NCBI RefSeq assembly: GCF_900172225.1
Contig: NZ_FWFO01000001.1
Coordinates: forward strand, 744,001 to 808,000
Source: Falsiruegeria litorea R37
GTDB lineage: Bacteria; Pseudomonadota; Alphaproteobacteria; Rhodobacterales; Rhodobacteraceae
Reading direction: 5' to 3'
DNA length: 64,000 bases
Shown: one piece after another, positions 1 to 64,000 of the stretch
Numbering within the stretch: the first letter of the stretch is position 1
How the letters are laid out: each line of letters starts with the position of its first letter
Made by a program: the position numbers and the translations under genes
The notes under the pieces: generated by a model
Database searches by the model: none
What the model saw: the letters and a program-made list of their open reading frames with translations, nothing else
Told to the model about the DNA's origin: nothing

Positions 1-5
1 TGAAG

Positions 6-2354
6 TTGATACAGACAACAGCGGTGCGAAGTGCACGCGCGTCATGCGCAACGATTTTGGTGATGTTGGCAGGTGTCGGGCTTGGGACAGGCAAGGCGCT
101 TTCGGAAACAGATCCATTGGATGCTCCGCTTGAGATCGTGGAATTCAAAGAGGGTGACACCCTGCGCGGCGTTGTGGGGGAATACCTGCGCGACCCCGAT
201 CTGTGGCCCGCCGTCCTGAAGCTCAACAACATCGTTTCGTCCGCGGATCTGGTGCCTGGCACAGAATTGCGGTTGCCGGTTCGGCAGGTGGCAGCAGCGG
301 ACGCGGCTTTGTTGTCGTCGTTGCAGGCGATCCAGAACGCAAATGCAGAAGGCGCCCGCATTTTTGCCCCTGACGAAATCGGACAGGCCATCCAAAGCCG
401 TGACGAAGCGGTGACGCGCCGCGAAGTGGGCGAATGGCGCGAGGTTGTTAACTATGCCGGCGTCGCCCGCGATTTTGCCCGCGATGCGCTGGACATTTCC
501 ATCGCGCAACGGGACCGCTCGGCCGAGGCCGTGGTGTCCGATGTTCAGGGCAGTGTCGAAGGGCGCGCGCCGGTCGAACCCAGTTGGTCGGATCGGGCGC
601 GCAATGACATTCTGGTCGAGTTCGAACGCATTCGAACCCTGTCTGCCAGCACCACCCAGGTCACGTTCCGCGATCTCAGCCGCTTGCGCTTGAACCCCAA
701 CTCAAACGCTACGATCCAACGGATGCGATCGGACCCGCTGACGGGTGGAGAGGTGACCAAGGTATCCCTGGCTGAGGGCGACTTTTACGCGCTGCTTAAT
801 CAGTTGTCAGACAAGACCACTTTTGAGATCGACGTTCCGGGGATCGAAACCACGACGAACTCGGCCGATTTCTGGATCAAGAACGACCAAAGCGGCGCGC
901 GCTTTGTGAACTACGACAAACCGGGGTTGGAAATCGAGCGGGACGGTCAAACTTTTGAGCTGGGCGAGAACGAGGGCGTGGTGATTGCCGGAACCGGCGC
1001 GCAACGGGCCGAGGTGCTGGCCAGCCCGTTGCTGAACCTGCCTGATGTTGGTCAGATCCTGTATTCCGAGACTGCGGACCTGAGCTGGGAGGTCTTCTCC
1101 GGGGCCGAGGCCTATTGGCTCGAGGTCGCAAGCGATCCGGGCTTCAATCAGATGCAGATTTCGGAGTGGGGCATTCGCGACACGGCTTTTGCGGCCTCAG
1201 GGCTTGCGCCTGCGCGCTATCATTGGCGGGTTGCCGCGCTCGACAAGTTGGGGCTGCCGGGGGAATGGAGCACGCCGCGTGATTTCACGCTGCGTGTCGA
1301 CAACACCCCGCCTTTTCTGACGTTGATGTCCCCTGCCACGGGCACCATCGCGACCGAGCCGCAGATCGAGGTTCTTGGCGCGACCGAGCTTGAGGCGACG
1401 CTGACGCTGGATGGTAAACCGCTCAAGGTGGATGGGGACGGCAGTTTTGTTACCGACGTGGCCCTGGCGCCCGGCGAGAACGTGATCGAAGTGGTGGCGA
1501 TTGACCTTGCAGGCAACGTCAGTCGACGTAGCCAGTCGGTCATCTATCGCCCCTCCGCCGAGGTCGAGATTGCGCTGTCGGATCAAATGGCACGGGTGGG
1601 GGATGTGCTGGCCTCGCGGACGGATCAACTGTCGGTGTCAGCCAGCACGACGGCGGAACCGGGTGCGGCTGTTCTGGTCAGGGATGCGTCGGGGAGCGTT
1701 GTGGTTCAGACACAGGTTGGCGTAGCCGGGGCCATTGGCTTTACAGTGCCGGTGGTTGAGGCTCCGCGAGAGTTCTCCATCCAGATTCTGGCACCTGGGG
1801 GCTCGAGCGAAGGGGCTCTGAGCTTTGCAGCATTGCGCGATCAGGTCGCGCCCGAGATCAAGCTGGATCTGCCGCCGCCGCGCGCAACCTCGGACGATGT
1901 GCTTTCAGTGACTGGAACAGCCGACGATGCTGTTCGTTTGACGCTCAATGGGACGGACCTGCCGTTGCTTGAAGGACGATTTGACCTGGCCGTGACATTG
2001 TCGCCGGGCGCGAACGAATTTGAACTGGTGGCGGTGGACGCAGTTGGGAATGTCAGCGTCACACGCCTGAGCACGCTTTTGGACATCGACCCGCCCGAGG
2101 TGCTGAGTGTCGAGCTGGGGCGCCCACAAGGCGACACCGGCCCGATCGAGATTGACGTGCAGGCCCGCGATGCATCTGGCCTGCGTCAGGCAGCACCATT
2201 TGTCATCAGCGTTGATGGGATCGAGGTCGAGGGATTTTTGCGCTGCGACAGTGTCAGCGGATTGTGTCGGGCGGTGTTGCCGCCCGAGGCGGGCGAGTTG
2301 GAGTTGGTTGAACTGATTATCGAAGATTACGCGGGGAACACCGCCTTCGAATAA
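6..2354 (+). CDS. LysM / FecR / Ig-like domain envelope protein
   Basis: Predicted exported protein of 782 residues. The N-terminus has basic residues followed by a hydrophobic stretch (about residues 15-32), like a signal peptide. Residues ~43-92 resemble a LysM module (a GDTL motif, then WPAVLKLNN and a terminal LRLP), which binds peptidoglycan-type glycans. Residues ~205-340 look like a FecR-type domain. From ~345 there is a fibronectin-like segment and then at least three bacterial Ig-like domains ending in 'AxDxAGNVS' strands. The start is uncertain: codon 6-8 is TTG and the frame is open to the window edge, so the gene may begin upstream; an ATG at 62 would cut the signal peptide. It lies 65 bp before the PKD gene, probably in one operon with it and the cyclase. 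A cell-wall-anchored scaffold is inferred; no enzyme motif was seen. Confidence 0.75.
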   Translation: MIQTTAVRSARASCATILVMLAGVGLGTGKALSETDPLDAPLEIVEFKEGDTLRGVVGEYLRDPDLWPAVLKLNNIVSSADLVPGTELRLPVRQVAAADAALLSSLQAIQNANAEGARIFAPDEIGQAIQSRDEAVTRREVGEWREVVNYAGVARDFARDALDISIAQRDRSAEAVVSDVQGSVEGRAPVEPSWSDRARNDILVEFERIRTLSASTTQVTFRDLSRLRLNPNSNATIQRMRSDPLTGGEVTKVSLAEGDFYALLNQLSDKTTFEIDVPGIETTTNSADFWIKNDQSGARFVNYDKPGLEIERDGQTFELGENEGVVIAGTGAQRAEVLASPLLNLPDVGQILYSETADLSWEVFSGAEAYWLEVASDPGFNQMQISEWGIRDTAFAASGLAPARYHWRVAALDKLGLPGEWSTPRDFTLRVDNTPPFLTLMSPATGTIATEPQIEVLGATELEATLTLDGKPLKVDGDGSFVTDVALAPGENVIEVVAIDLAGNVSRRSQSVIYRPSAEVEIALSDQMARVGDVLASRTDQLSVSASTTAEPGAAVLVRDASGSVVVQTQVGVAGAIGFTVPVVEAPREFSIQILAPGGSSEGALSFAALRDQVAPEIKLDLPPPRATSDDVLSVTGTADDAVRLTLNGTDLPLLEGRFDLAVTLSPGANEFELVAVDAVGNVSVTRLSTLLDIDPPEVLSVELGRPQGDTGPIEIDVQARDASGLRQAAPFVISVDGIEVEGFLRCDSVSGLCRAVLPPEAGELELVELIIEDYAGNTAFE

Positions 2355-2419
2355 CCCAAGGTCGGACGGGCGTGGGGGCGTCGGTCCGGACCAGATGGAA
2401 CGGGGAAGGGGAACGGAAC

Positions 2420-5400
2420 ATGTGGTGGATGAAAGGCTGCGCAGCTGCCGCGCTGGCTATGGTTTTGTCGTCCGTACAGCTTGTGGCGCAACCGGCCCCT
2501 GTGTCCGATGGCCTGCTGGTGGTCTACGGTCCGCTTGCCCCCGCGCGCGAAGGTGACGTGGACCGCCGCGAACAGGTGTTTTTTAGTATTCCCGCCGATT
2601 TGAAAGACCGCGTTTACGTGCGCATTTTCGACCCTGAAATCGCAGGAGACAATGATTTTACCTATGGAGGGCCAGGCGACTCTGAAACCACGTTTCGGGT
2701 CTTTGGTGGCGATGGGGCCTTCACGGATGCTGACCGACCGGAGCCGGTCGAGGACGGCGCGCGCGAGCCGCGATTGATCCCCTATGATCCCGTTACGCAG
2801 CCCGGCAAACTGATCAAGGAAAAGGCCTGGACATCGGACCGGGACACGGATGGTCGCTGGGTTAATCTGACCGCCTTGCGCGCCCGCCAGGGCGAGGTTG
2901 TGGAGGGCCGCGCTTATTTCCGCATCGATGTTCAAGGCAGCAAGGGCAATGACGGCAATGGGTACACCTTGGGTGTCAGCCTGTCGCGTGATCGCGCTCG
3001 CCCGCCCGAGGGGCTTGAGATGTTTGCCTATCGCCCCACCGTGCGCTGGTCGGCGGGGAGCACCGCAACGCAGGTTTGGTTCACCCGCACCACCGATGGT
3101 CCGTTTCAGGTCCAAAGCTTTGATGGCGCCAATGGTGAATTGGCGCTGGTGACGGACTACGGGGATCTGGGTTTGCGGATCTCGGGGCAGAACTTCTGGA
3201 CCTCGGACTCTGTCGACACCGAAGAGACCAATCTGGCGATCAGCCTTCTGGGCGGGTTCGAGACCCCCAATGACGTGACGCTGGCCGTCTTCGATGCGGC
3301 GGGCGATCCAGTGCCGCTGGACATGCCGCCCAAACACGCGCCTGAACCGGCCCGGCCAACGGCCATCGGCACCGGGCGTCCCTTGGCCGATTGTCGCTCC
3401 GTCGCTTTTGATGGCAACGGGTCTATCGGCTTGACACCTTTGGGGTTTGATTGGGACTTCGGGGACGGCAACCGCTCGAGCGAACCGGTGGTGGCGCATC
3501 GCTACGCTGCCCCGGGTCGCTACACCGCGCGTTTGCGCGTGCTTGACCCCGGCACGCGCCCCGGTCGTGGGGATGAGGTTTCGGTGCCCGTACATATCCG
3601 CAACGCACCCGTTGCTGTTCCCGGCAGCGACATCGTTGTCGCGCCTGGGCAGGTGGTGGCGTTTGATGGATCGAACTCGCAGCCCTCGGACGGCCCGATC
3701 ACCAGCTATGGGTGGAGTTTCGGCGACGGTGGCCGCGCCCAAGGAGCCAAAACCTCTTACGTCTACAAAACTCCTGGCCAATACCGCGCGGTGCTGCGAG
3801 TCAAGGACGACGCAGAGCATCCCTGTAACGTGGGTCTTGCGACACGGCGGGTCACGGTCAACTTTGCCCCGGTGGCCGAGGCCGGAACAGATCAGAGCGC
3901 GATCATCGGCCAGACGATCATTGTTTCTGCGGGGGCAAGCTATGACGTGGACGGGTTGATCAACACCTACCGCTGGTCGATGGGCGATGGCACCGTATTG
4001 GAGGGAGAGACCGTCACCCACCAATATGCCGAGAGCGGATCCTATCAGGTGCTGCTGACCGTCATCGACGACAGTGGCGTTGCCAACAACCTGGCCACAG
4101 ACGGGATGCGGATAACGGTCAACGCGCCGCCTGAGCCAAGCTTTATCATCCCAGACCGACCGGTTTCCGTCTCGGAACTGGCGATGCTCGACGGCACTGC
4201 CTCTTTGGACACGGACGGGCAGATCCTATCCTACATCTGGGACTTCGGCGATGGCGCCATGGGCGAAGGGCCGATAGTCGACTACGCTTGGACCCGTGCC
4301 GGGGAATACACCGTCACCTTGACCGTCGAGGATGACAGCGGCACGGCTTCGGCCCTGCAGTCGGTTACGCGCATTGTGCGTGTTGATGCCGCCCCAGTTG
4401 CGGATGCGGGCGCCGATCAGTTCGTCACCGCCAGTGAGGTCACGTTTTCCGGCGGCGGCTCTGTCGATCCGGATGGCGCGGTGACGGAATGGCTGTGGGA
4501 GTTCGGCGACGGCGGCACAGCGTCTGGCCAGAATGTCAAACACGCCTACCTGCGCCCCGGCACATACGAGGTGGCGCTGACCGTGCGCGACGACAGTGGC
4601 GCGCCGCTCAACACCGACCGAGACACCATGCGGGTGACCATCAACGCCACACCCATCGCGGACGCAGGCCCGCCGCAGGTGGTGGCACCAGGCGAAGAGT
4701 TCGTGGTTTCGGGCCGGGCCTCAGTGGACCCCGATGGCGAAGTGTCCGAATACTTGTGGACGTTCCCGGACGGGCAAACCGTCAGCGGGCTGCGCGCGGC
4801 GCATACGATCAACGAGCCGGGCCTTTATCGGATCGGGTTGGTAGTGCGCGACAATTTCCAGGGTGGCGCGGCCGAGGACGAAGCCGAGGTGTTCATCACC
4901 GTCAACGCTCCGCCCGTTGCCGTAGCCGGTGCCGACCGTCTGATCGCGCCCGGGGACAGCTTGCAATTCGATGCGGGCCAAAGCTTTGACAGCGACGGGC
5001 GCGTGACCAGCTATCGGTGGGAATTCGACGATCTGGGCGACCCGCTCGAGGCGCGCACGGTCGAGCGTCACTATCCGACCGCGGGTGTCTGGTCGGCGCA
5101 GCTGGTGGTGACCGATGACAGCGGTGTTCTGAACAGCACCGCCAGCGACGACATGACAATCCGCGTGAACCACCCGCCCGTAGCTGAAGCGGGGCCGGAT
5201 ATCGACACCGACAAGCTTTATGTCGCCTTTGATGCTTCCCAATCCAAGGACGCAGATGGCGATGCGCTGATGTATGTATGGGACTTTGGCGATGGCTCGA
5301 CTGCGGCCTATGGCGAGCAGGTGACCCATGTCTATCCGCGCTCGGGCGTGTTTCCGGTGACCTTGCGAGTGGACGATGGCACCGGCCTGTCGAACGCGCG

Positions 5401-7273
5401 CGCCATTGATGCCACCCGCGTCACCATCCGGGCGCGGCCTATGGCGGATGCGGGCGGTAATCGTGATGTGTGTTCGGGCGAGCCGATCCTGTTCGATGCC
5501 TCGGACAGCGCCGACCCCGATGGTGGGTTGCTCTTGTATGAGTGGGACTTTGGCGACGGCAGCGGCTCGGACCTGATCAACCCGACCAAGACCTTTGAGC
5601 TGCCAGGCGTCTACCCGGTGACACTCACGGTGCGCAACGAGACAGGCACGCAATATGGCACCGACATAGATCGGATCGCTGCCCTCGTACGTGAAGGGCC
5701 AATTGCTGATGCGGGGGGGGATCGGACGGTGTGCTCGAACCAGCAGGTGCGCTTTGACGGCTCAGGCTCGACCGATGCCGATGGCGCGGTGAATGCGTTC
5801 TCGTGGACTTTTGGGGATGGCAACACCGGCAGTGGTGAAAACCCGGTCCACATCTTCAAACGTCCCGGCACCTATGCAGTGACACTGACCATTACCGGTG
5901 AGGCGCGCGGCGCGTGCAGCCCGCTTGATAGCGACGTGGCCAATATCATCGTGGTCGCGGCCCCAACGCTTGAGATCGCGGGGCCCGATCGCGCCGCCGC
6001 AGGTCTGCCTGCCACGTTCCGGGCCGAGCTGGGGCAATTGGGTGGCGCACAGGCGCAAGGGTTCTCGTGGGAGGTTTCGGACGGCACCACGATGCAAGGT
6101 GGCGAATTGGTCCATACCTTTGCCGAGCCGGGTGAATATCTGGTGACCCTGCGCAGCAATCTGACCGGCGGCACCGCAGGCTGCACCGATCTCGAGGTCG
6201 TACGCAAGGTCATCGTCAACGCCCCGCCAGAGCCTGTGATCGACGTGGTGGCCGAGGTCGCCGTGGGCCAGGCCGTGCGTTTTGATGGCGGCGGCTCCAG
6301 CGATCCGGATGGGGCGATCACCCGTTTCCGCTGGGAGTTTGGCGATGGGAATGCGGCGGACACGGTCCTGACTTCGCATCGCTTTGCCGAGCCGGGGGAC
6401 AAGACCGTTGTGCTGACTGTCTGGGATGACGCAGGTGTCGGAAATTCCGAACAACGCGTGGAAAAGATTGTGCGCGTGACACCTGCTCCGGTGGCGGGCC
6501 TGGTGGCGGACGGGGCGGTTTGTCCGGGTGTCGACACCCCCTGGAGCGTTGGCGTAGCAGAGGGCACGCAAGTCATATGGACGTTTGGGGATGGCACGCA
6601 GGCCACCGGTGCCTCGGTCGATCACGTGTTTGCCGCGCCCGGTCAATACCCCGTGCGTGTCCGCATGGATGACGGGCGGGGGCTGCTCAGCAGTCAGCGC
6701 AACGAAGAGGCTTATGTGCGCGTCAATTCCGAACCCACCGCTTTGGCCGGGCCGGACCGGATCGTTTGCCCGGGTGATGTGGTCCGCTTTGATGCCAGTG
6801 CCTCGGGCGATCTGGATGGGCAGATCACCGACTGGAGTTGGGAGTTCAGCGATGGGGTGATCCTGGAGGGGGAGCGCGTGGAGCGTGTCTTTGACAGCCC
6901 CGCCGATCTGATGGTGCGCCTACGGGTGCGCGATGACAGCGGAGCATTGGGCTGTGACGTGGGAACGGATGCCGCGCGCGTGCTGGTCAATGCACCTCCG
7001 ATTGTGGATGCAGGCCCGGACCGGACTGTGCCTGTGGGGGCGGCCCATGATGTGGTGCGATTTGCAGAAGAAAACGCCCGCGATCCGGACGGGCAGGGGA
7101 CACAAGTCACTTGGGCCTTTGGCGATGGGACCGAGGCCAGAGGCGCCGTTGTCCGCCACCGCTATGCCACTCCGGGCAGCTACACCGTGACAGTGCGGGC
7201 GCAGGACAGCACCGGACTGACCTGCGGGATCGGGCGCGACACGGCAACCATCACAGCGATTGCGCGCGAATGA
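2420..7273 (+). CDS. Secreted multi-PKD-domain protein (15 PKD repeats)
   Basis: A protein of 1617 residues when started at the ATG at 2420. That start follows a purine-rich ribosome site (GGGGAAGGGG) and opens a clean signal peptide ending near VAQPAP. Residues ~25-320 form a unique N-terminal region. The rest is about 15 tandem PKD domains of ~85-95 residues, each marked by a W-x-F-GDG-type motif, with variants such as FPDG, FDDL, VSDG and FSDG. PKD domains are extracellular beta-sandwich modules used for adhesion or protein-protein contact. No protease or glycosidase domain and no membrane anchor were seen, so it looks like a structural or adhesive rod. A GTG at 2372 in the same frame gives a longer but less plausible N-terminus. 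The gene lies between the FecR/LysM protein and the adenylate cyclase, all on the same strand. Confidence 0.88.
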   Translation: MWWMKGCAAAALAMVLSSVQLVAQPAPVSDGLLVVYGPLAPAREGDVDRREQVFFSIPADLKDRVYVRIFDPEIAGDNDFTYGGPGDSETTFRVFGGDGAFTDADRPEPVEDGAREPRLIPYDPVTQPGKLIKEKAWTSDRDTDGRWVNLTALRARQGEVVEGRAYFRIDVQGSKGNDGNGYTLGVSLSRDRARPPEGLEMFAYRPTVRWSAGSTATQVWFTRTTDGPFQVQSFDGANGELALVTDYGDLGLRISGQNFWTSDSVDTEETNLAISLLGGFETPNDVTLAVFDAAGDPVPLDMPPKHAPEPARPTAIGTGRPLADCRSVAFDGNGSIGLTPLGFDWDFGDGNRSSEPVVAHRYAAPGRYTARLRVLDPGTRPGRGDEVSVPVHIRNAPVAVPGSDIVVAPGQVVAFDGSNSQPSDGPITSYGWSFGDGGRAQGAKTSYVYKTPGQYRAVLRVKDDAEHPCNVGLATRRVTVNFAPVAEAGTDQSAIIGQTIIVSAGASYDVDGLINTYRWSMGDGTVLEGETVTHQYAESGSYQVLLTVIDDSGVANNLATDGMRITVNAPPEPSFIIPDRPVSVSELAMLDGTASLDTDGQILSYIWDFGDGAMGEGPIVDYAWTRAGEYTVTLTVEDDSGTASALQSVTRIVRVDAAPVADAGADQFVTASEVTFSGGGSVDPDGAVTEWLWEFGDGGTASGQNVKHAYLRPGTYEVALTVRDDSGAPLNTDRDTMRVTINATPIADAGPPQVVAPGEEFVVSGRASVDPDGEVSEYLWTFPDGQTVSGLRAAHTINEPGLYRIGLVVRDNFQGGAAEDEAEVFITVNAPPVAVAGADRLIAPGDSLQFDAGQSFDSDGRVTSYRWEFDDLGDPLEARTVERHYPTAGVWSAQLVVTDDSGVLNSTASDDMTIRVNHPPVAEAGPDIDTDKLYVAFDASQSKDADGDALMYVWDFGDGSTAAYGEQVTHVYPRSGVFPVTLRVDDGTGLSNARAIDATRVTIRARPMADAGGNRDVCSGEPILFDASDSADPDGGLLLYEWDFGDGSGSDLINPTKTFELPGVYPVTLTVRNETGTQYGTDIDRIAALVREGPIADAGGDRTVCSNQQVRFDGSGSTDADGAVNAFSWTFGDGNTGSGENPVHIFKRPGTYAVTLTITGEARGACSPLDSDVANIIVVAAPTLEIAGPDRAAAGLPATFRAELGQLGGAQAQGFSWEVSDGTTMQGGELVHTFAEPGEYLVTLRSNLTGGTAGCTDLEVVRKVIVNAPPEPVIDVVAEVAVGQAVRFDGGGSSDPDGAITRFRWEFGDGNAADTVLTSHRFAEPGDKTVVLTVWDDAGVGNSEQRVEKIVRVTPAPVAGLVADGAVCPGVDTPWSVGVAEGTQVIWTFGDGTQATGASVDHVFAAPGQYPVRVRMDDGRGLLSSQRNEEAYVRVNSEPTALAGPDRIVCPGDVVRFDASASGDLDGQITDWSWEFSDGVILEGERVERVFDSPADLMVRLRVRDDSGALGCDVGTDAARVLVNAPPIVDAGPDRTVPVGAAHDVVRFAEENARDPDGQGTQVTWAFGDGTEARGAVVRHRYATPGSYTVTVRAQDSTGLTCGIGRDTATITAIARE

Positions 7274-7324
7274 GGTGTGGAATTTTGCAGACGCTAGAGG
7301 CCATGTGAACTAGGATCGGCGCTG

Positions 7325-9037
7325 ATGAGATTCCCTTTGCGCCTCAAGTTCTTTGTCTTTGCCGTTTTGCTTGCCGTCGGCCCTCTGGCCCTGGTTGGGC
7401 AGAATTTGACACAGCTGTCGCGGGATGAACTCAAGAGTGCGGCCAACGAGGATCTGACCACTGTGGCCGCGCAGCTGCGCACGGCGTTTGACAACACCTT
7501 CGAAGGACGTTGGCTGACACCCCTGGTTGTGATCCGCAATGGGGTGGACAGCAATGAGTTGGGTGTGCCGCAAAAGGTGTCGCTGCTGACCTTGGGTTTG
7601 GCCGAGCTGCCGCAAGTTGTAGCGCTTCAACTGTCGGTCGAAGGATCAGACCTGCCCATTTTGGTCACCAACACGACCTTTGCGGACAAGTTGACCCACG
7701 CAGGACTGGATCCTGTGGAAATCCTCGCAACGTCTCCGGATCTGATCAAGGTTTTTGAAGGCACAGGACAATTCGGCCTGCCGGTTGTGAGCCGTGTTCC
7801 CGAAACCGGCGACTGGCTGGCCACGCTCGCCCTGCCGCTCACCACGCAGATCGCGGGTCGTCAGGTGACGATGGCGGCGAAGATCGAACTCTCGACGTTG
7901 GGCGACATGGTACGCCGACATCCCTTTGCGCAACGTGGCGAGATTACCATCGTCGATCAAGCGGGGCGTCGGGTTCTGGGCGATGAACCCGATCTTTTGA
8001 TCAAGCGTCAGATTGTGGCTTCGACCATGCCCTTGATCGTAGCGGGGGCCCGCGCAGACGCTCTGGAGCCCTACGTGCGTCCCAATGGGATGGCGATGCT
8101 TGGGGCTTATGCCTTTCCGGATTGGTTCCAATGGGCCGTGATTACCGAACTCAGCGAGGAGAATGCCTATGCCGTGGTCAACGCGATCACACGGCAGATC
8201 CTTGTTGTGGGTTTGATCGGCTTTGCCATTGCTGCCGTAGGGGCGTTGATTTTTGCGCGCCAATTGACCCGCCCGATCCTGGCCATCGGCGAAGTGGCCG
8301 AGAAAGTGGGCGAGGGCGATTTTGCAGCCCGTGTTGAAGATGTCCGCGCGCGGGACGAGATCGGTGATCTGGCCCGCCGCATCAACCAGATGATTGCCCA
8401 TCTGGGCGAGCGAATGGAACTGATGAAATTTGTCTCGCATGGCACCATGTCGGCCATCCAGAAAGCCGAGGCCGAAGGTATGGAACGTGGGGGAGAGCGA
8501 CGGCGGATCTCGGTCATCTTTACCGACATCCGCGGCTATACCGAGTTCTCGGAACGCGTCCCGCCCGAAGTGGTGATCGAAGTGCTGAACCAGTATTTTG
8601 ATGTGCAGGCCGATATCGTCACCGAATATGGCGGCGACGTGGACAAGTTCATTGGCGACGCTCTGGTTGCGGTCTTCGAGGGAGAGGGCATGGAGCTCCG
8701 CGCGGTCGAATGTGCCGTGGGGATCACACAGGCAATGGCGCGGCTGCTGGAAGAACATCCAGAACACAACCTGCATGTGGGCATCGGTGTGGCGTCCGGA
8801 GAGGTGGTCATGGGGGCTATGGGCGCGCGAGATCGCATGGATTTCACCGTGCTGGGATCAACCGTGAACCTCTCGGCTCGGCTCTGCTCCAAGGCCGAAC
8901 CGGATCAGGTACTGGTGGATCAGGCCACCCGGGATGCGGCGCGCGGGCAAAACGGCGTTCATTTCGATATGTTGGAGCCAATCCCGCTCAAAGGGTACGC
9001 CGACCCGGTGTCCGCCTTTTCCGCCACGCGCAGCTGA
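7325..9037 (+). CDS. Membrane class III adenylate cyclase with HAMP domain
   Basis: A 570-residue receptor-type cyclase that would make cAMP from ATP at the cytoplasmic face. Order of parts: a transmembrane helix at ~6-28; an extracytoplasmic sensor region to ~285; a second helix at ~288-310 (LVVGLIGFAIAAVGALIFA); HAMP at ~310-365; and the catalytic domain at ~395-560. The metal-binding aspartates lie in FTDIRGYTEF and FIGDALVAVF. The lysine in DKFIGD is the residue that usually selects adenine, and the DFTVLGSTVNLSARL segment carries the second specificity position and the catalytic Asn/Arg. The motif set is complete, so activity is likely. The gene sits 51 bp after the PKD gene. The next large gene downstream (9881) encodes a cyclic-nucleotide-binding domain, a possible target of its product (inference). 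Confidence 0.9.
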   Translation: MRFPLRLKFFVFAVLLAVGPLALVGQNLTQLSRDELKSAANEDLTTVAAQLRTAFDNTFEGRWLTPLVVIRNGVDSNELGVPQKVSLLTLGLAELPQVVALQLSVEGSDLPILVTNTTFADKLTHAGLDPVEILATSPDLIKVFEGTGQFGLPVVSRVPETGDWLATLALPLTTQIAGRQVTMAAKIELSTLGDMVRRHPFAQRGEITIVDQAGRRVLGDEPDLLIKRQIVASTMPLIVAGARADALEPYVRPNGMAMLGAYAFPDWFQWAVITELSEENAYAVVNAITRQILVVGLIGFAIAAVGALIFARQLTRPILAIGEVAEKVGEGDFAARVEDVRARDEIGDLARRINQMIAHLGERMELMKFVSHGTMSAIQKAEAEGMERGGERRRISVIFTDIRGYTEFSERVPPEVVIEVLNQYFDVQADIVTEYGGDVDKFIGDALVAVFEGEGMELRAVECAVGITQAMARLLEEHPEHNLHVGIGVASGEVVMGAMGARDRMDFTVLGSTVNLSARLCSKAEPDQVLVDQATRDAARGQNGVHFDMLEPIPLKGYADPVSAFSATRS

Positions 9038-9056
9038 TGATCCATGAGATCGGGGG

Positions 9057-9271
9057 GCTCCCGCGCCCGCGCCAACCTGACTGCGTCAGCTCAGCGAGCG
9101 GCCTTGGGTCGGGCGCCTCGCCTACCGGCTCGGCGCGGTTCCGTTCAGACGGGAGGTTCGATCCTTTTGTCTTCGGTTGCAACCAAGCGCCCGCCGCCGC
9201 GCGCAGCGCGGCGGCCCGGCCCAACGGGAGGAGGTTTTTCGCAGAAAAATCAACGACCGGCGGGAGCACTC
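9057..9271 (-). repeat. Structured dispersed repeat, copy 1 (reverse orientation)
   Basis: Fills the gap between two convergent genes (cyclase and DUF3307). It is the reverse complement of the copies at 12930, 22835, 27319 and 43068. Visible hairpins are CTGAC-TGC-GTCAG (9077-9089) and TTTTTC-GCA-GAAAAA (9235-9249). Outer arms GGGCTCCCGC and GGCGGGAGC pair loosely. The core carries the shared blocks GCCTTGGGTCGGGCGCCTCGCC and GGCCCGGCCCAACGGGAGG in pairing orientation. No credible coding frame. Confidence 0.85.
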
Positions 9272-9292
9272 CGAGCCGTCAGTGACTTCGTG

Positions 9293-9688
9293 TCAGGCAG
9301 CGTAGGTGACCCAAGCCCAGGTCATCGCCACATAGGTCAGATTGTGCAGGCATTGATCCAGCCCGACTGCCCGCCAGAACGCGCCTTGCGTCGGGTTGAG
9401 CTCTTTCTTCTCGGAATAGCTGGCCTTACCAAAGTCGATGTTGAAATGAACCACCCATTCAAGCACGACCACAATCGCAATGAATGCCAAAGGCGCACCC
9501 ATGATCAGGAACACCAGGATCGAGCCCACCCCATGAACGCCCGCATGTTGCGCACGCCCCAGATGCCAATACTGGCAACGACCAGACAGCATTTTAGGTG
9601 TCTGCAAATAGAAATCCGCAAACATGTGCTTGACCATCAGCAAGCTAAAGAGCAACAGCACAGAGCTGACCAGTTCAGGCAAAGCCAT
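9293..9688 (-). CDS. DUF3307-type small membrane protein
   Basis: A 131-residue integral membrane protein. Hydrophobic segments are at ~5-25, ~55-78 and ~110-130. The N-terminal pattern KHMFADFYLQT and the following histidine-containing segments (WHLGRAQHAGVHGVGS, VLEWVVHFNIDF) fit the DUF3307 family, whose function is unknown. The histidines and aspartates near the membrane surface could bind metal (inference only). It is convergent with the cyclase gene, with the dispersed repeat filling the gap. Its upstream region is shared divergently with the cNMP-domain transporter. Confidence 0.75.
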   Translation of the reverse strand: MALPELVSSVLLLFSLLMVKHMFADFYLQTPKMLSGRCQYWHLGRAQHAGVHGVGSILVFLIMGAPLAFIAIVVVLEWVVHFNIDFGKASYSEKKELNPTQGAFWRAVGLDQCLHNLTYVAMTWAWVTYAA

Positions 9689-9822
9689 CCTCCCAAGAAT
9701 TGCCGAGAATCAGCTTAAGCGCATATCGGGGTGGCTGCAAATGAACTGGTTCACAGACGGACCAATCGAGCCATACGTAAATCCATTTGCCTGCAAACCG
9801 TGACGCAGAGTAGGTTTGGTCA

Positions 9823-9876
9823 ATGATTACGAGTATCGCCCGTCAGGTGTCCGGCCGCGCTGCAATTCAGGAATAG
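9823..9876 (+). other. Possible 17-codon leader ORF before the cNMP-binding transporter
   Basis: ATG at 9823 opens a 17-codon frame (MITSIARQVSGRAAIQE) ending at TAG 9874-9876. Its stop overlaps the AGGA (9869-9872) that would serve as ribosome site for the next gene and lies 4 nt before that gene's proposed ATA start. This placement would suit translational coupling. It could also be a frameshifted former N-terminus of the transporter, or chance. The rest of the 9689-9880 gap shows no other gene. Confidence 0.35.
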
Positions 9877-9880
9877 TCCC

Positions 9881-12800
9881 ATAGAACGTTCAATCTTTAG
9901 CTTTATCTGGAAGTATTCAAAGCGCGACCAGCTGATTTTGCTGGCGGTGACGACCACGCTTTTCCCGTTGCTTTACCTGACTCTGGAGTTGCCCAAGCGG
10001 ATCATCAACGACGCCATCGGTGCTGCCAGTTCCACCATCGACGTCTGGGGTTATACCTTTGATCAGGTCACGTTCCTGGGCATCCTGTGTTTCGCCTTTC
10101 TGCTGTCGGTGTTGGCCCACGGGCTGATGAAAATGCGCATCAACACGATGAAGGGTGTGCTCAGCGAACGGATGTTGCGCCGCTTCCGCTATCAGCTGAT
10201 CGCGCGGATCATGCGCTTTCCACAGCCTTATTTCGAACGCGTCAGCCAGGGCGAGATGGTGTCGATGGTCACCGCCGAAAGCGAACCTATGGGCGGTCTG
10301 ATGGGCGACGCCATCAGCCAGCCGGTGCTGCAGGCCGGGCAAATGATCACCATCCTGTCGTTCCTGTTTTTGCAAAGCTTCTGGTTTGGGCTGGCCGCTG
10401 TCGCCCTGATCCCGTTGCAGGCCTGGCTGATCCCCAAACTGCAAAAGCAGATCAACCTACTGAACAAGAAACGTATCCAAGAAGTGCGCGTTCTGGCGGC
10501 CCAGATCGGGGAAAGCGCGGCGGGTGCCTCGACGCTTCGTGCAAATGGCGGCTGGCGCTATCGTCGGGCCGCGATCACGGATCAGTTAGGGCGCCTGTTC
10601 GACATCCGTTTCGAGATCTACCAGAAGAAATTCTTCATGAAGTTCCTCAACAACTTCATCTCGCAGCTGACGCCGTTCTTCTTTTTCTCGATTGGTGGCT
10701 ATCTGGTTCTGCAGGGCGCCGTGTCCCTGGGGGCTTTGGTGGCGGCGCTGGCAGCCTACAAGGATCTCAGCAGCCCGTGGAAAGAACTGCTGACCTATTA
10801 CAACCAGACCCAGGACATGTCGATCCGATGGGAAGTGATCCTGGACCGCTTCGCCCCGCCCGGAATGGTCGACGAGAAGCTGTTTGAAGGCGAACCTGAA
10901 AGCCGTCCCAACCTGGATGGGGACATCGAGCTGGATCATGTCTCGGTTCGGGACGCGGATGGCAATCTGGTGCTGGACGATTTGACCGCTACGCTGCCCG
11001 GCGGTGGTATCATCGGCATCGCTGCTCCCAGCGAAGAGGACCGGCGCGCCCTGGCCGAATTGCTCACGCGTGAGATCATGCCCTCCAGTGGCACGGTTCG
11101 GATCGCGGACAACACCCTGCCCGAATTGCATCAGGCCGTGATCGCAGCGCGGATTGGTCACGCCACCTCGCGGCCGGTGATGTTTCAGGGCAGCATTGGC
11201 GACAACGTGATGATGCCGATGCGGCATCAGCCCCAGAGCGACAGCACCAACGGCATGGCCTATCGCGAGGCCAAGCGCGCGGGCAACAGCGACGACCCGT
11301 TCGATGCAGAATGGCTCGATCCGAAACTGGCGGGGCTCGAGGATGAGGCAGCTTTGCGGGCTTGGTGGTTGCGTTTGGTCGAGGGGATGGGCTCGGGCGC
11401 GGCGCTGTTCCGGCGTGGTGCTGAACAGAAGTTCGACGAAGCGGACCACCCGGAACTGGCAAGCCGCCTGATCGAGCTGCGCCCGGTGGTGCAGCAGGCA
11501 ATGCAGGACGCCGGGCTCGAGCCGCAGGCTTATTTGTTTGATCCCGATGCTTACAACCCGGCCTTGCCCGTGGCCGAGAACCTGCTTTTTGCGACGCCAA
11601 GGGTGGCGTTCTCGCAAGATATGATCGCTTCGCAGGCCGAGTTCCTGGCGCTTTTGCGGTCTTTGCATGTGGATGAGACATTGGTCAGCCTGACCCAGGA
11701 CGTGATCGACATGCTGCGCCAAATCTTTGGGTTGGACGGTACCGATCACCCGCTTTTCCGCAAGCTTGGGCTTGAGGTAAAGACCTATGAAACCGCTGTG
11801 GAACTGGTCGAAAAGACGCGCACCGATGGGGCGGCCGCTCTGGAAGACACCGAACTGGCAAACCTTCTGGCTGTGCCGTTCCGAATTTCGGCCGATCAGA
11901 TCGGGCCTGCGTTCTCGGACGAGCTCAAGGCGCGTATCCTGGAAATTCGACGGGGGCATTCGGCCGAGCTGTTGCGCTCGCTGGATGGGGTGTTCACACC
12001 GCTTTCTCCGGACAGTTACGCACCAGGGTTGACGGTTCTGGAAAATGCGCTTTTTGGCAAAGTCAGCGAGGTCGGCGGCGCCAAATCGGACGAACTGCGC
12101 AAACTGATCGCGGACACTTTGGCTGCCCATGGCGCACAGGCGCAGGTGATCGAGCTGATCTATGATGTGCCGGTGTCCTTGGGGGGCACCAACCTGCCGG
12201 CAGTATTTGCCGAGCCGCTGGCCTTTACCCGCGCGACGATCAAAAAGCCGGATGTTCTGATCCTGGACAAGGCACTGGATAGCTATGACATGGACACGCA
12301 AGTGGCGGTTTACCGGAACCTGCGGGCGTTGTTGCCGGATACGACCGTGATCTACCTGAACGATCAATTCCAGTCGCCGGGTGTTTTCGACGTCTTTCTT
12401 GAAATTCAACAGGGCCGGATCGTCAGCGAAGAGGCACAGACCGAGGCCGAAGAGGACAGCGTCGCCTCGGCCGATTTGGCGCGCAAACTGCGGGCGCTTG
12501 AGCAAACGCCATTGTTTTCTGGCCTCGACCGGCGTCAGCTGCGGCTCTTGGCCTTTGGGGCGCGCTGGTATGATGCCAAGGCGGGTGATGTGGTGTTTCT
12601 GAAGGACGATGAACCCACTGACGGCGCCTATATGATGATCGATGGCGAGGCGGGGCTCTATCTGCCTCAGGACGATGCCGAGGACCAACTCATTGCCAAG
12701 GTGGGGGCCGGGACTTTGGTTGGTGAATTGGGCCTGATCCGCAAGGTGCCCCGCGCGCTGTCCATGGTGGCGGAAACCGACATCACCTGTTTGCGCATCG

Positions 12801-12889
12801 GCGAAGAGGAATTCCTGGCGGTGGTCGAAAATGACGCCGCAACTGCGTTCAAGCTGTTGCAGGTGGTTGCGGGTTATGTTTCCAACTGA
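9881..12889 (+). CDS. ABC-type transporter with degenerate ATPase and C-terminal cNMP-binding domain
   Basis: About 1002 residues from a proposed ATA start at 9881. The reading frame carries IERSIFSFIWKYSKRDQ ahead of the first TTG (9938), and AGGA lies 8 nt before the ATA. An ABC exporter-type membrane domain (~1-300) is followed by a nucleotide-binding region interrupted by ~280 residues. Key ATPase motifs are altered: the Walker A position (~380) reads IAAPSEEDRR; the signature (~766) reads SLGGTNLP; Walker B (~789-803) is PDVLILDKALDSYD with Lys in place of the catalytic Glu; the H-loop position reads YLNDQF. A D/E-N-x-(L/M) helix start after the Q-loop is seen three times (near 440, 565 and 720). 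Residues ~867-990 form a cyclic-nucleotide-binding domain (GELGLI, then PRALSMVAETD). Probably a cAMP-sensing or regulatory ABC protein rather than an ordinary pump; the substrate is unknown. Confidence 0.75.
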   Translation: MERSIFSFIWKYSKRDQLILLAVTTTLFPLLYLTLELPKRIINDAIGAASSTIDVWGYTFDQVTFLGILCFAFLLSVLAHGLMKMRINTMKGVLSERMLRRFRYQLIARIMRFPQPYFERVSQGEMVSMVTAESEPMGGLMGDAISQPVLQAGQMITILSFLFLQSFWFGLAAVALIPLQAWLIPKLQKQINLLNKKRIQEVRVLAAQIGESAAGASTLRANGGWRYRRAAITDQLGRLFDIRFEIYQKKFFMKFLNNFISQLTPFFFFSIGGYLVLQGAVSLGALVAALAAYKDLSSPWKELLTYYNQTQDMSIRWEVILDRFAPPGMVDEKLFEGEPESRPNLDGDIELDHVSVRDADGNLVLDDLTATLPGGGIIGIAAPSEEDRRALAELLTREIMPSSGTVRIADNTLPELHQAVIAARIGHATSRPVMFQGSIGDNVMMPMRHQPQSDSTNGMAYREAKRAGNSDDPFDAEWLDPKLAGLEDEAALRAWWLRLVEGMGSGAALFRRGAEQKFDEADHPELASRLIELRPVVQQAMQDAGLEPQAYLFDPDAYNPALPVAENLLFATPRVAFSQDMIASQAEFLALLRSLHVDETLVSLTQDVIDMLRQIFGLDGTDHPLFRKLGLEVKTYETAVELVEKTRTDGAAALEDTELANLLAVPFRISADQIGPAFSDELKARILEIRRGHSAELLRSLDGVFTPLSPDSYAPGLTVLENALFGKVSEVGGAKSDELRKLIADTLAAHGAQAQVIELIYDVPVSLGGTNLPAVFAEPLAFTRATIKKPDVLILDKALDSYDMDTQVAVYRNLRALLPDTTVIYLNDQFQSPGVFDVFLEIQQGRIVSEEAQTEAEEDSVASADLARKLRALEQTPLFSGLDRRQLRLLAFGARWYDAKAGDVVFLKDDEPTDGAYMMIDGEAGLYLPQDDAEDQLIAKVGAGTLVGELGLIRKVPRALSMVAETDITCLRIGEEEFLAVVENDAATAFKLLQVVAGYVSN

Positions 12890-12929
12890 CGTCTAGGTGT
12901 TGATAGCCAGCACAGTTCTAGAATTCAAA

Positions 12930-13174
12930 GCACTCCCGCCCGTCGTCGATGTTTCTGACGAAACACCTCCTCCCGTTGGGCCGAGCCTCGCTGCGCTCGG
13001 CGGGTGGTGCCTGGTTACTGACCTTTCATGGCAGAATTCCCCGCTCTCGTGAGGGTGCTGTTGCGCACAACGCCTGCCGCAGGCGCTACCACGCCGGGCC
13101 GATAGGCGAGGCGCCGGGCCCAAGGCCGCCAGCGATTTCGGCGCAGCCGAAATCTGCGCGGGCGCGGGAGCCCG
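12930..13174 (+). repeat. Structured dispersed repeat, copy 2
   Basis: Lies between two convergent genes (cNMP transporter and ArsR). It has the common frame CTCCCGCCCGTCG, then CTCCTCCCGTTGGGCCG, then GGCGAGGCGCC and GGGCCCAAGGCCG, ending GCGCGGGCGCGGGAGCC. Stem A is TGTTTC-TGAC-GAAACA (12950-12965). Stem B is GATTTCGGC-GCA-GCCGAAATC (13134-13154). Both stems differ in sequence from the other copies but keep full pairing. Confidence 0.85.
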
Positions 13175-13198
13175 CCCATTCTGCGAGTTCTGCCGTTG

Positions 13199-13606
13199 TC
13201 AGGTGTCTCGGGTTTGATCCTGGGCGCAAAACAAGCTGTGAAGCAGGCCGATAACCTGCTCTGTCTTGTGGTCCAGCAGCGAATAATAGATCGTCTTCCC
13301 GTCGCGTCTGGTTGTTACCAGCCCCTCATCCCGCAGCCGCGCCAGCATCTGGCTGACAGCAGCCTGCCGCATCTGCAACAACTCTTCCAGTTCGCCCACT
13401 GAACGTTCGCCTGTGCCCAGGTGGCACAGGATCATCAGCCGCCCCTCGTGCGCCAGGGTCTTGAGGTAAGCCGCCGCCTGGCTGGCGCTGGCGGCCATGC
13501 TGTCGGGGGTGTCGGGCGAGAGAGGGGCAGAGGGCTGAAGCGTCACGGTCACTGGTTCCTGCAAAATCGTGGACGTATAATGCCCCAACAGCCCGCAAGA
13601 TGTCAC
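13199..13606 (-). CDS. ArsR/SmtB-family transcriptional regulator
   Basis: A winged-helix regulator of 135 residues from a GTG at 13606 that overlaps the preceding stop (GTGA, 4 bp). A later ATG at 13498 would give 99 residues and still keep the whole domain. The core LKTLAHEGRLMILCHL...VGELEELLQMRQAAVSQMLARLRDEGLVTTRRDGKTIYYSL is a typical ArsR HTH and wing. No metal-binding ELCVCD-type motif is present, although a Cys lies near each end. As the last gene of the dehydrogenase/dehydratase operon it may control that operon (inference). Confidence 0.85.
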   Translation of the reverse strand: MTSCGLLGHYTSTILQEPVTVTLQPSAPLSPDTPDSMAASASQAAAYLKTLAHEGRLMILCHLGTGERSVGELEELLQMRQAAVSQMLARLRDEGLVTTRRDGKTIYYSLLDHKTEQVIGLLHSLFCAQDQTRDT

Positions 13607-14835
13607 CCCTCCTTGGCAGGCGCGCCGCCCTGAAAGGCGTTGCCGCCTTTGTAATCGCAGGGAGCTTCTTGCATCTGCAGGTGCAGGCCGTCGTCAGAAT
13701 AGGGGTGCGTGCGGGCCAGGTCTTCATCCACCGTGATGCCCAGACCGGACGTGTTGGGCGGCGTGATAAACCCGTCCTCGACCCGGATCGAGCCCTTGAT
13801 CAACGCGTCGTGAAAGGGCGTTTCGATGCTCTCGGCCAGCAGGATGTTGGGGATCGAGGCTGCCAGCTGGATGTTGGCGGCCCATTCCACCGGTCCCGCA
13901 TAAAGATGTGGGGCCATCTGGGCGTTGAAGACCTCGGCGATGGCCGCGACCTTTTTCATCTCCCAGATGCCTCCTGCGCGGCCAAGAGCAGGCTGCAGGA
14001 TTTCGGCCGCGCCTGTGCGCAGAGCGGCAGCAAATTCGGACTTGGTGGTCATCCGCTCGCCGGTGGCCACCGGGATGCGCACGTTGCGCGCCACCCGCGC
14101 CATGTCCTCGATGTTGTCGGGGGGGGTCGGCTCCTCAAACCAGAGCGGCGAATAAGGCTCCAACGCCTGACCTAGCCGGATCGCACCAGCGGTGTTGAAC
14201 TGCCCATGGGTGCCAAACAGCAGGTCGGCCTTGTCGCCCACAGCGCCCCGGATGGCTTTGCAGAATGCCACCGACAGCGAAATGTCGGTCATTGCAGGCA
14301 TGTGCCCGCCGCGCATTGTATAAGGCCCTGCCGGGTCGAATTTGATGGCGGTATAGCCCTGGCGCACCATTTCAGCGGCGCTTTCAGCGGCCAATTCGGG
14401 CGAAGTCCAGAACTCGTTCAGATCGTGGTGCGGCAACGGGTAGAGGTAGGTGTAGGCTCGGATGCGATCGTTCATCCGCCCACCCAGCAAAGCATGCACG
14501 GGGCGGTCGCGGTCCTTGCCCAGGATATCCCAACAGGCGATTTCCAGCCCCGAGAATGCCCCCATCACGGTCAGATCGGGGCGCTGTGTAAAGCCGCTGG
14601 AATAGGCACGGCGGAACATCAACTCAATGTTTTCGGGGTTTTCACCGGCCATGTGCCGGGAAAACACATCGCGGATTACGGGTTTCATGGCCTCTGGCCC
14701 AACCGAGGAGGCATAGCATTCACCCCAACCGGTGAGCCCCGTGTCCGTGGTAAGCTTGACCAGGATCCAATAGCGCCCCCCCCAGCCTGGCGCTGGTGGG
14801 GCGGTGACGATGATGTCTAGGTCCTGCAGTTTCAT
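13603..14835 (-). CDS. Mandelate racemase / muconate lactonizing enzyme family protein (probable sugar-acid dehydratase)
   Basis: Enolase-superfamily enzyme of 410 residues that abstracts a proton alpha to a carboxylate. The N-terminal capping domain (TGLTGWGECYASSVGPEAM) is followed by the barrel. Barrel motifs include GYTAIKFDPAG, FGTHGQFN, WFEEPTPPDN (acidic ligand), VATGERMTTK (acidic ligand), and MAPHLYAGPVEWAANI with a likely catalytic His. The first metal-ligand segment reads FGTHGQ, without the usual Asp, so the chemistry may differ from classic members; galactonate-type dehydratase is a guess. It begins 2 nt after the stop of the upstream small gene and overlaps the ArsR start, so the four genes 16353-13199 form one operon. 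Confidence 0.82.
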   Translation of the reverse strand: MKLQDLDIIVTAPPAPGWGGRYWILVKLTTDTGLTGWGECYASSVGPEAMKPVIRDVFSRHMAGENPENIELMFRRAYSSGFTQRPDLTVMGAFSGLEIACWDILGKDRDRPVHALLGGRMNDRIRAYTYLYPLPHHDLNEFWTSPELAAESAAEMVRQGYTAIKFDPAGPYTMRGGHMPAMTDISLSVAFCKAIRGAVGDKADLLFGTHGQFNTAGAIRLGQALEPYSPLWFEEPTPPDNIEDMARVARNVRIPVATGERMTTKSEFAAALRTGAAEILQPALGRAGGIWEMKKVAAIAEVFNAQMAPHLYAGPVEWAANIQLAASIPNILLAESIETPFHDALIKGSIRVEDGFITPPNTSGLGITVDEDLARTHPYSDDGLHLQMQEAPCDYKGGNAFQGGAPAKEG

Positions 14836-14837
14836 GG

Positions 14838-15206
14838 CTAACGCTCCATCAGTTCGGCAAAGGCGTTCAACTCCCGTTCGATCTCATCGATCACGGGTTG
14901 ACTGGAAAAGAAGTACAGATCCGGCGCGTCGATATCGTCCATAAAGGCTTCGATCTCGATCGTGACCCTGGCGCCGTCAAAATCCGCGTCGATCTTCCAG
15001 CGCTGCCTGCTGTCGACCGCAATCCCCGGCAGGGCTTCGGATATCAGGCTGGGCAATTCGGGGGGAAGGCCAAAGCGGGGGTTGTTCATCAAACCGATCA
15101 AAAAGGGCTGCACGTCCTGTGCGTCAAAGTTCATCGACGTCTCGGATGTGATCGGCGGCGCTTTTGCGGTCTGGGGCTTGAACAGATCGGTGAGAAAGTT
15201 GAGCAC
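14838..15206 (-). CDS. Conserved hypothetical small protein
   Basis: Taken as 122 residues from a GTG at 15206, preceded by GGAG about 13 nt upstream; the frame is open to 15317, but that would overlap the dehydrogenase end by 56 bp. The sequence (VLNFLTDLF, then DAQDVQPFLIGLMNNPRFGLPPELPSL, ending INDEIERELN-like helices) is acidic with no signal peptide or clear motif. The central part (IDADFDGARVTIEIEAFMDD) looks like an antiparallel sheet. Not recognised. Its place between a dehydrogenase and an enolase-superfamily gene suggests a role in the same pathway. Confidence 0.6.
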   Translation of the reverse strand: MLNFLTDLFKPQTAKAPPITSETSMNFDAQDVQPFLIGLMNNPRFGLPPELPSLISEALPGIAVDSRQRWKIDADFDGARVTIEIEAFMDDIDAPDLYFFSSQPVIDEIERELNAFAELMER

Positions 15207-15261
15207 GGGCGGTATTGGCTCCAAAAGGAGGAGGGGCAGGGACAAACCCCGCCCGCATCCG

Positions 15262-16353
15262 TTATCGATCAAAGATGATGACGTTGCGCTTGGCGCTGCC
15301 GGTCTTGGTGTCGGCAATCGCTTCGTTGATCTGGTCCAAAGACCAGCGGCCCGAGATCAGCTCGTCCAGTTTCAGGCGGCCTTGTTCATAAAGGTCGATC
15401 ATCCAGGGAATGTCGCGTTGGATGACCACATCGCCCATTTTCGAGCCCACCAGCCCCTGACCGATGGCAGCGAGGATGACGGGTTCATAGCTTGCTTGCG
15501 CGCCAGAATGGGGCATCCCGATCATCACAGCTTTGCCGCCACGGCCCAGATAGCGAGGGGCCTGATCATAGGCAGGAATAGCGCCTACCGTGATCAGAAC
15601 CACATCCGCGCCGCGCCCTCCAAGGGCCTTATAGGCGGCCTTCCACGGCGCATCGAGCGTGGCCAGAACACCGTGAGTGGCGCCAAACTCCTTGGCGATC
15701 TCCAGCTTTTCCTCGGTCATGTCTACGGCGACGATCCGGCGCGCACCGGCAATCCGCGCGCCTTGGATGGCATTCAGGCCGACACCGCCTGCGCCGATGA
15801 CAACAACATCCTGGCCTGGGCGCATCTGTGCCGCGTTCACGGCAGCGCCGACGCCGGTAATCACGCCACAGGACAGCAAACTGGCGACGTCCTTGGCCAT
15901 GGTTTCGGGGATTTTCACGATTTGAGAGTGGTCGACGACAACCTTTTCGGCAAAGGCCCCGCAGGCCATCGCCTGATCCAGCGGGCCGCCATCTGCGGTG
16001 CGCAGCGGGCCCTTGACCGTATTGTGTGGCGTCTCGCAAATGGTGGGTTTGCCACCTGCACAGGACGGGCACGAGCCGCAGGCCCGGATCAGGGTTACAA
16101 CGACCGACTCGCCCTCTTTGAACTTGCTAACCGCGGTCCCAACCTTGGTGATCACACCTGCGGCCTCGTGCCCATAGACGGCAGGTAGATGCCCGCCCCA
16201 GGCGCCACTGGCGAAGGTGATGTCGGAATGGCAGATGGCGACCGCATCCAGCGTGACCTCGACCTCGCCCATGCCGGGATCGGCAAGCTGCACATCTTCG
16301 ATCACCAATGGAGCGTTGAACTCGCGGCAGACGGCCGCTTTGATGGTTTGCAT
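15262..16353 (-). CDS. Zinc-dependent alcohol dehydrogenase (MDR superfamily)
   Basis: A 363-residue NAD(P)-dependent dehydrogenase. The start is the ATG at 16353, preceded by GGGAGAGGA; upstream in-frame codons are not supported. Catalytic zinc ligands are seen in AICHSDITF (Cys) and GHEAAGVI (His-Glu). A structural-zinc-like Cys cluster follows in RACGSCPSCAGGKPTIC. The Rossmann motif GAGGVGLNAIQGARIAGA is intact. The family oxidises alcohols, or formaldehyde adducts in class III. First gene of the operon with the hypothetical protein, the enolase-superfamily enzyme and ArsR. The substrate cannot be told from sequence alone. Confidence 0.9.
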   Translation of the reverse strand: MQTIKAAVCREFNAPLVIEDVQLADPGMGEVEVTLDAVAICHSDITFASGAWGGHLPAVYGHEAAGVITKVGTAVSKFKEGESVVVTLIRACGSCPSCAGGKPTICETPHNTVKGPLRTADGGPLDQAMACGAFAEKVVVDHSQIVKIPETMAKDVASLLSCGVITGVGAAVNAAQMRPGQDVVVIGAGGVGLNAIQGARIAGARRIVAVDMTEEKLEIAKEFGATHGVLATLDAPWKAAYKALGGRGADVVLITVGAIPAYDQAPRYLGRGGKAVMIGMPHSGAQASYEPVILAAIGQGLVGSKMGDVVIQRDIPWMIDLYEQGRLKLDELISGRWSLDQINEAIADTKTGSAKRNVIIFDR

Positions 16354-16435
16354 GAAATCCTCTCCCTTGCTTGGGACAACCGTGGCCTGCGGGCATCGCA
16401 CCTGCAAGCCGGAAACCGGCAAAGGGGCGTCGGTA

Positions 16436-17635
16436 TTACGTCACGGAAAGGCGGGTGCGCAAAAATACGACCAACCCAAGCAGCAACAGGACCATTGCCA
16501 CCAGGAAGGGCGCACCGGGCAGATAAACGCTTGCCCCTTCTCGGGTATAGTGGGCAAAGACGCTTGCCATCATGAGCGGAGAGACGATCATCGACAAGGC
16601 GTGGACGGCGGTCATGACGCCTTGAAGTTCGCCTTGCTGATCATCGCCGACTGACTTGGACATGATCCCCTGCAGGGCGGGGGATACCACCGCCCCGAGG
16701 GCCGAGATCGGGGTCAGGAACAGGGCCAAGGTTCCGCTGGTGATGAAGGCCAGGAACCCAAAGCTGACAAGATCCAGCAGTTTGCCTGCAACCACAGTGC
16801 GCCGCTCTCCCAGGTATTTCAGCGCGACCCGGATCAAACCACCTTGCACGATGGCCATCATGATACCAAAGATCCCCAATGACAGCCCGATCATTTGCGG
16901 GCCCCAATCGAACCGGGCTTGTGTGTAATAGGACCAGATCGCCGGATAGACATAAATGGCGACAGAATAGAGAAAATAGACCAACAGTAACCGGGCGATG
17001 CCGGGGATTTCGGCCATCGCCTTGAACGCGCCAAAGGGGTTGGCCCGACGCCAATTGAACGCACGTCGGGTTTTGTCAGTGACCGTTTCATTCATCACGA
17101 ACCAGCCCAGGACGAAGTTCATGCCTGCCAGGATTGCGGCGGCGTAAAAAGGCGCGCGCGTGCCAAGTTCACCCAACAGGCCACCGATCAACGGTCCCAA
17201 AACAAAACCCATGCCAAAGGCCGCACCCAACAGCCCAAAGTTGGCAGCCTTTTTGTGCGGCTCGGATATGTCAGCTATGTAAGCTCCGGCGGTGGCATGG
17301 GTGGCCGCGGTGATACCGCCCACGATGCGCCCGATCAGCAAGAGCCACATGGTGCCCGCAACGGCCATCACCAGGTAATCCAGTGCCATCACAAACAGCG
17401 ACACCAGCAGCACAGGCCGCCGTCCGACGCTGTCGGACAGGTTGCCGATGACTGGGCTGAACAGGAACTGCATCACCGCAAAGACGGTGCTCAGCACACC
17501 GCCCCAAAGCGCTGCTTCGGCCAGTGTGCCACCCTGCACCTCGACGATCAGGTCAGGCATGATCGGCATGATCAAACCGATGCCCATAGCGTCGATCATG
17601 ACGGTGATCAGGATGAAAACGATGGGCAGGCGCAC
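16436..17635 (-). CDS. MFS transporter, TCR/Tet-like
   Basis: A 399-residue inner membrane transporter with about 12 hydrophobic helices. MFS motif A is visible as GNLSDSVGRRPVLL after helix 2, and the GRIVGGITAATHATAGAYIADI segment matches the drug:H+ antiporter (TetA-like) branch. Start is the ATG at 17635, just inside a strongly hydrophobic first helix. Lies between the dehydrogenase operon and pcaB, transcribed leftward. Export of a small organic compound by proton antiport is likely; the specific substrate is unknown and resistance should not be assumed. Confidence 0.85.
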   Translation of the reverse strand: MRLPIVFILITVMIDAMGIGLIMPIMPDLIVEVQGGTLAEAALWGGVLSTVFAVMQFLFSPVIGNLSDSVGRRPVLLVSLFVMALDYLVMAVAGTMWLLLIGRIVGGITAATHATAGAYIADISEPHKKAANFGLLGAAFGMGFVLGPLIGGLLGELGTRAPFYAAAILAGMNFVLGWFVMNETVTDKTRRAFNWRRANPFGAFKAMAEIPGIARLLLVYFLYSVAIYVYPAIWSYYTQARFDWGPQMIGLSLGIFGIMMAIVQGGLIRVALKYLGERRTVVAGKLLDLVSFGFLAFITSGTLALFLTPISALGAVVSPALQGIMSKSVGDDQQGELQGVMTAVHALSMIVSPLMMASVFAHYTREGASVYLPGAPFLVAMVLLLLGLVVFLRTRLSVT

Positions 17636-17702
17636 GGGGTTGCTCCGGTTGATAGCTTGGTGCGCAACCTAGGTCGCCCTGGGCGCGATGAAAAGGTGAG
17701 CT

Positions 17703-19040
17703 TTATTGTGTCGCTGCGGCACGCACCCGCTCGGCAAAGGCGCGAGCGGCTTCGGGCGCTTGTCCCATCTGGTTTGTGGGTTCGAACAACATCTGCGTGT
17801 TCAGTTGTGGCCAATCGCGCGCCACGACCTCGCGCAGGGGGGTATCGGTTTCCATCGCATCCTTGCACAGCGCCTTGGTGGCGGCCTGCGCCTCGGGACG
17901 GGGCAGGTGCTCGGTCAGGGCAAAGCTCAATGCTTCGGCATGGATCAGGTCCAGAGATTCATCCAGCGCCCTAAGCATCTTCGCAGGGTTCGGAGCCAGG
18001 AATTGGCACAAAGCCACGCCCTGTTGCGCTGCGGACGCCGCGCCCAGAACGATCTGTGGCAGGCACATCCACTCGGTGAACCAGGCGGCTCCATCGCGTT
18101 GATGGCGATGCACAGCAGCACCCTGCAGCACAGGCATCAACCCGGCTGTCTGACGAGACAGCGCCACCAGCACCGAAGGCGCCACCGGGTTCTGCTTTTG
18201 CGGCATGGTCGATGACGACCCACCACCGCCCAAGGTGATCTCGGAGATGCCGCTTTGCACCAGGTCGGTGACATCCTCACCCAATTTGCCAAGGGCAAGG
18301 CCTACGCGGCCGAGCCACTCGGCGATGCGCAGAACGGGCGTGCGGTCGGTGTGCCACGACCGTTCGGGGTCTGTCAGGTTCAGCAAGTTGGCCAGCTTTG
18401 CCCGCGTCTCAACCGCCTGCGGTCCAAGCGCCGAGGAGGTCCCAGCCGCGCCCGACAAAGATACCAGCAAGCAAGATCTGCGCAGCTCGGGCAGTTCTGT
18501 GAGCAGGCCCAACAGCGGCTCGCCCCAAGAGGCGACAACAGCCCCAAAAGAGGTGGGCGTCGCGTGCTGACCATAGGTGCGCGCAGCCATGGGTGTTTTG
18601 GCGTGCGCGTCGGCCATCTGCGCCAGCCGGTCCAACAGCGCCCGCAGGTCATTTTCGATCAAACCCAAAGCCTGCCGCAGACGCAGCATCAACCCGGTGT
18701 CGATGATATCCTGCGAGGTCGCGCCCCAATGGGCATATTGCGCGTGTTCCGGTGCCTGCATCTCGGCCCGGAAGGCCGCGACAAGGGCGGGTACGCTGAC
18801 GCCGTTTTGACCGGTGGCGGGCGCCAATGCACCGGGGTCGAGCTGCACCTCCATCGCGGCGCGGCTGATGGCGGCGGCACTGTCTTCGGGGATGATCCCC
18901 TGTTCGCCCTGTACCTTGGCCAACATCCCCTCGACCAGCAGCATGGCGCGCAATTCGGCGGTGTCGGTGAACAGACGCCCCACCTCGCCGGTGGGAAACA
19001 GTTTGGAAAAGAGCGCGCTGTCAAAGACGCTAGCCGCCAT
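17703..19040 (-). CDS. pcaB: 3-carboxy-cis,cis-muconate cycloisomerase
   Basis: A 445-residue member of the fumarase/aspartase superfamily. It carries the family signature GSSTMPQKQNP (in GGGGSSSTMPQKQNPVAPS) and the helical core with HWGATSQDIIDTG near residues 105-117. In the protocatechuate branch of the beta-ketoadipate pathway it converts 3-carboxy-cis,cis-muconate to 4-carboxymuconolactone. Its ATG overlaps the upstream hydrolase stop (ATGA), so it is translated with pcaD and that hydrolase. pcaC, pcaG and pcaH are not in this window. Slightly shorter than many PcaB proteins. Confidence 0.88.
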   Translation of the reverse strand: MAASVFDSALFSKLFPTGEVGRLFTDTAELRAMLLVEGMLAKVQGEQGIIPEDSAAAISRAAMEVQLDPGALAPATGQNGVSVPALVAAFRAEMQAPEHAQYAHWGATSQDIIDTGLMLRLRQALGLIENDLRALLDRLAQMADAHAKTPMAARTYGQHATPTSFGAVVASWGEPLLGLLTELPELRRSCLLVSLSGAAGTSSALGPQAVETRAKLANLLNLTDPERSWHTDRTPVLRIAEWLGRVGLALGKLGEDVTDLVQSGISEITLGGGGSSSTMPQKQNPVAPSVLVALSRQTAGLMPVLQGAAVHRHQRDGAAWFTEWMCLPQIVLGAASAAQQGVALCQFLAPNPAKMLRALDESLDLIHAEALSFALTEHLPRPEAQAATKALCKDAMETDTPLREVVARDWPQLNTQMLFEPTNQMGQAPEAARAFAERVRAAATQ

Positions 19041-19753
19041 CAGAATTGCCTTTCGATCCGGGTCAAGAGCGCCGCCAGCCCCTGCGGGTCAGAGAAAAAC
19101 GGCGAATGTGAGCATTCCATAACGTGGACATGGTCCGGGGGCCAGTCGCGGGTCATCTGGGTTTGATACTCGGGCGGAATGGTCCGATCGTCCGCGCAGC
19201 GGATATAGGATTTGGGAACGCCGTCAAAAGCTGCACTTGTTGGCAGCGGAGTGTCTTGTGGAGCAATGGGTTGTGGCAGCAGATGCGCCATTGCATAGGC
19301 CACTGCATCTGGCGGGCAGTCGTGATAAAAGAGATCTGACACGCGGTCGGGTTGGATCGTGTAGGATACGCCATCGTCGGATTTCACCACGGCTTCGGCC
19401 AGGGGTTGGCGCGGCGCGCCTTTGCGGCGGTCAACCATCGACAGACCATCCACCGGGAAATAGGCGCAGAGGTAAATCAACCCGCGCATGGCGTTGGGAT
19501 CGGCTTCTGCCGCTGCGCTGATGGGGTAACCGCCCCACGAATGTCCCACGATCAAAGTGTCGGGTGTGGACGCCGCCAGCACGGCACTGCGGCAATCGTC
19601 CAGCGTGATCTGCGCCAGCGGCGTTTGATCCTCGCCCATGCCAGGTAGGTCGATGGCCTGCACCACATGCCCCTGAGACTCTAGCGCTGGGATCAAGTCG
19701 CGCCAGCACCACGCGCCGTGGCACGACCCGTGCACCAGCAGGAATTCGGCCAT
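19040..19753 (-). CDS. Alpha/beta hydrolase (esterase / hydroxynitrile-lyase-like)
   Basis: About 237 residues from an ATG at 19753; a TTG at 19759 overlapping the pcaD stop (TTGA) adds two residues. The fold begins directly with FLLVHGSCHGAWCWRDLIPAL, which carries the oxyanion-hole HG. The nucleophile elbow is GHSWGG (Ser). The late Asp and His are in YIRCADDRTI and MECSHSPFFSDP. This profile is typical of the salicylate-esterase/hydroxynitrile-lyase-like branch. Placed between pcaD and pcaB with overlapping ends, so it may hydrolyse an aromatic ester feeding protocatechuate catabolism (inference). Confidence 0.82.
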   Translation of the reverse strand: MAEFLLVHGSCHGAWCWRDLIPALESQGHVVQAIDLPGMGEDQTPLAQITLDDCRSAVLAASTPDTLIVGHSWGGYPISAAAEADPNAMRGLIYLCAYFPVDGLSMVDRRKGAPRQPLAEAVVKSDDGVSYTIQPDRVSDLFYHDCPPDAVAYAMAHLLPQPIAPQDTPLPTSAAFDGVPKSYIRCADDRTIPPEYQTQMTRDWPPDHVHVMECSHSPFFSDPQGLAALLTRIERQF

Positions 19754-19755
19754 GG

Positions 19756-20544
19756 TCAAAGATGCCCGGTGTCGTGGATGAACTGCGTCAACACGCGCGC
19801 ATACTCCTCGGGCTGTTCGACGCAGGGCAGGTGACCTGCTTTGCGGATCAGGTGAAACTGCGAGCCGGGGATCAGGTCGGTGGTCTCGCGCATCAGATCA
19901 GGCGGGGTCGAGCCGTCTTCGGACCCTGCAATGCCCAAGGTGGGCAGGCGCAGGCCGCTGGTGGGCGTATAGAAATCCGTGCCCGAGATCGCCGCTGAAC
20001 AACCCCAGTATCCTTCGGCCGGGGTGCGCACCAGCATGTTGCGCCACAACTCGAGCTCGGATGTGGCGCGGAACGCTTTCGAGAACCACCGCTCCATCAC
20101 CCCGTCGGCCAGCGCCTCGATCCCGTCTTTTTTGACGGCCGCGATGCGCTGGTCCCAGATCTCGGGCGTGCCGATCTTGGCGCCGGTGTTCGACAATACC
20201 ATCGCGCGCACCAGATCCAGCCGTTTGACCGCCAGCCCCTGTGCCGTCATGCCCCCGATCGAAAGGCCCACAAACAGGCTGTCCTTGATCTCGAGCATAT
20301 CCATCAGGCGTTCCACATCGCGCACCAGACTGCCCATCGTGTATGGCCCCGCAGGTGTTGAGGACAGTCCGTGACCGCGCTTGTCATACCGGATGAATTT
20401 CAACCCTTTGGGCAGCAGCGGCAGGATCGGGTCCCAAAGACGCATGTCGGTACCCAGCGAGTTGGAAAACACCACAGGTGCGCCGTCCGGGTCGCCGTCA
20501 ATGCGATAATGTAGTCGAACGTCACCCAAATCCGCGATTTGCAT
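19756..20544 (-). CDS. pcaD: 3-oxoadipate enol-lactonase
   Basis: A 262-residue alpha/beta hydrolase closely resembling PcaD, which hydrolyses beta-ketoadipate enol-lactone to 3-oxoadipate. Landmarks: FSNSLGTDMRLWDPILPLL; YDKRGHGLS; nucleophile Ser95 in GLSIGGM; acid in GSEDGSTPP (~213); His in KAGHLPCVEQPEEY (~241). First gene of the leftward pcaD-hydrolase-pcaB operon. It starts 122 bp from the divergent SDR gene, so the promoters lie in 20545-20666. Confidence 0.92.
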   Translation of the reverse strand: MQIADLGDVRLHYRIDGDPDGAPVVFSNSLGTDMRLWDPILPLLPKGLKFIRYDKRGHGLSSTPAGPYTMGSLVRDVERLMDMLEIKDSLFVGLSIGGMTAQGLAVKRLDLVRAMVLSNTGAKIGTPEIWDQRIAAVKKDGIEALADGVMERWFSKAFRATSELELWRNMLVRTPAEGYWGCSAAISGTDFYTPTSGLRLPTLGIAGSEDGSTPPDLMRETTDLIPGSQFHLIRKAGHLPCVEQPEEYARVLTQFIHDTGHL

Positions 20545-20610
20545 ATGCCCTCTCCCATGCTTGGCTCTGGCGTACCCTAGGGGGTGCCTACCGGCAAACC
20601 AAGGGGGCGA

Positions 20611-20639
20611 TTGCTCTGACTGATGCAGATTTCTATCGT
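20611..20639 (+). promoter_or_regulatory. Candidate sigma70-like promoter for the SDR gene
   Basis: TTGCTC (20611-20616) and TATCGT (20634-20639) are separated by 17 nt in the pcaD/SDR divergent gap. Found by eye, with only partial matches to consensus. Confidence 0.35.
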
Positions 20640-20666
20640 GACGCTAAAGTGTAAAAGGAGAGAGCC

Positions 20667-21479
20667 GTGATTTCACTTGCAGGTCAGGTGGTGCTGATCA
20701 CCGGGGCGTCGGCACCGCGCGGGATTGGTCGGGCCATTGCCAAGCGTCTGGCGCAGGATGGTGCCCGGGTTGTTGTCACCGACATTGATGGCGCCCTTGA
20801 GGTAGATGGGCAGGTGCGCCCGCACCTTGGTCTGCTGCAAGACCTTGCCGCGCAGATCGGTGGGCTGGCCTTGAAGATGGATGTCACCGACCCCGAACAG
20901 ATCGCCGTCTGTCTTGACGAAACCCGGGCCAAATTCGGCCCTGTGGATGTATTGGTCAACAATGCAGGCTCTCTGGCGGGGTCCGACAATTTCCTGTCCA
21001 CGACGCCTGCGCAGTGGCAAGCCAGCTTTGCGGTCAACCTGCTGGGACCGATGCAACTGGCCCAAGCGGTGATCCCAGACATGCAGGCCAAGGGGAGCGG
21101 GCGGATCATCAACATCGGCTCGACCGGCTCCTTGGGCGCCGAGGCCGGGTTTGGCGCCTATACGGCAATGAAACACGGGTTGGTTGGTCTGAGCAAAACC
21201 CTGGCCGCCGAGTTTGGCCCCGATGGGATCCTCTGTAACACCGTGTGTTCTGGCTACATTGCCACGGACATGCACATGGCGGCCAACGCGCGCTTGTCAC
21301 ATGAGAAGGGCGTGTCGTTGGACGAGATTAAGCGCCGCCGCTATTCGGACGTGGCGCTGCGCGATGCAGGTTCCCCCGAAGATGTGGCCGAAGCCGTGGC
21401 CTATCTGGTCGGCCCTGCAGGGCGCTATGTCACTGGCATCAACCTGCCTGTGACTGGGGGCGTACCTTTCGGTATCTGA
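20667..21479 (+). CDS. Short-chain dehydrogenase/reductase (FabG-like)
   Basis: A 270-residue classical SDR. GTG start at 20667 behind AAGGAGAGAGCC. The cofactor motif VLITGASAPRGIGRAIAKRL has an extra 'AP' relative to TGxxxGIG. NNAG (DVLVNNAGSL) is intact. The active site comprises Ser in NIGSTGSLGAEAG and YTAMK (Tyr-x3-Lys). The C-terminus ENDS-like stretch GRYVTGINLPVTGGVPFGI matches the family. The substrate is unknown. Divergent from pcaD and upstream of the dipeptidase; not clearly tied to fatty acid synthesis. Confidence 0.9.
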   Translation: MISLAGQVVLITGASAPRGIGRAIAKRLAQDGARVVVTDIDGALEVDGQVRPHLGLLQDLAAQIGGLALKMDVTDPEQIAVCLDETRAKFGPVDVLVNNAGSLAGSDNFLSTTPAQWQASFAVNLLGPMQLAQAVIPDMQAKGSGRIINIGSTGSLGAEAGFGAYTAMKHGLVGLSKTLAAEFGPDGILCNTVCSGYIATDMHMAANARLSHEKGVSLDEIKRRRYSDVALRDAGSPEDVAEAVAYLVGPAGRYVTGINLPVTGGVPFGI

Positions 21480-21560
21480 CAGCAGTTTTGATCAGTCTTT
21501 GCGTGACATATTGCATATTGCGCATATCATGATGGGTGACGCGACAGGGGAGAGACCGAC

Positions 21561-22802
21561 GTGAAACGGATGATTGCACTAGGGGCCGTTCTGCTGGGCT
21601 TGGCCACCGCAGGGCAGGCCAGCGAGGAAAGCAAGACGTGGGAGGCATCCGACAAGGCAAAACTGTTCGTGCAGGACACCATTGTTCTGGGCATGTTGGC
21701 CAGCCCCTATGGCACCGGCTGGACCGAATACTCGCAAGTTCACGACTACTTTCAACGCGCCCGGGACAATGGGATCACCGGGCATGAAATGACCCTCGCC
21801 GCTGCGGACATGTCGTTTGAGACGCTGCTGGAACAGCATTATCATTTCCGTGCTGCGATGGCTGAGCAGCCTCAGAATTATCTGGTGGTCAATCAGACCC
21901 GCGATATTGAAGCCGCCCATGCCCAGGGCAAGACAGCGGTGATCTGGAACAGCCAGACGGCCACCATCCTGAACGGCGATTTGAAAAAGATGGCGCTGCT
22001 CAAGGATATGGGGATCAAGAGCATGATCCTGGCCTACAATGACATTTTTCGCACCGGTTCAGGGCAGCTTGCAGCTTATAACGGAAACGACATCGGTTTG
22101 ACCCCGTGGGGCAGGTCGGTGATCGACGAGATGGTCCGATTTGGCATCCTGCTGGATCTAAGTCACACCGGATCAAAGACCGCCAACGATGCCATGGATT
22201 ACATGGATATGACCTATCCTGGTGTGCCCTATGTCTATACCCACTCGGTTCCGGCGGGCCTTTACAAGGGCGAGCCGGGGGCCACACCGCGCGGCTGCTA
22301 TCGCGCCATTCCGGATGATGAGGCGCTGCGGGCGGCCAAGTCGGGGGGCTATATCTCGCCGACCTTTACCGAATGGATGATGGACGGCATCTGGCCCGAT
22401 GACATCTCGCCGGCGCAGGCGGCGGACATGATCGATTACTACGTGCAGCTGGTCGGCGTTGATCACGTGGGCATTGCCACGGATGACATGTTCTCGACCA
22501 AGTTGGTGGTGGATTTTGCGACCGCCAACGCGGCGATGTATGACGATGGCGGATATATGATCGAAGCCTTCAACAAGGGCGCGACAGGCAACGGAGAACT
22601 GGCCAAGATATTGGCGGCAATCACTGATGACCTGTGGGCGCGCGGCTATTCAAACGAGGATCTGGCCAAGATCTATGGCGGCAACAAGATGCGCGTCTAT
22701 GCGCAGGTGTGGGAGGGCAAACCACCCGAGCAGTTCCTGCAGGAATATCCCGAACGCCTGCGCCTGCGGCAAGAGTTCCGGGATCAGTTCCATTCACGGT
22801 AA
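21561..22802 (+). CDS. Exported membrane-dipeptidase-family (M19) metallohydrolase
   Basis: A 413-residue protein with a signal peptide (~1-21, [14 protein letters not shown]). GTG start at 21561 behind GGGGAGAG; an ATG three codons later is the alternative. The M19 features are [22 protein letters not shown], the metal-site region [18 protein letters not shown] with a later [11 protein letters not shown], and [11 protein letters not shown]. The family cleaves dipeptides or lactam-like cyclic amides with two zinc ions. The usual N-terminal metal motif HxD is not obvious: the equivalent segment reads [14 protein letters not shown]. It may therefore be a divergent member. The mature protein is probably periplasmic. 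Confidence 0.82.
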
Positions 22803-22834
22803 GGAACCAACGAGACAATAACGCAAGGAAACGG

Positions 22835-23051
22835 GGGCGCTCCCGCCCGTCGTTCGTGCATCAAAGATGCCCTCCTCCCGTTGGGCCGGGCCTCGCTTCG
22901 CTCGGCGGTTGGCACTGCGCCGCACCAGATGGAAGCAGCATGAACCCTTCGCCTCACGCGGAACCGCGCCGAGCCGGTAGGCGAGGCGCCCGGCCCAAGG
23001 CCGCTCGCTGAGCTGACGCAGTCAGGTTGGCGCGGGCGCGGGAGTTCCCCG
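22835..23051 (+). repeat. Structured dispersed repeat, copy 3
   Basis: Fills the gap between the convergent dipeptidase and phosphodiesterase genes. Stem A is GCATC-AAA-GATGC (22859-22871); stem B is CTGAC-GCA-GTCAG (23014-23026). The outer arms CTCCCGCCCG and GCGCGGGCGCGGGAG face each other. The inner arms TTGGGCCGGGCCTCGC and GGCGAGGCGCCCGGCCCAA are near-complementary. Very close to copy 1 in its right half. Confidence 0.87.
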
Positions 23052-23064
23052 TTACCGAGAATCG

Positions 23065-24255
23065 TTAATTCAGCCGGATATGCGCCATGATCTGGCCGTG
23101 GTCCGAGGCGAGCTTGTTATAGGGCGCTTCGGGGTGTGAGCCATCCGTCAGGTGGTCGTTGAAGACGCTGTAATACTCCATCTCGCCCATGGCCTTGCCC
23201 CAGGCGCTGTCGAAATGGCGCGACATATAGATCTGGTCGATGCTCTCATACACCCCGCCAAAGGCCGCCGTATAAACCATGTCGCGCAGGGATTTGCGCA
23301 CGAACATCTTCTCGGCCGAACGTAGCCGAACCCGGTCCACGGCCTCGGTGATCTGTTCATTCTCGTCGCGCGAATAACGATCATTGGGGGCCTGGGCGTC
23401 GTGGCGCAGCATCCAGGAGTAGTTCTTGAACGGATGCTCGCCCGAGATGATCTCGGAACTCACCGCATGTTCGCCATCGTTGAAGTCGCCCAGAACCATC
23501 ACGGGGTGACCCTTGTCCAGTTCGGCCACGATCTCGCGCCGCAGGACCCAGGCCTCGGCCATGCGCCGCAAGGCCGAACGCAGCGCGCCCATGGCGCGGC
23601 CTACCGGGTCATAGGCGGTCAGTACGGCCTCGGGCGCGAACTCGGCGCCATCGGGGCGAATGAACTCTCCTAGCTTCGATTTCAGATGGCAGTTGAAGAC
23701 GGTGATGACCTTGCCCCCAACCGGGACACGGACTTTCAGGATCGGTCGCGAGATGCGGGTTAACGTGTAGTGACCAGCACCTTCATCGCCGCCCAAAGCG
23801 GACATGGGGATGCGCAGGGGCTCCGGCAGCTCCTGGATGATTTCCGGTTCCTCGGGAAAGCCAAAACGCGACAGCACCGCCAGCCCGGGCCGTCGTTCGC
23901 CCGGACCGCCATCTGATGCATTGGCTGCAAAGGCTAGCGCCGCGTCCTTGTACCCGCCAAAGGCCAGCTTTCGAAAGATTGCCTTCTTGTGATAGCGCTT
24001 GGATCTATCTGGCAGATTGGCGTCATTTGCCTCCCTGCCGCGCCGGTCCGTTTCCGCTATCACATCGCGCAAGGCTTCTTCTTCAAAGATTTCCTGAAAA
24101 CCGACGACATCCGCGTCCATGGTCAGCAACTGGTCCGCCATCCAATCCTGTTTCCAGGCGTATTCCTCGGGCGCGTATTTTTGGAAGGTATAATATTCCT
24201 TGTCCGCCCCGATCAGGTTTTTGACGTTAAACGATGCAATGGTGAACCGGGTCAT
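23065..24255 (-). CDS. Endonuclease/exonuclease/phosphatase-family protein
   Basis: A 396-residue cytoplasmic EEP-fold phosphoesterase. The typical motifs appear in order: FNVKNL (residues 9-14), GFQEIFEEEAL (Mg-binding Glu), FNCHLKSK, LGDFNDGEHA, and the C-terminal SDHGQIMAHI (catalytic Asp-His). The motif set predicts metal-dependent phosphodiester cleavage of nucleic acid or another phosphodiester; the substrate is unknown. Its ATG overlaps the upstream dehydratase stop by 4 bp (ATGA). Last gene of the 26739-23065 operon. Confidence 0.88.
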   Translation of the reverse strand: MTRFTIASFNVKNLIGADKEYYTFQKYAPEEYAWKQDWMADQLLTMDADVVGFQEIFEEEALRDVIAETDRRGREANDANLPDRSKRYHKKAIFRKLAFGGYKDAALAFAANASDGGPGERRPGLAVLSRFGFPEEPEIIQELPEPLRIPMSALGGDEGAGHYTLTRISRPILKVRVPVGGKVITVFNCHLKSKLGEFIRPDGAEFAPEAVLTAYDPVGRAMGALRSALRRMAEAWVLRREIVAELDKGHPVMVLGDFNDGEHAVSSEIISGEHPFKNYSWMLRHDAQAPNDRYSRDENEQITEAVDRVRLRSAEKMFVRKSLRDMVYTAAFGGVYESIDQIYMSRHFDSAWGKAMGEMEYYSVFNDHLTDGSHPEAPYNKLASDHGQIMAHIRLN

Positions 24256-25226
24256 GCGAAACGCTCCAGGGCTGTGCAGAAAATCTTGGCGTCTACATTG
24301 CCACCCGAGGCGACGGCGATCACAGCCTCGCCCTCGATCTGATCCTTGCGGAACAGCGCTGCGGCCAAAGCGACGGCCCCGCCCGGCTCTAGCACGATCT
24401 TGAGCCGTGAAAATGCCAGCGCCATGGCGTGCAGCGCCTCGTCTTCGGTGACGGTCATGCCCGGGCCACAGCGCTCGTACATGATCGGGAAGGTGATCTC
24501 GCCCGGTGACGGGGTCAGGATGGCATCACAAATGTTGCCTGAGGTTGCTGGGTTCTGTTCGATCTGACCCGAGGCCAGCGAGCGTGTCACGTCATCGAAC
24601 CCCTGTGGCTCACAGGGCCGGGGGCGCAGACCTGGCGCGTGTTCTTCCAGCGCCAGCGCTATGCCCGACGTCAGCCCGCCACCTCCACAGCAGACCAGAA
24701 CGTCGCCTTGGGTAACGCAGTGCTCGGCGGCCTGTTCCGCGATCTCCAAGCCTGTCGTGCCTTGGCCTGCAATCACCTGGGGTTCGTCATAGGGCTTGAT
24801 CAGGGTGAGCCCCCGTTCCTGCCGCAGCCGCTCGCCAATCTGTTCGCGGCTTTCGCTGCCACGATCATAAAGCACCACCTCGGCCCCAAGGGCGCGTGTG
24901 TTGTCGATTTTCATCTTTGGCGCATCCGACGGCATGATGATCACGGACGGCGCACCATGTTTGGTGGCGGCCATGGCAATGCCCTGCGCGTGGTTGCCGG
25001 ACGAAAACGCAAGAATGCCGCGCGTGCGGGTGTCCTCATCCAGCGCGGAGACGGCCGACCAGGCGCCGCGAAACTTGAAACTTCCCGTGTGTTGCAGGCA
25101 TTCGGGTTTCACGAACAGCCGCCGCTCGGCCAACTCGTCCAGAAACGGAGAGTTGAGAAGCGGCGTGCGCCGTGCGTGGCCCTTCAGGCGCTCTGCGGCG
25201 GCGTGAATCAATTCGATTGAGCTCAT
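24252..25226 (-). CDS. PLP-dependent threonine/serine dehydratase
   Basis: A 324-residue fold-type II PLP enzyme. Lys51 in HTGSFKFRGAW forms the Schiff base, and the phosphate-binding glycine loop is CCGGGGLTSG. The SSGNHAQGIA motif binds the substrate carboxylate. There is no C-terminal regulatory ACT domain, so it is of the short catabolic type, deaminating threonine or serine to the 2-oxo acid; a racemase or eliminase on a related hydroxy-amino acid is possible. Both ends overlap its neighbours by 4 bp. Confidence 0.87.
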   Translation of the reverse strand: MSSIELIHAAAERLKGHARRTPLLNSPFLDELAERRLFVKPECLQHTGSFKFRGAWSAVSALDEDTRTRGILAFSSGNHAQGIAMAATKHGAPSVIIMPSDAPKMKIDNTRALGAEVVLYDRGSESREQIGERLRQERGLTLIKPYDEPQVIAGQGTTGLEIAEQAAEHCVTQGDVLVCCGGGGLTSGIALALEEHAPGLRPRPCEPQGFDDVTRSLASGQIEQNPATSGNICDAILTPSPGEITFPIMYERCGPGMTVTEDEALHAMALAFSRLKIVLEPGGAVALAAALFRKDQIEGEAVIAVASGGNVDAKIFCTALERFA

Positions 25227-26053
25227 AAGGCGCGCTCCAGAATGTTACGGATGAGGGAAAGGGACTGAGGCTCGTCCAAAAACGGCACATGGCCCCGATT
25301 GGGGATGACAGCCGTCAACATCTCGGGGTGCCGGGTTTGCATCTCGGCCAAGGTGCCCGGTTCCAGAATATCCGAGTTTTCGCCTCGGATGGCACCTGTG
25401 GGCAGCTCTTTGAGGGCCTCGAACAGCGGCCAGAGGTCCGGCACAGGACCAGCTGCAGCCTGTTCAATCAGCGCATCCCGTAGTTTTGCGTCATAGCGCA
25501 GGGCCAATCCGTCCGGTGTCTCGTCATACTGTGTCTCGACCTGTTGTTGCCAGACCTCTGCCGGGACATCAGGGAATTGCGGTGCAAGTGCGGCGTGCAT
25601 CGCCTTAGCCGCCTCACCATAGGTTTTGGAAACGGGCGGTTTGCCCACATATTCCATGATCCGCGCGATGCCTTCGGGGCTGACGACCGGGCCCACGTCA
25701 TTCAGGATCACACCTGCCAATCGCTGTGGCTGCGTCGCGGCCAAGGTCATTGCGATCAGCCCGCCGCGCGAAGTGCCCAAGAGGGTCACGCGCTCAAGGC
25801 CAAGGTGATCCAGCAGCTCGATGGCGTCCTGCCCTTCGCGCATCACATTGTAGTTCATGTAGTCGGGGTCATACTCTGATTGCGCGCGCCCGCGATAATC
25901 CATCGTGATCATGCGCAAGTCGGTGACATGCGGTGCGAGATGGGAAAAATCCCGCCCGCAACGGGTCAATCCCGCCAAACACAGGAGCGGCTGCCCGCTC
26001 CCAGTATCAGTATAGTGAATGCGCTTGCCGTCCGAGGTGGTGAAATCGGCCAT
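25223..26053 (-). CDS. Alpha/beta hydrolase
   Basis: A 276-residue hydrolase. The ATG at 26053 overlaps the haloacid dehalogenase stop (ATGA), which decides the start against the longer open frame to 26194. Seen: LLCLAGLTRCGRDF (oxyanion region), DYRGRAQSEYD, nucleophile elbow GTSRGGL, and late His in NRGHVPFLDEPQS. Typical of small esterases, lactonases and C-C hydrolases. Second gene of the four-gene operon; the substrate is not predictable. Confidence 0.85.
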   Translation of the reverse strand: MADFTTSDGKRIHYTDTGSGQPLLCLAGLTRCGRDFSHLAPHVTDLRMITMDYRGRAQSEYDPDYMNYNVMREGQDAIELLDHLGLERVTLLGTSRGGLIAMTLAATQPQRLAGVILNDVGPVVSPEGIARIMEYVGKPPVSKTYGEAAKAMHAALAPQFPDVPAEVWQQQVETQYDETPDGLALRYDAKLRDALIEQAAAGPVPDLWPLFEALKELPTGAIRGENSDILEPGTLAEMQTRHPEMLTAVIPNRGHVPFLDEPQSLSLIRNILERAL

Positions 26054-26739
26054 CAAACCCCTGCCAGTTGCGGAATGCTCGTGAGGTCGGACAGTACATG
26101 TGCAGGCGTCCATGGCAAGCGGTCCATCGGCTCGGCAGCGCGATTGACCCAAGCGGTGGTGAACCCATAGCCGCTGGCCCCGACCGCGTCCCAACCGTTC
26201 GAGCTGACAAACAGCACCTCATCGCGCGCGCAACCGAACCGGTGCCCGACAAGATCATAGACACGTGCGTCAGGTTTGAAGATGCCGACGCTTTCGACCG
26301 AGAGCACATCATCCAGCACATCGCCAACGCCCGCCGACTGTACCGCGCCATCCAGCATCGCGGGGGAGCCGTTCGACAGGATCGCGGTTTTCAACCCGGC
26401 ATCCTTTAGCGCGCGCAGCATTTGCGGCACTTCCGGATAGGCTTGCAACTCCCAATAGAGATCAAGCAACCGTTGGCGTAAGGCTGGGTCACCGTCCAGA
26501 CCCGTTGCCTCGAGCGCCCAATCCAAGCCGTCCTGGGTCACATCCCAGAAATCGGTATGCGCGTCCGTTATGGCGCGCAGCCAGGTATATTGCAGTTGCT
26601 TCAGGCGCCAATAGTTGGCGAGATCCATCCAGGTGTCCTTGAGCGCGGCATGCGCAGGCTCGGATGCGGCTTGTCGAGCAGCGGCGGCCACGTCGAACAA
26701 GGTGCCGTAAGCGTCGAATACGCAGGTTGTGATTGCCAT
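26053..26739 (-). CDS. Haloacid dehalogenase type II (HAD superfamily)
   Basis: A 228-residue HAD hydrolase started at the ATG at 26739 behind GGGAGAGGA. HAD motif I is TCVFDAYGTLFD (nucleophile Asp9, with AYGTLFD typical of (S)-2-haloacid dehalogenases). Motif II is LSNGSP. The lysine is in VGIFKPDARVY, and the acid motif is VSSNGWDAVGASGYG, also dehalogenase-like. It would replace a 2-halogen by hydroxide. First gene of the operon dehalogenase-hydrolase-dehydratase-EEP protein. Confidence 0.88.
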   Translation of the reverse strand: MAITTCVFDAYGTLFDVAAAARQAASEPAHAALKDTWMDLANYWRLKQLQYTWLRAITDAHTDFWDVTQDGLDWALEATGLDGDPALRQRLLDLYWELQAYPEVPQMLRALKDAGLKTAILSNGSPAMLDGAVQSAGVGDVLDDVLSVESVGIFKPDARVYDLVGHRFGCARDEVLFVSSNGWDAVGASGYGFTTAWVNRAAEPMDRLPWTPAHVLSDLTSIPQLAGV

Positions 26740-26871
26740 GATGTCCTCTCCCTCAACTCCGAGGCGCAGGGTTGCACAGGCGGGGCAGGGGGAAAAGCCC
26801 CGAACCTTTACATTGGCGTGAGGGTCCGTCAGGGTGCGCCATCTTTCAACTCCCACTCGATCGGAGACCCA

Positions 26872-27300
26872 ATGACCAAGGTCAAATCAGGCGACACAGT
26901 GCGCATCCACTACACCGGAACCCTGCTGGATGGCAGCACTTTTGACAGTTCGGAAGGGCGGGATCCGTTGGAGTTTGTGGTGGGTTCGGGTCAGATTATC
27001 CCGGGCTTGGATAAGGCGCTTCCAGATATGGAAGTGGGGGAGAAGAAGAAGGTGACGATCGATTGCAAAGAAGCCTATGGCCCGATCAACCCCGCCGCCC
27101 GTCAATCCATTCCTCGCGAAGGCATCCCGGATGACATTCCGCTGGAGATCGGCACTCAGTTGCAGATGCAGACCCCGGACGGTCAGGCTCTGCCTGTGAC
27201 CGTTGTGGAAGTGGACGAGGCAACAGTGACCCTTGACGCCAATCACCCGCTCGCGGGCCAGGATCTGGTGTTCGATTTCGAGATCGTTTCGATCAATTGA
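26872..27300 (+). CDS. FKBP-type peptidyl-prolyl isomerase (SlyD-like)
   Basis: A 142-residue protein. ATG at 26872 behind CGGAG; the open frame extends to 26557, but that part overlaps the divergent dehalogenase. The FKBP fold shows YTGTLLDGSTFDSS, then PLEFVVGSGQIIPGLDKAL, then an inserted chaperone flap (~70-125: KEAYGPINPAARQSIPREGIPDDI), then LDANHPLAGQDLVFDFEIVSI. That flap layout is SlyD-like, but without the histidine-rich tail. It speeds proline isomerisation and likely acts as a folding factor in the cytoplasm. Confidence 0.9.
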   Translation: MTKVKSGDTVRIHYTGTLLDGSTFDSSEGRDPLEFVVGSGQIIPGLDKALPDMEVGEKKKVTIDCKEAYGPINPAARQSIPREGIPDDIPLEIGTQLQMQTPDGQALPVTVVEVDEATVTLDANHPLAGQDLVFDFEIVSIN

Positions 27301-27318
27301 CCCGTTGCACGTGGGGCG

Positions 27319-27548
27319 GGGGGCTCCCGCCCGTCGGAAACGCCCCTGACGGGGCGCCACCTCCCGTTGGGCCGGGCCTCGCTTCGCTCGGCGGTTGGTG
27401 CATCGTTGGGATCTAAGCGCTATTGAGGCCGACTTTGTGCGCGGCGTTTGCTGCTGGCGGGACCGCGCCGCGCGCAGCGCGGCGCTCGGCCCAAAGCCGT
27501 TAGCGGTGCCGACGCAGTCGGGATCGCTCGGGTGCGGGAGCGCTCCCG
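27319..27548 (+). repeat. Structured dispersed repeat, copy 4
   Basis: Lies between the convergent FKBP gene and the small gene at 28089-27634. Stem A is CGCCCC-TGAC-GGGGCG (27341-27356); stem B is CCGAC-GCA-GTCGG (27509-27521), one compensated pair away from copies 1, 3 and 5. A third hairpin, GCGCCGCGC-GCA-GCGCGGCGC, sits in the right arm (about 27465-27485). Nothing else is seen in 27301-27633. Confidence 0.85.
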
Positions 27549-27633
27549 AAGCGGTCAAACGCAACGCCGTTGTATGGGATAGGCGGTGCAGTGCCTTGGT
27601 GGTTTCGACTTGGTTCCAAGACGCGCTTGGCGC

Positions 27634-28089
27634 TCATTCGTCCAAAGTCAGGCCGCCTCTGCGCACGGGAATACGGCTGCGGGGCATGGAAGAGACAATC
27701 GGGACGGCAGGTGTGTCGGACTGCTCGGCATCTCCGCCAAACATACTGCCCGCGTCGGGCAGGTTGAGGCTGCCCAACCATGTAGAACCGTTTTCGGCTG
27801 GTGATGACGGTTCGGCGTTGGGGATATCCAATTGCGCGACAACTGAAGTTGCTTCTGTCGCCTCGCTCACATCTGTCGCCGATCCAATTTCTGTATCAGC
27901 GACCTGATGCACATCAACATGCGCCTTCGGTTCGGTAAACAGCCCTTGTACCTGGGGTGAAGACATCAGTACCACCACCATCAAACAGCCGCATCCAGCC
28001 ACCAGCGTGACCTTCAATCCGCGCAAGGGGTTGGCGTTTGGCTTGGGGTCGCGCATTCGGGCGCTAAGGGTGACATCGGGCTGAGGCAT
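27634..28089 (-). CDS. Small single-pass membrane protein, unknown function
   Basis: About 151 residues from the ATG at 28089; an upstream in-frame ATG at 28140 would run into the fabI terminator hairpin. A basic N-terminus is followed by one hydrophobic helix (~22-42, LKVTLVAGCGCLMVVVLMSS). The rest is an acidic, Ser/Thr/Ala-rich, low-complexity tail, probably periplasmic and disordered, with a basic end (PRSRIPVRRGGLTLDE). Not recognised. No partner is apparent from its neighbours. Confidence 0.6.
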   Translation of the reverse strand: MPQPDVTLSARMRDPKPNANPLRGLKVTLVAGCGCLMVVVLMSSPQVQGLFTEPKAHVDVHQVADTEIGSATDVSEATEATSVVAQLDIPNAEPSSPAENGSTWLGSLNLPDAGSMFGGDAEQSDTPAVPIVSSMPRSRIPVRRGGLTLDE

Positions 28090-28124
28090 GCAGGCACCAT
28101 GACCCGAAACCTTGGCAATCAAAG

Positions 28125-28158
28125 GGCGGGGCCATGGCAATCTCTTGCAGGCCCCGCC
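28125..28158 (-). terminator. Putative terminator hairpin after fabI
   Basis: Inverted arms GGCGGGGCC (28125-28133) and GGCCCCGCC (28150-28158) with a 16-nt loop lie just beyond the fabI stop. No clear U-run follows on the fabI strand, so it may be only a transcript-end hairpin. Confidence 0.4.
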
Positions 28159-28167
28159 GCCACAAAA

Positions 28168-28959
28168 TTACATGCTTTCAGGCTGCGGCATACCCAGGAC
28201 GTGGAAGCCGCCGTCGACGCGAATGATCTCGCCTGTGGTGCAGGCGCCCGCATCCGAGGTCAGGTAAACCGCTGTGCCGCCAACCGCCTCAAGCGTTGCG
28301 TTCGAGCGCATGGGCGCGTTGGTGTCAGCAAACTTGAACGTCTTGCGGGCCCCCCCGATGGCCGCGCCGGCCAGGGTTTTCATTGGTCCGGGCGAAATGG
28401 CGTTCACGCGGATGCCTTCGGGGCCCAGATCGTTTGCCAGATAACGGGTCGCTGATTCCAGCGCTGCCTTGGCCACGCCCATCACGTTGTAATTCGGGAC
28501 AACCCGGTTCGACCCGGCATAAGTCAGCGTCAGCAGCGTGCCGCCGTTGTCTTTCATCAGCGGATGCGCTCGGCGGGCCACTTCGATAAAGGAATAGGCC
28601 GAGATATCCATCGAGTTTTTGAAGTTCGCCCGGCTGGTATCTAAAAACCGCCCCGTCAGTTCGGTCTTGTCCGAATAGGCGATGGCGTGCACCAGAAAGT
28701 CGATGGTGGGCCAACGGTCACCCAATTGGGCAAAGGCCGTGTCCAGTGACGCATCATCGGTGACATCCACATCCACCATGAAATCAGAACCGACGCTCTG
28801 CGCCAGTGGCTCCAAGCGTTTGCCAAAGGCTTCACCCTGATAGGTGAAGGCCAGCTCGGCCCCCGCCTCGGCCATGGCTTTGGCGATGCCCCAAGCGATC
28901 GAGCGATCATTGGCAACGCCCATGATCAGCCCGCGTTTGCCCTGCAATGCTCCGGTCAT
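28168..28959 (-). CDS. fabI: Enoyl-ACP reductase (NADH)
   Basis: A 263-residue FabI that reduces trans-2-enoyl-ACP in each elongation round. The cofactor loop is GLIMGVANDRSIAWGIAKA, typical of FabI. The catalytic Tyr-x6-Lys is in PNYNVMGVAKAALE, with the preceding LTYAGSNRVVPN. The ending EIIRVDGGFHVLGM is also typical. It starts 4 nt after the fabB stop, so the two are co-transcribed. FabI is the known target of triclosan-type inhibitors. Confidence 0.95.
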   Translation of the reverse strand: MTGALQGKRGLIMGVANDRSIAWGIAKAMAEAGAELAFTYQGEAFGKRLEPLAQSVGSDFMVDVDVTDDASLDTAFAQLGDRWPTIDFLVHAIAYSDKTELTGRFLDTSRANFKNSMDISAYSFIEVARRAHPLMKDNGGTLLTLTYAGSNRVVPNYNVMGVAKAALESATRYLANDLGPEGIRVNAISPGPMKTLAGAAIGGARKTFKFADTNAPMRSNATLEAVGGTAVYLTSDAGACTTGEIIRVDGGFHVLGMPQPESM

Positions 28960-28963
28960 CGGT

Positions 28964-30193
28964 TTATCCTTTGTACTTGCTCAGGATCATCGATCCGTTG
29001 GTGCCGCCAAAGCCAAAGCTGTTGGTCATGACCGAATCGAGGCCTGCATTTTCGACCAACTCGGTTGCCACTTCGCCCGGGTTGATCCCCTCGGCCAGAG
29101 TCTCGACGTTGATTGACGGTGTGATGAAATCATTGTCCAGCATCAGCAAGCAGAAGATCGCCTCCAAAGCGCCAGCTGCGCCCTGCGCATGGCCGGTCAT
29201 CGACTTGGTCGAGCTGATGGGGGGCACGTTGCCTTCGCCAAAGACGCGGCGCACGGCTTCAACCTCACCCACGTCACCGACTGGGGTCGAGGTGCCATGC
29301 GCGTTGATGTAGCTGACCTTGCGGTCTTCGGGCAGGGTCGACACGGCCAGACGCATGGCGCGTTCGCCGCCTTCACCGCTGGGGGCCACCATGTCATGGC
29401 CATCGGATGTGGCCGCGTAACCGGTCACTTCGGCATAGATCTTTGCACCACGCGCCAGAGCGTGATCCAGGTCTTCGAGCACAACAATGCCGCCACCGCC
29501 CGAGATCACGAACCCATCGCGGTTCTCGTCAAACGCGCGCGAGGCCTTGTCCGGCGTGTCGTTGTATTTCGAGCTCATCGCGCCCATGGCGTCGAACAGG
29601 CACGACAGGGTCCAGTCCAGCTCTTCGCCGCCGCCTGCAAACATCACGTCCTGCTTGCCCAGCATGATCTGCTCGGCCGCATTGCCGATGCAGTGTAGAG
29701 AGGTCGAACAGGCCGAGGTGATCGAATAGTTGATGCCCTTGATCTTGAACGCCGTCGCCAGGTTGGCAGAGATGGTCGAGCTCATGCATTTGGGCACTGC
29801 AAAGGGCCCGATCCGCTTGGTTGCCCCGGTTTTGGCAACCACCTGATGCGCAGCCAGCATGGCGCTGGTCGACGGGCCGCCCGATCCGGCCACCAGACCG
29901 GTGCGCACATTCACGACGTCATCCTCGGTCAGGCCGGCATCAGCGATGGCCTGGCTCATGGCGATATGGGCATAGGCCGCACCCGGCCCCATGAAGCGCA
30001 GCGCGCGTTTGTCCACGTGCTCCTTGATGTCGAGTTTCAGCGTGCCGGCGATCTGGCTACGAAAGCCATGTTCAACCATCTCGTCACTTGAGACGATCCC
30101 GGATTTGCCTGCCTTCAGCGAGGCGACGACCTCTTGGGCATTGTTGCCGATCGACGAGACAATGCCCAGACCGGTGACCACGACACGACGCAT
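28964..30193 (-). CDS. fabB: 3-oxoacyl-ACP synthase I
   Basis: A 409-residue condensing enzyme, KAS I type, needed to elongate the unsaturated branch begun by FabA. Nucleophile Cys162 is in TSACSTSLHCIG. The two histidines are in INAHGTSTPVGD and KSMTGHAQGAAG, giving the C-H-H triad. The N-terminal MRRVVVTGLGIVSSIG is typical. ATG at 30193 has GGGAG upstream. Shares an operon with fabI. Separated from fabA by an NTF2-like gene and a 366-bp gap with palindromes. Confidence 0.95.
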   Translation of the reverse strand: MRRVVVTGLGIVSSIGNNAQEVVASLKAGKSGIVSSDEMVEHGFRSQIAGTLKLDIKEHVDKRALRFMGPGAAYAHIAMSQAIADAGLTEDDVVNVRTGLVAGSGGPSTSAMLAAHQVVAKTGATKRIGPFAVPKCMSSTISANLATAFKIKGINYSITSACSTSLHCIGNAAEQIMLGKQDVMFAGGGEELDWTLSCLFDAMGAMSSKYNDTPDKASRAFDENRDGFVISGGGGIVVLEDLDHALARGAKIYAEVTGYAATSDGHDMVAPSGEGGERAMRLAVSTLPEDRKVSYINAHGTSTPVGDVGEVEAVRRVFGEGNVPPISSTKSMTGHAQGAAGALEAIFCLLMLDNDFITPSINVETLAEGINPGEVATELVENAGLDSVMTNSFGFGGTNGSMILSKYKG

Positions 30194-30559
30194 ACGTGCA
30201 CTCCCTTGTTAGCTTATGTCTTAGTATGCATTGCGACGTGGGGGTGCAAGATGGGTTGACGCTGTGTGGTCGCTTGATCCCCGTCTTGAAACGCTTGCGG
30301 TGGGTGGCGACCCAAAAACTTTCAAAGTTTTTGGGTCGATTTCTTTCAAAGAAATCGGCGCCCGTAATGATGGCGTCGCGTTTGATCTCTAAACACTTTG
30401 AGGTCGATGATCGGGTGCATTGGCCTCTCGTGATGCAGATGCGATACAAGCGGTCAGCGGTTTTGCACGCATCATCCCATGTTCTGATTGGCACGCAGCC
30501 GCTACATGATCTCAGCTAAGCATCAAGCGCTATAACTTTTGGCGGCGGCGGCCGGTCGA
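30194..30559. other. 366-bp gap upstream of fabB
   Basis: No credible gene was seen. It contains the paired palindromes at 30309-30357 and presumably the fabB promoter in the part next to 30193. Short open frames on both strands lack ribosome sites and protein-like composition. Confidence 0.6.
30309..30357. repeat. Two abutting perfect palindromes
   Basis: The first has 14-nt arms (GACCCAAAAACTTT and its complement) around a central C, spanning 30309-30337. The second has 10-nt arms (CGATTTCTTT and complement) around a central C, spanning 30337-30357. They share base 30337 and a common core, CTTTCAAAG. Could be a terminator for the NTF2-like gene, a protein-binding site, or a copy of a dispersed element. 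Confidence 0.8.
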
Positions 30560-31033
30560 TCAGAATTCGTTGGGCAGGGACGAGTGGTGCAGGACGATGC
30601 GCAGGGTGCCGTCTGCATCTTTCTTGTAGCCGAACGACTTGTCCACTTTGGTGACGTTGCCGTCCTTGTCCGTCAACATGACCCAGCCCATCCACATTGC
30701 GATGTCACCTTCGATGTATTCGGCCGACGTTACGCTGTCCATGGCCCGCCAGCCTTGGATCGCAAACCCGTTGTCCCGCGGATATTCTTCGGAATGGCCA
30801 CAGAAATAGGCCAAGGCGCCTTCTTTGGTTGGCCGAAAGGATTGCGGACCGCTGGCCATGGTCGGTTTGAACAACACAGGACCCAAGTTGTAGCCATAGA
30901 TCGCATCCAGATGGGCATCTGCGACCTGACGTGCCGCGTCAATTCCACCCTCTTCAAAGGCTTTTGAGATGGCAATCTTACCCTGACCCCATGCTGTGCG
31001 GGCATCAGATAGATCTTTGTGAGTGATCGACAC
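30560..31033 (-). CDS. NTF2-like (SnoaL-type) small protein
   Basis: A 157-residue soluble protein with the helix-then-curved-sheet pattern of NTF2/SnoaL proteins: an N-terminal helical part, the conserved-looking QGWRAMDSVTSAEYIEGDIAMWMGWVMLTDKDGNV, then VDKSFGYKKDADGTLRIVLHHSSLP. The ending HHSSxP is common in NTF2-like enzymes. No catalytic residues can be assigned. It stands between fabA and fabB, but a terminator separates it from fabA and a 366-bp gap from fabB, so it is probably its own unit. Confidence 0.65.
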   Translation of the reverse strand: MSITHKDLSDARTAWGQGKIAISKAFEEGGIDAARQVADAHLDAIYGYNLGPVLFKPTMASGPQSFRPTKEGALAYFCGHSEEYPRDNGFAIQGWRAMDSVTSAEYIEGDIAMWMGWVMLTDKDGNVTKVDKSFGYKKDADGTLRIVLHHSSLPNEF

Positions 31034-31060
31034 GGCGTAGTCCTCTCTGTTGCAGGTGCG

Positions 31061-31086
31061 AAAAAGAGGCCCGTGAGCCTCTCTTT
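31061..31086 (-). terminator. Rho-independent terminator of fabA
   Basis: Read on the minus strand: AGAGAGGC, loop, GCCTCT, then TTTTT. It lies 23 nt beyond the fabA stop and before the NTF2-like gene. Confidence 0.75.
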
Positions 31087-31108
31087 CGATATCGGTTTTA
31101 GTGCGGCC

Positions 31109-31618
31109 TCAGCTTTCGGAAAGGGCCACTTTCATGTCTTTGACCTGATAGATCATTTCGCCGTCTGCTTCGACGATACCATCGGCAACACCCATTGTCA
31201 GGCGGCGGGTCTGGATCGCTTTTTTGAAGTCGATCTTGTAGGTCAGCATCTTGCGGTCCGGGCGGACCATGCCGGTCAGTTTGACTTCGCCAACGCCCAC
31301 AGCCATGCCGCGACCTTTCCAGCCACGCCAGCCCAAATTGAAACCGGTCAACTGCCACAAACCATCCAGGCCCAGGCAGCCGGGCATGATCGGGTTACCG
31401 GGAAAGTGGCAATCAAAGAACCAAAGGTCCGGGGTGATGTCGAATTCCGCCAGCACGTGACCTTTGCCATGCGCGCCGCCATCACCCGAAATCTCGGTGA
31501 TCCGGTCCATCATCAGCATCGGCGGCGCCGGAAGCTGAGCGTTGCCGGGGCCAAAAAGCTCGCCACGGGCGCATTTCAGCAGGTCATCTTTGTCAAAACT
31601 GCTCGGGAATTGGGACAT
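31109..31618 (-). CDS. fabA: 3-hydroxydecanoyl-ACP dehydratase/isomerase
   Basis: A 169-residue hot-dog-fold enzyme that dehydrates 3-hydroxydecanoyl-ACP and isomerises trans-2 to cis-3-decenoyl-ACP, the entry to unsaturated fatty acids. Catalytic His71 lies in [14 protein letters not shown], and Asp85 in [10 protein letters not shown], matching H70/D84 of E. coli FabA. ATG at 31618 follows CAGGAGAAG; the frame is open to 31813, but the extension is not FabA-like. Divergent from irr with a 188-bp shared regulatory gap. Confidence 0.95.
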
Positions 31619-31738
31619 GCTGCCGCTTCTCCTGCCTGGGGTGTCAAATTTCACTTTCGACCCTCTAGCATCGCGCCTAGCCGTCCCGCAAGTGCCCGAC
31701 TGGTGGATTGCGACGTCGGGTCCGTTCAGTTGCGAATG

Positions 31739-31776
31739 AATTTCATTTGAAATTACCGGGGAGACGGCCCTATATA
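31739..31776 (+). promoter_or_regulatory. irr promoter overlapped by an inverted repeat (possible Irr/Fur-type operator)
   Basis: TTGAAA (31747-31752) and TATATA (31771-31776) with 18-nt spacing form a good sigma70-like promoter for irr. The -35 box lies inside a palindrome with arms AATTTCA and TGAAATT around TT (31739-31754). A repressor bound there would block irr, and perhaps also fabA on the other side. It does not match the known TTAGAA-type ICE exactly, so the factor is inferred. Confidence 0.55.
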
Positions 31777-31806
31777 TACAGTCAGCCATGAGCGAGTCTT
31801 GACGTA

Positions 31807-32223
31807 ATGACACCAGATAGCCAACAGATTGCCACCGAGTGGTTGGTTGACGCAGGCCTGCGTCCGACCCGTCAGCGTGTAACGCTGGCTGAACTTCTGG
31901 TTGGCGATGGCCGTCACCGTCATGTCACAGCAGAAAGCCTGTTCGAGGCCTCAAAGACCAAAGGCGCGTCTGTATCTCTGGCCACTGTCTACAATACGTT
32001 GCGCGCTTTTTGTGACGCAGGTGTGCTGCAAGAAATCACTGTGGACGGCTCGAAAAGCTATTTCGACACCAACACCCACGATCACCCCCATTTCTATTGG
32101 GAGGACGAGGCCCGTCTGTCGGATGCGCCATCCGATCAGCTGGTCATCCAGCGCCTGCCCGATGCCCCCGAAGGGGTCGAGATCGCCTCGGTCGATGTGG
32201 TAATCCGCCTGCGCAAGGTCTGA
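31807..32223 (+). CDS. irr: Irr-type iron response regulator (Fur superfamily)
   Basis: A 138-residue Fur-fold repressor. The DNA-binding part has [14 protein letters not shown] and [36 protein letters not shown]. The dimer domain carries the histidine cluster [13 protein letters not shown], as in Irr proteins, and lacks the CxxC zinc motifs of classical Fur/Zur. In alphaproteobacteria Irr senses heme status and controls iron, heme and often its own gene. Divergent from fabA, as in many relatives. Its stop codon abuts the LysR stop. Confidence 0.88.
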
Positions 32224-33126
32224 TCAGGGCCGCTGGCTCTTTAACGCTTCTGTCAAAATGTCCATTGCACCTTCGATGATTGGGTCTCCGGGCCCGGTGC
32301 CGTGACGTGCCAGGATCACCGGCTCGCTGGCGTCGGGGTCGCGGATCGGGATAGCCACCAATGGCTGGCCATCATAGCTGTGAAGGGCAAAAGGCGCGGC
32401 ATAACTGATGCCGGCGCCTTCACCATGGGCGGTGAGGCTGCGCATGATTTCCAGCGATGGCGTGCGATGTGCGACCACGGGCTGCAGACCGTGACGCCGG
32501 AACAGCCCCAGCATATGCTGTGCCGATAGCCCTTCATCCGACAGGATCAGCGGGTGCTGCGACAGGTCACGCAATGAGATGTCGGGTTGCCTGGCTAGGT
32601 GGTGATCCGGTGACAGCACCGCAACAGGTCGCTGATGAAACAGCGAGGTCCGGGTAAATCCAGCGTCCAGCCCCAGGTCATATGTCACGGCAATGTCGAT
32701 ACTCCCATCTAGCAGCGCGCTGATCAGCGGCTCAAAGGCGGCGGCGCGATGGCTGACGGTGATCTGCGGATAAGCCTGCCGCAGGTGTTGCAGGGCAGGG
32801 GCCAGCAGAAAAGGAGCCAGATCCGAAAAACACCCAAGCGTCAGGCGTGTTGTGGTCGGTTGCGCGTCTTGTCCGGTCTCGAGACTGGCCGCACGCGCCA
32901 AAAGCGCCTCGGCCCTCTCTACAAACCGGCGACCTTGTGGTGTCACGGCAAGCGCGGCCCCGCGTTTGCGAATGAACAGCGGATACCCCAGCTGCGTGTC
33001 GATCCGGTCCAGTGCATTCGACAACGCGGGTTGCGATACGTTGAGGCGCGCGGCGGCGGCCGACAAGCTGCCCTCAGCCGCGATGGCGCAGGCGTATTCG
33101 TAGTGGCGGAGTGTAAGGTATAACAT
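32224..33126 (-). CDS. LysR-family transcriptional regulator
   Basis: A 300-residue LTTR. The HTH is in residues ~1-60 (YACAIAAEGSLSAAAARLNVSQPALSNALDRIDTQLG). An effector-binding domain follows (~90-295), with LTLGCFSDLAPFLL and DGSIDIAVTYDLG. Divergent from the PhyH-type dioxygenase gene, the usual arrangement for an LTTR and its target. Effector unknown. Its stop is directly adjacent to the irr stop. Confidence 0.9.
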   Translation of the reverse strand: MLYLTLRHYEYACAIAAEGSLSAAAARLNVSQPALSNALDRIDTQLGYPLFIRKRGAALAVTPQGRRFVERAEALLARAASLETGQDAQPTTTRLTLGCFSDLAPFLLAPALQHLRQAYPQITVSHRAAAFEPLISALLDGSIDIAVTYDLGLDAGFTRTSLFHQRPVAVLSPDHHLARQPDISLRDLSQHPLILSDEGLSAQHMLGLFRRHGLQPVVAHRTPSLEIMRSLTAHGEGAGISYAAPFALHSYDGQPLVAIPIRDPDASEPVILARHGTGPGDPIIEGAMDILTEALKSQRP

Positions 33127-33140
33127 GAAGTTAAATATGT

Positions 33141-33164
33141 CATTTCTAGATATGATTTGAAATG
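33141..33164. promoter_or_regulatory. Inverted repeat in the LysR/PhyH divergent gap
   Basis: Arms CATTTC (33141-33146) and GAAATG (33159-33164) with a 12-nt AT-rich spacer. Position and size suit an LTTR operator, but this is inference. Confidence 0.4.
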
Positions 33165-33213
33165 TTGTTTTCGCCGGGGCAGAACTCTTTCAACACCCAG
33201 TATGGAGGACCCG

Positions 33214-34008
33214 ATGACGCACCCAACTGTGACGCCCGAAATGATCGAAACCTATCAGCGCGATGGCGTTGTCCTTGTGCCAGGCCTGTTTGCCGATCAC
33301 GTCGATGCCCTGCGGGAAGGGATCGAGGTCAATATGGCTGAGCCGGGGCCTTACGCCTCGGACAACAAGAAGGAGGGGCAGACGGGTCTGTTCTTTGACG
33401 ACTATTGCAATTGGACCCGCATCCCGCAGTTCCGTGACGTGATCCAGGCCTCGCCCGCTGCGCAGGTGGCTGCTGATCTGATGCAATCCGAAACCGTGCA
33501 GATGTTTCACGACCACGTTCTGGTCAAGGAACCCGGCACATCGATGGCGACACCCTGGCACCAGGACGGGCCGTACTATTTTGTCGAAGGGCAGCAAACC
33601 GTCAGCTTTTGGTCGCCGCTTGATCCGGTGAAAGAGGCAACCTTGCGCTGCGTTGCAGGCTCGCATCTGTGGGAAAAAGAGGTGTTGCCGACCCGGTGGG
33701 TGTCGGAAGAGGGGTTCTTTGCCGACGAGGGCCAGTACATGCCGATCCCCGATCCGGATGCCGAGGGCATGAAGGTGGTCGAATTCGAAATGCAGCCCGG
33801 CGACGCGGTGGCGTTCAACTACAAGATCCTGCACGGCGCACGCGGCAATACATCAAACAGCCGTCGTCGGGCTTTTTCCCTGCGTCTGGTTGGGGATGAT
33901 GCCCGTTATGTCGAACGCCCTGGCCGCACTTCGCCGCCGTTTCCGGGGCACGACATGCAGCCGGGTCAACGCCTGCGAGAGGATTGGTTCCCGATGTTGA
34001 TCGGATAA
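33214..34008 (+). CDS. Phytanoyl-CoA dioxygenase (PhyH) family protein
   Basis: A 264-residue non-heme Fe(II)/2-oxoglutarate dioxygenase. ATG at 33214 behind GGAGG; the frame is open from 33157. The iron-binding His-x-Asp is in TPWHQDGPYY. The distal His is in NYKILHGARGN, followed by SRRRAFSLRLVGDDARY, whose Arg binds 2-oxoglutarate. N-terminal YQRDGVVLVPGLF is typical. It hydroxylates an unknown small molecule; ectoine and phytanoyl-CoA are only family examples. Likely controlled by the divergent LysR. Confidence 0.9.
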   Translation: MTHPTVTPEMIETYQRDGVVLVPGLFADHVDALREGIEVNMAEPGPYASDNKKEGQTGLFFDDYCNWTRIPQFRDVIQASPAAQVAADLMQSETVQMFHDHVLVKEPGTSMATPWHQDGPYYFVEGQQTVSFWSPLDPVKEATLRCVAGSHLWEKEVLPTRWVSEEGFFADEGQYMPIPDPDAEGMKVVEFEMQPGDAVAFNYKILHGARGNTSNSRRRAFSLRLVGDDARYVERPGRTSPPFPGHDMQPGQRLREDWFPMLIG

Positions 34009-34034
34009 GACCCGAGAAATTCGCGCAAAAGTGG

Positions 34035-34078
34035 GGGCTCTGCCCCCGCCGCTGCGCGGCTCCCCCGGGATATTTTCG
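34035..34078. terminator. Bidirectional hairpin element between convergent genes
   Basis: Hairpins GGGGGC-TCT-GCCCCC and GCCG-CTGC-GCGGC followed by CCCGGGATATTTT lie between the convergent PhyH and glycosyltransferase-like genes. Different from the large structured repeat. Confidence 0.55.
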
Positions 34079-34101
34079 GCAAGAGGAAGAGGGGCGTGGC
34101 G

Positions 34102-34968
34102 TTAAAACCACTGCCCCGGTTCCATGAGTCCCAAATCAAGCAACTGGCGCGAGTGCCATTCGAACGGCGTCGAATTGTGCCAGCGAAAGCTGTCGATTTC
34201 AAACGTCGATCCGGGGTTGCGCTTGAGTGCTTTGGTGGTGCGGAAAGAACAGATCGCCGCTGTCAAATTGTGGTGCCAGGGGCAGGCATAGGTGTTGTAT
34301 TCCTGATCCTCGAAGGTGTGGTTCGGCAACAGCTTGAGCCCCGGTGCCGATTTGAACAGGGCAATCCGGTCGATCTTGCGGCTTTCCTTTGGGATGTGCT
34401 CTTCGTACCGCCAGCGAACGCCACCGAAGAAATCCAACTGCCGCTCGCGAGGGTGGCCCGTTTCAGGGTCTTTGCGGGCCTGTGCGTAATAGCCTGACTT
34501 GTCCAGATTGGCCTTGTCCAATGAGACCCCGTCGGGGTGCGCCTTGAGGTCATCGGCATATAGATCGATGACATAAGTCAGCATGGAATCCCGGCGCTCT
34601 TCGTTGTGAAACATCAGCATCTCGCCGACGCTGCGGGTCTCGCAGAAGGGATAGAACAGGTATTCGGCGTTGTAGCAGTAGTACATCCAGACGCCCGGTG
34701 CGGCTTCGATGATCCGGTTGATAGCGTCGACCACCGATTTGCGGGGGCCGCAGTCGAAAGGCACCCTGTGCACCCGCGCTTCGACGTCCTTGGGCAGTTG
34801 AAACGCGTCGGGCATAAAGGCCAGCACAGAAGCAAAGCCGCATTGCAGGTGGTGGCGCATCGTGGTGGCCAGTTCGACGTCGTCCTCGACAAAGATCAAC
34901 GCCAGCGGGCCTTTGACCAGCGTCTCCTTGCCTGTGCGCAAGAGATGATCGAGTGAGTTGTATTCCAT
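34102..34968 (-). CDS. Glycosyltransferase-like hypothetical protein
   Basis: 288 residues from the ATG at 34968. The N-terminal part (PLALIFVEDDVELATTMRHHLQCGFASVLAFMP) resembles the first beta-strand and 'ED' nucleotide-sugar region of GT2-type transferases. Further motifs are VWMYYCYNAEYLFYPFCE and a C-terminal region rich in aromatic residues and histidines (YACPWHHNLTAAICSF). No membrane segment. Function is a guess from pattern. It is divergent from miaB, with 126 bp between the starts. Confidence 0.55.
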   Translation of the reverse strand: MEYNSLDHLLRTGKETLVKGPLALIFVEDDVELATTMRHHLQCGFASVLAFMPDAFQLPKDVEARVHRVPFDCGPRKSVVDAINRIIEAAPGVWMYYCYNAEYLFYPFCETRSVGEMLMFHNEERRDSMLTYVIDLYADDLKAHPDGVSLDKANLDKSGYYAQARKDPETGHPRERQLDFFGGVRWRYEEHIPKESRKIDRIALFKSAPGLKLLPNHTFEDQEYNTYACPWHHNLTAAICSFRTTKALKRNPGSTFEIDSFRWHNSTPFEWHSRQLLDLGLMEPGQWF

Positions 34969-35093
34969 CCGCGCGTCCCTGATTTGCCGTGCTGGCATCA
35001 AACACCAAAATCGGTTAATTGCACGTGCATTGCAAGCGGTGCTGGAACGGTATAAAGCCCGCCGCTGATCCCGCGAACGCAAAGGCCTGTCCA

Positions 35094-36416
35094 ATGTCCG
35101 AGCCCAAGAAGCTGTATATCAAAACCTATGGCTGCCAGATGAACGTTTACGACAGTGAGCGTATGGCCGAGGCCCTGGGCGGCAAAGGCTATGTCGAGAC
35201 CAAGTCGCCCGATGACGCGGACATGATCCTGCTGAACACCTGCCATATCCGGGAAAAGGCCGCCGAAAAGGTCTATTCCGAATTGGGCCGGTTCAAGGGG
35301 CTGAAGGCCGAGAAGCCCGATCTCAAGATCGGTGTGGCGGGCTGTGTGGCTCAGGCTGAAGGGCGGGAGATCATGCGCCGCCAGCCGCTGGTCGATCTGG
35401 TCGTGGGGCCGCAGAGTTATCACCGCCTGCCGGAAATGGAGGCGAAGACCCGGGCTGGGGAAAAGGCGCTCGACACTGATTTCCCTGAGGAAGACAAGTT
35501 CGAAAAGCTCAAGAACCGCCCGAAGGCCAAGCGTGGTCCGACCGCGTTTCTGACCGTGCAAGAGGGTTGTGACAAATTCTGCGCCTTCTGCGTCGTGCCT
35601 TACACTCGTGGGGCCGAGGTCAGCCGCCCGGCAGATCGAATCATTCGCGAGGCCAACGAGTTGGTCGAACGTGGGGTGCGCGAGATCACGTTGCTGGGGC
35701 AGAACGTCAACGCGTACCATGGGGCCGGTCCCAACGGCGACATGACCCTGGCGCAGCTGATTTGGGAATTGGACAAGGTCGATGGGCTGGAGCGCATTCG
35801 GTTTACCACCAGCCACCCCAACGACATGATGGACGACCTGATCGAGGCGCATGGCACCTGTTCAAAGCTGATGCCTTATCTGCATCTGCCTGTGCAGGCC
35901 GGATCGGACAAGATCCTGAAACGGATGAACCGCAGCCATACGGCCGAAAGCTATCTCAAGCTGATCGAGCGTATCCGCGCGGCGCGGCCTGACATTGTCA
36001 TGTCCGGGGATTTCATCGTCGGCTTTCCTGAAGAGACCGAAGAGGATTTCCAGGCCACGCTCGATTTGGTGGAGCAGGTCAAATACGGCTACGCCTATTC
36101 ATTCAAATACTCGACCCGCCCTGGCACGCCCGCGGCGGAACGGCCCCAGGTCGATCCAACCGAGGCCGACGACCGCCTGCAGCGCCTGCAAGCAATGATC
36201 ACCCAACACCAGCGCGAGATCCAGGACAGCATGGTTGGCCGCGAGGTCAGCGTTCTGTTCGAAAAAGAGGGGCGGTTTGACGACCAGATGGTCGGAAAAT
36301 CCGAGTATCTGCACGCGGTTCACGTGACCGGGTCTGGTGCGGAAATCGGCGACATCACGCGGGTCAAAATCGTGTCGTCCGGCGCAAATTCGCTGGCAGG
36401 AGAAGTCATCCGCTGA
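35094..36416 (+). CDS. miaB: tRNA-2-methylthio-N6-dimethylallyladenosine synthase
   Basis: A 440-residue radical-SAM methylthiotransferase that adds the 2-methylthio group to i6A37 of tRNAs. The N-terminal auxiliary cluster cysteines are Cys14, Cys50 and Cys84. The radical-SAM CxxxCxxC is Cys159, Cys163 and Cys166 ([18 protein letters not shown]). A C-terminal TRAM domain lies at ~375-438. ATG at 35094; the open frame begins earlier at 35019. First gene of the conserved miaB-phoH-ybeY-corC-lnt block, here interrupted by an ompA-like and a lipoprotein gene. Confidence 0.96.
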
Positions 36417-36656
36417 TCGCGCTGCGATTGTATTGGGGCGACTCACTCAATTTTCTGAACTGACCAAAGTTGCCAGTTCAGCGACAATCTGTTGAATTTC
36501 TGGTGAGTATCTCCAGCTCGGCCACAATATGTGGTGGATTTTGCTTCACAATTATCTCTTATTTTCCTAACCTTAGGTCAATTGGGTTATGGGTACTCGC
36601 CGATGCATGTCAGCGGTGCCAATTTTTTGGGGGAACTATGGTGAGGGATATCAGCG

Positions 36657-37223
36657 GTGTTTAGTTTCAAAATCAAGAGCGCTGTAGCGGCGCTTGCTGC
36701 CATTGTTGCGATTGCCGGGGTTACTGCCACCCCCGCCAGCGCACAGAACCAACGTACAGTTATCGGTGAGCGCTATGTGCCCACCATCTGGGTCGATCCT
36801 GATGGGTGCGAGCACTGGGTGATGGATGACGGGGCCGAGGGGTATATGACGCCGCACGTGACCCGTCAGGGCATTCCGGTCTGCCGTCGCGGCAATCTGT
36901 GCGGCACACTGCCTGCGGATCAGTTCTTTGCCACCGACAGCTTCCGTATCAGCTCGGCCGGTCAGGCGCGTCTTAAGGAGTTTTTCCGGACCACCCAGGC
37001 CAATGGCTATATCGTTACTGGCCATACCGACAGCCGGGCGTCGGATGCGTATAACCTGCGCCTGTCGCAGAACCGGGCCAATTCGGTCGCACGCGTCGGT
37101 CGCAGCACGGGCGCGCGCATTGTCGATGTGCGGGGCTACGGCGAGCGTGATCCACGGGTGCCGAATACAAACGCGTCGAACATGGCGCAGAACCGCCGCG
37201 TTGAAATCATCTGCGTGAATTGA
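36657..37223 (+). CDS. OmpA-family outer membrane protein
   Basis: 188 residues from a GTG behind AGGGA. Signal peptide ~1-29, ending PASAQ. Residues ~40-75 form a compact unit (TIWVDPDGCEHWVMDDGAEGY, then RQGIPVC) also present in the next gene. The C-terminal OmpA/peptidoglycan-binding domain (~80-188) has FRISSAGQARLKEF, VTGHTDSR and NRRVEIICVN, with the Asp/Arg pair that holds diaminopimelate. The upstream gap 36417-36656 holds only an 8-bp stem inverted repeat (36455-36481). The following gene starts 12 nt after its stop. Confidence 0.88.
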   Translation: MFSFKIKSAVAALAAIVAIAGVTATPASAQNQRTVIGERYVPTIWVDPDGCEHWVMDDGAEGYMTPHVTRQGIPVCRRGNLCGTLPADQFFATDSFRISSAGQARLKEFFRTTQANGYIVTGHTDSRASDAYNLRLSQNRANSVARVGRSTGARIVDVRGYGERDPRVPNTNASNMAQNRRVEIICVN

Positions 37224-37234
37224 GGAGAGCTGTC

Positions 37235-37528
37235 ATGAAACTGATCAAAGGCATTGCGCTTCTCGCAGCCTTGGGTGGCTTGGCCGCCTGCGAGGCAACC
37301 GACAAAACCGTGGACCGGGGCTTTGATTCCGGTGACCTGTCGAACCTGAAGGCGGGCATTTGGGTTGACCCAACGGGCTGTGACCACTGGATCATCGACG
37401 ACGGGCTCGAAGGGTACCTGTCCCAGCGTCTGGACCGCAACGGCAAGCCGGTCTGCTCGGGTGCGGCCCCTCCGGGTGTGGCCACCGGGCCGTTCAAGAA
37501 AGGCTCGGGTGTCGTAGACGCGATCTGA
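37235..37528 (+). CDS. Small lipoprotein sharing a domain with the OmpA-family gene
   Basis: 97 residues. ATG at 37235 behind GAGGAGAG. The N-terminus MKLIKGIALLAALGGLAAC is a lipoprotein signal with Cys19 as the likely lipid site. The mature part repeats the IWVDPTGCDHWIIDDGLEGY...RNGKPVC unit seen in the preceding protein, with paired cysteines. Probably outer-membrane anchored and translated with the OmpA-family protein. Unknown function; the shared unit suggests the two bind the same partner. Confidence 0.85.
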   Translation: MKLIKGIALLAALGGLAACEATDKTVDRGFDSGDLSNLKAGIWVDPTGCDHWIIDDGLEGYLSQRLDRNGKPVCSGAAPPGVATGPFKKGSGVVDAI

Positions 37529-37555
37529 TCGCCTGAACATTCGCATCAAACACGG

Positions 37556-37592
37556 AACGACCAGCAATGCCTTTGCTGGTCGTTTTCTTTTT
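37556..37592 (+). terminator. Rho-independent terminator after the lipoprotein gene
   Basis: Stem arms ACGACCAGCA and TGCTGGTCGT around a short loop, followed by TTTTCTTTTT. Strong and well placed. Confidence 0.88.
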
Positions 37593-37736
37593 CATGCTGA
37601 AAAGGGGGCGGTGGCAGAATTTTGCCTTTGCCCTCACCAATTTTGTTTCAGTTGGATGAAAAGTGAACATGGCGGCTTGCGCACGCGCGGTGATCGTGGC
37701 TACGCTTGAACCAGACTGCCAAAACAGGAGAGCAGA

Positions 37737-38753
37737 TTGGCCATTGGTGCCCTGACCCCACCGCCAACCGAAAGCGCCCCGCGCGAGGCGCAGATCGAAT
37801 TTTCTGACAACCGACTGTTGATCGACCTTTGCGGCGAATACGACCGCAATCTGGCCATGATCGAAAAGGCGCTCGACGTGCAGATCGCACGGCGTGGCAA
37901 CCAATTGGTGATCATGGGCGGCGAGGCTTCGCAGAAACGCGCGCTCGAAGTGCTGCAGGCGCTTTATGACCGCTTGCAGGCGGGTCGTACTGTTGAACCC
38001 GGCGATATCGACCGCGAGCTGCGCATGGACACGTCAGCCAGGGACACCGGCGCACGCGACGGTGACCAGCTGGAGATGTTCAAGGGCGGCAAGGTCGAGA
38101 TCAAGACCCGCAAGAAGCTGGTCGAGCCGCGCACCGACGCGCAAAAGGCCTATGTCCAGTCGCTGTTTGAAAACGAACTTGCCTTTGGCATTGGTCCTGC
38201 CGGTACGGGTAAGACTTATCTGGCTGTGGCCGTTGGTGTGTCGATGTTCATCGGCGGTCATGTGGATCGCATCATCCTGTCGCGTCCTGCGGTCGAGGCG
38301 GGTGAAAAGCTGGGCTATCTGCCCGGTGACATGAAGGACAAGGTCGATCCTTACATGCAGCCGCTTTATGACGCGCTGAATGATTTCCTGCCCGGCAAGC
38401 AATTGGCCAAGTTGATCGAAGAAAAGCGGATCGAAATCGCGCCGCTGGCCTTTATGCGGGGCCGTACGCTGGCCAATGCCTTTGTGGTGCTGGATGAGGC
38501 GCAGAACGCCACCACCATGCAGATGAAGATGTTCTTGACCCGTCTGGGCGAAGGCTCGCGCATGGTCATTACCGGCGACCGCAGCCAGGTGGACCTGCCG
38601 CGCGGGGTGCAATCGGGTCTGCAAGACGCCGAACGCCTGCTCACTTCGATCCCCAAGATCAGTTTCAACTACTTCACCTCCAAGGACGTTGTGCGTCACC
38701 CGCTTGTCGCCGCGATCATCGAAGCGTATGAGGCCGACTCGGGCCGCGCTTGA
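37737..38753 (+). CDS. phoH: PhoH-like P-loop ATPase
   Basis: 338 residues from a TTG start at 37737 with AGGAG upstream. An N-terminal KH-like/RNA-binding segment (~20-90) precedes the PhoH ATPase. Walker A is GPAGTGKT (153-160). Walker B-like is VVLDEAQNAT (~255), followed by MFLTRLGEGSRMVITGD. PhoH proteins are ATPases linked to RNA processing. The neighbouring ybeY, 21 nt downstream, encodes an rRNA endonuclease, supporting a joint role in 16S rRNA maturation. Confidence 0.93.
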   Translation: MAIGALTPPPTESAPREAQIEFSDNRLLIDLCGEYDRNLAMIEKALDVQIARRGNQLVIMGGEASQKRALEVLQALYDRLQAGRTVEPGDIDRELRMDTSARDTGARDGDQLEMFKGGKVEIKTRKKLVEPRTDAQKAYVQSLFENELAFGIGPAGTGKTYLAVAVGVSMFIGGHVDRIILSRPAVEAGEKLGYLPGDMKDKVDPYMQPLYDALNDFLPGKQLAKLIEEKRIEIAPLAFMRGRTLANAFVVLDEAQNATTMQMKMFLTRLGEGSRMVITGDRSQVDLPRGVQSGLQDAERLLTSIPKISFNYFTSKDVVRHPLVAAIIEAYEADSGRA

Positions 38754-38774
38754 GGCCAAGGCAACGGGGCAGGC

Positions 38775-39272
38775 ATGCTGGATATCGCAATCGAAGACGA
38801 CCGCTGGCAAGATGCCGGTCTTGAGGCGTTGGCCGAACGCGCCACTGCTGTGACGCTGGCTCATCAGGGGTTGGACGCCGAGGCGTGCGAGATTTCACTG
38901 CTGGCCTGTGATGATGACCGAATTGCGGTGCTGAACGCCGAGTTTCGCGACAAACCCACACCCACCAACGTGCTCAGCTGGCCCGCGCAAGAGCTGGCAC
39001 CCGAAAGGCCCGGTGGTGAACCAGATCGACCTGAGCCCGATTTCATGGGCGAACTGGCCGTGGGCGACATCGCGATCTCATATGACACTTGCGCCCGCGA
39101 AGCGCAGGCTGCGGGCAAGCCGATGGACGATCACGTGACACATTTGATCGTACACGGGGTTTTACATCTGCTGGGGTATGACCATATCCGTGACGCCGAT
39201 GCCACTGTGATGGAGGCATTAGAGGTCGAGATACTTGGCAAAATGGGCATCAATAACCCATATATAGAGTGA
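38775..39272 (+). CDS. ybeY: Endoribonuclease YbeY
   Basis: A 165-residue metal-dependent endoribonuclease for 16S rRNA 3' end maturation and ribosome quality control. Zinc ligands His127, His131 and His137 are in [20 protein letters not shown] and [11 protein letters not shown] match family blocks. Lies between phoH and the CorC-type gene in one operon. Confidence 0.95.
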
Positions 39273-39308
39273 AGGGGCCTTTTGGGCCTTGGTTTTGGAA
39301 TAGGAATA

Positions 39309-40211
39309 ATGGGCGACACAGACGGCAGTTCTAACGCAGCGCAAAGCGCGCAGTTGCAGAACACAGCAGATTTCTCCGCCGACACTGCATCGGCGGAACG
39401 GGGCTTTTTCTCACGCATCATGGATGCGATCTCCTCCCCAACGGAAGAGCCTGAACCAGTGGAACCGAACCATCCGGCGACCACTACGGCCCAACCTCAT
39501 GGCATGATCAACCTGCGTCGGATGCGGGTCGAGGACGTGGCGATTCCCACGGCCGAGATTGTGTCGGTGCCCAACACGATTTCCCGCGACGAACTGGTGC
39601 AGGTCTTTCGCGACAGCGGTCTGACCCGAATACCGGTTTACGAGGGGACTCTGGATACGCCGCTTGGGTTCGCCCACCTCAAGGATTTTGCCCTGATCCA
39701 CGGTTTCAATGGCAACTCGACCGAGTTCGACCTGCAAAGCATGGTCCGCCCGTTGCTGTTTGTGCCCCCCTCCATGCCCATTGGTGTGCTGCTGGCCAAA
39801 ATGCAGACCGAGCGGCGCCACATGGCGCTGGTGATCGATGAATATGGCGGCGTCGATGGCTTGCTGACGATCGAGGATCTGATCGAACAGGTCGTGGGTG
39901 AGATCGAGGATGAGCATGACACCGGCGAGGATCAGACCTGGCTCAAGGAAAAGCCTGGCTGCTATGTGGCCCAAGCCCGCACGCCGCTTGATGAGTTCGA
40001 GTCCGAGATCGGCCGCTCGCTGACTAAACACGAGGATGTGGACGAGGAAGAGATCGACACGCTGGGCGGTTTGGTCTTCATGCTGTCGGGCCGCGTACCC
40101 GCGCGTGGCGAAGTCGTCTGCCACCCCGATGGGCCCGAGTTCGAGGTCATCGACGCTGACCCCCGCCGTATCAAGCGGTTGCGGGTCATGCTGCCAGATC
40201 TGATCGAATGA
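39309..40211 (+). CDS. CBS-domain CorC/HlyC-family protein
   Basis: 300 residues from the ATG at 39309; the frame is open from a TTG at 39282. It has two CBS domains (~70-200; VEDVAIPTAEIVSV, and MALVIDEYGGVDGLLTIEDLIEQVVGEIEDEHD) and a C-terminal CorC_HlyC/transporter-associated domain (~215-298, PLDEFESEIG, GLVFMLSGRVPARGEV). It lacks the membrane DUF21 domain, so it is a soluble CorC type, linked to Mg2+/Co2+ efflux. Its stop overlaps the lnt start (ATGA). Confidence 0.9.
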   Translation: MGDTDGSSNAAQSAQLQNTADFSADTASAERGFFSRIMDAISSPTEEPEPVEPNHPATTTAQPHGMINLRRMRVEDVAIPTAEIVSVPNTISRDELVQVFRDSGLTRIPVYEGTLDTPLGFAHLKDFALIHGFNGNSTEFDLQSMVRPLLFVPPSMPIGVLLAKMQTERRHMALVIDEYGGVDGLLTIEDLIEQVVGEIEDEHDTGEDQTWLKEKPGCYVAQARTPLDEFESEIGRSLTKHEDVDEEEIDTLGGLVFMLSGRVPARGEVVCHPDGPEFEVIDADPRRIKRLRVMLPDLIE

Positions 40212-41716
40212 ACCGTCTGCTGATGGGGCCTTTGTGGGCTAGGCTGTCGCTGACGGTTTTGCTCGGCGCCATTGCCGCCTTTGGATTGGCGCCTTTTGGA
40301 GCGTGGTGGGTCACGCTGGTTGTGTTGACTCTGGTGCCATGGCTGATGACCTCAGTAACAGCGCCGCGCCAGGCCTTTGGTTTGGGCTGGGCTTTGGGGC
40401 TGGGGTATTTTGCACATGGGTTGCTCTGGATCGTCGAGCCGTTTTTTGTCGACCCCGAGCGGCACGCATGGATGGCGCCATTTGCGCTGAGCTTTTTGTC
40501 AGGCGGGTTGGCGCTCTTTTGGGGCGCGGCCTTTTGGGCAGCGCACCGATGGGGCAAGGCTCCAGGATCGCGCATGTGGCTGTTGGTCTGCACGTTGTCC
40601 TTGGCCGAGTTTGCCCGCGCATACGTGTTCACGGGGTTTCCCTGGGCCGGATTGGCACAGATTTGGGTGGGCTCGGATGCCGCAGCGCTATTGGCTTGGG
40701 TCGGTCCGCACGGGTTGGCATTGTTGACCGTGATGATCAGTTTTGCCACCGGGTTGCTGCTGATCGGCCCACGCTCGGGCCGCGCGCTTTGGAACGCAGC
40801 CCCGGCGGTGGCTTTTGGTTTGGCTGTCCTTGGGGGGGGCGCAAGCGCGCCGCCGGTGACGGGAACCGGCCACACCGTGCGCCTTGTACAACCCAATGCA
40901 CCGCAACACCAAAAGTGGGACCCGGCCCACATGCCAACTTTCTACGAGCGGCAGATTGATTACACGGCTGCCGTGCCGCGTCCGGATTTGATCGTTTGGC
41001 CGGAAACGGCGGTGCCGGTGTGGCTGGAAACCGGTGGCCCAGCTTTGGACAGGATTGCTGCAGCTGCTGATGGCGCGGCCCTTGCACTGGGTATCCGCCG
41101 GTCCGAAGGCAGCCGCATCTTCAACTCGATGGTCTATCTGGATGAGCAGGGCCAGGTAGCAGGGGTATATGACAAGCACCACCTGGTGCCGTTTGGAGAG
41201 TATGTTCCCTTTGGGGATTTGATGGCCCGTTTCGGGATTTATGGGTTCGCTGCCAATGCGGGGCAGGGGTTCAGTTCGGGCCCGGGGGCTGAGCTGGTGT
41301 CGATGGGCACGCTTGGTCGTGCGCTGCCGCTGATTTGCTACGAGGCGGTGTTTCCGCAGGACATCAATGCTGCCAGCGCCCGGCCCGAGTTTCTGCTGCA
41401 GGTGACAAATGACGCCTGGTTCGGGGCGCGTTCTGGTCCCTATCAGCATCTGGCCCAGGCCCAGATGCGCGCCATCGAGCAAGGCGTGCCTCTGATGCGC
41501 GCCGCCAATACCGGCGTCTCGGCCATGATCGACCCGCTTGGTCGCGTGACCGCCAGCCTGGGGTTGGGGCAGGCGGGTTACGTTGACGCGGAATTGCCCG
41601 CGCCTTTGCCGCCGACGCTCTATGCGCGTACCGGTGATCTGTTGGCGCTTGCCGCCTTGATCCTGCTGAGCCTTGCTGTGGCCGCAAGTCAACGTCCCGG
41701 AATGCGTGGCAAATAG
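40208..41716 (+). CDS. lnt: Apolipoprotein N-acyltransferase
   Basis: A 502-residue inner membrane enzyme that adds the third acyl chain to lipoproteins. About 6-7 N-terminal helices are followed by a periplasmic nitrilase domain and a final helix (LLALAALILLSLAVA). The catalytic triad is Glu266 (WPETAVP), Lys323 (YDKHHLVPFGEY) and Cys377 (LICYEAVFP), matching E. coli E267, K335 and C387. The small lipoprotein at 37235 is a likely substrate. Confidence 0.95.
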   Translation: MNRLLMGPLWARLSLTVLLGAIAAFGLAPFGAWWVTLVVLTLVPWLMTSVTAPRQAFGLGWALGLGYFAHGLLWIVEPFFVDPERHAWMAPFALSFLSGGLALFWGAAFWAAHRWGKAPGSRMWLLVCTLSLAEFARAYVFTGFPWAGLAQIWVGSDAAALLAWVGPHGLALLTVMISFATGLLLIGPRSGRALWNAAPAVAFGLAVLGGGASAPPVTGTGHTVRLVQPNAPQHQKWDPAHMPTFYERQIDYTAAVPRPDLIVWPETAVPVWLETGGPALDRIAAAADGAALALGIRRSEGSRIFNSMVYLDEQGQVAGVYDKHHLVPFGEYVPFGDLMARFGIYGFAANAGQGFSSGPGAELVSMGTLGRALPLICYEAVFPQDINAASARPEFLLQVTNDAWFGARSGPYQHLAQAQMRAIEQGVPLMRAANTGVSAMIDPLGRVTASLGLGQAGYVDAELPAPLPPTLYARTGDLLALAALILLSLAVAASQRPGMRGK

Positions 41717-41755
41717 GCGTTGACCGCCCCAATCCTCGCGCGTATCCCTCGGTGG

Positions 41756-41803
41756 AATTGTCACAACGGCTTCCTGGCGTGGCAGTTGTAACCCTAATGG
41801 AGC
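41756..41803 (+). promoter_or_regulatory. SAM/SAH riboswitch in the metK leader
   Basis: The leader contains the motif CACAACGGCTTCCTGGCGTG followed by AATGGAGCA, matching the SAM/SAH aptamer known from Rhodobacterales metK leaders. Stem P1 pairs 41756-41764 with 41779-41787. The loop segment GGCTTCC can pair with the GGAGC that contains the ribosome site, so ligand binding would hide it and switch off metK translation. The ligand is inferred from family knowledge. Confidence 0.9.
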
Positions 41804-41810
41804 ACTATTG

Positions 41811-42992
41811 ATGTCCCGAAAAAATTACACTTTCACTTCGGAATCCGTCTCCGAAGGCCATCCGGACAAAGTCTGCGACCGGATTTCAGACGCGGTCCTG
41901 GATGCCTTTCTGAGCGAAGAGCCCGAGGCGCGCGTTGCGGCGGAAACCTTTGCCACCACCAACCGCGTGGTGATCGGCGGTGAAGTCGGCCTGTCCGACC
42001 AGGACAAGCTGCGCGATTACATGGGCCGGATTGACGAGATCGCCCGCGCCTGCATCAAGGACATCGGCTACGAGCAGGACAAGTTTCACCACGAGACGGT
42101 TGAAGTAACGAACCTGCTGCACGAGCAGTCGGCACATATCGCCCAAGGTGTTGATGCGGCGGATAACAAGGACGAAGGGGCAGGCGACCAGGGCATCATG
42201 TTCGGCTACGCCACCACCGAGACCGAAGCGCTGATGCCCGCCCCGATCCAGTACAGCCACGCGATCCTGCGCCGTCTGGCCGAAGTGCGCAAGAACGGCA
42301 CCGAACCTGCGCTTGGCCCCGATGCCAAATCGCAGCTCTCGGTCATCTACGAAGATGGTAAGCCGGTCGGCGTCAGCTCGGTCGTGTTGTCGACCCAGCA
42401 CCTGGACGAGTCGCTGAGCAGCGACGACATCCGGGCCATCGTCGAGCCTTACATTCGCGAGACCCTGCCCGAAGGCTGGCTGTCGGCAGCGACCGAATGG
42501 CACGTGAACCCAACCGGTAAGTTCGTGATCGGCGGCCCCGACGGTGACGCAGGCCTGACCGGACGCAAGATCATTGTTGATACCTATGGCGGTGCCGCGC
42601 CCCACGGTGGCGGTGCGTTCTCGGGTAAGGACCCGACCAAGGTGGACCGTTCGGCGGCTTATGCAGCGCGCTACCTGGCCAAGAACGTTGTGGCGGCTGG
42701 CATGGCCGAACGCTGCACCATCCAGCTGAGCTATGCCATCGGTGTCAGCAAGCCGCTGTCGATCTATGCCGACACCCACGGCACCGGCGAAGTGGAACCC
42801 GCCGCGATCGAGCAGGCGATCGACCAGGTCATGGATCTGACCCCGCGCGGTATCCGCTCGCATCTGGGTCTGAACAAGCCGATTTACCAGCGCACCGCAG
42901 CCTATGGCCACTTTGGCCGCACGCCGGATGCAGATGGCGGCTTCAGTTGGGAACGCACCGATCTGGTAGACGCACTCAAGGGCGCTGTGTGA
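41811..42992 (+). CDS. metK: S-adenosylmethionine synthetase
   Basis: 393 residues from the ATG at 41811 (GGAG 8-9 nt upstream, inside the riboswitch); a TTG lies one codon earlier. Makes SAM from methionine and ATP. Signature segments: [21 protein letters not shown] (phosphate binding), [13 protein letters not shown] (adenine/metal), and [19 protein letters not shown] (P-loop-like). Complete length. SAM made here is used by miaB and trmB nearby. Confidence 0.96.
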
Positions 42993-43014
42993 TCTGAGAC
43001 GATCAACACGTTCG

Positions 43015-43046
43015 AAAAGGCGGTCCACCTGGGCCGCCTTTTTTTG
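43015..43046 (+). terminator. Rho-independent terminator of metK
   Basis: AAGGCGG...CCGCCTT hairpin (arms AAGGCGGTCC and GGGCCGCCTT) followed by seven T residues, 25 nt after the metK stop. Confidence 0.9.
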
Positions 43047-43067
43047 TGGAGATGGGGGCATTCATGA

Positions 43068-43292
43068 AGCGGGAGTGCTCCCGCCCGTCGTTCGCGCATC
43101 AAAGATGCTCTCCTCCCGTTGGGCCGGGCCGCCGCGCTGCGCGCGGCGGCGGGCGCTTGCCGCAACAGGATCGTTCAGGTCGCATCGTTGGATCTGGAGG
43201 CAACCGCGGCGAGCCGAAGGCTCGGCGCGCGGCCCAAGGCCGTTAGCGGGGCTGACGCAGTCAGGTCTGCTCGGGCGCGGGAGCACTTCCGC
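43068..43292 (+). repeat. Structured dispersed repeat, copy 5
   Basis: The only copy between genes on the same strand (metK and the P-loop kinase). Stem A is GCATC-AAA-GATGC (43096-43108); stem B is CTGAC-GCA-GTCAG (43252-43264). The left arm holds GCCGCCGCGC-TGC-GCGCGGCGGC and the right arm CGAGCC-GAA-GGCTCG. The ends GCGGGAGTGCTCCCGC and GGGAGCACTTCCGC pair with each other. Confidence 0.86.
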
Positions 43293-43369
43293 TAACATTG
43301 GGTTTCGCATTTAGGCTGGGTGCAGTAGATTTGCGGGCTCGTTTGGTTCAAGAGTTTGGGAAACGCGCC

Positions 43370-43921
43370 ATGCAGCGGATCATGATCATTGGTGGGCCGG
43401 GGTCGGGCAAGTCTACCCTGGCGCGGGCTCTTGTTGACAGGCTGGATCTGCCCGTTGTGCATATGGACCCGATCTATTGGAAAGGCGACTGGATCCTGCG
43501 AGATCCCGCGCAGGTGATGCAGATGGCCAGGACGGCTGCTGATGCCTCGGCTTGGGTCTTTGACGGCAACCATTCGCGCAGCATGGCCTACCGCGCGGAA
43601 CGCGCCGATTTGATCGTGATGCTCGACATGCCGCGGTCCGTTCGCATGTGGCGCGTGCTCTGGCGTTCGGCCCGATTCTATGGGCGCACGCGACCCGATA
43701 TGGGACCCAATTGCCCCGAACGTTTCGATTGGGCATTTCTGAAATTTTGCTGGAACTACCAGACCGACGGCCGCCTGAGTGCCTTGCAGTTTGTCACCGA
43801 GTGGTCTGATCGCTGCGCGACACGCATTTTGCGCAGCCGAGCTGAGGTAGAGGTGTTTCTGACCGATCTTGTGGTCCGCTGTCCTCACAGCCCGCTTGCA
43901 ACACCGCCGCCAAGCCAGTAA
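43370..43921 (+). CDS. P-loop kinase, FlaR / DNA topology modulation-like
   Basis: 183 residues from the ATG at 43370. Walker A GPGSGKST is at 9-16 right after MQRIMIIG. HMDPIYWKGDW and the WVFDGNHSRSMAYRAERADLIVMLDMPR segment match the adenylate-kinase-like family often named topology modulation protein FlaR. It is probably a nucleotide kinase; the target is unknown. Ends 11 nt before trmB, so probably transcribed with it. The start is preceded by only a weak ribosome site. Confidence 0.8.
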   Translation: MQRIMIIGGPGSGKSTLARALVDRLDLPVVHMDPIYWKGDWILRDPAQVMQMARTAADASAWVFDGNHSRSMAYRAERADLIVMLDMPRSVRMWRVLWRSARFYGRTRPDMGPNCPERFDWAFLKFCWNYQTDGRLSALQFVTEWSDRCATRILRSRAEVEVFLTDLVVRCPHSPLATPPPSQ

Positions 43922-43932
43922 GGGCCGGGGCC

Positions 43933-44643
43933 ATGAGCACCGATCACCCAGACCGCCCCCGCCGGAACTTTTATGGTCGCTTCAAGGGCAAGACCCTGAA
44001 GCAAAGCCAAAAGACCTATCTGGACGAAGACCTGGCCGCCCTTGCGCCGGGTGCTGTCGCCTGGGACGAAAACCCCACGCGCGAAAATCTGGATCTGGAT
44101 GGTCTCTTCGGCGGCAAGCCCGTCTGGCTCGAAATCGGCTTTGGCGGTGGCGAGCATCTGGTGCATCAGGCCGCCAGCAACCCCGACGTGGGCATCATCG
44201 GAGCCGAGCCTTATATCAACGGCGTCGCGATGCTCTTGGGCAAGATCCGCAAGGCAGGCGTCGACAACTTGGCCGTGCATCCCGGTGACGCACGCGATCT
44301 GTTTGACGTGCTGCCTGATCAGAGCATTTCCAAGGCCTTCCTGCTCTACCCGGATCCCTGGCCCAAAACCCGCCACCACCGCCGCCGCTTTGTCACGCCC
44401 GAACATCTGGAGCCTCTGGCCCGCGTCATGAAACCCGGCGCGATCCTTCGGGTGGCCACCGACATTCCCGACTATGTCCGCCAGACCCTGGAAGAGGTGC
44501 CCAAGGCGGGTTTTGACTGGCTGGCCGAACGCCCGGACGATTGGCGCGTGTCGTGGGAGGATTGGATTTCCACCCGCTATGAGCAAAAGGCCCTGCGCGA
44601 GGGCCGGGTGCCCCACTATCTGACGTTCCGCAGGCAGGGGTGA
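43933..44643 (+). CDS. trmB: tRNA (guanine-N7-)-methyltransferase
   Basis: A 236-residue SAM-dependent enzyme making m7G46 in tRNA. The SAM site is WLEIGFGGGEHL, with GAEPY and HPGDARDL. The family signature YPDPWPKTRHHRRRF carries the guanine-binding Asp and the basic tRNA contact. C-terminal TRYEQKALREGRVPHYLTF is typical. Last gene of the housekeeping block. Confidence 0.95.
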   Translation: MSTDHPDRPRRNFYGRFKGKTLKQSQKTYLDEDLAALAPGAVAWDENPTRENLDLDGLFGGKPVWLEIGFGGGEHLVHQAASNPDVGIIGAEPYINGVAMLLGKIRKAGVDNLAVHPGDARDLFDVLPDQSISKAFLLYPDPWPKTRHHRRRFVTPEHLEPLARVMKPGAILRVATDIPDYVRQTLEEVPKAGFDWLAERPDDWRVSWEDWISTRYEQKALREGRVPHYLTFRRQG

Positions 44644-45213
44644 CGGCATCGCCAGGTTGGGGTTTTGACATTCGAGGTGACGTCCGAGACGTTCTACCCG
44701 TTGCGCGTCCTAAGTCGCGGCGGCATTGTTTGCGTAGCGCAACTCGCGGGTCTCAGTGGTGTGTTTGATTACAGGAAAAGTCTGCGCCGCCGTCTCATGC
44801 GGGTCACCAATTTTCTGACCAATCAGAACAAAAAGACGAAGGGCGCTGCTGTTGCCGTTGGTCAAATCTGCTTTTGTCAGTGCAAAGCCCCACTTGCCAT
44901 GAATTTGTCAATCAAGGCCTCGCGGATTGTTTGCCAAGGGGATTGCAGTTCGGGCGACGCCGCATCGCTGGTGCGGAAAGAGTCAGAGCAGCCCATTTGA
45001 AATTGCCTGCTTGAGTTGTGTTTAAAGCGCAGGTCAGCGAAATGGCGAAGGTCTTGCTGGTACAGATGCAGGCCCATGCCTCGCGTGGGTACAACAAGCA
45101 CAACACATTCTGCGATGAACCGGGCGGCTTGATCTGGAATGAAGGACTGACGACGCGTCTGTCTTACGCATCCAGTTTGAATATGCCTGATCTCAGATGT
45201 ATACCGATTTGAC
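44644..45213. other. 570-bp gap without a confident gene
   Basis: Two weak open frames are present: + strand 44665-45000 (111 codons) and - strand 44877-45101 (74 codons). The minus-strand frame stays open without a start upstream past 45213 into the reductase gene, which suggests a remnant. Base composition is somewhat more AT-rich than the flanks. Neither product was recognised and neither has a clear ribosome site. Confidence 0.5.
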
Positions 45214-46602
45214 TTACTGGTCAGGAACCTTCTCCCGCGTGTCGGCGGTGGTTCGCAAAGACTTAGGCAGCCATTGCGTCATTCCTAATCCGTCCCCAAG
45301 CGTTACAAGATGCTGGCGTAAACCCGTCGGCAACCGCAATCCGCCGCGAAGCTCAAACGCTTCGTGGTGCACGGTGAACTGTCCCTTTTTCGCGTCGCGA
45401 CAGATTTGCGCGACGTCGTCATAAAATGTTCTGGGGCCACAAAAATACAAATCAACTTTGCCGGGAATGTCGCGCATAAAACGCATGAGCTGATGGGGTG
45501 TTGGTCTACCGGTTCGCTCGGTTTCGATGATTTTCAGCGACACGGTTTCGGGATGGTTGCCCGCAAACGTTTCAAGTGCGCTCAGGTCGGGGGCATTTGC
45601 ACGCGATCTGCAAATATGCACGATGTCCACGTGGCTCTCGGGGCGCAGACCCTCTGCAGCCCATGCGAGAAACGGCGTAACCCCGATCCCGGCGCTGAGC
45701 CACACCTGGCGTGAAGATCCAGGCCGACGAAGAAACTGCCCGTACGGGCCATCAATCCAAATGGTCTGGTCTGATGTGACTTTCCGGAGCTCCCCATTTG
45801 TCCATCCAATGCGACGAGAGATCATGAAGCGCATGCTGCCGTCCTCTTGTGGCGAAGATGCGATGGTAAAAGGATGCGCCTCGCGACGAGAACTCCCTTC
45901 AAGTTGCAAGAACGCGAATTGACCCGCCTTGTGTTGCAAAGGGCGCCCCTTTGGCGAGAGGGTCAGTTGAGTGAACTGCTCACAGTGTTGCACATCCGTT
46001 ACCACGTACGGCGTAGGTGCAGGGATAGACCGCGGGCGCAAAGCAAACAGAGCTGCGATCAGGCCAAGTCCGCAGAACCCCAGAAGATACAGGCCAGCGA
46101 AACCCTGCAAGGCTAAGGGTTTGGGAATCAGCACGAAATGGGCCATCGACAGGACAAAGACCGCGACCATGAAACGGTGGCTCAGCCGCCACCAGCGATA
46201 GGGGATTACGTGGAGGAACGTGGCCGCGATCAAGACAAGCAGGCTGTTGTAGACCCAGCCACCAAAATCAGAGGCCAGCTCGTGCAGGCCAAAGAGATCC
46301 GGCACTCCCTTGACCTCGGCCTCGAAGGTGTCGTGTACCAGCATCGCGGCAAAGGCCGTGAGACCAAGCCATTTGTGTACGACATAGTTCTTGTCGAGCC
46401 CGCCAAAGACCACATCAATAACACGAAGGCGTGCCGACAGGATGACCGTGAGCGCCATGGACATGAGCGCCACGGTACCGAACGCATGGCTGAGCATCTG
46501 TTCAGACGGGCTGTCAAATGAAGCCATCACAAGCGGAACCGGCACCAGAACGAGGATGACCAGCACGAGTGTAGCAAGGCGCAGACGCCAATGAGCGCTC
46601 AT
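45214..46602 (-). CDS. Ferric-reductase-like membrane flavoprotein
   Basis: A 462-residue protein with ~6 N-terminal membrane helices of the ferric reductase/NOX type (KWLGLTAFAAMLVHDTFEA, FLHVIPYRWWRLSHRFM, with histidines placed for heme), then FAD and NAD(P) domains. The FAD motif is EAHPFTIASSPQ; the pyridine-nucleotide motif is LSAGIGVTPFLAWA; the C-terminal YFCGPRTFYDDV is typical. It moves electrons from NAD(P)H across the membrane to iron or another acceptor. Its ATG overlaps the histidine kinase stop by 4 bp, so it belongs to the two-component operon. Confidence 0.87.
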   Translation of the reverse strand: MSAHWRLRLATLVLVILVLVPVPLVMASFDSPSEQMLSHAFGTVALMSMALTVILSARLRVIDVVFGGLDKNYVVHKWLGLTAFAAMLVHDTFEAEVKGVPDLFGLHELASDFGGWVYNSLLVLIAATFLHVIPYRWWRLSHRFMVAVFVLSMAHFVLIPKPLALQGFAGLYLLGFCGLGLIAALFALRPRSIPAPTPYVVTDVQHCEQFTQLTLSPKGRPLQHKAGQFAFLQLEGSSRREAHPFTIASSPQEDGSMRFMISRRIGWTNGELRKVTSDQTIWIDGPYGQFLRRPGSSRQVWLSAGIGVTPFLAWAAEGLRPESHVDIVHICRSRANAPDLSALETFAGNHPETVSLKIIETERTGRPTPHQLMRFMRDIPGKVDLYFCGPRTFYDDVAQICRDAKKGQFTVHHEAFELRGGLRLPTGLRQHLVTLGDGLGMTQWLPKSLRTTADTREKVPDQ

Positions 46603-47936
46603 TCCTGCGGCTCCAGTTCCGGAAAGATCAGTTTCGCCGAAAATCCGTCGGGCTGATTGGGCGCAGGTGAGCGTAACTCAAGGCTACCGCCGATGTCTTC
46701 CATCACCGCTCTCGTGATTGCCAGCCCCAGCCCGGTGCCGCTGGTCTGCGTATTGCCGCGCGTAAAGCGTTCGCCAAGCCGTTCCAACAGGTCCGCGGGG
46801 ATACGTTGACCTGCGTTGATCGCTTCGAAGGTACGGCCTTCGATACGGATACGAACCATCGAATTGGGCGGGCTGTAGCGCAGCGCATTGGTCATCAGGT
46901 TGCGCAGGGCGATGGCGCAAGCGTCCGCATCCATGTGAACCTGCAATTTCAGCTCTTCGGGATACTCGACGTCAAAGCGGTCGTTTTCGAAAGTAGAGAA
47001 AAAAGGCTCGGCCAGGACCACCTCCATCACCTGAACCACGTCGATCACCTTGTCCGAGATAGCAAAGCCGTGCTGCAAACGCGAGTTCTGCAAAAGCGTC
47101 TCGGCCAAACTGGCAAGGGACTTCAGGGATGTTTCAACCTGATCAAGCACCACCTGTTTTTCCGTACCATCGCCTCGGGCGGCCTGAACGCTTGCCAGCG
47201 CACCGGCAAGCGGCGTGCGCAGCTCATGGGCGCATTCTGCACTGAAGCTGCGCTCTGCCTCGAGTGCGGCACGAACCCGGGCGAGCAACCGTTCGACTTC
47301 GGTCGCGACGGGGTCCAGTTCGGTGGGGATGTCGATGGACTGAATCGGGCTGAGGTTGCGACCATCACGCTGCCCGATCTGTCGGGCAAAGCCCAGGATC
47401 GGGTCCAAGGCTTTGCGCGACAGAACATAGGCCAATGCGGCCATGATCGGCACAGCCACCAGCAAGGGAATGATCATGGACGGCAGGATTTCGACCAGCG
47501 TATAGGTGCGCAACCCCGCAGTTTCCAGCACCGCGACCCCGTAACCACCAGCTGGATCCATCAGGACAAAGGTTCGGGCCCCGTTCGTGTCCGAAAACCC
47601 GGGTTCCAGCGTGGCGGGCAGGGGCACGTCGGCCTTGTGAAAGAGGACTGCGCCATTCGCATCAAGGACTGCAAAGTCGAGTGCTTCGGCCAGATCAGCG
47701 AACTCGCCGATCTCGGGTACGTCAACGACCACCTGCGGCAATACATTGCCCTGTGCGATCTCGGACGCCAGCGGCAGGGTTCTGATCGCGTTTTCCAAGA
47801 GAATGTAATCGAAGGTTTCGACCAGTTCGTGGTTGGCATGCAACATCGCGTAGGTGACCATAGCCAGCCATATGCCAATCATGGCGAGAATAAGCGAGCG
47901 GGACAGCTTGAGCGAAATGGAGCGGTTTGCAGTCAT
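46599..47936 (-). CDS. Sensor histidine kinase (OmpR-partner type)
   Basis: 445 residues. Transmembrane helices at ~12-32 and ~150-172 flank a ~115-residue periplasmic sensor. HAMP follows at ~172-225. The H-box has His237 (FSAECAHELRTPLAG). The ATPase core shows LRNLMTNALRYSPPNS (N-box), a degenerate G1 region near FEAINAGQRIP in place of DNGPGIP, and GTGLGLAITRAV (G2). The missing acidic residues of G1 are unusual and could lower kinase activity. It overlaps both neighbours. Confidence 0.9.
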   Translation of the reverse strand: MTANRSISLKLSRSLILAMIGIWLAMVTYAMLHANHELVETFDYILLENAIRTLPLASEIAQGNVLPQVVVDVPEIGEFADLAEALDFAVLDANGAVLFHKADVPLPATLEPGFSDTNGARTFVLMDPAGGYGVAVLETAGLRTYTLVEILPSMIIPLLVAVPIMAALAYVLSRKALDPILGFARQIGQRDGRNLSPIQSIDIPTELDPVATEVERLLARVRAALEAERSFSAECAHELRTPLAGALASVQAARGDGTEKQVVLDQVETSLKSLASLAETLLQNSRLQHGFAISDKVIDVVQVMEVVLAEPFFSTFENDRFDVEYPEELKLQVHMDADACAIALRNLMTNALRYSPPNSMVRIRIEGRTFEAINAGQRIPADLLERLGERFTRGNTQTSGTGLGLAITRAVMEDIGGSLELRSPAPNQPDGFSAKLIFPELEPQE

Positions 47937-48595
47937 TGAGTGGCGGCTATCCTGTAACCCAGACCGCGTTCGGTCTTGACGAAATCCTTGCCCAGCTTCT
48001 TTCGAATCCGACTGACGAACACCTCTACCGAATTGCTTTCGGTTTCGGAGTCGAAATCATACAGGCTGGATTCAAGGTCAGCACGGCTTACGATTTTGCC
48101 CGATTTTGAAACCAGTATCTCAAGGACCGCCCATTCTCGCGCCGTCAATCTCACCGGCTGACCGGTGACAGACGCAAGGCGTTGAGAAAGATCAATGGCC
48201 ACTGGTCCGCACACATAGTCCGGTTTGACATTTCCATGAGATCGGCGAATGGCCGCATGAATGCGGGCCAACAGCTCATCAAGATCATAGGGTTTGATCA
48301 AGTAGTCATCTGCACCTGCATTCAGCCCTTCGATCCGCTCAGAGATCTTGTCTTGAGCTGTCGCGATGATGACAGGTGTCTGAATGCTGCGCTTGCGAAT
48401 GCTTCGCAGAAAATTCAGGCCGTGCCCATCTGGCAACGAGAGATCTAGCAAAATTACGGCATACTCGATTGTATAGGTCGCTTCGTCCGCTTCCGCGAGC
48501 GTTCGAAACATATCCACGGCCAATCCTCGCTGAGCGAGGTGCTTTTTTACAGCAGCCCCGAGCATCGGATTGTCCTCAATCAATAGAATTCGCAT
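47933..48595 (-). CDS. OmpR-family response regulator
   Basis: 220 residues. Receiver domain ~1-118 with the phospho-acceptor Asp51 (VILLDLSLPDGHG), acidic pocket IEDN (7-9) and Lys in YLIKPYDLDELLARI. A C-terminal winged helix (~130-218) has RLTAREWAVLEILV and VSRIRKKLGKDFVKTERGLGYRI. First gene of the regulator-kinase-reductase operon; the 122-bp gap to the adhesin end holds its promoter. It likely controls this operon and perhaps membrane redox or iron genes (inference). Confidence 0.92.
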   Translation of the reverse strand: MRILLIEDNPMLGAAVKKHLAQRGLAVDMFRTLAEADEATYTIEYAVILLDLSLPDGHGLNFLRSIRKRSIQTPVIIATAQDKISERIEGLNAGADDYLIKPYDLDELLARIHAAIRRSHGNVKPDYVCGPVAIDLSQRLASVTGQPVRLTAREWAVLEILVSKSGKIVSRADLESSLYDFDSETESNSVEVFVSRIRKKLGKDFVKTERGLGYRIAATQ

Positions 48596-48717
48596 TTCTT
48601 TCCAACCGGTAAACCATCAGTGCTGGACGTCTATTGGCACAATCTGAACCGGAACTGAATGATGGCCCCACTGCGGCCACCTATTCGTTTGTATGGTCGA
48701 TCCTTTGACAACGTACA

Positions 48718-51700
48718 TTAAACAATGTCCCAAACGTGTTCGACAGAAAGCAGAGCGCCAGTGCTGTCAAAGTACTCAGTTTGGGTCTCGAAATCCGCTG
48801 ACTCCGAGAGATCATGGGTTGTTCTGATGGCACGAATGCCACCTACGTACTTGGTCTCGATCTGATCTCCGTTATCCATGAGCAATGTGCGGAGTTCCAA
48901 ATATCCATTCGTATCGAACGTGTCGACATACTGGCTCCAGTCGGCTGAGTTGTTTGCCCCTACGCCATCGGTGACGGTCCGACCCGTGCGCTGGCCATTT
49001 TCGTATTCGAACACGGTCGACGTGCTGCCACCTGCATCAAATGTGTACTGCCGGGTAGCAATGGTGCCATCTGGGTTGAAGGTGTCGACATACTGGCTCC
49101 AGTCGGCTGAGTTGTTTGCCCCTACGCCATCGGTGGCGGTCCGACCCGTGAACTGGCCATTTTCGTATTCGAACACGTCAGTCCTGCTGCCACCTGCGTC
49201 AAATGCGTACTGCCGAGTGGCAATGGTGCCATCTGCGTTGAAGGTGTCGACATACTGGCTCCAGGTCGCTGTGCTCTCCTCGCCCGCGCCATCCGTGACG
49301 GTTCGACCCGTGCGCTGGCCATTTTCGTATTCAAACACTTCGGACCGGTTGCCGCCTGCGTCAAATGTGTACTGCCGGGTGGCGAGGGTGCCATCTGCGT
49401 TGTACGTATCAACATACTGGCTCCAGGCCGCTGTGCTCTCCTCGCCTGCGCCATCGGTGGCGGTCCGACCCGTGAGCTGGCCATTTTCGTATTCGAACAC
49501 GTCAGTCCTGCTGCCACCTGCGTCAAATGCGTACTGCCGAGTGGCAATGGTGCCATCTGCGTTGAAGGTGTCGACATACTGGCTCCAGGTCGCTGTGCTC
49601 TCCTCGCCCGCGCCATCCGTGACGGTTCGACCCGTGCGCTGGCCATTTTCGTATTCAAACACTTCGGACCGGTTGCCGCCTGCGTCAAATGTGTACTGCC
49701 GGGTGGCGAGGGTGCCATCTGCGTTGTACGTATCAACATACTGGCTCCAGGCCGCTGTGCTCTCCTCGCCTGCGCCATCGGTGGCGGTCCGACCCGTGAG
49801 CTGGCCATTTTCGTATTCGAACACGTCAGTCCTGCTGCCACCTGCGTCAAATGCGTACTGCCGAGTGGCAATGGTGCCATCTGCGTTGAAGGTGTCGACA
49901 TACTGGCTCCAGGTCGCTGTGTCGTTTGCCCCTACGCCATCGGTGACGGACTGACCCACGCGCTGACCGTTTTCGAAGGTGGTTGCAACCTTGCGCCCGT
50001 CGTCCAACAGCGCCCAGCTGAACGTCGTGTTGCCGCCGTTTGATACGATCACCGATGTGGTTTCTCCGCCGTTTTTCGTGACGTTTACGTCCAGTGAAAC
50101 GTCAGCAAAGTCCAGGACTTCGATATCGAACAGAGTATTTGCGCCCTCATCCCCATTGGTCTGCCTGGCGGTGTCTGTCACCACGAGGGCGCCATCCTGC
50201 ACATGGAACACAAACTCGTCGGCAGCGCCGGTGAAAAGCACCGTATCAAGACCGCTGCCGCCACGGATCACGTCATCTCCGGCTGAGCTTTGGAAGGTGT
50301 CGTCCAGCCGCGTACCGATCAGTTCATCCGCTGCGGAAGTGCCCTGAAATGAATTGGATACCCCATTGATCTGTATCGACAAGGCATGCTGTGTGCCGTC
50401 CGCAGCCGTGACCATCAACGTGTCGGTCACGCTTTGACCCGGATCAAGGTTCGGGAACAGGCCCGTCAATGTATAGTGCCATTGGCCATCAGCAGTAACG
50501 TCTGCAAAACCCTGCGCCCCGAAGACCCGCCCTGCGATCAGCGCATCAGGGCCGTCAATGTCGGAAACAACGATCTGCCCGCTCAATGTGGTGCCGTCTT
50601 CATTCATGGCAGCCGTCAGATCGCCCGAGAATTGGGCAGCGTCATTGACCGGGGTAAGTGCGATTGGCACTTCGAAAACAAAACCATAGGCAGGGTCGTG
50701 ACCGGGCGGTACGACCCGGATGGTGAGCGATGTTGTCGTGGCAGATGTCAATTCATCCGGTGCAGTGTAAAGCAGCGCAGATTGGATCACTTGCGAAGCG
50801 GTGGCCATGTCGCCGCCAAACGCCCACCCCCCTTGCGGATCGGTCTGGACAACAAGGGCAGACAGGCCATGGTCCGAACGAATGGAAAGCTCACCAACCT
50901 CGACGTTGAAATACATCGTCCAATTGCCCGCCAGATCCGGGTCAAACAGCTCGACGCCTGCAAACGCCGCAGTCGCGGAGTCGCCTTCGGCCAGGGTGAT
51001 CGGCGTCTCGGGCAGTGAGATCGTGACAGGATCGTCGATGAACTGAACAGAGATCGCCGTATGCGCTGTTTGAGCAACCGTTTCGTCCGCGCGAAGGAAG
51101 CTCCATGTCAGCTCGGTTGTCCCAAACCCATATAGCCGTTCCTGCCCGGTTTCAAACGTGACAAGTTGCAAGGCGGCATTCACGAGATCGGTTGTTGGTG
51201 TTCCGGCCCCGTCACCAAAGTCGAAACGTGCCGTCAGATTGCCATTGGTCGTGTCCAAGCGGAACGTGCCAAAGCGTTCTCCGCCAGCAATGAGCGCCCA
51301 GCTTGTCCCGTCAATCGGTTGGGTCGTGATCAGCTCGCTTTGTCCGATGCCAAAGATCGGCGCGTCTCCGGCCCGTGCTGATACGACAACGGATGTACCG
51401 GAATAGTCCCCCTGACCGCCATTGAGCAGGTCATAATCCACGGCACTGGCGGTCAAAGCCTCTGCCGGGGTCGAAACGACTGTTTCGATATGAGCCTGAT
51501 TGGCGGCCAGACCACCTATCGTGACCGGGTCATCCACCGGCGTGATCTCAAGCCCGATCTCGCCAATGGTCACGGGGTTGGAACCGTCAAGGCCGGTTGC
51601 CGTGACCACAAGTGGACCAAAGGTTCCGTTGGCATTGGGCGGCGGCGTAAAGGTGATGTTACCGATGGTCGCCAGATACGCCGAAATATCCGCTGTCGAC

Positions 51701-54700
51701 CCCGACAGGGTCAAACTGTCGCCAGAGGAAGTCGCGATTGTGATTCCGGTTGCGGCGACTGCGGACAACATGGAGGCCGGTACGCCGCTCAGGGTGACCG
51801 TCAGGCCGTCGGTATCGGTGAGCGTGACGCCAGAAAAATCAAGCGCAATGGCCGTGTCTTCGGCCCCCGATTGCGCGGTCAGCGTGCCCGCAACCCGCGT
51901 GATGTCGTCCACGTTTGTGACGTCAATCGGAACAGGCCCGATCTCTTGCAATTCCGCCCCACTATCATCCGTCAGGGTCATGGTCAGTTGGGCACTTAGG
52001 CCTCCGGCCACATCTGCGGGGTCAACAAATTTGACGCCACCCGCCAAAAAGGCGTTCAATGCCGCGGGCGTGCCGGTCAGGGCCAGCGCTCCGTTTACTG
52101 TGGCAACCGAAACCCCCGTTACGCCGGTGGCCGTCAGGTGCCCGGCGTCGACGGATAGAGTCAGGGTGACAACAGGACTGTCCACGTCTGCCAGGTTCAA
52201 GCCTGACAGATCCAAAGCGGTCTCTGCATCCGAGGTAACTTCAAGCCGGGTCGGCGGCGTGTCGAACGTGGGAGCGTCATTGACGTTTTGCAGCGTAATC
52301 TGCACATCAAGCGTGCCGGTGTCGGTCCCATCGTCAGCGGTCACACGAATGGTCAAGACACTGTCTGCCCCGCTGGTGCCGGACGAATTTGCAGGAAGTG
52401 TGCCGGTGATCAGACCCGTTGCTGAATCAATCTCCAACCCGGCAGGCAAGGGCGTGCCATCCGCCAATGTCGCCGAGAAGGTCAGCACATCGCCAGCGTC
52501 CGCATCGCGGAAGGCAGAGCCTGCCGCGATCGAAACGACCGACCGCTCGGCAAAAGGCGATGGTTGGGTGAAATCAATCGCAACGGGGGCGTCGTTTTCC
52601 CCGTTGATGGTAAAGGTCACCGTGCCTTCCGAGACCCGACCGGTGCTGTCTTGGATGGCGTAGGTCACTGTTTCCGTCGCAACACCCGATGCATTCAGGT
52701 CGCGAAACGCATCAAGCGGCAGATAGCTTACGGTCCCATCAGCGTTCAGCTGCACAAAGGCCCCGCTGGGCAATTCCACGAGGTCATTTGCTGTCACAGC
52801 CGTCCCGTTCAACGAAACGACCCGCACCACGTCCCCGTCCGCGTCGGTATCGTTGGCAAGGACATTGACGTTCTGCACTTCGCTTTGCTGACCCGTGCTG
52901 GTGTCGTTCACAACCACAGGCGCATCTGCGACAGGGGTGACAACAACGTCCAGCGTGGCCGAGGATGTCCCACCCGCGCCATCCGAGATGACATAGGTGA
53001 TCACTTCGGTCCCGTGAAAATTCGCATTGGGCGTATATGTGATGGTCTGCCCGTCAAAGCTGGCCTGGCCATGGGCGGGGTCCGAAACGCTGATGATTGT
53101 CAGGCTCTGGCCATCAACATCGCTGTCATTGGCAACGACATCGAATGTCAGGGTGCCATCTTCCTGAAGTGTTGCGGCGTCATTCAATGCGACCGGCGCG
53201 TCGTTTACCTCGGCCACGGTCAGTGTCACGGTCACAACGGTTTCGGCGACCCCATCGGTGATGACATATGTAAAACTGTCAGAGCCGGCGTAGTTTTCCA
53301 CGGGCGTGTAGCTGACGCTTCCGTCCTCGTTCAAACGCGCGAGCCCATGTGCCGCCGTGCCAACCCGCACCAGCGATACGGTGTCGCCGTCAACGTCAGA
53401 CGCGGCAGCGAGAGGGTTGAAGCTGTAGGTGCCATCTTCTTGTATGGTCGCCGATATATCAGCGGCCACAGGTGCATCGTTTTCCGCTGTCACCGTGACG
53501 GTCACAGTGGCAGTCTCAATGCCGCCCGCACCGTCCGAGACGTCATATGTGAAGGTGTCGGTCCCAAAGAAATCGGCATTTGGCGTATAGATCAGCTGAC
53601 CACCGGAGATTGTGACCTGGCCATGGGTTGCGTCACCCACTGCTGCAATGGTCAGCACAGCTGTTCCGGGATCACTGTCATTGGCAAGCACATCGATGGT
53701 CACGGCCGTGTCTTCCGCCGTCGTAACAGCGTCATCGCCAGCCACCGGAGTGTCCGCGGTGTTGTTAACCGTCACCGTGATGGTTTGCGAGGCTTCGCGC
53801 AGCCCGTCACTGACGGTGTAGGTGAGGGTCTCAACCCCGGTGAAGTCAGCGTTCGGAGTGTACGAGATGTTCTTACCACCATCCACGATGGTCACAGTCC
53901 CGCCGACGGCCCCGGACACAGCGGTAATCGTAAGTGTCTGGCCGCTGTCCACATCACTGTCATTGGCAAGTACGTCAAAGATATGCTGCCCGGAATCTTC
54001 TTGGATCGCATACCCATCTGCAATCAATTGCGGGAGCGTTGAAACATAGACCGTCGCAGTTGCGCTTGAGGTCAACCCACCTGAATCGCGCAGGGTATAG
54101 GTGAATGTCAGCGTTCCAATAAAGCCGGGGTTGGGCGTAACCCAGATGCCGTTGTTGCCGAGCTCGAAGGTTGCATTGTCGGCGGTATCACCAACGGCCG
54201 TGACGCCCGTGATCAGGCGCGCTTCCATCTGATTTCCGGGGAAAATACGGTCCGCGTCCGTGTCATTCCCCAGCACATTCAACCACGACCGAGCCTCTGG
54301 ATCGACGCCGATGTGATCGTCCACGCCGACGGGGGCGTCCTGGGTGTTTTCAAAAAACACGCTGGCAAAACTCCTGGTCTCAAGCTCGCCGTCGGTGATC
54401 GTGTAATAGAAATCGATGTAGCCGTTGTAATCGGCATTGGGCGTGACTGTGACAGTGCCGTTTTCGTTCAGTGTGACCTGGGCCGCGCCATTCCATGCTG
54501 GGCCGACGCTGACAAGGCTCAGCGCATCGCCATTGGGGTCCGAGGCCCAGGACAGTGGGTCGATCGTGATCGGGCTGTCCTCTGTCCCGCGCGGGGCAAG
54601 CCGGAAGCCCGCAACAGGAGCAAGGTTCGTCTGAACGGTGACTGTTACCGTTTCAGTTGTCGTCGCACCGGATGTGCTCAGGATCGTATAAGTAAAGCTG

Positions 54701-57700
54701 TCTTCGCCAGCGAAACCGGCATTCGCTGTGTAGCTGACCGTTCCGTCTGCATTCAAGGTCGCCGACCCGTTGCCCGGTTGCCCCACCCCGGTGATGCTCA
54801 GCGTGCCGTCGGCGTGGCTGTCATTTGCCAGCGGCGACAGGGCGACCGTGCGATTGCCATTGATGACCGTCAGATTGACCGGATCCGGTGTCGCCGCAAT
54901 CGCGTCCGGTTGCGGGGCGACGGTTACGGTTACTGTTTCCGTGACTGTGGTTTGGCCATCAGAGACGGTGTAGGTAAAGCTGTCGGTGCCATAAAAATCT
55001 GCAGCAGGCGCGTAGCGCACAGTGCCATTGTCGTTAAGCGTCACCGTCCCATGCGCCCCGTCCGTCACGGACGTGACAGTCAGGATGTCGGACGTGTCGG
55101 TGTCCGTGTCGTTGGCCAGTACGTCGATATCGATCACGGCGTCTTCGTTGACCGTGGCCGTATCCGCCCCGAGGGTCGGCGCGTCATTCACCCCATTCAC
55201 CACAAGCGTCACGGTGGCCGTGCTGGTTGTGACGCCATCGCCGAGCGTATAGGTGAATGTGTCTGTCGTGCTTTCGCCAACGGCCAGATAGTCGAATGCC
55301 CCGCTGGGGTCATAGGTGAACGTGCCGGAGTCTGCATTCCACGCCACGGATGCGCCGCGCGCGCTGGTTGTTGCAAACGCGACGATGGCCGCATCGGACA
55401 CGCCGGGATCAATGTCATTCAAAAGCGTGTCGGCGGTGATCAGAACGGTGTCTTCGTCTGTCTCATATCCCGTTCCGGCATCGTCCGTTGCCTTCACGGC
55501 ACCATCGACCACCTCCATTGTCCAGATGGTCAAACCGCCTGTTTGCGTGGCTGCCATGTTCAGGTCCAGCAAGTCTGCCGAAGAGAACCGCACAGTCGTC
55601 TGGTCGAATGTCACCACGTAGGCGTAGCTACCCTCCGAGCCCGTCCGAACGACGGCGGGCGAAGCGCTGGATCCGGTCCCATGAAATTCCAGCACTTCGC
55701 CCAAGGCAAGATCCGTGAGTGTATCGTTGCCGTCGTTCGTCCCAAAGACGTATCGATCCGCGCCTGCGCCACCGGTCAGCGTGTCATCCCCTGCGCCACC
55801 GGTGATTACATTGGCGCCATCATCCAGAACGATGACATCGTCCTGCCCCGTGCCCACGACATTCTCGAAACCGGCAGCCGTATCGCTGCCCACAAGGGCG
55901 CCAGAGCTGTCGAAAATGCTGATCGACCACGGCGCCGTGGTCGTCGTTGCGGACAGAGCAAAAGTATGGCCCGCCGCAAGCCGGCTGAAATCGAGCGTGT
56001 CGGTCCCTTCTTCCCCGTCCACCGTGTCGTTGCCAAGGTTGACGTAAAACCGGTCATTGCCTGCTCCCAGGTTGACCAGATCGTCATTGTCCCACGTCTG
56101 GACCGTGTTATGGATATTGTAACGATCAATCGTCGACCTGAAGTCCTCTCCAAGGTCTGCGTAAGAGATCAGATCGACAACAAACGTGCCGTTTGTCAGT
56201 ATGATTTCTTCAGCGTTCCGGACTTCATCGTAGTCATAGATTGGGTGATACGTGCCCGAAACGCCGGTTTCGTCTGGTGTGAATTGCTGCCCGGCGATGA
56301 ACCGCGACCCCATCAGGATGTCATAGTCAAAACGCTCGGCGTTGAAGCGCGCGTGATCTTCGAACCGAACCGTTTCGCCAGCGGCGTCCAGAGTGACGAC
56401 GTCATATCCGCCGCCGGTATCAATCAAAGCACCGGTCAAGGCACGGTCCGCACTGGCCACGGTCCATGGGTCGAAGGCCAGGATATCCGTCACATGGTCG
56501 TCACCCTCGCCGGTTGTCGCATGATCCAACCCGGCTCCAAGCCGCACCACATCTGAACCTGTCCCGGTCGTTACACTATCATTGCCGCCGCCACCCGTGA
56601 CGGTGTTGTCTCCATCCCCCGCATCAATGACATTGTTCCCGGAGGCAGCCATGATTTCGTCGTTGCCCGACCCCGCGATGACCGTGTCATTGCCTTGACC
56701 TGTGACAATCAGGTTGTCACCGCCCGCATCGGTGATGTGGTCGTTGCCCAGACCACCCAGAATCACATCTTGCGCCGCTCCGGACGTGACGATGTCGTCG
56801 CCTTCGCCACCTTCCAGACGGTTGACGCCTTCGCCCCCTGACAAGGTATCGTTGCCCAGACCGCCCAAAAGCTGGTCATTGCCGCTGCGCCCGACCAGCT
56901 GGTCGTCACCCGCCTGACCCAAAATCCGGGAACCTGCATTGGCAGCATAAATGACATCGCTAGCTGCCGACCCGACAGCCCACTCAAACCCTTGGACCGT
57001 GGCGCCTGTATCAATGTGTTCGACCAGGTCGGGTGGTGGTGTTGTTAACCACGGAATGTCTTGCTTGAACGCCCATCCAAGTCGGCTTGCCCCAGTCTCC
57101 AGATCCAACGACGTGAAGAAATAGGCGTCGGAGACATTGTCCGGCAGCAGTATCTCGAACGTATCAACACCCGACCCACCATAATAAGTTGCGCCGTTCA
57201 CCAACTCGCCCGCGACATAGTCATGCCCGGCGCCTGCATCGACTGTGACAAGCTGTTGCGACGTGTCCGAGTAGTGCGAGAACACAAGCCCGTTGTTTGT
57301 GTTGCTGACCCGTGCATTGATCAACCGCGATGTGTCGATGATGAACGTGTCCCCAAAGTCGCTACCAAGAATGTTGGTTGCGTCGGTCGATGTCGTGGAG
57401 TCCACGGTCGACAGCTTGATACCCTTGGTCGCGTCGCGGAAATCGGCAAGCCGCAAATCCCCAACCTCGATCCCCTCAAAGTTCGTGTAGTTCACCAGAA
57501 CACGGGTGTTGTTCGAGGTAATCGTGGACGTGTCGGCCAGCATGATAGATACGGTCGAACTGGTCACGATCAGATCGCCGCCATGTCCGGCAGTGGCCGA
57601 ACCTGTCAGCGCGGTCAGGTCCAGAACATCAGTCCCATCCCCACCATCCACCGTCGCTGCGACCGCCGTTGCGTAATGGTTGCTGCTGTTGTTTCCGGGG

Positions 57701-59088
57701 CGTCCGTCCACGTCTTGGCGCAGGACAAATCTATCATCGCCCCCAAGGAGCGAATAGCTTTGCCCTTCATAGGTAATTACCGTGTCCCGATTGTCCGAGA
57801 AAGACGTCTGCGCCGTCCCGTGTTCAAGAATATAGAGGGCATCGCCAGTGCGTACATCGGTTGCCGCATTGGCGTAATTCGATCCGGTGAATGGGTTAAA
57901 ACCGACGACCTGCTCGATCATCGACCACGGATCAGTTGTACCATCGAAAAAGTCGATGAATGCCGGCCGATAGGCAGTCCCGTTGACGCGGGCAAAGATA
58001 TATTTCTGTGGGCCGAGGTTCGGATGCAGCGTCAGCGTAAGTTCCTGATAAAAATCCGCGTCACCGTATTGGGCAGCAATCTTCTGCCAAAGGTTGGTTG
58101 ACATGGTCGTCAGCGCACTTGCGATGGTCCTGGCTTGGTCGGCTGCCTGATTGAATTGCTCTCCGTCGCTTCCGCCCGCGGTGTACCACCAATCAGGCAA
58201 CGTCCCGCCATTGTTGTGCACCGCTGCTTCGATCAGGCCCTGACTGATCGCGGTTGGGGACAGATCAACCTGCCCGCCCGATCCGTCAAGCGCATTAACC
58301 CCGGCAGATATCGCAATAGGCAGGATGTAATCGAAGACGTAGTCGCTGACGCCCCAGGTGAGGATAGACGTAACGGTCTGGACGGCAATCGTGAACAGCT
58401 CGGTTGGATCGCCGTCACCCTTTGCGGCCGCAATGATCCCTGGCACAAGGTAGGTTGCAATGTTGACAACATTGGCCGCGGCCTTGGCGGCGGGCGGCAA
58501 GGGCAAAGCGGACAACAGCGTGGTCGCGGCCCGCAAGGTCGCGGCAGCCGCAACGCCAATGTCGGCGGCGCCCGCCTGGCCCGACAGGATGTTGCCATAA
58601 ACATCCCGCGCTTCGGTCATGGCACGCATCGCCTCGCCAATCGACCCGCGGAACAAGTCCTGTTCAGCATCCGTGCTTGGCAAAATACTGCCGTTGGACG
58701 CGTTTTGGGCGATAGCAGCGTCAAATTCTGCCAACATGTTGTCCGCCAGAGTTGCAGCGCGTGCCTGCAATTCGCTTGCAGTGGGTTGCGTGCCAGCCGT
58801 GGACAACCCCTGGCTGCCCGCAAACATTTCCGCCAACTGAAGCTCAAATTCTCGCACGGACCGAACGGCAGACGGCGCAGCCCCACCAACGCCCTGTTCG
58901 CCAAACAACAACATCGCTGCCATGCTGGTGAAATCGGCCTGGGCCTCGGATGCTGACATCGTGCTGGCATCTACGCCGTACAGCCGCACATCGGTCAGAT
59001 CGAGGCTGACCTGCCCGCTCATCACATCGCGGGCGTAGGCTTCGTAAGCGGCAAAGATTTCGGTGTCAGTCGTAAAGTCGCGGGCCAT
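48718..59088 (-). CDS. Giant RTX / cadherin-like repeat adhesin
   Basis: A 3456-residue secreted protein. Residues 1-~480 form a unique, partly helical region without signal peptide. RTX Ca2+-binding nonapeptides (GGxGxDxL) occur at ~716-866 and ~1096-1116, with a short block near ~2925-2960. Between ~1196 and ~2900 lie about 16 Ig/cadherin-like domains, many starting NDAPVAxxD and holding EDxxxxxDVLANDxD. Residues 3067-3390 are six 54-residue repeats, then a 66-residue C-terminus suited to a type I secretion signal. Such proteins are surface adhesins or biofilm factors exported by an ABC/MFP/TolC system, which is not in this window. ATG at 59088 has only a weak ribosome site. Long open frames on the opposite strand are shadows. 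Confidence 0.93.
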   Translation of the reverse strand: MARDFTTDTEIFAAYEAYARDVMSGQVSLDLTDVRLYGVDASTMSASEAQADFTSMAAMLLFGEQGVGGAAPSAVRSVREFELQLAEMFAGSQGLSTAGTQPTASELQARAATLADNMLAEFDAAIAQNASNGSILPSTDAEQDLFRGSIGEAMRAMTEARDVYGNILSGQAGAADIGVAAAATLRAATTLLSALPLPPAAKAAANVVNIATYLVPGIIAAAKGDGDPTELFTIAVQTVTSILTWGVSDYVFDYILPIAISAGVNALDGSGGQVDLSPTAISQGLIEAAVHNNGGTLPDWWYTAGGSDGEQFNQAADQARTIASALTTMSTNLWQKIAAQYGDADFYQELTLTLHPNLGPQKYIFARVNGTAYRPAFIDFFDGTTDPWSMIEQVVGFNPFTGSNYANAATDVRTGDALYILEHGTAQTSFSDNRDTVITYEGQSYSLLGGDDRFVLRQDVDGRPGNNSSNHYATAVAATVDGGDGTDVLDLTALTGSATAGHGGDLIVTSSTVSIMLADTSTITSNNTRVLVNYTNFEGIEVGDLRLADFRDATKGIKLSTVDSTTSTDATNILGSDFGDTFIIDTSRLINARVSNTNNGLVFSHYSDTSQQLVTVDAGAGHDYVAGELVNGATYYGGSGVDTFEILLPDNVSDAYFFTSLDLETGASRLGWAFKQDIPWLTTPPPDLVEHIDTGATVQGFEWAVGSAASDVIYAANAGSRILGQAGDDQLVGRSGNDQLLGGLGNDTLSGGEGVNRLEGGEGDDIVTSGAAQDVILGGLGNDHITDAGGDNLIVTGQGNDTVIAGSGNDEIMAASGNNVIDAGDGDNTVTGGGGNDSVTTGTGSDVVRLGAGLDHATTGEGDDHVTDILAFDPWTVASADRALTGALIDTGGGYDVVTLDAAGETVRFEDHARFNAERFDYDILMGSRFIAGQQFTPDETGVSGTYHPIYDYDEVRNAEEIILTNGTFVVDLISYADLGEDFRSTIDRYNIHNTVQTWDNDDLVNLGAGNDRFYVNLGNDTVDGEEGTDTLDFSRLAAGHTFALSATTTTAPWSISIFDSSGALVGSDTAAGFENVVGTGQDDVIVLDDGANVITGGAGDDTLTGGAGADRYVFGTNDGNDTLTDLALGEVLEFHGTGSSASPAVVRTGSEGSYAYVVTFDQTTVRFSSADLLDLNMAATQTGGLTIWTMEVVDGAVKATDDAGTGYETDEDTVLITADTLLNDIDPGVSDAAIVAFATTSARGASVAWNADSGTFTYDPSGAFDYLAVGESTTDTFTYTLGDGVTTSTATVTLVVNGVNDAPTLGADTATVNEDAVIDIDVLANDTDTDTSDILTVTSVTDGAHGTVTLNDNGTVRYAPAADFYGTDSFTYTVSDGQTTVTETVTVTVAPQPDAIAATPDPVNLTVINGNRTVALSPLANDSHADGTLSITGVGQPGNGSATLNADGTVSYTANAGFAGEDSFTYTILSTSGATTTETVTVTVQTNLAPVAGFRLAPRGTEDSPITIDPLSWASDPNGDALSLVSVGPAWNGAAQVTLNENGTVTVTPNADYNGYIDFYYTITDGELETRSFASVFFENTQDAPVGVDDHIGVDPEARSWLNVLGNDTDADRIFPGNQMEARLITGVTAVGDTADNATFELGNNGIWVTPNPGFIGTLTFTYTLRDSGGLTSSATATVYVSTLPQLIADGYAIQEDSGQHIFDVLANDSDVDSGQTLTITAVSGAVGGTVTIVDGGKNISYTPNADFTGVETLTYTVSDGLREASQTITVTVNNTADTPVAGDDAVTTAEDTAVTIDVLANDSDPGTAVLTIAAVGDATHGQVTISGGQLIYTPNADFFGTDTFTYDVSDGAGGIETATVTVTVTAENDAPVAADISATIQEDGTYSFNPLAAASDVDGDTVSLVRVGTAAHGLARLNEDGSVSYTPVENYAGSDSFTYVITDGVAETVVTVTLTVAEVNDAPVALNDAATLQEDGTLTFDVVANDSDVDGQSLTIISVSDPAHGQASFDGQTITYTPNANFHGTEVITYVISDGAGGTSSATLDVVVTPVADAPVVVNDTSTGQQSEVQNVNVLANDTDADGDVVRVVSLNGTAVTANDLVELPSGAFVQLNADGTVSYLPLDAFRDLNASGVATETVTYAIQDSTGRVSEGTVTFTINGENDAPVAIDFTQPSPFAERSVVSIAAGSAFRDADAGDVLTFSATLADGTPLPAGLEIDSATGLITGTLPANSSGTSGADSVLTIRVTADDGTDTGTLDVQITLQNVNDAPTFDTPPTRLEVTSDAETALDLSGLNLADVDSPVVTLTLSVDAGHLTATGVTGVSVATVNGALALTGTPAALNAFLAGGVKFVDPADVAGGLSAQLTMTLTDDSGAELQEIGPVPIDVTNVDDITRVAGTLTAQSGAEDTAIALDFSGVTLTDTDGLTVTLSGVPASMLSAVAATGITIATSSGDSLTLSGSTADISAYLATIGNITFTPPPNANGTFGPLVVTATGLDGSNPVTIGEIGLEITPVDDPVTIGGLAANQAHIETVVSTPAEALTASAVDYDLLNGGQGDYSGTSVVVSARAGDAPIFGIGQSELITTQPIDGTSWALIAGGERFGTFRLDTTNGNLTARFDFGDGAGTPTTDLVNAALQLVTFETGQERLYGFGTTELTWSFLRADETVAQTAHTAISVQFIDDPVTISLPETPITLAEGDSATAAFAGVELFDPDLAGNWTMYFNVEVGELSIRSDHGLSALVVQTDPQGGWAFGGDMATASQVIQSALLYTAPDELTSATTTSLTIRVVPPGHDPAYGFVFEVPIALTPVNDAAQFSGDLTAAMNEDGTTLSGQIVVSDIDGPDALIAGRVFGAQGFADVTADGQWHYTLTGLFPNLDPGQSVTDTLMVTAADGTQHALSIQINGVSNSFQGTSAADELIGTRLDDTFQSSAGDDVIRGGSGLDTVLFTGAADEFVFHVQDGALVVTDTARQTNGDEGANTLFDIEVLDFADVSLDVNVTKNGGETTSVIVSNGGNTTFSWALLDDGRKVATTFENGQRVGQSVTDGVGANDTATWSQYVDTFNADGTIATRQYAFDAGGSRTDVFEYENGQLTGRTATDGAGEESTAAWSQYVDTYNADGTLATRQYTFDAGGNRSEVFEYENGQRTGRTVTDGAGEESTATWSQYVDTFNADGTIATRQYAFDAGGSRTDVFEYENGQLTGRTATDGAGEESTAAWSQYVDTYNADGTLATRQYTFDAGGNRSEVFEYENGQRTGRTVTDGAGEESTATWSQYVDTFNADGTIATRQYAFDAGGSRTDVFEYENGQFTGRTATDGVGANNSADWSQYVDTFNPDGTIATRQYTFDAGGSTSTVFEYENGQRTGRTVTDGVGANNSADWSQYVDTFDTNGYLELRTLLMDNGDQIETKYVGGIRAIRTTHDLSESADFETQTEYFDSTGALLSVEHVWDIV
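48919..49890 (-). repeat. Six 162-bp tandem repeats in a 324-bp higher-order array
   Basis: Inside the adhesin 3' end. Each 54-residue unit runs from (F/Y)NxDGT(I/L)ATRQY to WSQYVDT. Units 1 and 3 appear identical, as do 2 and 4, and unit 5 matches 1 and 3 over its first half; identical DNA blocks recur at 49201, 49525 and 49849, exactly 324 bp apart. Unit 6 is more diverged. Confidence 0.93.
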
Positions 59089-59204
59089 TTTGGGGCTTTC
59101 AGTCAGGGTCGGGCAGTGGGTCGTCCGGGGGGATGGTGATTGTCACAAGTCATTAGAATCAGCAACTGAACTGAAGCTGAATGAAAAGTGGAATTTTCGG
59201 GGCG

Positions 59205-59590
59205 GCTTCAGCTACTTGCGACTGGATCCAGGGTCAACATCGTTGAAAACAAAAACACGATCTGACAGCGTCAGCGCGTCCGTCGGATCACGGGTGCGTG
59301 TACAGTCGTGGTGCTCAGATCGTGCGTCAGAGCTGTTGGCTGCTGCTGGCCGCGGGATGGCTGTGCTGGATGACGATTGCCAAAAGCACCCACCTGCACC
59401 ATACCGAGGGCGCGCTTGTGCGGCGAAAAATCGTTGATCGGCTTGCCGTCCAGTAGGATTTCAACGCGTGTCGCTGTCTCAAAACCAGAGAACATCATTG
59501 GACATGTTGATTTCCCTGAACCTGATGGCCCAAGCAATGTCATGAAATCCCCTTTGGCAGTTCAAGATTTGGATCCTTTGCAACCCATGT
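59205..59590 (-). pseudogene. Decayed ABC transporter ATPase (polyamine/iron type)
   Basis: The minus strand reads MTLLGPSGSGKST (Walker A), then GFETATRVEILLDGKPINDFSPHKRALGMV, as in PotA-like ATPases, then jumps to HPAQPSRGQQQ, a damaged signature motif. The usual Q-loop region is missing. Beyond a stop, another frame resumes with RDPTDALTLSDRVFVFND, the normal H-loop-to-end segment. Upstream, DPNLELPKG lies in a different frame from the Walker A part. At least two frameshifts, internal deletions and no Walker B make this a dead fragment. No permease or binding protein is nearby. Confidence 0.82.
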
Positions 59591-59809
59591 TTCGCCGTTA
59601 CACCTCTTTGGAAAGCGCCCGAACGGGACGAACGCATTTTGTGCTGTAGAACTCACAGCGCTTCCTCCATCAGTAAACTTGCGGCCGCGAGGGGCAGCGC
59701 TAAGCAAGCTCTAAATCATCACAGACTAAGTTCAGGGCACCTTAGAGGGTTGACTTATTGAAGTTAATCGGCAAATCCTGAAAAACTTATTGAGGTTTGC
59801 GATAAATAA

Positions 59810-60652
59810 ATGGACATACGACAACTCAAAAGCTTTTTGACGGTTGCCGAGCTCGGCAGTTTTTCAGCTGCTGCAGAGCGACTTGGTGCGAGCCAATCAA
59901 CGATCAGCGGGCACATCAATAAGCTTGAAGACCATCTTCAGGTTCATCTTTTTCAACGAACCACGCGCATGTGCGAGATTTCCAAGGCAGGGCAGGATCT
60001 TATCGCCTATGCCAAAGACGTCGTTTATGCCGAAGAAAGGTTGAGTGACGCATTTCTTCCAAATAGGACCGGTGGATCGATAAGACTCGGCGTCCCTGAC
60101 GACTACCATCTACTGCCGCGGGTCGCAGGCGTGATTCAGGATTTCCAACTCAGCAGACCCCGCGTCACGATACAGCTGGATGCTGGACTATCAGAGCACC
60201 ACAAAGCAGCACTCGATGACAATCGGCTAGACCTCGCTATTTTGCGTTTTCCGTCCGAGGAGAAAAGTAAGAAGACACCGCTGGAAGCTAGATTGGTTTG
60301 GATCAAGTCGCCTGACTTGGCAGTGGATTTTTCTGAAGATCTGCCAATCGCTCATGTGGCGCGTCCTTGTGCATATTTTGGATCGGTCCGGAGCGCACTG
60401 GAACAAAAAGAAATATCCTGGCGATCTGTCTTTTCTTGTACAACGCTGGAAGGGGTCCGAGCTGCGGTGACGTGTGGGATGGCAATTGCAGCAGTCCCAG
60501 AGAGAGATTGCCCTGATGCTTCAATGCTCTTTCAGGACTCAAGACTGCCTGAACTGCCAGTTTTTGGGATCGAGTGTGTCACGGCCAGTGACGACCCGCC
60601 GATGGTTGTAAGACAGTTTGAAAAGCTTCTGAAAGCAGAGTTGTATTTGTAG
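59810..60652 (+). CDS. LysR-family transcriptional regulator
   Basis: A 280-residue LTTR. HTH ~1-60 (MDIRQLKSFLTVAELGSFSAAAERLGASQSTISGHINKLE), then a substrate-binding-like domain from ~90 (SIRLGVPDDYHLLPRV). Codon usage looks more AT-rich than most of the window, hinting at transfer or relaxed selection. The usual divergent target gene is absent: upstream lies the dead ABC ATPase, so this may be an orphan regulator of a lost transport locus. No other gene is seen in 59591-59809. Confidence 0.87.
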   Translation: MDIRQLKSFLTVAELGSFSAAAERLGASQSTISGHINKLEDHLQVHLFQRTTRMCEISKAGQDLIAYAKDVVYAEERLSDAFLPNRTGGSIRLGVPDDYHLLPRVAGVIQDFQLSRPRVTIQLDAGLSEHHKAALDDNRLDLAILRFPSEEKSKKTPLEARLVWIKSPDLAVDFSEDLPIAHVARPCAYFGSVRSALEQKEISWRSVFSCTTLEGVRAAVTCGMAIAAVPERDCPDASMLFQDSRLPELPVFGIECVTASDDPPMVVRQFEKLLKAELYL

Positions 60653-60743
60653 GGCATGAAGACAATGCCAACGTTAGCGATTTGATGCGTTGAACCAGAC
60701 GCGCGCTCGAGATCGTAGCCGTGGAAGTCTCTTCCGGGCGCTA

Positions 60744-60767
60744 GCCCCAAGGCCAAAGGGCTTGGGC
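60744..60767 (+). terminator. Possible terminator hairpin after the LysR gene
   Basis: Arms GCCCCAAGGCC and GGGCTTGGGC pair around AAA with single-base bulges; no U-run follows. The rest of 60653-60853 holds no recognised gene. Confidence 0.35.
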
Positions 60768-60853
60768 GACCCCCAAACCACCTTTGCCGCTGGACGCTGC
60801 GGGGGCAATTGGGTAAGCGGATTGAGACTGACCGCACGAAAAGGAACCACCCC

Positions 60854-62200
60854 ATGTCTGGACACGGCACGCCCATCCCGATGACCTCGACCCCTTGCGG
60901 TCCGCTGAGTGGTGTGGCCGAGGTGCCCGGCGACAAGTCGATCTCGCATCGTTCGTTGATCCTGGGCGCGATGGCTGTGGGCGAAACCCGGATCACCGGC
61001 CTGCTCGAGGGCGAGGATGTGCTGGACACCGCCAAAGCCATGCGCGCGTTTGGGGCCGAAGTGATCAAACATGACGACGGCAGTTGGTCGGTGCATGGCG
61101 TGGGCGTGGGCGGCTTTGCCGAGCCGGACAATGTGATCGATTGCGGCAATTCTGGCACTGGCGTGCGGCTGATCATGGGGGCGATGGCCTCGTCCCCGAT
61201 CACGGCGACCTTTACTGGAGATGCCAGCCTGAATGGCCGTCCCATGGCCCGGGTGACCGATCCGCTGGCCTTGTTTGGTACGCAGACGGTGGGCCGCAAA
61301 GGCGGGCGTCTGCCGATGACCATCGTGGGTGCGGCAGACCCGGTGCCGGTGCGTTACGAGGTGCCGGTGCCTTCGGCGCAGGTGAAATCGGCTGTGCTGC
61401 TGGCTGGTCTGAACGCGCCGGGCCAGACTGTCGTGATCGAAAAAGAAGCGACCCGCGATCATTCCGAACGGATGCTGGCAGGCTTTGGGGCCGAGATTAC
61501 GGTCGAGGACACCGACGAGGGGCGTGTGATCACTCTGACCGGACGCCCTGAGTTGAAACCGCAGGTGATCGCCGTGCCGCGTGATCCGTCGTCGGCAGCG
61601 TTTCCGGTTTGTGCGGCTCTGCTGACGCCGGGTTCGGATGTATTGGTTCCTGGTATTGGCCTGAACCCGACACGCGCGGGGCTCTTTACCACGCTGCGCG
61701 AGATGGGGGCTGATTTGACCTATGAGAATGAGCGCGAAGAGGGCGGAGAGCCGGTTGCGGACCTGCGCGCGCGCTACTCGCCCAACATGAAGGGCATCGA
61801 GGTGCCGCCCGAGCGCGCGGCCTCGATGATCGACGAATATCCGGTGCTGTCCGTTGTTGCCGCCAATGCCACGGGAACAACCATGATGGCGGGTGTCAAA
61901 GAACTCCGTGTCAAGGAAAGCGACCGTATCGACGCCATGGCGCGTGGCCTGCGCGCCAATGGTGTGAGTGTGGATGAGGGCGAGGATTGGTGGTCGGTCA
62001 CCGGTCTGGGCATTGGCAAAGTGCCAGGAGGTGGGACCTGCGAAAGCTTCCTGGATCACCGCATCGCCATGTCGTTCATGGTGATGGGCATGGGCGCGCA
62101 AGCGCCGGTCTCGGTCGATGACGGTGGCCCGATCGCCACGTCCTTCCCGATTTTTGAGCCACTGATGGCCAGCCTTGGGGCGAGTGTCGCGCGGGGTTAA
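60854..62200 (+). CDS. aroA: 3-phosphoshikimate 1-carboxyvinyltransferase (EPSP synthase)
   Basis: 448 residues from the ATG at 60854 behind AAGGAA; the frame is open from 60809. Catalyses the sixth shikimate pathway step, joining PEP to shikimate-3-phosphate. Seen: [64 protein letters not shown] and [10 protein letters not shown]. The sequence pattern is that of class II enzymes. The PEP-site segment reads GNSGTGVR, with Gly where class II glyphosate-tolerant enzymes carry Ala. Upstream of cmk, as often in alphaproteobacteria. Confidence 0.95.
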
Positions 62201-62216
62201 CCCCCCGCGCTGTGGC

Positions 62217-62402
62217 TTAGACGTAACCGAGCGACCAGATCACGGTGCCCGCACCGATCACGAACCACACCAGCAGAACGGTCCAATAGGTCCAGGGATC
62301 CTCGTCTCGCACTACGGGCTCCCACAGGTATGTGTAGCCCATGAGCAGATCCTTGATCGCCCAAAGGATCAGGCCGATGCCGACGTAAAACCAGATATCC
62401 AT
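62217..62402 (-). CDS. Small two-helix membrane protein
   Basis: 61 residues, two hydrophobic helices (~3-22 and ~38-59) joined by a polar loop (YLWEPVVRDEDPWTYW). Convergent with aroA, 16 bp apart. Ribosome site weak (AAGAGA). Trp/Tyr-rich membrane-interface pattern is protein-like. Unknown function. Confidence 0.55.
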   Translation of the reverse strand: MDIWFYVGIGLILWAIKDLLMGYTYLWEPVVRDEDPWTYWTVLLVWFVIGAGTVIWSLGYV

Positions 62403-62558
62403 GACAGTCTCTTGAGTTGGAGTGAGTGTACGTTCTTTACAGCCTCAACATTGGGCTCGCAATCGTGCGATCAACGGGGAAATAAGTGAACGATAACTCA
62501 AATTTCATGTTACACTCTGAAGGCGCCACATTGAACAGGCGCAATCAGGGAGAGATGA

Positions 62559-63770
62559 ATGTTCAAACAATCCATTTTCCAGGCGCTGACCATCACCGGG
62601 TTTGCACTTTTGCCAACGTGGGCCACCGCCTTCGATCAGGTTGACCCGGCCGAGGCCGGCTTTGATCCGGACAAGGTGGCAGCCATTGCACAGATGCTGG
62701 ACAATGATGTGGCCGAGGGGCGCATTCTGGGCGGCACCGTTTCGATCTTGCGGAATGACAAACTGGCGCTGCATCATGCAACAGGGCAGCGGGCGCCCGA
62801 TGGAACTGCGCAAGAGATCGACGACATATTCCGCATCTTTTCGATGACCAAACCCATCGTCTCGGTCGCCGCCATGATGCTGGTCGAGCGGGGGCAACTG
62901 GACCTCGATGCACCGCTTAGCCAATACATCCCCGAGTTTTCCGACACCAAGCTGATCGAAGTCAGCGGACTTTATGAGCCCGAGCGCGAGATCACCGTGC
63001 GTGATTTGCTGCGGCACACGTCGGGCATCGTCTATGGCTTTTTTGGCGATACATTCGCCCGCGACGAATACAAGAAACACAACCTGCTCGACACCACCGT
63101 CAGCACCGGTGACCACGCTCGTTTGATCGCGGGCCTGCCCTTGGAACATGAACCCGGCGCGGCCTGGGAATACGGACGATCAACCGATGTTCTGGGCCAT
63201 GTGATTGAGGTTGTTTCGGGCCAACGCCTCGATGTTTTTCTGAAGGTCGAGATTCTCGATCCGCTGGACATGGCCGACACCGCCTTCCATGTTCCGCAGG
63301 ACAAGGCTGATCGCGTTGCCCTGCCGGGGCAGCACGGGTTCATGTTCGATCCGATGATCGAGCCCGCCTATCACTCGGGTGGCAGCGGGTTGATGTCCAC
63401 TGCGCCCGATTACCTGCAATTTGTCGGCATGTTGCTGAACGGGGGAGAGCTGGATGGGGTCCGCATCCTGCAACCCGAGACCGTGGCTGATATGGGTGCA
63501 GATCACCTGCAGGGCGTGCGCCCTGGCAACTATGACCTGCTGGGCGACGAAAACACCTTTGGCCTCGGTTTTGCGGTCCGCCAAACCGAGGCGGGAACCG
63601 GCAAAGGCTCGGTCGGGGACATGTGGTGGGGTGGCTTTGCCGGGACGTATTTCTGGGTTGATCCGGTGCAGGACATGGCCGTCGTTTTCATGATCCAGAA
63701 CCCCGACCAGCGTGAATTCTACCGCCCGGTTTTGCGCAACGCGGTCTATGACGCCCTGACCAGCGACTAA
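62559..63770 (+). CDS. Exported serine hydrolase, class C beta-lactamase family
   Basis: 403 residues with a signal peptide (~1-24, ending ATA). ATG at 62559 behind AGGGAGAG. The catalytic Ser95-x-x-Lys98 is in FRIFSMTKPIVS. A Tyr motif is WEYGRSTDVLG (~Y208), where the usual third residue Asn is Arg. The late box WWGGFAGTYFWVDP replaces the KTG-like motif, typical of the esterase/peptidase EstB-like branch rather than true beta-lactamases. Probably a periplasmic esterase or D-aminopeptidase. Interrupts the aroA-cmk pair. Confidence 0.87.
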   Translation: MFKQSIFQALTITGFALLPTWATAFDQVDPAEAGFDPDKVAAIAQMLDNDVAEGRILGGTVSILRNDKLALHHATGQRAPDGTAQEIDDIFRIFSMTKPIVSVAAMMLVERGQLDLDAPLSQYIPEFSDTKLIEVSGLYEPEREITVRDLLRHTSGIVYGFFGDTFARDEYKKHNLLDTTVSTGDHARLIAGLPLEHEPGAAWEYGRSTDVLGHVIEVVSGQRLDVFLKVEILDPLDMADTAFHVPQDKADRVALPGQHGFMFDPMIEPAYHSGGSGLMSTAPDYLQFVGMLLNGGELDGVRILQPETVADMGADHLQGVRPGNYDLLGDENTFGLGFAVRQTEAGTGKGSVGDMWWGGFAGTYFWVDPVQDMAVVFMIQNPDQREFYRPVLRNAVYDALTSD

Positions 63771-63865
63771 GCCGCAGACCCCGGTGCGGAAAACTCTGTG
63801 CCGGGGATTGCCAAAGACGGGCGCAGGTCAAATAAGGTGGGGCAGACCTAAAACAGGGGGCACCC

Positions 63866-64000
63866 ATGCGTTTCACCATAGCCATCGACGGCCCGGCTGC
63901 GGCCGGCAAGGGCACGATTTCCAAGGGCGTGTCGGCCCATTTCGGCTTTGCCCATCTGGACACCGGGTTGCTTTATCGCGCCGTGGGTCGCCGCACGATG
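63866..64000 (+). CDS. cmk: Cytidylate kinase (5' part; runs off the window)
   Basis: The first 45 codons: [21 protein letters not shown] holds the Walker [10 protein letters not shown], followed by [16 protein letters not shown], a typical Cmk start. Converts (d)CMP to (d)CDP. The gene continues beyond 64000; rpsA often follows in related genomes. Confidence 0.9.

Follow-up and report, generated by a model that had tools for sequence, protein, structure and literature searches.

The 64,000 nucleotides of Falsiruegeria litorea R37 DNA that we analysed (the window) contain five intergenic copies of a structured repeat, and they raise the question of what the repeated unit is, which of its properties are kept, and what such a unit does where genes end. 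In a sequence-only reading the repeat had been described as an element of 215-245 nt in which the fold, not the sequence, is kept and for which no matching family was known. We describe the anatomy of the repeat, its distribution and position relative to genes, and the exchange of its parts between copies, and we weigh the explanations that these properties allow.

Three models were used: R1 describes the whole element and was built on 21 sequences, R2 describes the L unit and R3 the R unit. Sequence reading and the R1 cores confirmed all five copies at the positions previously given to them, and the quoted stems A and B read exactly as reported; the shared blocks are present too, except that box 1 of copy 1 is CTCCCGCCGGTCG and the third box of copy 4 is CCCAAAGCCG. 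Copy 1 (9057..9268, minus strand, 191 bits by R1) lies between the stop codons of its flanking genes, which by gene family are a HAMP/cyclase gene (7325-9037, plus) and a DUF3307 gene (9293-9688, minus). By R2 and the gene calls, its L unit (9214..9268, minus; C1:753214-753268) is in sense 24 nt after the DUF3307 stop, and by R3 its R unit (9057..9114, plus; C1:753057-753114) is in sense 19 nt after the cyclase stop. Copy 2 (12931..13171, plus) separates an ABC/cNMP-binding gene (9938-12889, plus) from an ArsR/MarR-like HTH gene (13199-13606, minus), with the L unit at 12931..12986 (plus) and the R unit, which has a long stem B, GATTTCGGC/GCCGAAATC, at 13113..13171 (minus). Copy 3 (22838..23045, plus, 200.2 bits) stands between a peptidase M19 gene (21561-22802, plus) and an Exo_endo_phos gene (23065-24255, minus), its L unit occupying 22838..22891 (plus) and its R unit 22988..23045 (minus). 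Copy 4 (27322..27541, plus; L unit 27322..27377, plus; R unit 27484..27541, minus) follows an FKBP gene (26557-27300, plus) and faces a weakly called ORF without a Pfam match (27634-28140, minus), beyond which lies an SDR gene (28168-28959, minus). Copies 2 and 4 are outside the 21 training sequences of R1 and still score 119.7 and 144 bits. Copy 5 (43076..43284, plus, 178.1 bits; L unit 43076..43129, plus; R unit 43227..43284, minus) is in a tandem setting, with an S-adenosylmethionine synthetase gene upstream (41808-42992, plus) and a 207-aa ORF (43298-43921, plus) followed by a PF02390 methyltransferase gene (43933-44643, plus) downstream. Between the synthetase gene and copy 5 the sequence reads as an intrinsic terminator, a GC hairpin with a T run (43019..43046, plus), which is a case against copy 5 as the sole terminator of the synthetase gene.

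The repeat unit is a module of about 55-110 nt and not the whole of 215-245 nt that had been taken for it, for among 126 L units of the genome the R side is, by pattern, present in 59 and absent in 67. The L unit consists, in order, of box 1 (CTCCCGCCCGTCG), a hairpin A of free sequence, box 2 (CTCCCGTTGGGCC) and a GC-rich hairpin without a U-tract. Both boxes are C-rich, and they are well kept: all 25 consensus box letters are found in 85 of the 126 L units and one mismatch in 29 more. Box 1 carries CCCGTCG, and hence a CGTC tag, immediately 5' of hairpin A, and a run of GGGG lies at most 12 nt upstream in 70/126 L units compared with 24/630 random 12-mers. The R unit, on the other strand, reads CTCCCGCGCCCG, a hairpin that covaries at its base, and CGGCCTTGGGCC. 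A full element pairs an L unit with an inverted, diverged R unit opposite it, and since only 5 of 60 R units in the R3 list are without an L partner in the R2 list, the R unit is nearly always accompanied. Other partners occur: a conserved tail with two small hairpins replaces the R side in 21 of the 67 solo L units, ending 0-10 nt from the stop codon of the facing gene in 10 of the 15 solo units that have one, and in some relatives (loci L099, L139 and L158) an inverted L unit faces the L unit. The long palindrome is thus largely two facing modules, a large palindrome arising because the two inverted modules share TTGGGCCGGGC. All 21 copies (21/21) end in the terminal inverted repeat CTCCCG ... 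CGGGAG, a MITE-like feature.

What is kept within the module is structure in some parts and sequence in others. When 21 copies of this genome were aligned, 96.0% of cells paired. Shuffles gave 90.5%, none of 500 reaching the observed value, and six slid versions gave 28-45%. Double changes occur in 14 of 49 predicted pairs, so that the covariation first seen in five copies does exceed chance; further pair types, one of five covariation measures, were not above shuffles (185/500). The covariation lies mainly in stem A (4/4 pairs) and in the 3' hairpin (7/15 pairs). In the long stems closing the full element, 6/8 and 6/9 pairs are invariant, and so little changes there that the covariation does not bear on them. 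Double changes were also found in 6 of 13 pairs of the R-unit alignment. They affect 5/5 pairs of hairpin A when 64 L units, most of them from other genera, are aligned (106 cells, the shuffles giving 30.0), although this alignment was fitted to the model and is hence biased towards it. There are 169 distinct hairpin-A segments with exact boxes on either side; for 70% of them the fold is better than that of 95% of shuffles of the same letters (mean z -2.7). Given these covariation tests and the shuffle-tested folding, hairpin A and the R hairpin are real structures. A pairing of box 1 with box 2, GCCCGUCG/CGUUGGGC, was proposed by the consensus folds; the 64 L units hold no two-sided change in this box-box stem, and of 74 units folded with their surroundings only 10 give it a probability of at least 0.5. 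The whole element as a single RNA fold was rejected, because the full-length fold of one copy was no better than shuffled sequence (z -0.86 and -0.36 for the two strands) and because 67/126 L units are solo. The statement that the fold and not the sequence is kept stands for the structured, covarying hairpins, but the boxes around them are conserved in sequence.

Five copies proved to be a small part of the family. BLASTN with one copy as query gave 49 matches in the genome (4.69 Mb). R1 gave at least 103, some places being counted on both strands (150 of 3505 candidates scored), R2 at least 126 L units at E<=0.01 and at least 121 at E<=0.001 (150 of 2985 candidates scored), and R3 at least 60 R units (150 of 6719 candidates scored). 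Three congeners hold at least 57, 58 and 58 R1 matches (58 candidates scored in each). Searches with the covariance models also extended the family to many genera: R1 was positive in at least 29 of 394 genomes of the family Rhodobacteraceae (6 candidates scored per genome) and R2 in at least 22 of 198 (28 candidates scored). No R1 match was found in sixteen genomes of other families, and among 190 genomes drawn from the class R2 matched only the genome of the window itself. In an exact-pattern scan, at least 119 stretches from named genomes bore titles of Rhodobacteraceae/Rhodobacterales genera, and the matches listed included two further stretches from one MAG labelled Alphaproteobacteria. 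As far as sampled, then, the repeat occurs in many genera of Rhodobacteraceae and is limited to that family. The phages searched gave no match; two IMG/VR contigs contain an 18-nt word of the repeat without box 1, and a phage link on that ground was rejected as chance. Plasmid matches came from two records of Tritonibacter mobilis, over 61 nt and at 84-86%.

The position of the modules is closely tied to the ends of genes. Genes were called by codon usage, with a simple caller trained on the window. On these calls, 107 of the 126 L units follow a gene in sense and 19 do not; 81 of the sense units lie within 60 nt of the stop codon, the median over all 107 being 25 nt. No L unit overlaps a called gene (0/126), and the gene settings are convergent for 83, ++ for 24, -- for 17 and -+ for 2. 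The R side of full elements likewise faces a gene end in 52/59, within 60 nt in 39. Within the window, 5 of the 27 gaps of at least 60 nt hold elements: 4/6 convergent, 1/7 ++, 0/7 -- and 0/7 -+. The position was predicted beforehand for solo units elsewhere, of which the first 80 loci of the pattern scan supplied 55 among 85 places: 51 of the 55 have a sense gene upstream, at most 60 nt away in 40 of the 51 (median 20 nt). Sense polarity is kept by 35 of the 38 solo units outside the genus and by 18 of the 25 loci found in other genera by R2, where the caller had been trained on another genome.

This polarity bears on the view that the repeat acts as DNA, as a binding site for a nucleoid or recombination protein at convergent ends, with the hairpins as cruciforms. 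In its favour, the whole element is near-palindromic, stands at convergent sites and has an invariant outer stem. Solo units, however, are not palindromic overall and keep sense polarity all the same, and the covariation of the fold lies in small hairpins inside the module, so we consider a DNA-level role quite improbable.

A sense position 3' of genes would also fit RNAs derived from 3' untranslated regions, and the modules could be regulatory RNAs of this kind: like cuckoo/CcsR, they would use their unpaired CUCC boxes as anti-Shine-Dalgarno sequences against other mRNAs. The cuckoo/CcsR sRNAs of Rhodobacter bear CCUCCUCCC in hairpin loops, and most L units of the genus contain CCTCCTCCCG. 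Outside the genus, however, CCTCCTCCC is not conserved: CGCTCCCG and GCCTCCCG are frequent forms of the second box, and only CTCCCG is kept; the R unit is without the CCTCCTCC stretch, and the repeat has no Rfam match. We regard this reading as very improbable.

The sites themselves are largely shared among congeners, while their hairpins are not constant. In each of three congeners, R1 finds a match in the same orientation at the place corresponding to every one of the five window sites (15/15); the one for copy 5 in one congener (G001) is without recognisable L boxes. For 40 elements of two congeners, which were chosen as high-scoring and not by random draw, 31 share both flanks with one of 20 elements here, 2 share one flank and 7 none. 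Of 46 orthologous pairs, which are not independent, 45 were compared in hairpin A: 5 are identical and 26 differ by at least 6 edits, the two versions both reaching a folding energy of -1.5 kcal/mol or better in 23 of the 26. In the 26 of 28 full orthologous pairs that were usable, identity is 98.3% in the L boxes (for which the search admitted at most 2 mismatches per box), 94.4% in the R boxes, 67.6% in hairpin A and 59.6% in the middle, compared with 64-70% in the near flanks and 82.5% in nearby coding DNA. These identities, together with the swaps, suggest that the boxes are held and the hairpins exchanged. The variation of the stems had been ascribed to compensatory change, and the covariation is indeed real; much of the stem variation, though, is wholesale replacement of the hairpin at the same site. 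Because 26 of 45 orthologous hairpins were replaced wholesale, with both versions foldable in 23 of the 26, the variation seems to reflect not only stepwise compensation but also exchange between copies.

Exchange of short hairpin cassettes between copies is also what selfish repeats might show, and the main rival explanation is that the modules are REP/BIME/MITE-like palindromes, mobilised by an unnamed enzyme, that survive where they do least harm, behind stop codons. The boxes would then be the recognition sites of the mobilising enzyme, and gene conversion would keep the copies alike. The patchy copy number, strongly variable within one family, the terminal inverted repeat CTCCCG/CGGGAG and insertion just behind an intrinsic terminator where one exists (12/19, see below) accord with this, and REP families are also intergenic and arranged in facing pairs (PMC3733652). 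Against it, no target-site duplication of 2 to 9 bp was found around 59 full elements over the offsets and lengths scanned, the congeners hold the same sites, and two sites lacking the element here contain other sequence instead of a clean empty site: in both, the gap is filled with unrelated sequence, in one of them two AT-rich hairpins, although these are two sites only. The Y1/RAYT transposase family PF01797 has 0 matches in the genome, with a control positive in 5/14 known genomes. REPs driven by a RAYT were rejected on this absence. The strict sense polarity of solo units would moreover have to be accounted for separately by an insertion bias. We therefore treat selfish repeats as possible but on balance doubtful.

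We tentatively prefer to see the repeats as standardised gene-end modules, serving termination or 3'-end protection of any such kind, at a probability that falls somewhat short of even. A module stands in sense shortly 3' of a stop codon, and facing pairs (L with R, L with the tail module, or L with an inverted L) fill a convergent gap with one module per gene. Once translation stops, the C-rich boxes would emerge on untranslated RNA and RNA polymerase would halt, perhaps through loading of Rho onto these boxes, after which the stable hairpins could shield the trimmed 3' end from exonucleases. We infer the end of transcription at the modules, the role of Rho and the exonuclease block from the composition and placement of the modules. 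A Rho-type or other factor-dependent end is suggested by the C-rich, G-poor sequence and the position behind stop codons. The C/G ratio exceeds 1 in 81/81 L units (median 1.5) and in 58/59 R units, counts that are not independent because the boxes fix them, and at 38 other gene ends it has a median of 1.03, with half above 1; the density of YC is 0.273 in L units and 0.145 at other gene ends. When 78 nt were taken from 20 nt before the L unit, the C/G ratio fell to 1.13 and exceeded 1 in 63/81. There is no U-tract behind solo units: where these have a sense gene (59 units), the 100 nt that follow contain no T run longer than 3 in 51 cases and none longer than 4 in 58. The conserved box sequence of 25-27 nt exceeds what a rut site needs and counts against Rho, whose specific involvement we consider unlikely.

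Intrinsic terminators at the same gene ends limit how far the preference for gene-end modules can go. Where L units lie 60-250 nt behind the stop codon, an intrinsic terminator precedes in 12/19, as at copy 5, and the element is thus not needed for termination there. At the 81 L-unit ends, 7 intrinsic terminators lie after the element and 0 in the short gap before it, the latter count saying little because the short gap leaves scant room for a terminator. The controls gave 13/43 (p 0.004) and 17/77 (p 0.026) in two sets and 25/179 in all (p 0.31), so that replacement of intrinsic terminators by modules is a weak proposition that depends on the control set. It is because such depletion is not clear that we hold the gene-end reading at the level stated. 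A general role is excluded by the copy number, which ranges from none detected in most genomes to 126. A stronger form would be a dedicated gene-end system, with one sequence-conserved terminator module at more than 100 ends, facing pairs, an exchangeable hairpin cassette and a specific reader, either Rho or another RNA-binding protein of Rhodobacteraceae; this we also think unlikely.

Comparison with known systems places the module beside several and inside none, and no described family matching it was found. At the gathering threshold Rfam release 15 gave no match on the repeat in the window, and at E up to 10 six copy-bearing loci gave only a SAM-SAH riboswitch and two sub-threshold lncRNA matches, all elsewhere. 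Among the open-licence papers searched, none was recognised as describing the repeat, and the extract of PMC4809877, on sRNAs of R. pomeroyi, holds nothing on such repeats. The CGTC-tagged REPs of alphaproteobacteria have, according to PMC3733652, an 8-9 bp stem starting from complementary AT, a loop of 4-5 nt, a CCA-like tail, a length of 20-40 bp and no known dedicated transposase. Like these and REP/BIME/REPIN sequences as there described, the modules are intergenic, of high copy number and without a known transposase, have hairpins in facing pairs and carry CGTC in the first box. They differ from that description in being 55-110 and not 20-40 nt long, in having two boxes and two hairpins, and, in 55 aligned solo units, in a stem without the AT start and the absence of a CCA tail; single modules also point in sense away from the stop codon and, as far as sampled, are found only in Rhodobacteraceae. 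Rut sites are C-rich and G-poor, and 3' ends made by Rho are trimmed by exonucleases (PMC7815308), while lambda tR1 has the order rutA - boxB - rutB (PMC8940904). The module resembles tR1 in that a hairpin divides a C-rich, G-poor stretch which lies shortly behind the point where translation ends. It differs from Rho-dependent terminators in its long conserved sequence, at least 126 copies and a stable hairpin behind, its own Rho dependence being putative. With intrinsic terminators it shares GC-rich hairpins behind stop codons, and it differs from them in having no U-tract. Pairs of uptake sequences in Neisseria and Pasteurellaceae, words of 9-12 bp present in thousands of copies, serve as terminators; they too set two copies of a conserved sequence face to face where genes converge, whereas the module is structured and of 55 nt or more. 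Because there is no Rfam match, no Y1 transposase and no target duplication, and because stem, tail and length differ from those of REPs, the module comes nearest to REP-like repeats in its dispersal and to Rho-type terminators in its anatomy, and is a member of neither family.

Bacterial terminators are usually regarded as unrelated sequences that arise gene by gene. The family described here is real, widespread and modular, and has a strict gene-end polarity. If its modules end transcription, they would be one recurrent terminator part of which a genome can have more than 100, kept at the same sites between species while its hairpin is exchanged among copies. If they are selfish, they would be unusual among repeats for keeping so strictly to the sense orientation behind stop codons, and would have no known mobiliser. 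In marine rhodobacteria, 3' ends and sRNAs could be wrongly annotated because of such parts.

In the apical parts of full elements (an L unit with a facing, diverged inverted R unit), such as that at window positions 22838-23045 (+), the inner hairpins read GCCTCG...CTCGGC and GCCGAG...GGCGAGGC. Many copies carry matching two-base mismatches in these inner hairpins, TC/TC on one strand and GA/GA on the other, and other full-element copies have perfect pairs in place of them. At one locus, L412 (contig C2 of the Falsiruegeria litorea R37 genome, about 227422-227563), two perfect AT-rich hairpins, CCAATTTCTTTCAAAGAAATTGG and AGAAAATTTGAAATTTTCT, stand in place of an element, and the same genes that flank them there flank an element in three congeners.

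In 21 solo L units of the R37 genome, which are those without an R side, a long second hairpin has behind it a tail that is conserved, reads TGCCGTCCGCAGGACGC...CGCGCAG and contains two small hairpins; where such a unit has a facing gene, the tail ends 0-10 nt from the stop of that gene in 10 of 15 cases.

The window also holds a SAM-SAH riboswitch aptamer (41755-41804), immediately 5' of the S-adenosylmethionine synthetase gene (41808-42992).

A GGGG run lies no more than 12 nt upstream of the unit's CTCCCG in 70 of the 126 L units, versus 24 of 630 random 12-mers from the same loci, and CCCC behind many full elements mirrors this run. The GGGG run could pair with the CTCCCG box of its L unit.
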